Positions 1 through 29,295 of a DNA stretch of 29,295 bases are shown one piece after another. Both the position numbers and the translations under genes were made by a program. Origin of the DNA: an uncultured bacterium (GTDB taxonomy: Bacteria; Verrucomicrobiota; Kiritimatiellia; RFP12; UBA1067); NCBI GenBank assembly GCA_902779075.1, contig CACZAK010000137.1, positions 1-29,295 on the forward strand, given 5' to 3'. Position 1 is the stretch's first letter, and every line of letters begins with the position of its first letter. The notes beneath the pieces are model-generated. The model did no database searches, was not told the DNA's origin, and saw only the letters and a list, made by a program, of their open reading frames with translations.

Positions 1-766
1 TCTCCTTCATCCACTGTCCGCCCCACACGCCGGGGTCGAAGTAGGGCATCACGCGGAACGGACGCGACGCGGCGATTTCGAGTCCGCGCCGGAACGCCGC
101 ACCCGTCATCATCTTCGGCTCGGCGCCGTTCGTGTCGAGGATATAGTCCATCCTGTCATAGCGCGCGCGCTTGTGTCGGTCGAGCGCACGCCAGTCGGCG
201 AAGAAGCCGCGCCTGTAAAGGCGAAGCGCATCCTCGCCCGCGTTGTCATCGAGCCAGTTGGCGAGCCGTCCCGAACGAAAGCGCTGCTGGATCGCCCACC
301 GCGCCATGTCGGCGTACACGTAGATGTCGCATTCGGGACAGCACACCGCCGCCGCCACGCCATAGACAAGCACGACGCCCCGCGCCGCCGCGATCTTCGC
401 CCTGACGGCCTTGACCTTCGCCGGGTCGAAATAGTCCTCCACCCGCCGGTGCGACATCACGGCGAACACGCGATCGTCGCCCTGATCCGCCGCCAGCATC
501 GCACGCACCTCGTCACGCGTCTTGTTTGCCTCGCGCGTCTCGATCACCGCGTCTGGCCGAAGTGCCCCTTTTAGCGCATCCAGCACCTCGTCCTCCCACA
601 CGCCATGGTAAAGATCTACGCACACCACGCACGGTAGGGCAGTCGCCCCGCGACCGCCGCACCTCGCCCGCAACTCCGCGCCGATCGCCTCCCATCCGGC
701 AACAGCGCGGCATTCACCGCCCACTGGCACTTTTATCGCAGGGAATTTGTCGTAGTTGGATTTCAT
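1..766 (-). CDS. class I mannose-6-phosphate isomerase-like protein, 5' part (runs off the left edge)
   Basis: The first 255 codons of a minus-strand gene start at ATG 764-766 (MKSNYDKFPAIKVPV) and stay open to base 1. The visible end reads FRVMPYFDPGVWGGQWMKE. I recognise this as the conserved junction of the long (about 550-600 residue) class I mannose-6-phosphate isomerase-like proteins of Bacteroidota and relatives, which interconvert mannose-6-P and fructose-6-P. The part seen is the N-terminal extension preceding the cupin isomerase domain, so the metal-binding residues are outside the window. The start lies 16 nt after the stop of the ATPase gene and has no clear ribosome binding site, so it may be coupled to that transcript. 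Codons near residues 36-45 are supplied by an in-frame REP-like element encoding GGRGATALP between an amphipathic helix and the strand VVCVDLYHGV. Family assignment is from memory of the motif. Confidence 0.75.
   Translation of the reverse strand, partial: MKSNYDKFPAIKVPVGGECRAVAGWEAIGAELRARCGGRGATALPCVVCVDLYHGVWEDEVLDALKGALRPDAVIETREANKTRDEVRAMLAADQGDDRVFAVMSHRRVEDYFDPAKVKAVRAKIAAARGVVLVYGVAAAVCCPECDIYVYADMARWAIQQRFRSGRLANWLDDNAGEDALRLYRRGFFADWRALDRHKRARYDRMDYILDTNGAEPKMMTGAAFRRGLEIAASRPFRVMPYFDPGVWGGQWMKE
633..660 (+). repeat. REP-like palindrome inside the isomerase gene
   Basis: A 28-nt element with head GGTAGGG followed by the stem CAGTCGC / GCGACCG around a CCC loop. It differs from the other copies by one base (A for G), which makes a G-A mismatch in the stem. 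It lies inside the isomerase gene and is read through as GGRGATALP on the gene strand. Confidence 0.85.
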
Positions 767-782
767 ACAATATTGTGCTCGT

Positions 783-2210
783 TCACGAATTACCATGAGC
801 AAAAAGGTCATCAAAGGTAATCACATTCGAGAACCTTCCACTATACTTGTTTCTGAGCAGACCGTATGGAGTTATGAGAACGGCATTGACCGATTTCCGC
901 GTTCCTGTAACGGACGAGAACACAGATATTTTTCGTCGCATGTCGGCATCTGTTTTTTCATCCGGGGCGAACTCGTCCTTTGTGTACTTAATTTCGCATA
1001 TGTCGATCACGCCGTCGGCACGGTCTATCACAAGGTCTATCTGCGCGCCCTTGGGGCAACTTTCGTCGGGCGCATGTCTCCAAGAACATACGTGCGTCAG
1101 CACGCCACCAATCTGCAATGCATTCTTCAGCTGCCACAAATGCTGGAGGCACAACCTTTCAAACGCAAAACCCGCCCACGATGCCTGCATTGAAGATCCT
1201 GCCGTGTTCTGCCAGAAATTCTCGTCCGGGTTTGAGTCCTCGTTCAAATATCTCAGATGGAAAAGCGAAAAATTATCTATAAGTTGAAACACTGCATTTT
1301 TCTTTTTTTTCCCAAAAGCGACATACTTGCGCACAAAACCGCTTGTCTCAAGATCGGAAAGACATTTTGAGACCTTTCCACCATCCGCAAGCTTCAACTT
1401 CCGCAAAAGCTCTTCGCGTGTCATGCCAGACTTGACTGATGACAAGGCCGTCACTATGTTACGGTACATCGTCCCGTCTTTGAACAACGAAGCAAACAGT
1501 TCGGCGAATTCGCCCCTCAGTTTTCCCGTCTCGGCAAAGACAAGTGCATCAACATTCTGCCGAAGGCTCAAACCACGTTCCATCAAACTCCAGTAAAACG
1601 GCACTCCACCGAAAATCATGTATCCAAGCGCGATTTCCTCCCTTGAATAGGACAATCCGAGTTCATTTGCATACTCTTCGCATTCGGCAAGGCAGAACGG
1701 CTTAAGATAGATTCTGTCTGTAACCCGATTGTGAAGCCCTCCGTGGTTCTTTATGAGCTTGTTCATCATCCATGACGTGGCAGATCCACAAACGATCAAC
1801 AGCATGTCCTTACGAGCCGAGGCATAGCCGTTCCAGAAATGCTCCAAGGCGGGAACGAATTTGGATCTCCGCGTATCCATCCACGGTAGTTCATCAATGA
1901 ATACTACTTTCCGTTCCCTCTCGCACCGCTCGATCACCTTCTCCAATGCAAGAAATGCCTCTCGCCACGATTTGAGCGAAGGACAGTGCTCATATCCGTA
2001 TTTCACGAGCGAATCCCTGAAATTGAGCAGCTGCTCTGCCGTTCCGACCCCAGAAACGCCTACATGGCAAAAACAGAAATCATCATGGAATGTCTCCCTA
2101 ATTAGGTACGTCTTGCCTACGCGGCGGCGCCCATAGACGGCAACGAACTGCGCCTCAGAACGTTCTGCCGCGCACAAAAGAGACTTCCTCTCCCTATATC
2201 TTCCTACCAT
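783..2210 (-). CDS. ATP-binding protein of the DUF234 / AAA type with C-terminal nuclease-like domain
   Basis: About 475 residues. The N-terminal half is a P-loop ATPase with Walker A GRRRVGKTYL near residue 30 and Walker B VVFIDELPW near residue 105. A winged-helix-like region follows (MTREELLRKLKLADGGKVSKCLSDLETSG spans it). The C-terminal part contains IDLVIDRADGVIDICEIKY, matching the D...E-x-K core of PD-(D/E)XK nuclease-like folds typical of DUF234 proteins. Such ATPases are common in mobile or dispensable bacterial and archaeal loci, and their substrate is generally unknown. I chose the ATG at 2208-2210, because AGAGG lies 5 nt upstream, over a GTG two codons earlier that would overlap the SD. 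A strong sigma70-type promoter sits directly upstream. It is followed by the isomerase gene on the same strand. Its biological role is not established. Confidence 0.8.
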   Translation of the reverse strand: MVGRYRERKSLLCAAERSEAQFVAVYGRRRVGKTYLIRETFHDDFCFCHVGVSGVGTAEQLLNFRDSLVKYGYEHCPSLKSWREAFLALEKVIERCERERKVVFIDELPWMDTRRSKFVPALEHFWNGYASARKDMLLIVCGSATSWMMNKLIKNHGGLHNRVTDRIYLKPFCLAECEEYANELGLSYSREEIALGYMIFGGVPFYWSLMERGLSLRQNVDALVFAETGKLRGEFAELFASLFKDGTMYRNIVTALSSVKSGMTREELLRKLKLADGGKVSKCLSDLETSGFVRKYVAFGKKKKNAVFQLIDNFSLFHLRYLNEDSNPDENFWQNTAGSSMQASWAGFAFERLCLQHLWQLKNALQIGGVLTHVCSWRHAPDESCPKGAQIDLVIDRADGVIDICEIKYTKDEFAPDEKTDADMRRKISVFSSVTGTRKSVNAVLITPYGLLRNKYSGRFSNVITFDDLFAHGNS

Positions 2211-2232
2211 AGACACCTCTTGCTAGGTTTAT

Positions 2233-2321
2233 GGTGCGGAATTATATCAAAAATCCGACATTCCGACAACTATGAAATTATATCGGTGCGGAATCTGTGG
2301 TTTTCTTCCACATTCCGCACC
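2233..2321. repeat. three copies of GGTGCGGAAT around the ATPase promoter
   Basis: GGTGCGGAAT occurs directly at 2233-2242 and 2285-2294 and inverted at 2312-2321. The last two form a hairpin with extra GTGG/CCAC pairing. The first copy covers the -10/+1 region of the ATPase promoter, so the repeats could be operator sites. The 2285-2321 hairpin could also act as a terminator-like stem for the relic upstream, but it has no T-run. Confidence 0.5.
2241..2269 (-). promoter_or_regulatory. sigma70-type promoter for the ATPase gene
   Basis: On the minus strand TTGTCG (2264-2269) is separated by exactly 17 nt from TATAAT (2241-2246). Transcription would start near 2234, about 24 nt before the ATG. 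Confidence 0.7.
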
Positions 2322-2369
2322 CAAATAAACAATGTCATTTTACCTCTCGTTTTGTCCCAACCTCCGTGA

Positions 2370-2501
2370 CTAGCGCATGAAGACCAAGTATGACAGACCT
2401 TCCGACGACACCGTGAACATCTCGCTCTTGATCACTGTTCCGTCTTCCACCGTGGCCAGCTTCACCCGGCTGCCACCCATATCTGCGCTCAACGTTTTCA
2501 T
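2370..2501 (-). pseudogene. truncated ROK-family sugar kinase start (43 codons)
   Basis: A small minus-strand frame reads MKTLSADMGGSRVKLATVED and continues to a stop after SYLVFMR. The D-x-GG-S/T-x-VK-L pattern is the N-terminal phosphate-binding motif of ROK kinases (normally about 300 residues), which phosphorylate sugars such as glucose or N-acetylmannosamine. Only the first roughly 35 residues look ROK-like. The tail resembles the short hydrophobic-basic C-termini of other genes here. AAGGAAGAG lies 5 nt upstream of the ATG, and the start is 15 nt after the metallophosphoesterase stop, so it may still be translated. I read it as a 5' remnant joined to an unrelated 3' end by deletion. Confidence 0.55.
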
Positions 2502-2516
2502 GTCTGCTCTTCCTTT

Positions 2517-3506
2517 TCAGCAGTTGACCCGCACGTCGAAAAACGACCCGTCGACATTGGCGGCAACGGCGCACTGTACATGCCCCCGATCAAACGCGAA
2601 GAAGTGCTTGTGCACGTGCCCGACGAATACGCCCAACAGGTTCGGCGTGGAGAACACTGCCTCGCGGAACGCGAACGTCGTGGGCGTATGCCCGGCCTCA
2701 GGCCACTGCGGACGGCGCTCGATCTTCCAGTGGGGATCCACCTTCGCGCCCCACTCGGGATGTGCGCAGCCAGCCTCGCGCGGACCATATCCCGGCATGT
2801 AGAGCGGGATGTGCATCATGAGCGCCACCGGCTCGCCTTTCGCCGCCTCCTGCTTCCAGAATGCGAGCTGTTCCGGCAGTATCTCGTAGAGCGAGTTGTC
2901 GATGAAGACGAAACGGATGCCGTTCACCACGCGCGAGGCCATCATCGGATCGGCCCCCTGGTAGAGCGGCGCAAGGCGCTTCTTCGTCCATTCCGCGCGC
3001 AAGGCCATCTCCGTGCCAGGCAAACCTTCGTAGTGCCAGTCGTGGTTACCTGAAATGTACATCCAGTTCAACCCTGACTCGTCGAGCCGCCGTTTCACGT
3101 ACTCCACGCCCGCCTCGGACGGGAAGCTCACGATGTCGCCCACGAGCGCGAGGAAGTCCACCTTCATCTTCTTCGCCTCGGCGAGCGCGTACTCGAAACC
3201 TTCGGGAGAAGCAATCAGACGCCTTGTGCGGAAATGGAGCGCGGAGCGATAGGGTTTGGACATGCGGGCCGAATACTGTTTGAACGGCTCGCCCCGCTCG
3301 TCGTCGATGGTGAGGTGCGAATCGCCCACCACCATGAATCGGCACTTCCCTCCGAGTGACGGCATGGTGAAGCGCAGCGACTCCTTCACAGACGCGAACG
3401 AGACGCCCGGCACAGCCGGCGCCTCTGCCGCCCGCCCGCGCGGCACGGCGGCCATCGCCGCCGCGGCGGCACCCAATTTGAGCATGTTCCTTCTTGTCAT
3501 TTGCAT
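2517..3506 (-). CDS. Tat-exported calcineurin-like metallophosphoesterase
   Basis: About 329 residues. The N-terminus MTRRNMLKLGAAAAAMAAV is a twin-arginine signal sequence with an alanine-rich core. All metallophosphoesterase blocks are visible in order: GDSH near residue 60, GDIV near 120, GNHD near 150, MMHIP near 225 and GHVHKH near 290. These supply the ligands for a binuclear metal centre that hydrolyses phosphomono- or diesters. The protein is therefore probably a folded, metal-loaded periplasmic phosphatase. I chose the ATG at 3504-3506 because AAAGGA lies about 6 nt upstream. Longer upstream frames read through a GH92 relic and are not convincing. The gene is followed closely by the ROK remnant. 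Its substrate cannot be inferred. Confidence 0.9.
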   Translation of the reverse strand: MQMTRRNMLKLGAAAAAMAAVPRGRAAEAPAVPGVSFASVKESLRFTMPSLGGKCRFMVVGDSHLTIDDERGEPFKQYSARMSKPYRSALHFRTRRLIASPEGFEYALAEAKKMKVDFLALVGDIVSFPSEAGVEYVKRRLDESGLNWMYISGNHDWHYEGLPGTEMALRAEWTKKRLAPLYQGADPMMASRVVNGIRFVFIDNSLYEILPEQLAFWKQEAAKGEPVALMMHIPLYMPGYGPREAGCAHPEWGAKVDPHWKIERRPQWPEAGHTPTTFAFREAVFSTPNLLGVFVGHVHKHFFAFDRGHVQCAVAANVDGSFFDVRVNC

Positions 3507-3541
3507 GTCATATCCTTTCTTCTCGGCCATTCCACACCCTC

Positions 3542-3607
3542 TCAATGAAGGTCGGTCTGGAAGAGCCCCAGTGACGCCATCACAAACCACGCGCTCATCT
3601 GTACCTG
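3542..3607 (-). pseudogene. GH92 alpha-mannosidase relic
   Basis: The minus strand reads QMSAWFVMASLGLFQTD and then stops. This matches, nearly residue for residue, the catalytic-region block DQGQMSAWFVMASLGLFQTD of the GH92 gene at about 6400-6460. Nothing else of GH92 surrounds it, so it is a short leftover of a second GH92 copy upstream of the phosphoesterase gene. Confidence 0.7.
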
Positions 3608-3641
3608 AGCAATTGCAATGGCATCTCTTTCGTGCGTTGCG

Positions 3642-5297
3642 TCATACAGCAAAGTCAAATTCCTGTGCGACGAGTTTCTTGGGTTGCCGGCCCACGACCT
3701 TTGCCAGCAGACTCTCAACTAAACGATCCACTCTCGCCACGTCGGATTCCCCGTAAAGCCCAGCCAAGGCCGTCACATCGGCCTCGTCAAGACTACTCCA
3801 TGCTGGAATGTGGACATGCCGTAGATTCTGCGCCTGATAACGGATGCTGCCACCACGCATCTGAACCGACACGCGCCGAATCTGTTCTGTCACGAATGAG
3901 CTTCGCATCAACACGCAAAGGGCCCGCATGTTCCACGTGTCGGACGTAATCCAGTACACGTTATGGTGGGGATAGAATTGACCACGTTCGTCAAGGGCGA
4001 CATTTCCTCCGCGTTGGATGTCGGGGAGCAAAAGCTTCTCGGCCCGCAAAACCCTATAGCTGATCCTGTCTAGAGTCCTGTACCATGAGTCCGGATGCTT
4101 TTTCGCGCAGTAACGGGCCTTCAACCTCCCTGCGTGTTTTTCCAAATACGCACCCGTCTTCGGGAACTTCGACAAGTCCAGCATTTGCCTGTCATCATGC
4201 TGATCGTACGGATTGAGCATGTAACGGCTGTTCCACTCGATGCTGCCGCCTTGAATGTCCTCGGATGCGACAAGCGGGAGCAAACACGAGGCCTCAATCT
4301 CCGTATTGCGCTGTGGATCCACGTAGATTTCATCCGCACCCGAGGCAACGCCGATACCGACCAGTGTCCCAGCTCCTGATTGCTCGATTGTCGGGAAGGA
4401 ACTGGTTATAGACTCGAATCTTTCCCTTTCAGCAGAGTCAGTCGTGACCCAAGCGTCCTCGCCACCGTACCATTTTACGAACCTGTTGAGCCGCGATCCC
4501 GCAACACCCGTCCTGTAATGCCGCAGTGCATCGTCATCCAGCGACACCACTTCGCCAGAATAAGTATCCTTCCCGATATGACGATCTATCACGTAGATCG
4601 CAGGATAGGCGGACACCTCGGTCTCAAAAGGCTGGGTATGTTCCATGTTCAAGTATAACGCAACGTGGAAGGATTCGCTAATCATCCGACGCAATCGCCT
4701 GCCATAACTGCTGCGCACAAATCTGTTTGTGCAGATGAATGAAAAAACACCGCGCGGCGACAGCAATGAGAGCGACCGTTCAAAGAAAGGAACGTAGATA
4801 TCGCACCTTTCGGAGAACGTATCGTACCGGACCTTGTACGCCCGCTGTTTCTCAGGAGCAATGTTGTCAAAGCGAATGTAGGGCGGATTGCCAATCACCA
4901 CGTCAAATCTTTTCTGAAAATCATGGAGAAGAAAATCTTCGCAGCGGAACCAGCATGAAAGCAGACGCTTCACAACGTTCTTAGAACATCCTGCGGAATC
5001 CAGCCGTGCAGCGACCTCGCGTTTCACATGTGAAATGCTTTTCTCGGACACATCGAACGCAAGCAGGAACCCCTCTAACGCATCATCTTCCCAATCGGGT
5101 TCCTCTGCAATCAGCGCATCCACAATTGGCAGAACAAAAGCCCCGTCCCCGCAGCTTGGCTCCAGTACACTCAATCCCCGCCATTTACCGAAGCGTCCCG
5201 CGCGCATGACTTCGCGCATCATGTAGGAAACAACTTCGGGACGCGTGAACACTGCGCCCGTGGTCCTGTGTTCAGGAACTGGATTTCGCACACTCAT
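3642..5297 (-). CDS. type II DNA adenine-N6 methyltransferase (PaeR7I/XhoI-type partner)
   Basis: 551 residues. The AdoMet-binding motif I is VLEPSCGDGAF near residue 46 and the catalytic motif IV is NPPY (VVIGNPPYIRF) near residue 137, the signature of gamma-type N6-adenine methyltransferases. A long C-terminal region with aromatic and basic patches is the likely target-recognition part. The length is close to that of M.PaeR7I (about 530). Its ATG overlaps the stop of the endonuclease gene by 4 nt (ATGA), so the pair is translationally coupled with the endonuclease first. It should methylate the same site the endonuclease cuts, protecting the chromosome. By partner homology this is predicted to be CTCGAG with the adenine modified. 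The methyltransferase alone would not define the sequence. Confidence 0.88.
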   Translation of the reverse strand: MSVRNPVPEHRTTGAVFTRPEVVSYMMREVMRAGRFGKWRGLSVLEPSCGDGAFVLPIVDALIAEEPDWEDDALEGFLLAFDVSEKSISHVKREVAARLDSAGCSKNVVKRLLSCWFRCEDFLLHDFQKRFDVVIGNPPYIRFDNIAPEKQRAYKVRYDTFSERCDIYVPFFERSLSLLSPRGVFSFICTNRFVRSSYGRRLRRMISESFHVALYLNMEHTQPFETEVSAYPAIYVIDRHIGKDTYSGEVVSLDDDALRHYRTGVAGSRLNRFVKWYGGEDAWVTTDSAERERFESITSSFPTIEQSGAGTLVGIGVASGADEIYVDPQRNTEIEASCLLPLVASEDIQGGSIEWNSRYMLNPYDQHDDRQMLDLSKFPKTGAYLEKHAGRLKARYCAKKHPDSWYRTLDRISYRVLRAEKLLLPDIQRGGNVALDERGQFYPHHNVYWITSDTWNMRALCVLMRSSFVTEQIRRVSVQMRGGSIRYQAQNLRHVHIPAWSSLDEADVTALAGLYGESDVARVDRLVESLLAKVVGRQPKKLVAQEFDFAV

Positions 5298-6013
5298 GAT
5301 CTTGCGGACAAATACGAATAAAGGGACTTGAAGAAATTCAACGCACCCACCGACTCGCCACCGTCGCGCACGGACGCGGTCTTGCTATCGGACACGAGAA
5401 GCGCGGTCGCCGTGTAGTCGCGTTCCAGCACAAGTCGTTCGCAGAGAATCTCATATCTCCGAAGGTAACTCGTACCATGAAACACAGGAAGAGGCGGCAA
5501 GAGACTATCCGCAAGCGCAACGGCACGTTCAGAAGACGGTGAGTCCTCCAGGAAGAAAAGATAACCGAGCCACGGCGCTTCCGTCACGCCGAACACGCGC
5601 TCACGATAGGCCACCCAAAAATCACGCGACACGCCGAGGACTTCCTCCGTCCTGTTGTTGAAGTTATTGCCGAAGCTACCACTCTGCGACTTCAGTTCAA
5701 TCGCGGCAACCAACCTTCCACCCCGCATGACAACGACATCCCAGTTCTTCTGCGGCCGATAATATCCCGGAACGGGAACGGCCCTGTCGAAGAACACCTC
5801 CGTCTTCTTGAATCCAGCCTTTATGCATATTTCCTTAACGAGCCTCGCAAACCCGTCGAGGTGCCGACCACCAGTGACTTGCCCGCGTGTCCCCGCGTCA
5901 GTAACACCTCGCTTCTTTTGAGAAACCGCCTGCGACCTTCGCGTTTTCCAGTAAAACGCCGCTGCATTCGCAACCTTCTTACGAAGTTGCACTTCTGTGT
6001 ATGGGAAAGACAT
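5294..6013 (-). CDS. type II restriction endonuclease of the XhoI/PaeR7I family
   Basis: 239 residues. The central block NWDVVV...AAIELKSQSGSFGNNFNNRTEE carries the D...E-x-K catalytic core of PD-(D/E)XK nucleases. It also has the very characteristic GNNFNNRTEE stretch of the XhoI family, whose members recognise CTCGAG. Length matches the family (about 240-250). It is encoded immediately upstream of, and overlaps, the methyltransferase gene. The start ATG at 6011-6013 has no Shine-Dalgarno sequence. The only good promoter element, TGGTATAAT, ends 6 nt before it, so the mRNA may be leaderless. CTCGAG occurs at least six times in this window (for example 13706, 13889, 20874, 21506, 25474, 25525), so host sites must be methylated if the enzyme is active. 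Confidence 0.9.
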   Translation of the reverse strand: MSFPYTEVQLRKKVANAAAFYWKTRRSQAVSQKKRGVTDAGTRGQVTGGRHLDGFARLVKEICIKAGFKKTEVFFDRAVPVPGYYRPQKNWDVVVMRGGRLVAAIELKSQSGSFGNNFNNRTEEVLGVSRDFWVAYRERVFGVTEAPWLGYLFFLEDSPSSERAVALADSLLPPLPVFHGTSYLRRYEILCERLVLERDYTATALLVSDSKTASVRDGGESVGALNFFKSLYSYLSARS

Positions 6014-6019
6014 GCGGAA

Positions 6020-6028
6020 ATTATACCA
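6020..6028 (-). promoter_or_regulatory. extended -10 promoter of the restriction-modification operon
   Basis: The minus strand has TGG-TATAAT with TATAAT at 6020-6025. No convincing -35 lies 16-18 nt upstream, so it would rely on the TGn extension. The predicted start falls on or next to the ATG. Confidence 0.6.
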
Positions 6029-7462
6029 TTTATATGCCCCGTGTGAAATGCAAATTTGAGGAATACCGGACTGCCTTCACCCATTCAGGAATCTCCCTTG
6101 AGGCTATCAAGTGGGTTATTTGGGTTTATCTTCCGCATCCCCACTGCTTGTTCGGCTCGGATCCCATCCAGAGTTCAAGCGTACCACCCTTCAGCACTTC
6201 GCGGGCGTCAATGAGGAAGGAGTCCTGCGGCTTACCGTTCAGCACGGCACGCTGCACGTACTTGTTGGCGCGGGAGGCGTTGTGCGCCTTGATGGTGAAT
6301 GTGTCGCCGCGGCCGAAGCGTCGTCCGAGGTCGATTGTCGCCTCCTCGAAGAGCGGGCTCGCGATTTCATAAATCGGCTCCGCGCGGCAACCGCCGTCCG
6401 TCTGGAACAGTCCGAGCGACGCCATCACGAACCACGCGCTCATCTGCCCCTGGTCCTCATCGCCAAGCCACGCCGTCGAATCGCCGTAGCCGTAGTAGCG
6501 CTCCATGATCGACCGCGCCCACTTCTGCGTGTTCCACGGCTCCTTCGCCCAGTTGAAGAGGAACGCGAAGTGCATGGACTGCTGGTTGCCCTGCACCACG
6601 GGATACTTCGCGTAGTTCTCGCCGGGCGCGTTGTAGCGGAACGGACAGCTCTTCTCGAATCCCCACGTGAGCCGTTCGAGGAAGCGTTCGCGTCCGACAA
6701 TCTCGACGAGCGCCGGCACGTCCTGCGGCACGAAGTACGTGAGCTGCCAGGCGTTGCCCTCTACGTATCCCTTCCCTGAGATTCCTCCCGAGAACGTAGT
6801 CAGGCTTTTATCCCATTCGCCCTTGGAGTCCCTTCGGTGGCAGTAGCCGCTTTCGGGATTGACAGCGTTCTTCCACCACGTGCCGCGATCGGAGAACGTC
6901 TTGTACGCGGCTTCGTCGCCGATCGCCTTTGCGAACTGCCCCACGGTCCAGTCGTCGAACGAATACTCCATCGAGTTCGAGAAGGTGCCCTTGTCGCTCG
7001 GCACGTAATGGTACTTCATGTACGCGGCGAGGCTACGGTTGCCGGCAAAGCCCCGCCCCACCTTCTGCGCAGGTGTGGTCTGCATCTTCACGAACGCCGC
7101 CATCAGCTTCTTCGGATCGTATGCGCGGATGCCCATCTGCCACGCGCTCACCATCTGCGGAATCTCGTGCTCGGCCACCATCACCGGGATGTAGCGCATG
7201 CCCGCCGGACCCTTCCCGAGCCATCCGCCGGCCTCGAACAGCGCCATCTGCGACTTCACCCAGCGCGCGCTCCACTCCGGCCCCACGAGGTTCCACGCCT
7301 GGTTCAGGTTCCAGCGTCAGGATCGTCCAGCTTCTGGATTTTTCCGAACGGGTCGCTCCAGCGTCCATCGACATCGTTGAAGGTATTGCGGCAGAACGAG
7401 CGGTAGAGGTTCGTGTAGAAGCGCTTCTTCTCAAGACGATCCGCCGTGGCGATCTTCACGCG

Positions 7463-7478
7463 CCCCAGCACCCCAGCA
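7463..7478. repeat. 8-bp tandem duplication causing a frameshift
   Basis: CCCCAGCA is present twice in tandem (7463-7470 and 7471-7478). Removing one copy restores the GH92 frame as DLLGRVKIATADRL, the expected family sequence. Confidence 0.85.
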
Positions 7479-8420
7479 GGTCGTTCCACGTCGCCTCGTT
7501 GGCCGCGCGCACCTTCTCGAAGCTCCAGCCGAACGGCTCTTCGACCTCGCGCTTCAGGTTGTTCGCCGCACCCGCGATGTCCACGAACGAAATGCCCGAA
7601 CGCATCTGCACGACGGTCTTGCCCTCCGCCGGCTCGAACTCCACGTAGCAGCCGAAGTACTTCGGATTCTGCGCTGAATGTGCGCGACCTGTCCAGAGGG
7701 CGTCGTTTTCCCATCCGCCGAATTTTGCAATGTCCCGGTCAAACTCGATCACGAAGTGGACGGTGTAGAACTGGTCGGCGTCGCGGCTCCACACGTGCGT
7801 CGTATCCTGCTTGGAAAAGCCCTCGATTCGGCGCGGACCCGTCTGGCGCACGTCGCAGGCCTTGAGGACGTAATTGTATTCGCACGGCGTGAGCAGATCG
7901 ATCATCACGCGCGGCGTCTTGCCCGCCGGATACGTGTAGCGCTGAAATCCACAGCGGTCGGTCGCCGTGAGTTCGGCGAAGATGTCGTGGTCTGTGAGCT
8001 TCACGGCGTAGTACCCCGCCTTGCACACCTCGCTCGTCTTGTCGATGAACGAGCGGTAGCCGTCGGCGTGGCCCTTGATTTCGGAATCCGCGCCCATGCG
8101 GGTCTTGAGCGGACCCGTGGTCGGCATCGTGCCGAGTCCCGCCATGGTCCACTCGTGGATATGGCTGAAGCACCCAATGCTCTCGATTGAGGGATCGTAT
8201 CCGCCATCCCATACCCGCTTGCCGGGCAGGCCCTCGTTGTCGGGCGAGAGCTTCACCATGCTGAACGGCGTCCACGGACCCGGCGCGAGCATCCAGCGCG
8301 AGTGCGCCGTGCCCATGCGCGTATCGACGTACCCCGCCACGCCCGCGTCACGTTGCGGCGTACACTTGACCGTTCCTTCCCGCACACACACATCATCAAC
8401 AATCACCCGATATTCCGTAC

Positions 8421-8448
8421 GGTAGGGCGGTCGCCCCGCGACCGCCGC
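8421..8448 (+). repeat. REP-like palindrome inside the GH92 gene
   Basis: 28-nt element with head GGTAGGG and stem CGGTCGC-CCC-GCGACCG. It is read on the gene strand as AAVAGRPPY, a different frame from the copy at 633-660. Confidence 0.9.
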
Positions 8449-9304
8449 ATCCATCGGCGCTTCGAGCGAATACGCCCCGGCTTCCACACGCTGTTCCAAC
8501 GCAACCTTGCCGTCGATCTCCACGCGCACGACGGGCGCGCCCTCCAGATGCTCCACGTCAACGAGCAGCGGCTGTTTCCCGGTGCCGGGGATCAAGTAGT
8601 CACCCGCCTTCACGCTTCGCACATACGCGCCTTTGTGCGCAAGACGCACCACGGCGTCCTTCGGCCCCTCCAGCCGCACGTCGTCGAAGATCGCCCAGCT
8701 GCCCTCGATGGAGGTGATCTTGATTTCGTTCGCGCCCTCCACGATCTCGCCGTCCGCAAGGTCGAACTTCGCCGCGAACGGCTTGGCCTTCGAGAAGTCG
8801 CCCTTCATGATGGACGCGTCTCCACCGCCGACGGGCAGAACCATCTTCCGCGCCTTGCCGTTCACCGACACCTTCAGGAGGGGCCTCTCCGCCTTATGGA
8901 CATCTGCAAAGTCGATGACGAGCGTCCATGCACCGCCCGTACCTTTCTTCGCGATGTCGAAGAGGATGTTCACCTGCTGCGTGCGGCGTCCGGCGGGGCT
9001 GCCGGATCCGGCCCACTTGTCGTTGATGCCTGGAAGAACGTAGGGGAAAGACTTCTTTGCATCCGATCGTCCGATAAGGAAATAGTTGTTCTCCCAGCCG
9101 AAGTCGTGCTGCAGGAAATCGTTGTACCCACGCGGCGCAAGCGCGAACTCGTTGCCCGTGCCGTCCTTCTGTCCGATCTGCCACACGACGTGCGCATTTG
9201 CCAAAACAGAGGCCGCCGCCACAGCGGCCATCAACAAACTATGTTTCATATACCTTATTCCTTTCACCTGTTAACGCGAACACCAATCCGCGCTGTTGGT
9301 GATA

Positions 9305-9333
9305 AGTTTACCAGAGGTCTTGCCGTCCTTCAA
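9305..9333 (-). promoter_or_regulatory. sigma70-type promoter for the GH92 gene
   Basis: Minus-strand TTGAAG (9328-9333), 17-nt spacer, TAAACT (9305-9310). The leader would be about 50 nt. Confidence 0.5.
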
Positions 9334-9370
9334 CTACATAATCCTAAAATCCGTAATCAGTCGGCATATC

Positions 9371-9835
9371 CTAGCGAGTAGAGACTATCTCGACGGGGCC
9401 GAGGAGCCCGGAAGGCGAGAGGCCGGAGGACGAAAGGCCTGGATTCCTGTACCCTTTACCGCCGACGAGCCGGATGTTCGTCTTCGTGTGCTGCCTGCGG
9501 TCGGGATGCAGCTGGTCGCCATTTACGCGGTTGTACCAGGAGTTCACCACCATGACCTCAAGCTCGTTCTCGCCGTCCACGAGCGCCGCCGTCGCGTCCA
9601 ACCGGAATGGAGACCGCCGAGGTTCCATCCGCTCTGGATGTTGAAGCCGATGGAGAGCCCGTGCCGTTCGGCCTCGTCGAGTGCGAACACGAAGAGGTCG
9701 CACCAGTCCTTCCCGCCGAACACCGGGCCCGCCGGGATGTCGCGGTGCCCGCCCTGGCACTGTCCGCCGACGTCGAAGACCATCGCAACCTGGAAGCGGC
9801 GGGACTTCATCGCGGCCGGGTTTTGCAACTAGCAC
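9371..9835 (-). pseudogene. collapsed GH106-like (alpha-L-rhamnosidase-type) gene relic
   Basis: Two ends of one large enzyme are joined with the middle missing. Near 9828-9630 one frame reads FQVAMVFDVGGQCQGG and FALDEAERHGLSIGFNIQSG, followed by WNLGG, the start of the catalytic barrel in GH106-type proteins (compare the family pattern A-x-EA-x-RLG...GSGWNFGG). From about 9610 to 9371 another frame reads DGENELEVMVVNSWYNRV, GDQLHPD and SPSGLLGPVEIV, the usual GH106 C-terminus (NPLxPSGLLGPV). GH106 proteins are normally about 900-1100 residues; fewer than 150 remain. The junction near 9610-9630 shows a shift of frame. The gene is non-functional. A GH2-like or DUF-type rhamnosidase-related family is the alternative. 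Confidence 0.7.
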
Positions 9836-9976
9836 TAGTGGTTAGTGGTTATGGAATATCCGGCCGGGCGGGGCCGTACTACCAACACAGCACCAACGAC
9901 GGCTTTCGCCACCTTATCCAAGAGGGTTGTAGCTTGCCACTACCCTCATTTCACATCAAGACCAGTATATAATATC

Positions 9977-10152
9977 GTCTGACCATATTATAAAAAATGT
10001 CTGACGATATTAACAATAAGGTCAGACCGTATTATTAATAAGGTCTGACGATATTAACAATAAGGTCAGACCAAATATGCAATAAGGTCAGACCATATTG
10101 TTAATAAAGTCAGACGATAAATATGATAAGGTCAGACGATAATATTGCATGG
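9977..10152. repeat. eight-unit tandem array, exact 22-bp period, GTCWGAC palindrome plus AT-rich spacer
   Basis: The heptamer GTCTGAC or its complement GTCAGAC starts at 9977, 9999, 10021, 10043, 10065, 10087, 10109 and 10131, always 22 nt apart. Each is followed by a 15-nt AT-rich spacer of the type SATATTNNNAATAAG. Units 2 and 4 are identical. Because GTC-W-GAC is palindromic, a dimeric protein could bind each unit, and a 22-bp step places all sites on roughly the same helical face. The surrounding 600 bp are AT-rich and gene-free. No known family is recognised. Confidence 0.95.
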
Positions 10153-10214
10153 TCACGGCCTAGAAACATTACTATCGGCGTCAAGAACGAATAGTGTCTG
10201 GGATTCGATAAGCC

Positions 10215-10410
10215 TAAGCCACAAAAAGCACAAAGATCACAAAGAAGGGATGTTTGTATTGATTATACACGCCTTTCTTGATGTACGGCGATTCACCCAT
10301 TTGGTGAAAAGTAAAAGCAGAAGACAGATTCGTATAATTCGTAATGCGCTCCTATCTTAATAAACTTTTCTTAATAAACTTTGTGACCTCTGTGTTCTTT
10401 GTGACTAAAA
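10215..10410. mobile_element. MITE-like element with CACAAAG-rich terminal inverted repeats
   Basis: The left end (10215-10246, CCACAAAAAGCACAAAGATC core) and the right end (10379-10410) are imperfect inverted repeats of about 32 nt built of CACAAAG/CACAGAG units. They enclose about 130 bp with no credible gene and a TTCACC/GGTGAA hairpin (10292-10308). CACAAAG-type dispersed repeats occur in many environmental bacterial genomes. Mobility here is inferred only from the inverted ends. Confidence 0.5.
10355..10382. repeat. perfect 14-bp tandem direct repeat
   Basis: TCTTAATAAACTTT is present twice back to back (10355-10368, 10369-10382), abutting the right inverted repeat of the MITE-like element. 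Confidence 0.85.
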
Positions 10411-10419
10411 ACCTACTCC

Positions 10420-10583
10420 TCAACTGCCGAATTCGAATTTAGGATAATTGCCAACGACCTTGCAGCCCTTCTTCTTGGCGGAGACGAGGAAGCGCTCCTT
10501 GCGTGCAGGTTCTCGAACTTAGCGTCCGCGCCCGTCCAGTTGGGAAACACCTTCACAATGCCGTGGTCGCACTGGATGAACAT
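10420..10583 (-). pseudogene. GH95-like gene relic (duplicate of the C-terminal region at about 17900-18063)
   Basis: The minus strand from ATG 10581-10583 reads MFIQCDHGIVKVFPNW and TGADAKFENL, nearly the same as LIQCDNGFVKVFPNWTGADA in the GH95-like gene. After a one-base shift it continues as RKERFLVSAKKKGCKVVGNY and stops at 10420. An AAAGGA motif precedes the ATG. This is a detached piece of a second GH95-like gene sitting just upstream of the sigma factor operon. Confidence 0.75.
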
Positions 10584-10610
10584 TGCCTATTCCTTTTACC
10601 ATAAAAAACC

Positions 10611-10640
10611 GAACCTTTTCCGGCCACGAGCATTTATACT
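10611..10640 (+). promoter_or_regulatory. possible promoter of the sigma factor operon
   Basis: TATACT at 10635-10640 lies 18 nt before the sigma factor ATG. GAACCTT at 10611 resembles the GAAC-type -35 of ECF-dependent promoters. Self-regulation by the encoded sigma factor is possible but only suggested. Confidence 0.3.
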
Positions 10641-10658
10641 ATTGAAGAATCGTTGTCC

Positions 10659-11204
10659 ATGGAAGTTTGGCAGGAGATAATCAAGGATCGCGAGCGCGGT
10701 GCGAGGATCCTCGTGGCGGTCTATAAGGATCGCCTGTTCGCGTCTGCCCTGATTCTCTGCCGTGACCAGCACGCCGCCGAGGAACTGGTGTTCCGCACCT
10801 TCGCTCGCGCGATCGACAGGATTTCATCGTTCCGCCCAAACACAAACTTCTACAACTGGCTCTACACGATTCTGATCAACTTCCGCAGGATGGATCTCCG
10901 CAAGGACAAAATCTCCCCTGTGACGTTCACGGACGAAATCCCGGAGGTCGTCACGGAAGAGACGCCGTTCACGGCCCTTGTCGCGAAGGCCGACCATGCA
11001 GCCATCCGCGCCGCCGTGGCCGACCTCTCTGACCCGCTTAAGGAGGTTGTGTTGTTGCGCTATTTCGAGGGACTGCCAATGGACGAGATTGCGCTCACCT
11101 TGGCATTGCCGCTCGGAACCGTCAAGAGCCGCCTCAACTACGCGCGCGCCGTCCTCGCCAGACAGCTCGCCAAACCACTTGGAAAGGAGATGAAAAATGG
11201 ATGA
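10659..11204 (+). CDS. ECF-type RNA polymerase sigma factor
   Basis: 181 residues. Region 2 is visible as AAEELVFRTFARAIDRISSF followed by NFYNWLYTILINFRRMDLRK. Region 4 is LSDPLKEVVLLRYFEGLPMDEIALTLALPLGTVKSRLNYARAVL, with the helix-turn-helix that reads the -35 box. There is no region 1 or 3, as usual for the extracytoplasmic-function class. The ATG at 10659 was preferred over an upstream TTG (10653); neither has a strong SD. The stop overlaps the next start by 8 nt, so sigma and anti-sigma are translationally coupled. The operon includes an FGE-fold protein, a pairing I associate with Kiritimatiellota-type genomes. It probably directs RNA polymerase to a small regulon in response to an envelope signal. 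Confidence 0.92.
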   Translation: MEVWQEIIKDRERGARILVAVYKDRLFASALILCRDQHAAEELVFRTFARAIDRISSFRPNTNFYNWLYTILINFRRMDLRKDKISPVTFTDEIPEVVTEETPFTALVAKADHAAIRAAVADLSDPLKEVVLLRYFEGLPMDEIALTLALPLGTVKSRLNYARAVLARQLAKPLGKEMKNG

Positions 11205-11829
11205 ATTTGACCGTGCAATCACGGAAGCCCTGAACGAATCCGTGCCGGTCGCCGAGTTCTCGACCGACCTTGTCGGCCGACTTGTGGCTAGAACGCGCCG
11301 CCGTTCACGCTTCTGGAGACTGCTGCTGGCACTTGGTCTCGTTTCGGTGGCGACCGCCGCCGTCATGACCGCCTCCACGATACTGATGGATGGCGAAACA
11401 CCGCCAGTGGGAACAGACAAGAGCCAAGAGACGGCAGACGAGACGCCGTACATCGCGGATAGCACATCGCATCACGACGATTCTACAACCGACATGGCCG
11501 AAGCCAATTTACCAGAAAACCATGAAACCCAAGGAGAATCAAAAGTGAACAATCCAGTGCTAAAGACGGCGGCGGTCCTGACAGGTACGCTCGCCCTCTC
11601 CGCCGCAACGCCTACACGCGCTGACGGCTACCAGTTCATCGTATCCGGCTATCCGGCGTCGAATCCGTGCCATTCCGCCGTTTCTGGCGGAACGGCACTC
11701 GCCGCAGGCGTGCTGTCCGACACAAGCGCCGCCGACGCCTTGGAGGCGCGTGCGCGCACAAGCGAAGATTCCGCGGGCATCGCGCTTCGCTCCGACAAAT
11801 ACCGTGGCATGATGCTCTTCATCAGGTAA
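11197..11829 (+). CDS. anti-sigma-factor-like membrane protein, apparently fused to a small secreted protein
   Basis: 210 residues. The first 45 residues are a small charged cytoplasmic domain (MDEFDRAITEALNESVPV), followed by one membrane helix (FWRLLLALGLVSVATAAVMT, about residues 48-67) and a polar T/D/H-rich linker. This is the layout of membrane anti-sigma factors that hold an ECF sigma factor, and the gene overlaps the sigma gene. From residue 117 the sequence looks like a separate secreted protein: a signal-like segment VLKTAAVLTGTLALSAATPT ending near ADG, then a mature part ending SDKYRGMMLFIR. An internal GTG (11545) with AAGGAG 8 nt upstream is in frame. I infer an ancestral stop between two genes was lost, or that two products are made. 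No ZAS zinc motif is visible. Confidence 0.7.
   Translation: MDEFDRAITEALNESVPVAEFSTDLVGRLVARTRRRSRFWRLLLALGLVSVATAAVMTASTILMDGETPPVGTDKSQETADETPYIADSTSHHDDSTTDMAEANLPENHETQGESKVNNPVLKTAAVLTGTLALSAATPTRADGYQFIVSGYPASNPCHSAVSGGTALAAGVLSDTSAADALEARARTSEDSAGIALRSDKYRGMMLFIR
11545..11829 (+). CDS. possible independently initiated small secreted protein (94 residues)
   Basis: GTG at 11545-11547 follows an AAGGAG by 8 nt and begins MNNPVLKTAAVLTGTLALSA, a good signal peptide with predicted cleavage near TRADG. The mature peptide of about 70 residues has no recognised domain. It lies in the same frame as the anti-sigma-like gene, so it would be an internal-start product. The downstream FGE-like gene begins 46 nt later. 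Confidence 0.45.
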   Translation: MNNPVLKTAAVLTGTLALSAATPTRADGYQFIVSGYPASNPCHSAVSGGTALAAGVLSDTSAADALEARARTSEDSAGIALRSDKYRGMMLFIR

Positions 11830-11875
11830 GAATGATTTCAAAGCAAACAACAATCAATCCAAAAGGAAACAAAGC

Positions 11876-13219
11876 ATGAACAAGAATGCAATCACCCGAG
11901 TTGCCGCAGTGGCGGCCGCCGTTGTGGCGACAGCACCCTCGTCGTCGCAAGCCATGATCCCCGAAGTGTCGGACGTCACGATGACGCAGTCGGCAACCCG
12001 CCGCGTCACCATCACCTATCGACTCTCCGACGCGCCAGCCGTCGTGACGCTGGACATCCAGACAAACGCGAACACGAGCGCGGCGGCGGACGATCCCGGC
12101 TGGACCTCGATCGGCGGCAGGAACATCTGCAACGCGCAGGGCGACGTATGGAAGAAGGTGTCCGGCAAGGATACGTACACGATCACATGGCAGCCGGACC
12201 GGGTTTGGACGGATGCTGAAGGCGAAGGCTTCAAGATTGCCGCGAACGGCGCCCGCGCCCGCGTGACCGCATGGCCCGTGGACAACACGCCCAACTACAT
12301 GGTGGTGGACATCACCGCGACGGGCGGCGCGGACACGCAGACCTACTACCCCGCCGCTGACTTCGTGCCGGGTGGCGTGACGAACAGCCTCTACAAGACC
12401 ACGACGCTCCTCATGCGCAAGATCATGGCGAAGGACGTGACGTGGACGATGGGAAGCGTTGCGGAAATCGGGCGAACCGCAGCCAGGGAAACGACGCATC
12501 AGGTTAAATTGGACGGCAACTACTACATCGGCGTCTATCTCGTCACGCAGACGCAGTGGCAGCAGATTACCGGCTACAATCCTTCCAGCGCCAAAACAGG
12601 CGGGACGATGCGCCCCGTCGAGAACGTCAGTTACACGGACGTCCGCCAGGGGAAGGGAACGGAAAAGGCCGTCGCTTCCGCTACGGGCGGCGTGTACCCT
12701 GCCGATCCATACGGGGATTCCTTTCTCGGGCTTTTGCGCACGAAGACGGGGCTCGACTTCGACCTCCCGTCCGAGGCGCAATGGGAGTTCGCGGCCCGCG
12801 CGGGGAACGGCGAGGGTTGCTGGGGCGATGGATCGGCAATCCTGAGTGCGGGCGAGGACGAGAACCTGAACCGGCTCGGGCGCTACTCCAAGAACGGCGG
12901 CACGACGATTGGCACGGCAGTCGTCGGCTCGTACGCGCCAAACGCCTGGGGACTCTACGACATGCACGGCAATGTATGGGAGTGGTGCCTCGACTGGTAC
13001 GAGGACAACATCACCACATACGGCGGTGCGGTGAACATTGACCCTGCGGCGCCTGCGAAGACGCTGTCTGGTGCGTCAGGCGCAAACCGCGTGGTGCGGG
13101 GCGGAAGTCGGTATAACGATGCGGGCGTCTGCCGGGCGGCGCATCACGACAGCTTCACTCCTGCGAACCGCAACGCCAGCTTTGGCGTCCGCGTCCTGTG
13201 CACTGCCGGATTGCGGTAA
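11876..13219 (+). CDS. secreted FGE-sulfatase-fold protein (SUMF1/EgtB/PvdO superfamily)
   Basis: 447 residues with a signal peptide (MNKNAITRVAAVAAAVVATA). An N-terminal beta-sandwich (about residues 30-130, SDVTMTQSATRRVTITYRLS) precedes the FGE fold: TWTMGS, YYIGVYLVTQTQWQQITG, RPVENVSYTDV, LPSEAQWEFAARAG, GLYDMHGNVWEWCLDWY, VVRGGS and FGVRVLC. True formylglycine-generating enzymes use a cysteine pair near the RGGS block. Here that stretch is RGGSRYNDAGVCRAAHH, without the pair, so sulfatase activation is unlikely. A structural or other oxidoreductase-like role is more plausible. SD AAAGGAAA precedes the ATG, 46 nt after the anti-sigma-like gene, so it is probably the output gene of the sigma operon. 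Confidence 0.88.
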   Translation: MNKNAITRVAAVAAAVVATAPSSSQAMIPEVSDVTMTQSATRRVTITYRLSDAPAVVTLDIQTNANTSAAADDPGWTSIGGRNICNAQGDVWKKVSGKDTYTITWQPDRVWTDAEGEGFKIAANGARARVTAWPVDNTPNYMVVDITATGGADTQTYYPAADFVPGGVTNSLYKTTTLLMRKIMAKDVTWTMGSVAEIGRTAARETTHQVKLDGNYYIGVYLVTQTQWQQITGYNPSSAKTGGTMRPVENVSYTDVRQGKGTEKAVASATGGVYPADPYGDSFLGLLRTKTGLDFDLPSEAQWEFAARAGNGEGCWGDGSAILSAGEDENLNRLGRYSKNGGTTIGTAVVGSYAPNAWGLYDMHGNVWEWCLDWYEDNITTYGGAVNIDPAAPAKTLSGASGANRVVRGGSRYNDAGVCRAAHHDSFTPANRNASFGVRVLCTAGLR

Positions 13220-13254
13220 GCATGTACGGAGCGGAAGTCGCGCCGCGCCCGAGT

Positions 13255-13283
13255 TTGACGCACGAAACGATACCTGTTATTAT
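13255..13283 (+). promoter_or_regulatory. sigma70-type promoter for the GH5-like gene
   Basis: TTGACG (13255-13260), 17-nt spacer, TATTAT (13278-13283), giving a leader of about 40 nt before ATG 13331. Confidence 0.65.
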
Positions 13284-13330
13284 ATTGCCCATCTAGGGCA
13301 TTCCAGAAAACAAATGAAAGGCAAACAAAG

Positions 13331-14455
13331 ATGAAAGAGAAAGTCATGCACGGAAAACCGAATGCGGGAAATCCGCTTTTTGCTGCGGTTTTGGGTTCTG
13401 CAGTCGCCCTCGCCGTCGCGCTGGCGGCGAGCCCCTGCGCGGCGGCGGAGAGCGCCGGGCGCTGGACTGTGGAGCGGGCGAAGGCCTGGGCGCAGGGACG
13501 CCCCTGGTACTGCGGCTTCAACCACGTACCCGCGAACGCGGCCAACGACGTGGAGATCTGGATGAAGGACACCTTCTCCCCGGAGCTCATACGCAGCGAG
13601 TTCAAGCTCGCCACGGACCTCGGCTTCAACTGCGTGCGCATCTTCCTACAGTACAAGGTGTACGAGGACGATCCCGGATGGTTCCTGTGCGCGTTCGAGA
13701 AATACCTCGAGCTTGCCCACGAGGCGAAGCTGGAGGTGATGCCTGTCTTTTTCGACGACTGCACGTTCAGCCCCAGGAGGGATCCGCACCTGGGCCGGCA
13801 GGACGATCCGATGCCGGGATGGGGGATGTGGGGATGGGTGCCGTCGCCGGGGTACACGATGGTCGTGGACTCCCGCACGCACTGGAAACTCGAGAGATAC
13901 GTCAAGGACGTCATCTCCCGCCACAAGGACGACCGCCGCATCTTCGCGTGGGACCTCTACAACGAGCCGACGTTCAAGATCGAGGAATATGCGGATTATT
14001 CGCTTGAACTCGTGCGGAAGAGCTTCCGCTGGGCGCGCGAGGTGGCGCCTTCGCAGCCGCTCACGGTCGGTACCTGGAACGGCAACAAAAAGCTGGAAGA
14101 CCTTGTGCATGCCGAAAGCGACATCATCACGTTCCACTGCTACGGGCCTGCCGATGCGACGCGCCGGAAAATCGCCGCCGACTCTCGCATGGGGCGGCCC
14201 GTGATCTGCACCGAATGGATGATGCGCAACACGGGATGCACCATCCAAGACGTGCTGGGAGTATACAAGGAGACGGGCGTGGGATGCATGCTCTGGGGGC
14301 TTGTGAACGGCAGGACGCAGACGCACGTGCCCAATGCCAAGGTCAACCTCGACTACAAGGGGCCCTGGGTGACCGACATCTTCCGCCCCGACCACACCCC
14401 CTACGACGCACGGGAAATCGAACTCATCAAGAAGGCCACCGGCAGGGCGCCATGA
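13331..14455 (+). CDS. secreted GH5-like (clan GH-A) glycosidase
   Basis: 374 residues. A basic n-region and the hydrophobic core LFAAVLGSAVALAVALAA form a signal peptide ending near AAAES. The mature part is a (beta/alpha)8 barrel: PWYCGFNHVPANA, DLGFNCVRIFLQY, WDLYNEPTF with the acid/base Glu near residue 219, and VICTEWMMR with the nucleophile Glu near residue 297. The NEP and TEW spacing fits retaining clan GH-A enzymes such as GH5 or cellulase-like mannanases and glucanases. AAAGG lies 8 nt before the ATG and the gene has its own promoter. Its stop overlaps the start of the chimeric gene (ATGA). The exact subfamily and polysaccharide cannot be set from sequence alone. Confidence 0.88.
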   Translation: MKEKVMHGKPNAGNPLFAAVLGSAVALAVALAASPCAAAESAGRWTVERAKAWAQGRPWYCGFNHVPANAANDVEIWMKDTFSPELIRSEFKLATDLGFNCVRIFLQYKVYEDDPGWFLCAFEKYLELAHEAKLEVMPVFFDDCTFSPRRDPHLGRQDDPMPGWGMWGWVPSPGYTMVVDSRTHWKLERYVKDVISRHKDDRRIFAWDLYNEPTFKIEEYADYSLELVRKSFRWAREVAPSQPLTVGTWNGNKKLEDLVHAESDIITFHCYGPADATRRKIAADSRMGRPVICTEWMMRNTGCTIQDVLGVYKETGVGCMLWGLVNGRTQTHVPNAKVNLDYKGPWVTDIFRPDHTPYDAREIELIKKATGRAP

Positions 14456-15060
14456 CAGGGATGCAAATGAACCGTCTACTCGTTCTTGCCGCCGGATTCG
14501 CGCCGATCGACGCCGGCTGGCGTTCCACGGACAGGGAGGACTATGCGTTCGGGATCTACGATCAGGAGTTCGGCCCGATGCTATCGAAACCGGCGAAGCA
14601 CCGAAGGGAAATCCTGTTCGACAAGGTGCGCGACGAGGTCACGATCCGCGACGCAGGGGAATCGGCCGACGGAAAGGAACATGAATACACGCTCCTCTTC
14701 CAGCTCGACACCACGAACGTCGTCATCTCTGCGGACGGCAGGCGCGTGCGGGCGGAATACGGTGCGGGAAAGAAGTACGCACTTGAGATGGAGATCGTCG
14801 GCTCGTACGCGCCGAACGCTTGGGGGCTTTACGATGTACATGGAAACGTGTTGGAATGGTGCCTTGACTGGTTTGCGGACAACATCACGACCTTGAATGG
14901 TGCCGTCAATACTGCGTCGGGCGCTTACCGCGTGAAACGGGGCGGGTGTTGGAACTACGCGGCGGGTCCCTGCCGATCGGCGTATCGCAGCTACGGCCCG
15001 CCAGCGTCCCGCGACAGCACCTTCGGCCTCCGCGTCGTCTGCACCGCAGGACTGCAGTAG
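14452..15060 (+). CDS. chimeric ORF: heparinase II/III-like fragment joined to an FGE C-terminus
   Basis: 202 residues from ATG 14452, which overlaps the GH5-like stop; ATG 14461 and 14467 are alternatives. Residues about 15-115 (GWRSTDREDYAFG, HEYTLLFQLDTTNVVISADG, RVRAEYGAGKKYALEME) look like the beta-sandwich part of heparinase II/III-type polysaccharide lyases. From residue about 121 the sequence switches to the C-terminus of an FGE-fold protein, VGSYAPNAWGLYDVHGNVLEW, through RVKRGGCWNYAAGPCRSAYR to LRVVCTAGLQ. That part closely matches the FGE-like protein at 12925-13216. Neither half is complete. It reads as an in-frame recombination product. There is no convincing signal peptide, so function is doubtful even if translated. 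Confidence 0.7.
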   Translation: MTGMQMNRLLVLAAGFAPIDAGWRSTDREDYAFGIYDQEFGPMLSKPAKHRREILFDKVRDEVTIRDAGESADGKEHEYTLLFQLDTTNVVISADGRRVRAEYGAGKKYALEMEIVGSYAPNAWGLYDVHGNVLEWCLDWFADNITTLNGAVNTASGAYRVKRGGCWNYAAGPCRSAYRSYGPPASRDSTFGLRVVCTAGLQ

Positions 15061-15142
15061 TACCTCCACGCGATGCCAAACAAGTAACATGCTGAAGGGC
15101 AGTCATTTTATTCAACGACAAGCTAGAACAGACAACGAAAAT

Positions 15143-15177
15143 TATCCCCAATAATGCATTTTGACCCATTGGGGATA
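15143..15177 (-). terminator. inverted repeat, likely terminator for the minus-strand GH39-like gene
   Basis: TATCCCCAAT (15143-15152) pairs perfectly with ATTGGGGATA (15168-15177) across a 15-nt loop. On the minus strand the stem is followed by ATTTT, a short T-run. It lies 130-170 nt beyond the GH39-like stop. Confidence 0.45.
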
Positions 15178-15195
15178 GTACACCCGCAAGGCCAA

Positions 15196-15230
15196 GGACG
15201 TGAAAAGTTATAATTCACGCATTCACGTCC
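15196..15230. repeat. perfect 9-bp inverted repeat
   Basis: GGACGTGAA (15196-15204) and TTCACGTCC (15222-15230) flank a 17-nt AT-rich loop. It lies between the convergent chimeric gene and GH39-like gene and could be a second terminator stem, but it has no T-run. Confidence 0.5.
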
Positions 15231-15310
15231 AGTGCTAGTTTACGACGGAGAGCTTGATCCACGGCTCGCAGGATGCGGATATTTCGCGGCCACGCTCGAT
15301 GCGGCAACGC

Positions 15311-17728
15311 TCATTTTAGGGAAGCGCTCCTTGCGCGCAGGATCTTGACGCCGCGCACCCAGAACGTGCATTTCGTGCCCAACGGGTTCGCGCCCAGGCG
15401 GATGGAAACGACATCGTCCAGCTTGTCGCAGTCGTCCAGCACGACGTAACGCTTCTCCCACCCATTCATCGGCGCGGAAAACTTGATGTGCCGGTCTGAG
15501 CCGTTTGAAAAGACGAGCATCAGGTTCTGCGTCTTGAAGTCGTTCTCCACTTTGTCCTGCACGCTCTTCACCTCGAACTCGATCAGCCTCGCCCCGGCAA
15601 GGTTTTCCTGCGGCTTCTTCAGCCTGTAGATCGGATAGAACCAGTGGTCTTTTCCGGGATCGTCCCAGGCCACATCGAAGCACACGGCCTTCTCCTTCTC
15701 GTCCCATGTTGCCGTAAACGACGAGGCGGACGTATTGCGCGCCCAGTCTCCGGGCTTCTCACACGCGAGGGGCACGCTCGTACACGACTCGATGAACTGC
15801 CGGCTGGGCGGCGTCTTCACCGACATGTGGAAGCGGCTGGAGCGCCGGCCACCGAACACGCCGACCAGTTCAAGTGCCCGGGACGGATCGCCAGCCGCCG
15901 CGAGCGTGCAATCGAACGTGGCCGGCGGCGTGCCGCGGGGTCCCAGCACAATCCGCTCCGGCAGTCCGAGAAGCGGGCCACCCACCACCTCCACGGTTCC
16001 CGTCTTTGCCGTATCGCCCATGTTCCACACCTGCACGCGCATGCGCCCCTTCTCGCCGTTCATCACGGCAACCGTCTTCTGCCCGGAGATGGAGAAGTCC
16101 TTCCTGTCCAAGTCCACGCGAATGATCACCGAAAGGTCCTCGTCCGCCCTCGGCACGTACGGCATCACCTTGCCGGGACTCAACGCCGGAACGTCCACCG
16201 CGAGGCCATGCAGACCGCTCACGTACGACGGGAAGCGCGTGGACGCGAGCGTCAGCGTCCTGTTCGTGGCCGCGACTTCGGAGCGCATGCCGCACATGTC
16301 GATGAAGCTGTACGTCCCGTCCGCGGCGGGGAGCGAGAACGTCTTCGCGTAGTCCGGCGCGGCGGACACGACGCCGTGCCGCTGCGTGTCCAGGGGCGAG
16401 ACGGACCAGTACGCGAGCGTCTGCGAGCCGTCCGGCTGCCGGAACACGTACGCCCGCAACCCCTCGCCCACGCGCAGCTCGCCCAGAAGGCGTGCGGACA
16501 CCAGCTCGCGCAACATCGCGCTCATCGCCGCATACGAGGGCTTCACCGTCCCGTCGCGGCGCTGCACGCCCCAGTCCTTCTTGCCGCCGCGCTCGTTGTA
16601 CGCGCCGAACACGAAATAGTAGTTCCGCGCCACGCCCTCCATCTGCATGGCGATCTGCGATTTCGGATAGAACTCTGCGAGCACCAGCTCCTGCTCCGGC
16701 GAATGCGCCATGTACTGCGGCATCGCGCCGGGCTTGTCAGAGTGCCCCTCCAGGTTCGTGCCGGACTCCGTCATCCAGATTGCGCGCTCGCCGACACCGT
16801 AGCGCGCGAGGAACGCGCGGAGCGTGGCGAACATCTGCGGGTAGTCGGCCAGCGCGCGGTACGTGTGGTAGTTGAACACGTCGCCGAACTTCGCGGCGTC
16901 GTTCTCGAAGAGCGCGCGGGCATAGACGCTGTCCGGCCACTGGCACAGCGCGCCGGGTAGGACGACCACGTCGGGTTTGCCGGCCTTGAGACCGAAATAC
17001 GCGGCCTTGAGTGCGGGAGCGTAGTCCCAGACTGGTTCCGGCGCGAAGCTGATGTCCTGCTCGTTCCAGAACTCCCAGTCGCCCATGCGGTTTCCGAAAG
17101 CGGCGGCGGTTTTCGAGCAGAACGTGAAGACGACGTTGAGGTCGGACGGCAGCTTCTGCAGCTTCGCGGCCCATGTCGGACAGTCGTGGAACATTCCCGA
17201 GATGAGGATGCCGCGTTCGCGGAGCAAGTCGCCGTTGTACATGTAGTCGCTGAAGTCCAGCTTGTCGGGCTGCGGATTCACGCCCGTCCAGCTCAGGCGT
17301 TCGCGCACATGCGGCATGCCCATGCGCCAGATGAGGTCGCTCACGGTGCGGAAGGTGTCGCCGCCGTTCCACGGGCACAGGTAATTCCCCTTGCTGGAAA
17401 CCCAGCTCTGCGCGGAGTCGATGGCGTAGAACGAATGATGGTCGAAGACGCGGCTCGCAGGCGGCGGTACCACGGCGAACGTGGCGTTGCCGTTGCCGCT
17501 GATGAGGCGGTAGTAGCCCGTGGGCATACGCGGAAGGACGGCGGTACCGTCCGCCCGCCACGTCCCGGACTGTTCCACGGGACGCCCCCGCCAATCGACG
17601 AGCGAGAACGATTCGCCGGGCTTCCCGCCACGCGCGACGGGCACCTCCTCGTCGGTGTACACATGCCCCGGCGCGTCAAAGGAAATCGGCAAGAGCGCAA
17701 CCGCCGTCGCAGCACAATCTCCTGTCAT
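15311..17728 (-). CDS. GH39-like clan GH-A glycoside hydrolase with C-terminal beta-sandwich domains
   Basis: About 805 residues if started at ATG 17726-17728, but the frame is open upstream into the GH95-like gene. An N-terminal beta domain (GHVYTDEEVPVARGGKPG) precedes the barrel: GMPHVRERLSWTGVNP, ILISGMFHDCPTWA, DWEFWNEQD with the acid/base Glu, FGDVFNYHTYR and IWMTESGTN with the nucleophile Glu. These fit GH39 or a near relative (beta-xylosidase or iduronidase type). After the barrel come two or three beta-rich modules, the last (FEVKSVQDKVENDFKTQNLM) resembling a carbohydrate-binding domain. The proposed start lacks a good SD, and CAATAVALLPISF looks like the remains of a signal peptide. 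I infer that a deletion removed the intergenic region and start, fusing this gene to its upstream neighbour. Confidence 0.8.
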   Translation of the reverse strand: MTGDCAATAVALLPISFDAPGHVYTDEEVPVARGGKPGESFSLVDWRGRPVEQSGTWRADGTAVLPRMPTGYYRLISGNGNATFAVVPPPASRVFDHHSFYAIDSAQSWVSSKGNYLCPWNGGDTFRTVSDLIWRMGMPHVRERLSWTGVNPQPDKLDFSDYMYNGDLLRERGILISGMFHDCPTWAAKLQKLPSDLNVVFTFCSKTAAAFGNRMGDWEFWNEQDISFAPEPVWDYAPALKAAYFGLKAGKPDVVVLPGALCQWPDSVYARALFENDAAKFGDVFNYHTYRALADYPQMFATLRAFLARYGVGERAIWMTESGTNLEGHSDKPGAMPQYMAHSPEQELVLAEFYPKSQIAMQMEGVARNYYFVFGAYNERGGKKDWGVQRRDGTVKPSYAAMSAMLRELVSARLLGELRVGEGLRAYVFRQPDGSQTLAYWSVSPLDTQRHGVVSAAPDYAKTFSLPAADGTYSFIDMCGMRSEVAATNRTLTLASTRFPSYVSGLHGLAVDVPALSPGKVMPYVPRADEDLSVIIRVDLDRKDFSISGQKTVAVMNGEKGRMRVQVWNMGDTAKTGTVEVVGGPLLGLPERIVLGPRGTPPATFDCTLAAAGDPSRALELVGVFGGRRSSRFHMSVKTPPSRQFIESCTSVPLACEKPGDWARNTSASSFTATWDEKEKAVCFDVAWDDPGKDHWFYPIYRLKKPQENLAGARLIEFEVKSVQDKVENDFKTQNLMLVFSNGSDRHIKFSAPMNGWEKRYVVLDDCDKLDDVVSIRLGANPLGTKCTFWVRGVKILRARSASLK

Positions 17729-17825
17729 CGTCAGCGACACCACCTCACCGGGCTTGAAGTCGCGCTCGAGCGTCGCCTCGCCGCTGTTGCGCGTCTTTCC
17801 GTGCATCCAGCCGGGTGGCGGCGAA

Positions 17826-17881
17826 CGGCGGTCGCGGGGCGACCGCCCTACCTCGGTAGGGACGGCACCCCGTGCCGTCCG
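17826..17881 (-). repeat. tandem pair of REP-like palindromes inside the GH95-like C-terminus
   Basis: On the gene strand an element with head GGTAGGG and arms CGGTCGC/GCGACCG (17826-17852) is adjacent to a second palindrome GGACGGCAC-GGG-GTGCCGTCC type (about 17855-17881). Together they encode roughly RTARGAVPTEVGRSPRDRR without a stop. On the plus strand the second element also begins with GGTAGGG, so the two are head to head. Confidence 0.85.
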
Positions 17882-18198
17882 TGGATCCACCAGTCGGAAC
17901 CGCCCGACCTTCTCGCTCTTTACCTCCACGCGCACGACCTTGCCGTCCTTCATCTCGGCGGATACGAGGAAGCACCCCTTCGCGCGCAGGTTCTCGAACT
18001 TCGCGTCCGCCCCCGTCCAGTTGGGAAACACCTTTACGAACCCGTTGTCGCACTGGATGAGCATGGACTGTATGAACTCCATCGCGCCGATCTTCTCCAC
18101 ACCATGCACGCCGTCGTGGATGTGGAAGTTCTTCTGCATCATCGGGCGCAGTTGAAACGCCTTGAACCTGTCGATCATCGGCGCGATCGGGTAGCCCA

Positions 18199-18206
18199 CG
18201 CGCGCG
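18199..18206. repeat. (CG)4 run at the GH95-like frameshift
   Basis: CGCGCGCG is exactly where the reading frame changes. Frame would be restored by two or five CG units instead of four, consistent with dinucleotide slippage or a sequencing error. Confidence 0.6.
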
Positions 18207-20150
18207 ATAGAGCTTGGGCGTCTGGTTGCAGTTGCTGAATACGCTGTTCCCGCAGGTGGCGACAATCGCGTCGATGCCGTCCACGGCGAGCTTGCGGAAC
18301 TCCGGCGTCGTGTCGAAAGAATAGTCCTCGCCGGGAATGACGTTCTCCAGGAATATGGTGCCGCCTCCGGGATTGGTCGGCCATTTCACGTCCTCCTCGG
18401 TGCTGGTGAACATCCTCACCTTCCTGCCGCCCACGGGCATCTCGTTCACGGGCTGCGGGGAAAGGTGGTCGCGGATGTCGCGCCATGCGGCGAGCTTCGC
18501 GTCGGGCACCGCGACGCCCATCTCGCGAAGCACCGGGGCGACGTCCACGAGCGTGCGGAAAAGGTGCTTGACGAACCCCAGCGCGGAAGCGCTGTTCTTC
18601 TGGAGGCCGCTTGCCTCCCAATGCGAATCCCACACGTTGTAGCGGTAGGCCGCGACGGAGCGCGGCCCTCCCATAGCTTCTTTCTCGCACCATTTGATGA
18701 AGAAGTTTGCCGTCTTGTCGAGGACGGGCCAGACCTTTCTCAGATAGGCGCGGTCGAGGGTGTATTCCCAGTGCGTACACATCACGGAACACTGAAACGC
18801 GCCGTCCGAGACCTGGCCGAGGTACGCGTCGTCGTCATAGGTGGAGACACCCCGCGGGCCGATCGCAACGGGATAGAGCGCGGCGTCGTCAATGCCGTCG
18901 GCCAAGTCCTTTCGTCGGTCCAGATATGCGCGGGAGTTCCGGTAGTAATGCCGGCGAGCGGTCCAGCGGTCGAGCAACTGCAGCCTTTCCTTGGCGTTGC
19001 GCATTGCCGTTGGCAGGTAGTCGATCAGGGGATCGGGCATGTTTTCCGCAACCTCGCACCGGTTCGCAGCGAAACAACCGTAGTAGGTGGCAGCGTAATT
19101 GTAGTTCAGATGGAAGTCGCTGAACCATTTTGGCGTGTCGGTCGTGACCCAGATTCCGTAGAGACCGGGCGGAACCTTTCCCTTGCGCACGCCCGCGCCG
19201 AGCAGATAGACCTGGCCGAAATAGTAGCGTTCCAGTTCGTCGTCGCCGATGGCGATGCGGCTGCGTCCCCACCACTCCTTCCACCACGCCTCGTGCGCCG
19301 CCCTGATTTTGCCGATCTCCTCCCACGTGAAGCGGCGCGCGGGATCGCCGCACACGACAAACGCGAACGGCTTGCCGGCTTTCAGCTTGACGTTGGCCTT
19401 GGCATGCCACACACCGGGGCAGCTGGCTCCAGCTAGTTCCGCGCCGAGCACGCTCACTGCGGCCGTGGCGTTGGTGGTCCATCCGCGCCTGTCACCCTCC
19501 GGAAGAAGGTTCAGCGTCGAGCGCCGCACCCAGAAGCCGTCGGATGAGACGCCGGCCTCAAGCGGAAAGGACTTTCTCTCGTTGTGCGCCACGAGCTGCA
19601 CGGACCACTCGTCGTCCGCGTCGGAGACGCCGGTGACCACGAACACGTCCTCCCCTGCCGCCACGAAGCTATCGAACTTCACCTTTCCCCTGCCGAAGCC
19701 GCCCTCTGTGCGGAGCATGGCGGACGGCAGGTCGAGCGTGTCCTTTGACGTAACGGTACGCATTCCCGGGCCGATGGTGAAGTCGGCGAAGGAGATGGGG
19801 CGTATGTTTTTGTCTGGGAGCCTGTTCTCCGCACCCGGCCCGCTGCCGTACGTGAAGTCGCCGCAGCTCCACAGGTCGCCGCGCGTCAGCACGAACCTCT
19901 TGTGGTTTCCGTCGCCGCCGTTCACCGCGCCAAGCGATCCATTGCCGAGCAGCGCCGCCGTCGGGAGATCGGTGCTGTACGACGTACCCGGCTTGGCGCT
20001 CTCCCACGTCGGGTTGAACGCCGCCGGATTCGGGAACTCCACCGCCCGAACCATCACCGTTCCGCAGACCGCCACAGCAAGTGTCATCAGTTTATTAACA
20101 TCCATTTTACTGGTTCCTTTTTTGCCTATGGTCTTATTTCCCATGCGCAA

Positions 20151-20159
20151 ATTATACCA
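20151..20159 (-). promoter_or_regulatory. extended -10 promoter for the GH95-like gene
   Basis: The minus strand reads TGG-TATAAT with TATAAT at 20151-20156, the same extended -10 form as the promoter at 6020-6028. No good -35 is present. The leader would be about 40 nt. Confidence 0.55.
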
Positions 20160-20175
20160 TAAACCAAATCTCCTC

Positions 20176-20205
20176 TTGCGTGAACGAGGGTCCATCTGAT
20201 AGAAT
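20176..20205 (+). promoter_or_regulatory. sigma70-type promoter for the secreted protein / protease operon
   Basis: TTGCGT (20176-20181), 18-nt spacer, TAGAAT (20200-20205). Start near 20212, with SD AAAGGTGG before ATG 20238. Confidence 0.5.
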
Positions 20206-20237
20206 AAACGCAAACTCAAGACACAAAAGGTGGACAA

Positions 20238-21326
20238 ATGAAAGCGAAATCTCTTAAGACGAAAAAAACAGCCCTTGGGGTAGCCCTCGCTGCAGCTTGC
20301 ATGATCTCAATGGCCGAGGTGCCCCAGGATTGGAAACCAATCGGCGAACTGCAGTTTGCCTCGATGAAGGCCATGCGGCCGCAGATCGCGGAACTGGGCC
20401 GTCAGGCCAACTTCACGCTCCTCCCGATGCTCGTGCAGCAGGGAATCGCCGGATCGGAACCCGGACAGGCCTTTGGCGCGCCGCCCGAAACCGCCGACTG
20501 GGGCATGAAGCTGTTCATGAAGACCAACACCGTGGCAGGCGTCATTGCATGGCCGGTCGCGAAGGCGCCCGCGCCCGGTGCGTCGCTTCCCAAGGACGCC
20601 GCCCTTACCAAGGACGGCAAATGGGCCTGTCTGTGCGAGGACGCCGCACTCGCAAAGCAAGTCGCCCAAACGGGCGTCTCCTTCCCGAAGCCGCTCAAGA
20701 AGGGATTCTGCAGCCTGACGCTCGACGGACGCGAGCTTCTCGACCACATGGAGGATCTCTATCGCGGCATCGCCGAGGATGCGAAGGAAATGGCGAAGAA
20801 GGACAAGAATGCGAAGGGCCTGCAGGTCAAGCAGGACGCCTGTGCGCTCTCCGTCTGCGCGTTTGCCAAGGACCTCGAGTCGCTTGTCGCCGTACTGGGC
20901 GTGTCGAAACGCGGACTCGACCTGCGCTTCCGCGCAAAGCCCCGCGCAGGGAGCGACATCGCCGGCGCGTCCAAGCCGCTGCCCAAGGACATCCTTGACC
21001 TCATGAAGGAAGGCGAGGCCGAGGTAAAGACGTTCGTCGGATCGCCGACGGCGGCGCAGGATGTCGCCGCATGGCAGGACCTCATGGCGGTCCTGCCGGA
21101 AGGCAAGGAGGCGAAGGAGCCGCTGTTCGCGTTCAAGACGCCGATCATCGGGGCGAAGGCGCCGCCGAAGGACGGAAAGGATCCCGCCGCTTCCACGCTC
21201 GCTTCGGCGTGGGGGTTCGCCTGGCGCGAAGGCAAGGACTACCGTCTGATCGTGCGCATTCCCTCTGCCGAGCTGGCCAAGGCGATGATGGAGATGGTCA
21301 AGGTGCAGGGAGGAGCCCCGCAGTGA
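20238..21326 (+). CDS. secreted protein of unknown function, coupled to a tail-specific protease
   Basis: 362 residues. The N-terminus (MKAKSLKTKKTALGVALAAA, then CMISMAEVPQDW) is a signal peptide, possibly with a cysteine near the cleavage site. The mature protein is lysine- and alanine-rich with two similar halves of alternating helix and strand. Recurrent patterns include LTKDGKWACLCEDAALAKQV and LRFRAKPRAGSDIAGASKPL. I recognise no domain. Its overall style (repeated accounts of alpha/beta segments, no catalytic motif) suggests a periplasmic binding or inhibitor-like protein, but this is a guess. The SD is strong. The stop TGA overlaps the GTG start of the protease gene (GTGA), so the two are translated together and probably act together, either as substrate or adaptor of the protease. 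Confidence 0.75.
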   Translation: MKAKSLKTKKTALGVALAAACMISMAEVPQDWKPIGELQFASMKAMRPQIAELGRQANFTLLPMLVQQGIAGSEPGQAFGAPPETADWGMKLFMKTNTVAGVIAWPVAKAPAPGASLPKDAALTKDGKWACLCEDAALAKQVAQTGVSFPKPLKKGFCSLTLDGRELLDHMEDLYRGIAEDAKEMAKKDKNAKGLQVKQDACALSVCAFAKDLESLVAVLGVSKRGLDLRFRAKPRAGSDIAGASKPLPKDILDLMKEGEAEVKTFVGSPTAAQDVAAWQDLMAVLPEGKEAKEPLFAFKTPIIGAKAPPKDGKDPAASTLASAWGFAWREGKDYRLIVRIPSAELAKAMMEMVKVQGGAPQ

Positions 21327-23296
21327 ACGCGATGCACTCCACCGCGCTGCTCTGCGCCGTGACCACGGCGTGTTTTGGCGCGAGCGTGGAAACGAACGCC
21401 GTGCACGCGAAACTGGCCGAGGAGGTCTGCCGCGTGCTGGAGGCCACCCACACGTCGCGGCACGCGCCGGACGACGTCATCTCCCGCAGGGCGTTCACGA
21501 ACCTGCTCGAGATGTGCGACGCCCGGCACATGGTGTTTCTTGCGGACGACATCGCCGAGTTCGCGAAGTCGCAGGACAAGCTCGACGACTTCTTCAAGGC
21601 GGGCGATTTCTCCTTCGCGCGACGTGTCCGAAGGAAATACCGCGAGCGCCTGAAGGAATGCACGACGTTCGCCACCAACGCGCTTGCGCGCGCGCAGCGT
21701 CCGGCCGGGAACCCGTCCACATACCTCTTTGACCGGTCGAAGGAGCCGTGGCCGAACAACGCCGACGCACGCAACGCGATCTGGCTCACGCGGCTCGCAA
21801 GCGAATCCATCTTCCGCCCGGCCGCCTCCCTCTCGCGTGCGTACGTCGATAAGCTGGAGGCGGAGATGAAGCGCGGCGAGGATGCGGTGGACGAGGATTT
21901 CGTCATGGCCCTGGTCTCCGTCTACGACGCCCACACGCTGTATCTCTCGCCGAAGACGAGCGGACTGCTGGAGGCCCAGCTCAAGCTTTCCTTGTGCGGC
22001 GTCGGCGCACAGTGGACGGAGAAGGACGGCAGCGTGGTCTTCACGCGCCTCATCCCCGGTGGCCCGCTCGCCAAGAGCGGGCGCGTGGCCGTGGGCGACA
22101 GGCTGATTGCCGTGTCCCCCAAAGGCGACGGCACCTTCACGCGGGTCGCCGGTGTCCGCTCGATCGACCTGGTCGCACTGTTCAACGGTAAGGCGGGAGA
22201 GCCCATCTCTCTGGAGATCGAGCATGCGGACGGCAAGAGCGAGGTGATCACGATCAAGCGGGAGAGGATTGAAATCGCGGATCTCGCCGCGTCGTCGCAG
22301 ACGATCGAGACGCCGTCCGGACGCCTCGGCTACCTGCGCCTCCCGTCGTTCTATGTGACCGCCCCTTCCAGCAACGGCACATTCCGCTCGTCGAGCGAGG
22401 ACGTCCGCACGGAACTCCGCAAGCTCAAGAAGTCGGACGTAAAAGGCGTGCTGTTCGACCTTCGCGGCAACTCAGGCGGTTCGCTGGACGACGCCGTGAA
22501 GATCATCGGCATGTTCGTGGGAAGCGGCCCGGCCGTGCGCATGACGGGACACGCCGGCGAAGTGGCGCTGGACGTCCTCGGCGGCAGTATCGAATGCGAC
22601 ACGCCGCTCGTCGTGCTCGTGAGCCGCGACAGCGCAAGCGCGGGCGAACTCGTCCCGGCGACCTTACAGGACACCGGCCGCGCAGTGGTGGCGGGAGACC
22701 GCACGGTGGGCAAGGGAACGGCCCAGACTATCATCCACCTGGAAAGCCACACGGGCGCAGCGCTCGTCGTCACCGAGGGAAGGTTCTACCGGATCACCGG
22801 CGGATCAACGCAGATCAAGGGCGTGGAGCCGGACATCCCGCTTCCGTGCCTTGCGTCGTTCTGGAAAGGCGAAGAGGGACTTCCGTACCCCGTGGGGTGG
22901 AACGAGATCGCGTCCGTGCCGTTCAAGAAGAGCTGGGACATGGAACGCTTCGTCCCGGAACTGCGCAAGGCGTCTGCGGCACGGCGTGCGGCCGGCAGCG
23001 CCGCGTGGAAACGCCACGAACAGCTGGTCGGCTGGGCGAAGGAGGAGGCGTATCGCAAGACCGTGCCGCTCGAACGCAAGGCGCGCAAGACGCTGCGCGC
23101 GCACGACGACGCGGTCGACGATGAGCTCGAACGGCTGGAAAGCAAGGGCTTCGACCCCGTGCACCGCGAGGCAGACGCCGCGCTGGACGAGGCGTTGAAC
23201 ATCCTTGCCGACCTCGTGCGCCTCAATGCAGGACGCCCCATGCCGAAGCAGGAATCGACACAGGACGAATCCGGCCTCTTCGACGGGCTGGATTGA
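21323..23296 (+). CDS. periplasmic tail-specific protease, S41 family (Prc/Ctp type)
   Basis: 657 residues from GTG 21323, which has AGGAG 7 nt upstream and overlaps the previous stop; ATG 21332 is three codons later. A short hydrophobic N-terminus (STALLCAVTTACFGASVE) acts as signal peptide. Order of parts: an N-terminal helical domain (about 25-220), a PDZ domain (about 225-310, SLCGVGAQW...PLAKSGRVAVGDRLIAVSP), the S41 core with VLFDLRGNSGGSLDDAVKI, the nucleophile Ser in RDSASAGELVPATLQDTGRA and the Lys in TVGKGTAQTIIH, then a C-terminal helical domain like that of E. coli Prc (682 residues). These enzymes use a Ser/Lys dyad to degrade or trim periplasmic proteins from the C-terminus. All key residues are present. 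Confidence 0.93.
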   Translation: MNAMHSTALLCAVTTACFGASVETNAVHAKLAEEVCRVLEATHTSRHAPDDVISRRAFTNLLEMCDARHMVFLADDIAEFAKSQDKLDDFFKAGDFSFARRVRRKYRERLKECTTFATNALARAQRPAGNPSTYLFDRSKEPWPNNADARNAIWLTRLASESIFRPAASLSRAYVDKLEAEMKRGEDAVDEDFVMALVSVYDAHTLYLSPKTSGLLEAQLKLSLCGVGAQWTEKDGSVVFTRLIPGGPLAKSGRVAVGDRLIAVSPKGDGTFTRVAGVRSIDLVALFNGKAGEPISLEIEHADGKSEVITIKRERIEIADLAASSQTIETPSGRLGYLRLPSFYVTAPSSNGTFRSSSEDVRTELRKLKKSDVKGVLFDLRGNSGGSLDDAVKIIGMFVGSGPAVRMTGHAGEVALDVLGGSIECDTPLVVLVSRDSASAGELVPATLQDTGRAVVAGDRTVGKGTAQTIIHLESHTGAALVVTEGRFYRITGGSTQIKGVEPDIPLPCLASFWKGEEGLPYPVGWNEIASVPFKKSWDMERFVPELRKASAARRAAGSAAWKRHEQLVGWAKEEAYRKTVPLERKARKTLRAHDDAVDDELERLESKGFDPVHREADAALDEALNILADLVRLNAGRPMPKQESTQDESGLFDGLD

Positions 23297-23299
23297 CAA

Positions 23300-23389
23300 T
23301 CAGCGGATGAAGACCTTGAGGCCGTCGCGGGGGATAATCTTGATGCCTGTGCCGTCGGGCTCGATCTTGAAGTTCTTTTTGGTGGCGGC
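23300..23389 (-). pseudogene. orphan C-terminus relic (copy A)
   Basis: The minus strand reads AATKKNFKIEPDGTGIKIIP, then RDGLKVFIR and a stop. It is 92 percent identical over 90 nt to copy B at 27507-27596 by my count (7 differences). It lies between the protease stop and the stop of the 438-residue gene, in a different frame from that gene and without any upstream body. It is the last 30 codons of a family of secreted proteins whose remainder has gone. Confidence 0.7.
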
Positions 23390-23396
23390 GATGAAA

Positions 23397-24713
23397 TCAA
23401 GATTTAGTAGTAGACGGCGCGGGGTCTTTCAGCAGATCATGCATAGACTGCTTGAACTGGACGATATCCCTTGGTTCCGTTGGCGGAAAGCGCTTCATGG
23501 CCTGGCGTGTCTCAGCAATCAGGTTTTCGTTGTGCCGCACAAGGTGCTCAAGCAGCCCGTCGGCGGATGGATCCGGCGGACGTTTTCGCAAATCGTAGGA
23601 GGAGAATGAACGCTTCTCAAGGGGAAAGTATATGCGCTGGTCGTCATCCACCGCACGGAATTCCCGCTCGTTCCACGACTTGCAGACGCGGACACAACGG
23701 GCGTAGTCAAATCCGAGCCGTCCCGCCTCTGGGAGCGCAACGTGGGTCACCACACCGAAACCCCAGTCCGGCTTCATCTCCAGAAGGCTCACGAATACGT
23801 GACCCACGGGTCGAGACGCCGTCCATTCTTCAAAAGCCCGGCATGCGGCGACCCAGTCGGTGCGCAGCCAAGGCAGTCGTTCATCGTTACCCTGATGGGA
23901 CGACCGGCCCTGCTCCAGTTCCTTGAGGATGAGCTCCTGGGGTTTCGGCCAGTAGGAGCCGAACGGACGGTAGTAGTTGCCTCCGCCCTCGTAGAGTGCG
24001 CGGACAATGCCCTCCGGCATGAGCGCGTGCTCGCCAAGATAGAGCACACGGGTGAACTTAATCGCATGAGGGTCCTTCGACTTCGTGCGGAGGTAGACTG
24101 TGCCCGGTTTCATGTCCGCCGCACGGACAAAGGCAAGGCTCGTTAGTTGCGACTTGACTCCCTGTTCGGTTTCAGCCCGTGCGTGATCTTTTCCATTGAC
24201 CTCGAAGAGTCGGAAATAAGGGAATTCGCCTTTCGTCTGCGACAGCCGGACACCCCAGACGAAACTGCCGGACAACGTTCCATCCGTCCCGACGGCGAGG
24301 TGGTTGGCAAGAATCTCGCCCATCAAGGTGGCTGCGTTGGCTGTCACCGCGAACCCGCGGGGGTCGCGAAGTGTCACACAGGCAGCGGCATCCTGTCGGT
24401 TCAGGGGCGTCACATCGGTCGAGTCGAATACGCGGCGGGAGGCGGATTCGATGACAAATCCCGTAACAGGGTCGTTCTGGAACTCCTCGACGGCCCCGGT
24501 CACGGCCTTCATGATCTCGATGCCCTTGTCCTTCTTGCAGGCTGGGTCGTACTTGACGAGGGCGCGGAAGTTCCCCGCGTTGAGCCATGTGCGGTTCGGG
24601 TCCCTGCACGCAAGCGTGCAGGTCTCGGCGGGATAGTGTCCGTTCGCCGCGTCAATGCGTCCGACCTTGAATGTGGCCGGGATGAAAAGCCTTTCTTCTT
24701 CCTGGGATGGCAT
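23397..24713 (-). CDS. cytoplasmic protein of unknown function, divergent from a MoxR/VWA pair
   Basis: 438 residues with no signal peptide or membrane segment. I recognise no family. It is rich in aromatic and charged residues. The first half has repeated strand-like segments (RLFIPATFKVGRIDAANGHY, TGFVIESASRRVFDSTDVTP, FAVTANAATLMGEILANHLA). The middle has a GEHALMPEGIVRALYEGGGNYYRPFGSYWP segment, and the C-terminus is a predicted helical tail (LLEHLVRHNENLIAETRQAM). ATG 24711-24713 has AAAGGA 5 nt upstream. Its TTGACG-N17-TATAAT promoter abuts the -35 of the AAA+ gene promoter, so the three genes are probably co-controlled and may form one system. It could be a substrate, adaptor or regulator of the MoxR/VWA pair. 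Confidence 0.75.
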   Translation of the reverse strand: MPSQEEERLFIPATFKVGRIDAANGHYPAETCTLACRDPNRTWLNAGNFRALVKYDPACKKDKGIEIMKAVTGAVEEFQNDPVTGFVIESASRRVFDSTDVTPLNRQDAAACVTLRDPRGFAVTANAATLMGEILANHLAVGTDGTLSGSFVWGVRLSQTKGEFPYFRLFEVNGKDHARAETEQGVKSQLTSLAFVRAADMKPGTVYLRTKSKDPHAIKFTRVLYLGEHALMPEGIVRALYEGGGNYYRPFGSYWPKPQELILKELEQGRSSHQGNDERLPWLRTDWVAACRAFEEWTASRPVGHVFVSLLEMKPDWGFGVVTHVALPEAGRLGFDYARCVRVCKSWNEREFRAVDDDQRIYFPLEKRSFSSYDLRKRPPDPSADGLLEHLVRHNENLIAETRQAMKRFPPTEPRDIVQFKQSMHDLLKDPAPSTTKS

Positions 24714-24739
24714 CGCGTCCTTTCAAGATTGCAGGCTGG

Positions 24740-24768
24740 ATTATACCTTATTCCTCACTGTGCGTCAA
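24740..24768 (-). promoter_or_regulatory. strong sigma70-type promoter for the 438-residue protein gene
   Basis: Minus-strand TTGACG (24763-24768), 17-nt spacer, TATAAT (24740-24745). The 5' leader would be only about 20 nt and includes the SD. Confidence 0.8.
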
Positions 24769-24797
24769 TTGCGGATTCGGGGTTGTTTTGGTATACT
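24769..24797 (+). promoter_or_regulatory. sigma70-type promoter for the MoxR/VWA operon
   Basis: TTGCGG (24769-24774), 17-nt spacer, TATACT (24792-24797). Its -35 box is immediately adjacent to the -35 of the opposite promoter (24763-24768), leaving no gap. Confidence 0.75.
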
Positions 24798-24822
24798 GCC
24801 GTCCGTTTCAAAAGGAGACGAG

Positions 24823-25965
24823 ATGGAAGAGGAAACGAAAATAACGGCAGGGCTAGACATGCACAACCGCGTCACCGGAGCGCAGCTGGAGCATCTGGTC
24901 AAGCTGCAGCTCAGGGCAATTCGGGAAAACCCGAACATCGCGATGGTCCTGCCGCCGCTGATGGTGTGGGGCGCACCAGGTCTGGGGAAGTCCAGCATCC
25001 TGCGGCAGGCGGCACGCGCCGAGGGCATCGGATTCATCGACGTGCGCCTCGCCCAGCGCGAGCCGGTGGACATCCGGGGACTGCCGGTGCCGGGTCCGGA
25101 CGGCGTAAAATGGCTCGTCTCGAGTGACTGGCCACGCGACCCCGCGAGCCGCGGCATCATCCTCTTCGACGAGATCACGGCAGCGGACAGGTCGCTCCAG
25201 GTCGCCGCCTACGAGTTCATCCTCGACCGGCGTCTGGGCGAGCTCTACAGGGTGCCGGACGGCTGGTACATCTGCGCGGCGGGCAACCGGACGGAGGACC
25301 GCGCCGTGGCCGCAACCATGAGCTCGGCGCTCGCCAACCGGTTCATGCACGTCGAACTCGGCGAAGACGTGGAGAGCTGGGTCGCGTGGGCGCGCCGAAA
25401 CGACGTCAGCCCGCATGTCGTCGGATTCCTCCGCTTCCGTCCCGCGATGCTCTTCAACCAGAGGGGCGAGAACCTCGAGCGCGGCTGGCCGTCGCCCCGG
25501 TCGTGGGAGCGCGTGGCCCGCATGCTCGAGGTGATGAAGGACGAGTCGGAGGATCTCGTCCGGCACATGGTCTACGGGCTTGTGGGCAACAGGGCCGGCG
25601 TCGAGTTCATGGAATTCCTGAACACGAGCCAGTCCTTTGCGGACGTTCTCCAAATGATGCGAAGCGAATCGGCCCCGGTCAAGGTTCCAACCCGCGCGGA
25701 CATGAAGTACGCGCTCTGCTCCGCCGCCGCCTACTACGTGTGGCGCGGCTCGGACGCGGCCGACGCGAAACGGCTGCTGGACGGCTTCTTCCGCATCTCC
25801 ATGGCCTTGACGAGCGACTTTGCCTCCATGCTCATGATGGACGCAATGGAGGGCACGCGGACGGTCACCAAGAAGGAGGCCTGCGAAAAGCTCTACTCCC
25901 ACCCGTCGTTCAAGACCTGGCAGGCACAGCACGGCGCCGCGCTGCGAAAGTACATAACCGTGTAG
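24823..25965 (+). CDS. MoxR-type AAA+ ATPase
   Basis: 380 residues from ATG 24823 with AAAGGAG 6 nt upstream. Walker A GAPGLGKSS is near residue 50, Walker B IILFDEIT near residue 115, the sensor 1 region ICAAGNRTED near 150, and an arginine-containing SSALANRFMHVEL follows. This is the arrangement of MoxR/AAA_5 ATPases that act as chaperones with a von Willebrand A partner, often inserting metals or remodelling complexes. The C-terminal part contains a helical lid (LRFRPAMLFNQRGENLERGW). The VWA/metallopeptidase gene starts 8 nt after the stop, so the two form an operon. The ATP-driven step probably acts on, or through, that partner. Confidence 0.92.
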   Translation: MEEETKITAGLDMHNRVTGAQLEHLVKLQLRAIRENPNIAMVLPPLMVWGAPGLGKSSILRQAARAEGIGFIDVRLAQREPVDIRGLPVPGPDGVKWLVSSDWPRDPASRGIILFDEITAADRSLQVAAYEFILDRRLGELYRVPDGWYICAAGNRTEDRAVAATMSSALANRFMHVELGEDVESWVAWARRNDVSPHVVGFLRFRPAMLFNQRGENLERGWPSPRSWERVARMLEVMKDESEDLVRHMVYGLVGNRAGVEFMEFLNTSQSFADVLQMMRSESAPVKVPTRADMKYALCSAAAYYVWRGSDAADAKRLLDGFFRISMALTSDFASMLMMDAMEGTRTVTKKEACEKLYSHPSFKTWQAQHGAALRKYITV

Positions 25966-25973
25966 AGGCTTAA

Positions 25974-27242
25974 ATGGAAAGGGACTTTGCCACCCGCAAG
26001 ACCGCAGCTGCGGAGCTTCTTTCGCAGGATCGGCAGAAACTGCTCGTCAGAATGCCGTTCATCGGCGGCCTCCTGATGCGGCTGGACCTTGTGCCGGTCT
26101 GCGACCCCCGGCTGGAGACGGCGGCGACGAACGGCGACTGCGTATTCGTCGACATCGACTTCTACGGCAGGCTCAACCCCGCCGAACGCCTCTTCGTGCT
26201 GGCGCACGAAGCCTGGCATTGCGCACTCCTCCATTTCATGCGGCGACAGGGACGCGCCCCCGACCGCTTCAACGCGGCCGCCGACCTCGAAATACACTTC
26301 ATCCTCACGGATGAAGGGATGAAGGCCCCGTTCGTCCTGCCGCATCTGCCATCGTGGAAAGGTCTTTCCGCCGAGGAAATCTACGAACGCCTGCCGAAGG
26401 ACTACGCAGAAAAAGGAATGCCGCAGAACTCGCGCGGCGGCGAATCCGCCAACCCCGGCGCCGAAACGCCCAACCTCAAACGCGAAGCGGCTGGCAAGGG
26501 ATTCGACCGACATCTTCCTCAGGAGGGCGACGACGATGACGAAGGCCAACCGTGTGACCGCGACGCGGACTACGCCCCCCGTATCTGCAGCGGCACCGAG
26601 GAACGCTGCCGCGAACGCCTCACGGCGGCGGCGCAGATGTACGAGCGGACACGAGGTGATCTGCCGGCGGGATTGCGCAGGCTGGTCGACGCGGTCCTCA
26701 AGCCGGAGCTTGACTGGAGGGAGCTGCTCGCGCAGTTCGTGACGAGTTGCTACGGCGGAGACCGGCGCTGGCTGCCGCCCTCGCGACGCCACGTCTGGCA
26801 GGGACTTTACCTCCAGAGTCAGAGGAAGGAACGCCTCCGGGCGACAGTGGCCATCGACACGAGCGGCTCCACTTCAGGCGACCTGCCGCGCTTCTTTGCC
26901 GAACTGACTGGCCTGCTCGGCTCATTCGGCTCGTACGAGCTGACGGTGATTCCGTGCGATGCGGAAGTCGGCAAGGTCGAGCGCTTCGACGACTGTGCGC
27001 CGCCCGAACCGAATCATGCATGGTATGCGGGCGGCGGCGGTGGAACGGACTTCCGTCCAGTGTTCCAGTACATTGAGGACCATCCCGAAATCGATCCCAA
27101 CCTGCTCGTCTTTTTCACAGACGGCCTTGGCCGCTATCCCGAACGTGCGCCGGCCTATCCAGTCCTGTGGTTGCTGACGAAGGGTGGCAAATGCGATGCT
27201 GCCTGGGGTGCCCAGGCGAAACTCTCCAAGTCAGAGTTGTGA
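25974..27242 (+). CDS. DUF2201-like putative metallopeptidase with C-terminal VWA-like domain
   Basis: 422 residues. The N-terminal domain carries HEAWHCALLH near residue 80, an HExxH zinc-binding motif inside LNPAERLFVLAHEAWHCALL, as in the DUF2201 N-terminal putative metallopeptidase. A low-complexity charged linker follows (around residues 150-200: GGESANPGAETPN, EGDDDDEGQ). The C-terminal domain is VWA-like with the MIDAS start VAIDTSGSTSGDLPRF near residue 290, then LTVIPCDAEVG, GGGGTDFRPVFQYI and LLVFFTDGLG. Such proteins are partnered with MoxR ATPases, and the order here (ATPase then VWA, 8-nt gap) is classical. Proteolytic activity is predicted, not shown. It is followed by REP-like elements 20 nt after the stop. 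Confidence 0.88.
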   Translation: MERDFATRKTAAAELLSQDRQKLLVRMPFIGGLLMRLDLVPVCDPRLETAATNGDCVFVDIDFYGRLNPAERLFVLAHEAWHCALLHFMRRQGRAPDRFNAAADLEIHFILTDEGMKAPFVLPHLPSWKGLSAEEIYERLPKDYAEKGMPQNSRGGESANPGAETPNLKREAAGKGFDRHLPQEGDDDDEGQPCDRDADYAPRICSGTEERCRERLTAAAQMYERTRGDLPAGLRRLVDAVLKPELDWRELLAQFVTSCYGGDRRWLPPSRRHVWQGLYLQSQRKERLRATVAIDTSGSTSGDLPRFFAELTGLLGSFGSYELTVIPCDAEVGKVERFDDCAPPEPNHAWYAGGGGGTDFRPVFQYIEDHPEIDPNLLVFFTDGLGRYPERAPAYPVLWLLTKGGKCDAAWGAQAKLSKSEL

Positions 27243-27262
27243 AACCGCCTTGCCCCGCCTCA

Positions 27263-27394
27263 GGTAGGGCGGTCGCCCCGCGACCGCCGCTGGTAGGGGC
27301 CGACCACCGGGCGGCCCGCACGGGGAGAGACCGCGCTTGTCGCGGCCACAACGGGCAAGATGCCCGTTGTCCCAGTTGCGGGCGGGACGCCCGC
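27263..27394 (+). repeat. REP-like palindrome cluster 1
   Basis: Unit 27263-27290 equals the 8421 copy. 27292-27319 has the same GGTAGGG head with different arms (CCGACC...). Further hairpins: a CCGCG-CTTGT-CGCGG stem around 27330-27345, ACAACGGGCA/TGCCCGTTGT with a 3-nt loop (27348-27370) and GCGGGCG/CGCCCGC (27378-27394). They lie just downstream of the VWA gene. Confidence 0.8.
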
Positions 27395-27416
27395 CACCCC
27401 GACATCGGGCCATCAG

Positions 27417-27450
27417 CACGGCGTCCGTCCCGTTCGGCAAGCCACCAACC
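27417..27450 (-). pseudogene. fragment of a LamG/beta-strand surface protein
   Basis: The minus strand reads VVGGLPNGTDAV, matching WCGGLPNGTDAVVCAP in the surface protein at about 28380-28420, also at the nucleotide level. No longer frame surrounds it. Confidence 0.55.
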
Positions 27451-27506
27451 ACTCTGCCCAGCAGCGACCTAAACGATGTCAGGGCTCGTTTGTGCCGAGT
27501 GGACAA

Positions 27507-27700
27507 TCACCGGATGAAAACCGTGAGGCCGTCGCAGGGGATGATCTTGATGCCGGTGCCGTCGGGTTCGATCTTGAAGTTCTTTTTGGTGGCGGCGTCA
27601 AGCGTGAACGTGGCGTTCGGCTGCGAATCCCATGTGACGACGTAGGGCGTCTCGCTCTTCGCAATCGTCCGCAGGTCCGTCCGCCCCGAGAGGACAAAAG
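27507..27700 (-). pseudogene. orphan C-terminus relic (copy B)
   Basis: The minus strand reads SFVLSGRTDLRTIAKSETPY, VVTWDSQPNATFTLDAATKK, NFKIEPDGTGIKIIPCDGLT, VFIR and stops at 27507. It is about 64 codons long and includes the 30-codon segment shared with 23300-23389. It resembles a small beta-sandwich at the end of a secreted hydrolase. Nothing upstream continues the frame past about 27700, where AAATGACAAAGG-type simple sequence begins. Confidence 0.65.
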
Positions 27701-27746
27701 ACAGATGACAAATGACAAAGGCTGGAGGACTTTGGGACTTTGAACC

Positions 27747-27861
27747 GGTAGGGCGGTCGCCCCGCGACCGCCGCTCGGTAGGGCCCGCTCGCCGAGCGGG
27801 CCGAAACGGGAGCGGCCGCGCTTGTCGCGGCCGTGGTAGGGCCGCCTCGCCGAGGCGGCCG
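27747..27861 (+). repeat. REP-like palindrome cluster 2 with exchangeable arms
   Basis: Unit 27747-27774 is the standard element. 27777-27803 has head GGTAGGG and arms CCCGCTCG-C-CGAGCGGG. 27813-27833 is CGGCCGCG-CTTGT-CGCGGCCG. 27835-27861 has head GGTAGG(G) and arms GCCGCCTCG-C-CGAGGCGGC. The cluster ends 11 nt beyond the stop of the surface-protein gene and could help terminate its transcript. Confidence 0.85.
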
Positions 27862-27872
27862 CGGTACGACGG

Positions 27873-29295
27873 TTAGCGCAGGAGGATGAAGAAGCCAGCC
27901 GAACCCAAGTCATATCCGAAGCCGGAGCTGACTTTGAGTAGCAAGCGCCCGGAGGGCGCGCGTCCGCCGACGAACTCCACGGCATTGGCCGTAGGCAGGA
28001 TTTCCGCCGTACCAGTCTTGAATAGCGGGAATCTGCCCGTCACGCCCGAAAGGTCAATGCCTGTCATGTCGATGAGCATCGTGCCGTCAAGGGCATCGGA
28101 CACCGTCAGGTAGCCGACTCCGTCGGGAATAAACCTCGCGCCCTCCGCAAGCGTCAGCGACTTCACCGTGCCATGACCCGAAATGAAGCCGGAAATGGCG
28201 ACCGCGCAGTCCGCGCTGCCATTGATGACGAGATTGGTGAACGCAAGCGCCCCGTCGGCCGCCAGCGCCCCCGCAACCGTGTTCGTCCCGTTGGCGAACG
28301 CGAGGTTGCCGCCGGACACCGTCAGGTTGGCGAACGCAAGTCCGTCCGTCGCGGAGGCCGAAGGAACCCACGGTGCGCACACCACGGCGTCCGTCCCATT
28401 CGGCAGACCGCCGCACCAGTTCGCCGCGCTGTCGAGCGAGGCGTCGTCCGCCTCGTTGCGCCACACCGAGAGCGTGCGCGTGATCGAGGACGCAACCAGA
28501 TCGGTGCCGGAGTGCGAGTAGAAGATCACGCCGGAGACCGCGTCGTAAAGGCCGGCCCTGCCGCCCTTCACGCACGGGATGAAATGGCGCTGGATGCGGC
28601 TCACGCCGTCGGAACCCGTCCGCCAGAGCTTCAGACCATAGAACTTGGAAGCGCCCTCGCCCCACTTGCCGCCGCTACCATGAGCGGCGAACATCCAGAT
28701 CGTCATGCCGGTGTCGCCGGCGGAGACGTTGCTGGGGCTTTGAGCGGTCGTGCCGTCCACGGTTATCGTCATCTGGGAACCGGCGGGGGCCTCAGACACA
28801 ATCAAATGCCTGCCGCTATCCAACGGGATACCAGTCTTGACCTCGCCGCTGCCAAGTGCCTGCCCGCCGATTGTGCCCAGAGCCTGAAGCAGAAGGCAAT
28901 GGTTGTTTCCGATGACGCCGAGCGGGGCGTTTCCGCTGATCCAGTCGATATCCGCCTCGGCCTTCACGCCGGCCCTGCCGTCCACGCCGGTGTCAACCCA
29001 CTGGCTGCCGTTGGATTCGACGTACTCGACGAAGGAGTCCGGCTTGCTCCGATCGACGACCGGCCCCGCCACGAGCGGCGTGCCGGAGCCGGACGAAACG
29101 AACTTGTCGTTCACGCGGTCGTAGAGTCCGACGACGTTGTCCTTGATTCCTGGGACATAGTCGCGCATCAGCACGCCGTTTGAATATATCTTGAGTCCGT
29201 AGAGCTTCGCGGTGCTGTATTCGCCTGCGTTACCTACAGTTCCGCCATAATGTACGGCGAAGATATACAGGTCGGACGGGTTGACGCCGCTTCGG
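27873..29295 (-). CDS. large LamG-like / beta-strand-repeat surface protein, 3' part (runs off the right edge)
   Basis: At least 474 residues, open to the window edge. The visible frame starts ...SGVNPSDLYIFAVHYGG and LYGLKIYSNGVLMRDYVPGI, then VGLYDRVNDKFVSSGSGTPL. This is the end of one concanavalin A/LamG-type module. A second begins FVEYVESNGSQWVDTGVDGR and ends GLYDAVSGVIFYSHSG. After a linker with NWCGGLPNGTDAVV comes a beta-helix-like region of N/G/A/T repeats (LAFANGTNTVAGALAADGAL, TVKSLTLAEGARFIPDG) and a C-terminus GFGYDLGSAGFFILLR. Such proteins are abundant in Kiritimatiellota-type genomes and are presumed surface-exposed or secreted carbohydrate-binding proteins. An ORF-internal GTG at 29172 is not the real start. 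REP-like elements follow 11 nt after the stop. Confidence 0.8.
   Translation of the reverse strand, partial: RSGVNPSDLYIFAVHYGGTVGNAGEYSTAKLYGLKIYSNGVLMRDYVPGIKDNVVGLYDRVNDKFVSSGSGTPLVAGPVVDRSKPDSFVEYVESNGSQWVDTGVDGRAGVKAEADIDWISGNAPLGVIGNNHCLLLQALGTIGGQALGSGEVKTGIPLDSGRHLIVSEAPAGSQMTITVDGTTAQSPSNVSAGDTGMTIWMFAAHGSGGKWGEGASKFYGLKLWRTGSDGVSRIQRHFIPCVKGGRAGLYDAVSGVIFYSHSGTDLVASSITRTLSVWRNEADDASLDSAANWCGGLPNGTDAVVCAPWVPSASATDGLAFANLTVSGGNLAFANGTNTVAGALAADGALAFTNLVINGSADCAVAISGFISGHGTVKSLTLAEGARFIPDGVGYLTVSDALDGTMLIDMTGIDLSGVTGRFPLFKTGTAEILPTANAVEFVGGRAPSGRLLLKVSSGFGYDLGSAGFFILLR

Follow-up and report, generated by a model that had tools for sequence, protein, structure and literature searches.

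The 29,295-nucleotide stretch of DNA from an uncultured bacterium analysed here (the window) carries short palindromes inside three genes, and in each gene the palindrome is translated in a different reading frame. This raises the questions of what these elements are, how they came to lie in frame within genes and which protein may have moved them. A first-pass annotation of the window had likened them to the REP sequences moved by RAYT transposases and had proposed a protein-inserting REP family that might be undescribed.

Results

GTAG palindromes in the window and in related genomes

The main-type 27-mer, GGTAGGGCGGTCGCCCCGCGACCGCCG, occurs five times in the window, in four exact copies and one with a single mismatch (Table 1). 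It consists of a GGTAG tag, the hairpin GGCGGTCGC CCC GCGACCGCC and a final G. Four further 27-mers have other stems and share the common plan of GGTAG, a 9-bp stem, a 3-nt loop, 9 bp and G. As had been noted before, TAG is found in a single one of the six frames when the consensus is read directly. The three in-gene copies are real and are translated as GGRGATALP, AAVAGRPPY and VGRSPRDRR in minus-strand open frames, in three reading frames. At the third site, the first-pass annotation was right about the main-type copy at 17826–17852 but had taken it for a single element; the site is an abutting inverted REP pair (17826–17881). The copy at 8421–8447 is located between the CBM-like and GH92N Pfam domains of its host.

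Table 1. GTAG REPs and their host genes in the window.
Feature	Position	Strand	Remarks
GTAG REP, main type, one stem mismatch	633..659	+	In frame in minus-strand isomerase-like ORF (2–766), peptide GGRGATALP
GTAG REP, main type	8421..8447	+	In frame in minus-strand GH92 ORF (7459–9267), peptide AAVAGRPPY
GTAG REP, main type	17826..17852	-	In frame in minus-strand GH95 C-terminal region, peptide VGRSPRDRR
GTAG REP, other stem type GGTAGGGACGGCACCCCGTGCCGTCCG	17855..17881	+	Partner of 17826–17852; tail-tail dimer, GTAG ends inside
GTAG REP, main type	27263..27289	+	Within palindrome array
GTAG REP, stem type GGGCCGACC..GGGCGGCCC, one stem mismatch	27292..27318	+	Type also inside RAYT-like gene L310/L326 (G006)
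GTAG REP, main type	27747..27773	+	
GTAG REP, stem type GGCCCGCTC..GAGCGGGCC	27777..27803	+	Type also flanks RAYT-like gene L305/L337 (G001)
GTAG REP, stem type GGCCGCCTC..GAGGCGGCC	27835..27861	+	Type also flanks RAYT-like gene L305/L337 (G001)
Host gene 1, isomerase-like (label of the first-pass annotation)	2..766	-	Cut by window edge; 590 aa open frame including the REP in G001
Host gene 2, GH92	6129..9267	-	Frameshifted in window; one open frame in G006, G001, G002, G013 and G011
Host gene 3, GH95-like	17745..20237 (ORF limits)	-	Frame changes near 18,265 in window; one open frame in relatives

Chance repeats were rejected as a source: 29 kb of sequence contains five such 27-mers, four of them identical and the fifth with one mismatch, and hairpins are in excess in a close relative, where a scan of 400 kb of genome G006 detected 18 GTAG hairpins, compared with 4, 2 and 1 in Markov-resampled sequence. 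A known RNA family was also rejected, with no Rfam match at the gathering threshold. The elements have an unpaired GTAG at one end of a palindrome within the limits of the GTAG REP superfamily (stem 5–13 bp, loop 2–20), they are dispersed in many copies (at least 138 distinct copies in the 116 stretches listed), and the exact REP is present in RAYT-like genes (L307/L325, L324 and L354). The GTAG-plus-hairpin layout of bacterial REPs, previously suggested for the window elements, is thus supported.

The tail-specific protease encoded in the window is 98% identical to that of G006 (RUG10619), 97% to that of G001, 95% to that of G002 and 76% to that of G003. By their record titles, the closest relatives compared are Kiritimatiellae-type MAGs. 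A scan of genome contigs for the exact REP revealed it in at least 116 stretches. Among those listed, most come from records that bear the name Kiritimatiellae, Verrucomicrobia, Lentisphaerae or, for the RUG isolates, uncultured bacterium, and a few have other titles, e.g. a Saccharofermentans and a Bacteroidales MAG; in many cases the title refers to a gut sample from goat, sheep, yak or roe deer.

Presence, absence and replacement in orthologous genes

Orthologues of the host genes were identified by searching window bases 1–20000 in eight genomes and reading the matches. The isomerase-like gene, for the 255-aa piece of which Pfam gave no family, contains the main REP in G001 and no palindrome in G006 and G002, while G013 and G011 have GTAG REPs with different stems at the same place. 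In the GH92 gene, the REP is present in G006 and G001 and absent from G002, G013 and G011. The frameshift of this gene in the window was located between about 7286 and 7456, and its REP-carrying relatives have open frames of 1056 and 1065 aa (stop to stop). For GH95, where the REP-carrying open frames measure 785 to 801 aa (stop to stop), the inverted pair was found in two copies in G001 and in one each in G002 and G013, with the head of the partner altered in G013 and in one of the G001 copies. Two GH95 copies of G006 have an unrelated palindrome, ACAACGGGCGTCCCGCCCGTTG (window plus strand), at the same place. Because orthologues differ by presence, absence and swaps, the elements must be genuine, having been inserted or having replaced other sequence, and the peptides travel with the DNA. 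Related-MAG orthologues without the DNA element are also without the peptide, in agreement with the earlier reading of the peptides as inserted. Convergence of peptides was rejected on the grounds of the DNA-level hairpins and the palindrome-free orthologues.

Frequency in genes and reading frames

The 138 distinct exact copies in the 116 stretches listed were subjected to an in-gene test based on codon usage in 240-nt flanks. With 12 copies too near an end left out, 126 were scoreable. Thirty-six of these are in frame in genes. In seven others the frame changes on the same strand, and in two it is kept but interrupted by a stop; for 46 copies only one flank is coding, and for 35 neither flank is. 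Of 2,000 random positions drawn from the same loci, 1,994 were scored, and in 847 of these both flanks were coding in a single frame. Like for like, this is 38 of 126 REPs (0.30) versus 0.42 for random positions, so that REPs lie in genes at about 0.7 of the random expectation by this strict test. In-gene copies are common, and frame-tolerant presence within genes, proposed from the window alone, is real. All five open frames are used: GGRGATALP in 18 cases, GRAVAPRPP in 11, RRSRGDRPT in four, AAVAGRPPY in two and VGRSPRDRR in one (n = 36, non-independent rows with at least three orthologue pairs among them).

Frame keeping and exchange of palindromes at one position

The flanks of 22 of the 36 in-frame copies were searched in G001, G002, G003 and G006, and 40 places were fetched. 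Segment tables covered 25 sites. A strict edge rule, which kept a row only if its flanks aligned up to 12 nt or less from the element, covered 34 sites including two of the window; at 20 of these, at least one orthologue or paralogue was available, giving 54 comparisons in all. All 54 of these non-independent comparisons gave a net length divisible by three. This net length was 27 nt in 23 comparisons and differed from 27 nt in 31, with a range of −21 to +93. One row, the L096 site in L255 (+10, not a multiple of three), was left out as an alignment-edge effect (228 versus 219 bases there).

One and the same codon position thus differs among relatives: it may be palindrome-free or contain the same REP, a REP whose stem differs, several palindromes in an array, or a palindrome of another kind. 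The segment in the RNase R-like gene measures 27 nt in G002 and G006, 93 in G001 and 45 in G003. Another gene (L004) has 27 nt in G001, 66 nt of other palindromes in G002 and 24 nt of yet another in G006. In the L066/L104 paralogues, at least four palindrome types occur at one position.

Palindrome-free alleles under the strict rule contain 9 nt in GH92 (three genomes), 12 and 15 nt in the isomerase-like gene, 12 nt in the L020 gene and 18 nt in GT2. In the looser rows, left out by the strict rule, they differ by −9 (L092 site, G006), −3 (two L074 paralogues) and −36 (L032 site, G001). None of the palindrome-free alleles compared, in strict or looser rows, is a clean empty site; therefore, either a short piece of native sequence is exchanged for the REP, or the flanks change together with it. 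No target duplication was noticed. Synteny with the window was rejected as a source of empty sites, as long matches in the regions compared were confined to 20175–23332 and, in G006, 27691–29087.

In six of ten host proteins scanned, the REP is located within a Pfam domain envelope (Tex central region, RNB, Glycos_transf_2, GDE_C, DUF5127 and Bac_rhamnosid). In one it is at the edge of an MFS_2 stretch, and in three it lies between or outside domains. In alignments with solved relatives, the REP coincides with a part of pyrimidine nucleoside phosphorylase (1brw) that aligns weakly, and with a gap in dolichol monophosphate mannose synthase (5mlz).

RAYT-like transposase genes carry REPs of their own type

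PF01797 had matches in 16 of 16 genomes. The 36 loci from this search revealed RAYT-like genes beside other palindromes or none; under a strict HUH pattern, no exact main REP was found near a gene detected in this way, the nearest element being a variant 439 nt away in L302. Genes with REPs of their own type emerged from a search with NF047646, the curated RAYT model. This had matches in six of six genomes, none of them over its cut-off of 80 bits (best 70.6 bits), and the proteins are called RAYT-like for this reason. They have the HUH motif and the tyrosine of RAYTs: among 35 sequences, H108 and H110 are invariant and Y163, with a putative catalytic role, is nearly so. Homology to TnpA-REP 4er8 was detected by profile comparison (E 1.3e-10), and 4er8, the E. 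coli RAYT bound to a REP hairpin, is also the best PDB match of the L307 model (Foldseek E 2.8e-7, TM 0.42/0.56).

The L307 gene (G008) contains the main REP four times in frame, once with a stem mismatch, and one REP of another class. GRAVAPRPP is encoded twice before the HUH motif, GGRGATALP just after it and GRAVAPRPP again near the C-terminus. In L324, from G001, which is close to the window, there are five internal copies of the main type, of which one has a mismatch, and a single copy of another class. The link to RAYTs made by the first-pass annotation holds in that L307, L324 and L354, from relatives, carry exactly the main REP. The internal REP of L310/L326 (G006) is of the type at window position 27292, L309/L327 (G002) has REPs of a GGTTTCGACGAAACC type and its relatives, L328 (G009) has a GGCGTTCCATCGCC type, and L305/L337 (G001) is flanked by the types of window positions 27777 and 27835. 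For four of the window's five stem types, a relative has a RAYT-like gene that carries or is flanked by the same REP; for the 17855 stem type, none was found in the relatives.

Of 144 genomes sampled from the order to which G006 belongs, 39 gave a match at 1e-10. Twenty-four loci were read, yielding 21 parsed genes. One or more REP-like hairpins lie within the open frame of 13, two genes are only flanked by such hairpins, and six have none inside or nearby. These ORFs run from stop to stop and may overreach the true start, so that N-terminal hairpins may lie outside the gene. One of the three loci without a parsed ORF, L358, has REP-type peptides when read. A second group (L323/L340, L341, L343 and L377) has GGAG-headed hairpins, some of them at another internal position. 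L305/L337 and L360 are flanked by REPs in both orientations. REP decoration is not needed for the RAYT-like family, as L330 (G012) has REPs only outside the gene.

An inverted REP pair around the HUH motif

For homologues of the L307 protein, the best 120 of 301 were listed; as the query is itself decorated, decorated proteins are favoured. The 117 with the HUH pattern were kept and the three without it left out. REP-type peptides were present at site A in 102 and at site B in 104 of the 117, and at both in 96, compared with 0 and 6 of 117 for shuffled segments. In 88 of the 96, they form an inverted pair with the GTAG ends outside: the GTAG strand encodes the peptide at site A, and the opposite strand encodes the one at site B. 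The REP classes at the two sites agree in 79 of 96 proteins, against a mean of 21 and a maximum of 35 in 2,000 permutations that ignore kinship. In four classified proteins the two sites differ in class; one of these proteins (P0013) is perhaps only a point variant. Some unmatched proteins, e.g. those with VGRDDPIAP and GAMGSSRPT, fit by translation a REP class outside the dictionary used.

From 102 segmentable proteins, 22 unclassified ones were left out, and, as a partial control for kinship, sequence identity within and between site B classes was compared in the remaining 80. The difference (within minus between) is 0.38 for the 15 residues after site B and 0.29 and 0.16 for the two pre-HUH halves, while it is 0.03 to 0.06 for the N-terminal and three C-terminal segments; kinship is not fully excluded, because even these values exceed the label-shuffle maximum of 0.02 to 0.04 (200 shuffles). 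The helices neighbouring the REP sites thus vary with the REP class. In the L307 model (mean pLDDT 76, most core blocks above 90), the REP stretch of site A has low confidence (blocks 68 and 50). Site B is modelled with confidence (blocks 86 and 93) as the connection from the HUH strand to the helix that follows.

Discussion

We consider it highly probable that the palindromes are GTAG REPs of a Kiritimatiellae-type lineage which are moved by RAYT-like HUH transposases, survive in genes as frame-keeping copies, re-use their sites, and have transposase genes with a REP of their own. The mobile unit would be a 27-nt hairpin of nine codons with a GTAG tag, apparently with one transposase type per stem family; that RAYT-like proteins insert the REPs is suggested by the same-type REPs in and around their genes. 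In-frame copies would survive, mostly in the GGRGATALP and GRAVAPRPP frames, and become enzyme loops or linkers. Frame keeping probably reflects purifying selection, and the REP-bearing host proteins presumably work. Permissive sites would be used again, so that different palindromes come to lie at the same codon position among relatives. In-frame REPs of the gene's own type are part of the RAYT-like genes, and in one clade two such copies in inverted orientation flank the HUH-coding segment.

Several observations weigh against this reading. The alleles compared revealed no transposition event, and those free of a palindrome differ from a clean empty site. The RAYT-like family scores below the NF047646 cut-off, its fold match to 4er8 reaches a TM-score of only 0.42 to 0.56, six of 21 parsed RAYT-like genes have no such hairpin inside or nearby, and the relatives are metagenome assemblies by their titles. 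Alternatively, REP copies or paralogous genes might recombine homologously or undergo gene conversion and thereby alter the REPs at existing sites with no new insertion, the transposase being idle now. REPs with different stems and the same GGTAGGG head at the same site would be expected from such exchange, as would the several palindromes at one site of the L066/L104 paralogues and the mixed site A and site B classes of four RAYT-like proteins (with P0013 as a possible point variant). We nevertheless regard it as rather unlikely: it leaves the first arrival unexplained where relatives are without a palindrome, as for GH92 in G002, G013 and G011, and palindromes swapped in can be unrelated in sequence, as for GH95 in G006.

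Selection for use is less probable still. Here, the inserted peptides or RNA hairpins would be kept as domesticated linkers or, in RAYT-like genes, as an autoregulatory hairpin. The uneven use of frames (18, 11, 4, 2 and 1) could be taken in this sense, but tolerance alone also gives uneven use. The site B peptide as a predicted ordered link beside the HUH motif and the REP peptides at both sites in 96 of 117 RAYT homologues (from the best 120 of 301) point in the same direction, against which stand the orthologous enzymes without REPs or with unrelated palindromes of other lengths. An artefact of assembly or binning, or convergent peptide composition in GC-rich loops, has hardly any probability: the relatives are MAGs and two host genes are frameshifted in the window, but the alleles are shared by several MAGs in which the genes are open, and it is the same DNA hairpin, beyond the peptide, that is found across five reading frames.

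Transposition by RAYT-like proteins, our preferred explanation, bears on how REP families arise. These differ among species, and the question is how a REP and its transposase change jointly. A transposase gene with its own REP, class-linked helices and a few apparent natural chimeras make this co-change testable. Tentatively, we can picture the RAYT-like gene as carrying its substrate as a coding cassette, in which the inverted pair of its own REPs, in frame, brackets the HUH segment and is linked to two specificity-setting helices. Recombination at the REPs might then swap hairpin and recognition helix together and give birth to new REP families with matching transposases. Polymorphic in-frame copies occur in conserved enzymes (RNase R, Tex, thymidine phosphorylase, GT2 and glycoside hydrolases), and the lineage is a natural experiment on the tolerance of proteins to a mobile nine-codon insert read in five frames.

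Comparison with known systems

In the accessible parts of Di Nocera et al. (2013; PMC3733652), the GTAG superfamily, of which 24 families are published, is reported to be present in Verrucomicrobia and to have in-gene units in several species, the largest number being in Opitutus terrae, a verrucomicrobium; in recB, two Xanthomonas species have REPs that differ although they occupy roughly the same site. GTAG REPs within genes are therefore in print, and the present elements add a lineage to a known phenomenon. Of the undescribed family that the first-pass annotation had envisaged, the new host lineage remains, but not the novelty of protein insertion. The nearest precedent for the decorated transposase genes is in the legend to Figure 8 of the same article, which has repeats overlapping 5′ or 3′ ends of transposase genes. 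The available portions of PMC3733652, PMC2817692, PMC8266576 and PMC3116915 contained no mention of REPs inside RAYT genes, and a literature search on RAYT, REPIN, intragenic REP and Kiritimatiell palindromes, covering titles and the beginnings of abstracts with most subscription papers outside its coverage, yielded no report of in-frame own-type REPs in RAYT genes.

As far as the accessible text of PMC3733652 goes, the elements share with the GTAG superfamily the unpaired GTAG end, the short stem and loop, dimers with GTAG inside or outside, the association with RAYTs and in-gene units. They differ from it in their host lineage, in the variety of stem types that a single genome combines with one GGTAGGG head (a 28-nt pattern scan with 4-nt loops was used for stem variety only), in the repeated swaps of unrelated palindromes at one codon position and in own-type REPs well inside RAYT-like coding sequences. 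With the RAYT/TnpA-REP of E. coli (4er8; PMC8266576, seen in part) the proteins have in common the HUH fold, as top structure and profile match, and genes flanked by REPs in both orientations (L305/L337 and L360), whereas in-frame copies of the own REP are found in many of the present genes, and the family scores below the NF047646 cut-off. Rickettsia palindromic elements are likewise palindromes in frame in genes, but by the available account in PMC3733652 they have a CGTC tag and apparently no dedicated transposase; the elements of the window do not conform to this, the tag here being GTAG or GGAG, with RAYT-like genes of the same type. REPINs, as described in the accessible part of PMC3116915, are also inverted REP doublets with a RAYT and occupy extragenic space, whereas here an inverted pair brackets the coding segment of the transposase itself.

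Frameshifts and repeats in the window

Two of the three minus-strand host genes with in-frame REPs are frameshifted in the window, GH92 between about 7286 and 7456 and GH95 at about 18265; the genes of relatives are single open frames. The two frameshifts represent either decay or assembly error.

Repeats and palindromes of the window other than the GTAG REPs
Feature	Position	Description	Basis
Non-GTAG-REP palindromes GGCCGCG..CGCGGCC, ACAACGGGC..GCCCGTTG, GCGGGC..GCCCGC	27320-27400	Same array as GTAG REPs	Direct reading
AT-rich array	9966-10154	22-nt unit; palindromic cores resembling GGTCAGACC	Repeat search of window
Stray fragment like GH95 end	10454-10588	88% to 17982-18069, 85% to 17934-17980	Repeat search of window
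96-nt repeat pair	23295-23390 and 27502-27597	93% identical	Repeat search of window

At least two of the palindrome kinds sharing the array with the GTAG REPs were also found at in-gene sites of relatives. A core similar to that of the AT-rich array, GGTCTGACC, forms hairpins adjoining a different RAYT-like transposase gene (L296) in the related genome G006.

Repeated and REP-like peptides in other proteins

Another group of RAYT-like genes (L286, L287, L294 and L313) contains the recurring peptides GAEARHPE and AKARRSE, which may be further translated palindromes. The RAYT-like gene L358 has MQDH in place of MPDH, with the REP-type peptides GRAARPLAA and GRAARPFAA located N-terminal to this motif. 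In the thymidine phosphorylase-like protein (L106:568-1947, minus strand), a second REP-like peptide, GGALGERALP, lies within a 15-residue insert relative to the solved pyrimidine nucleoside phosphorylase 1brw.
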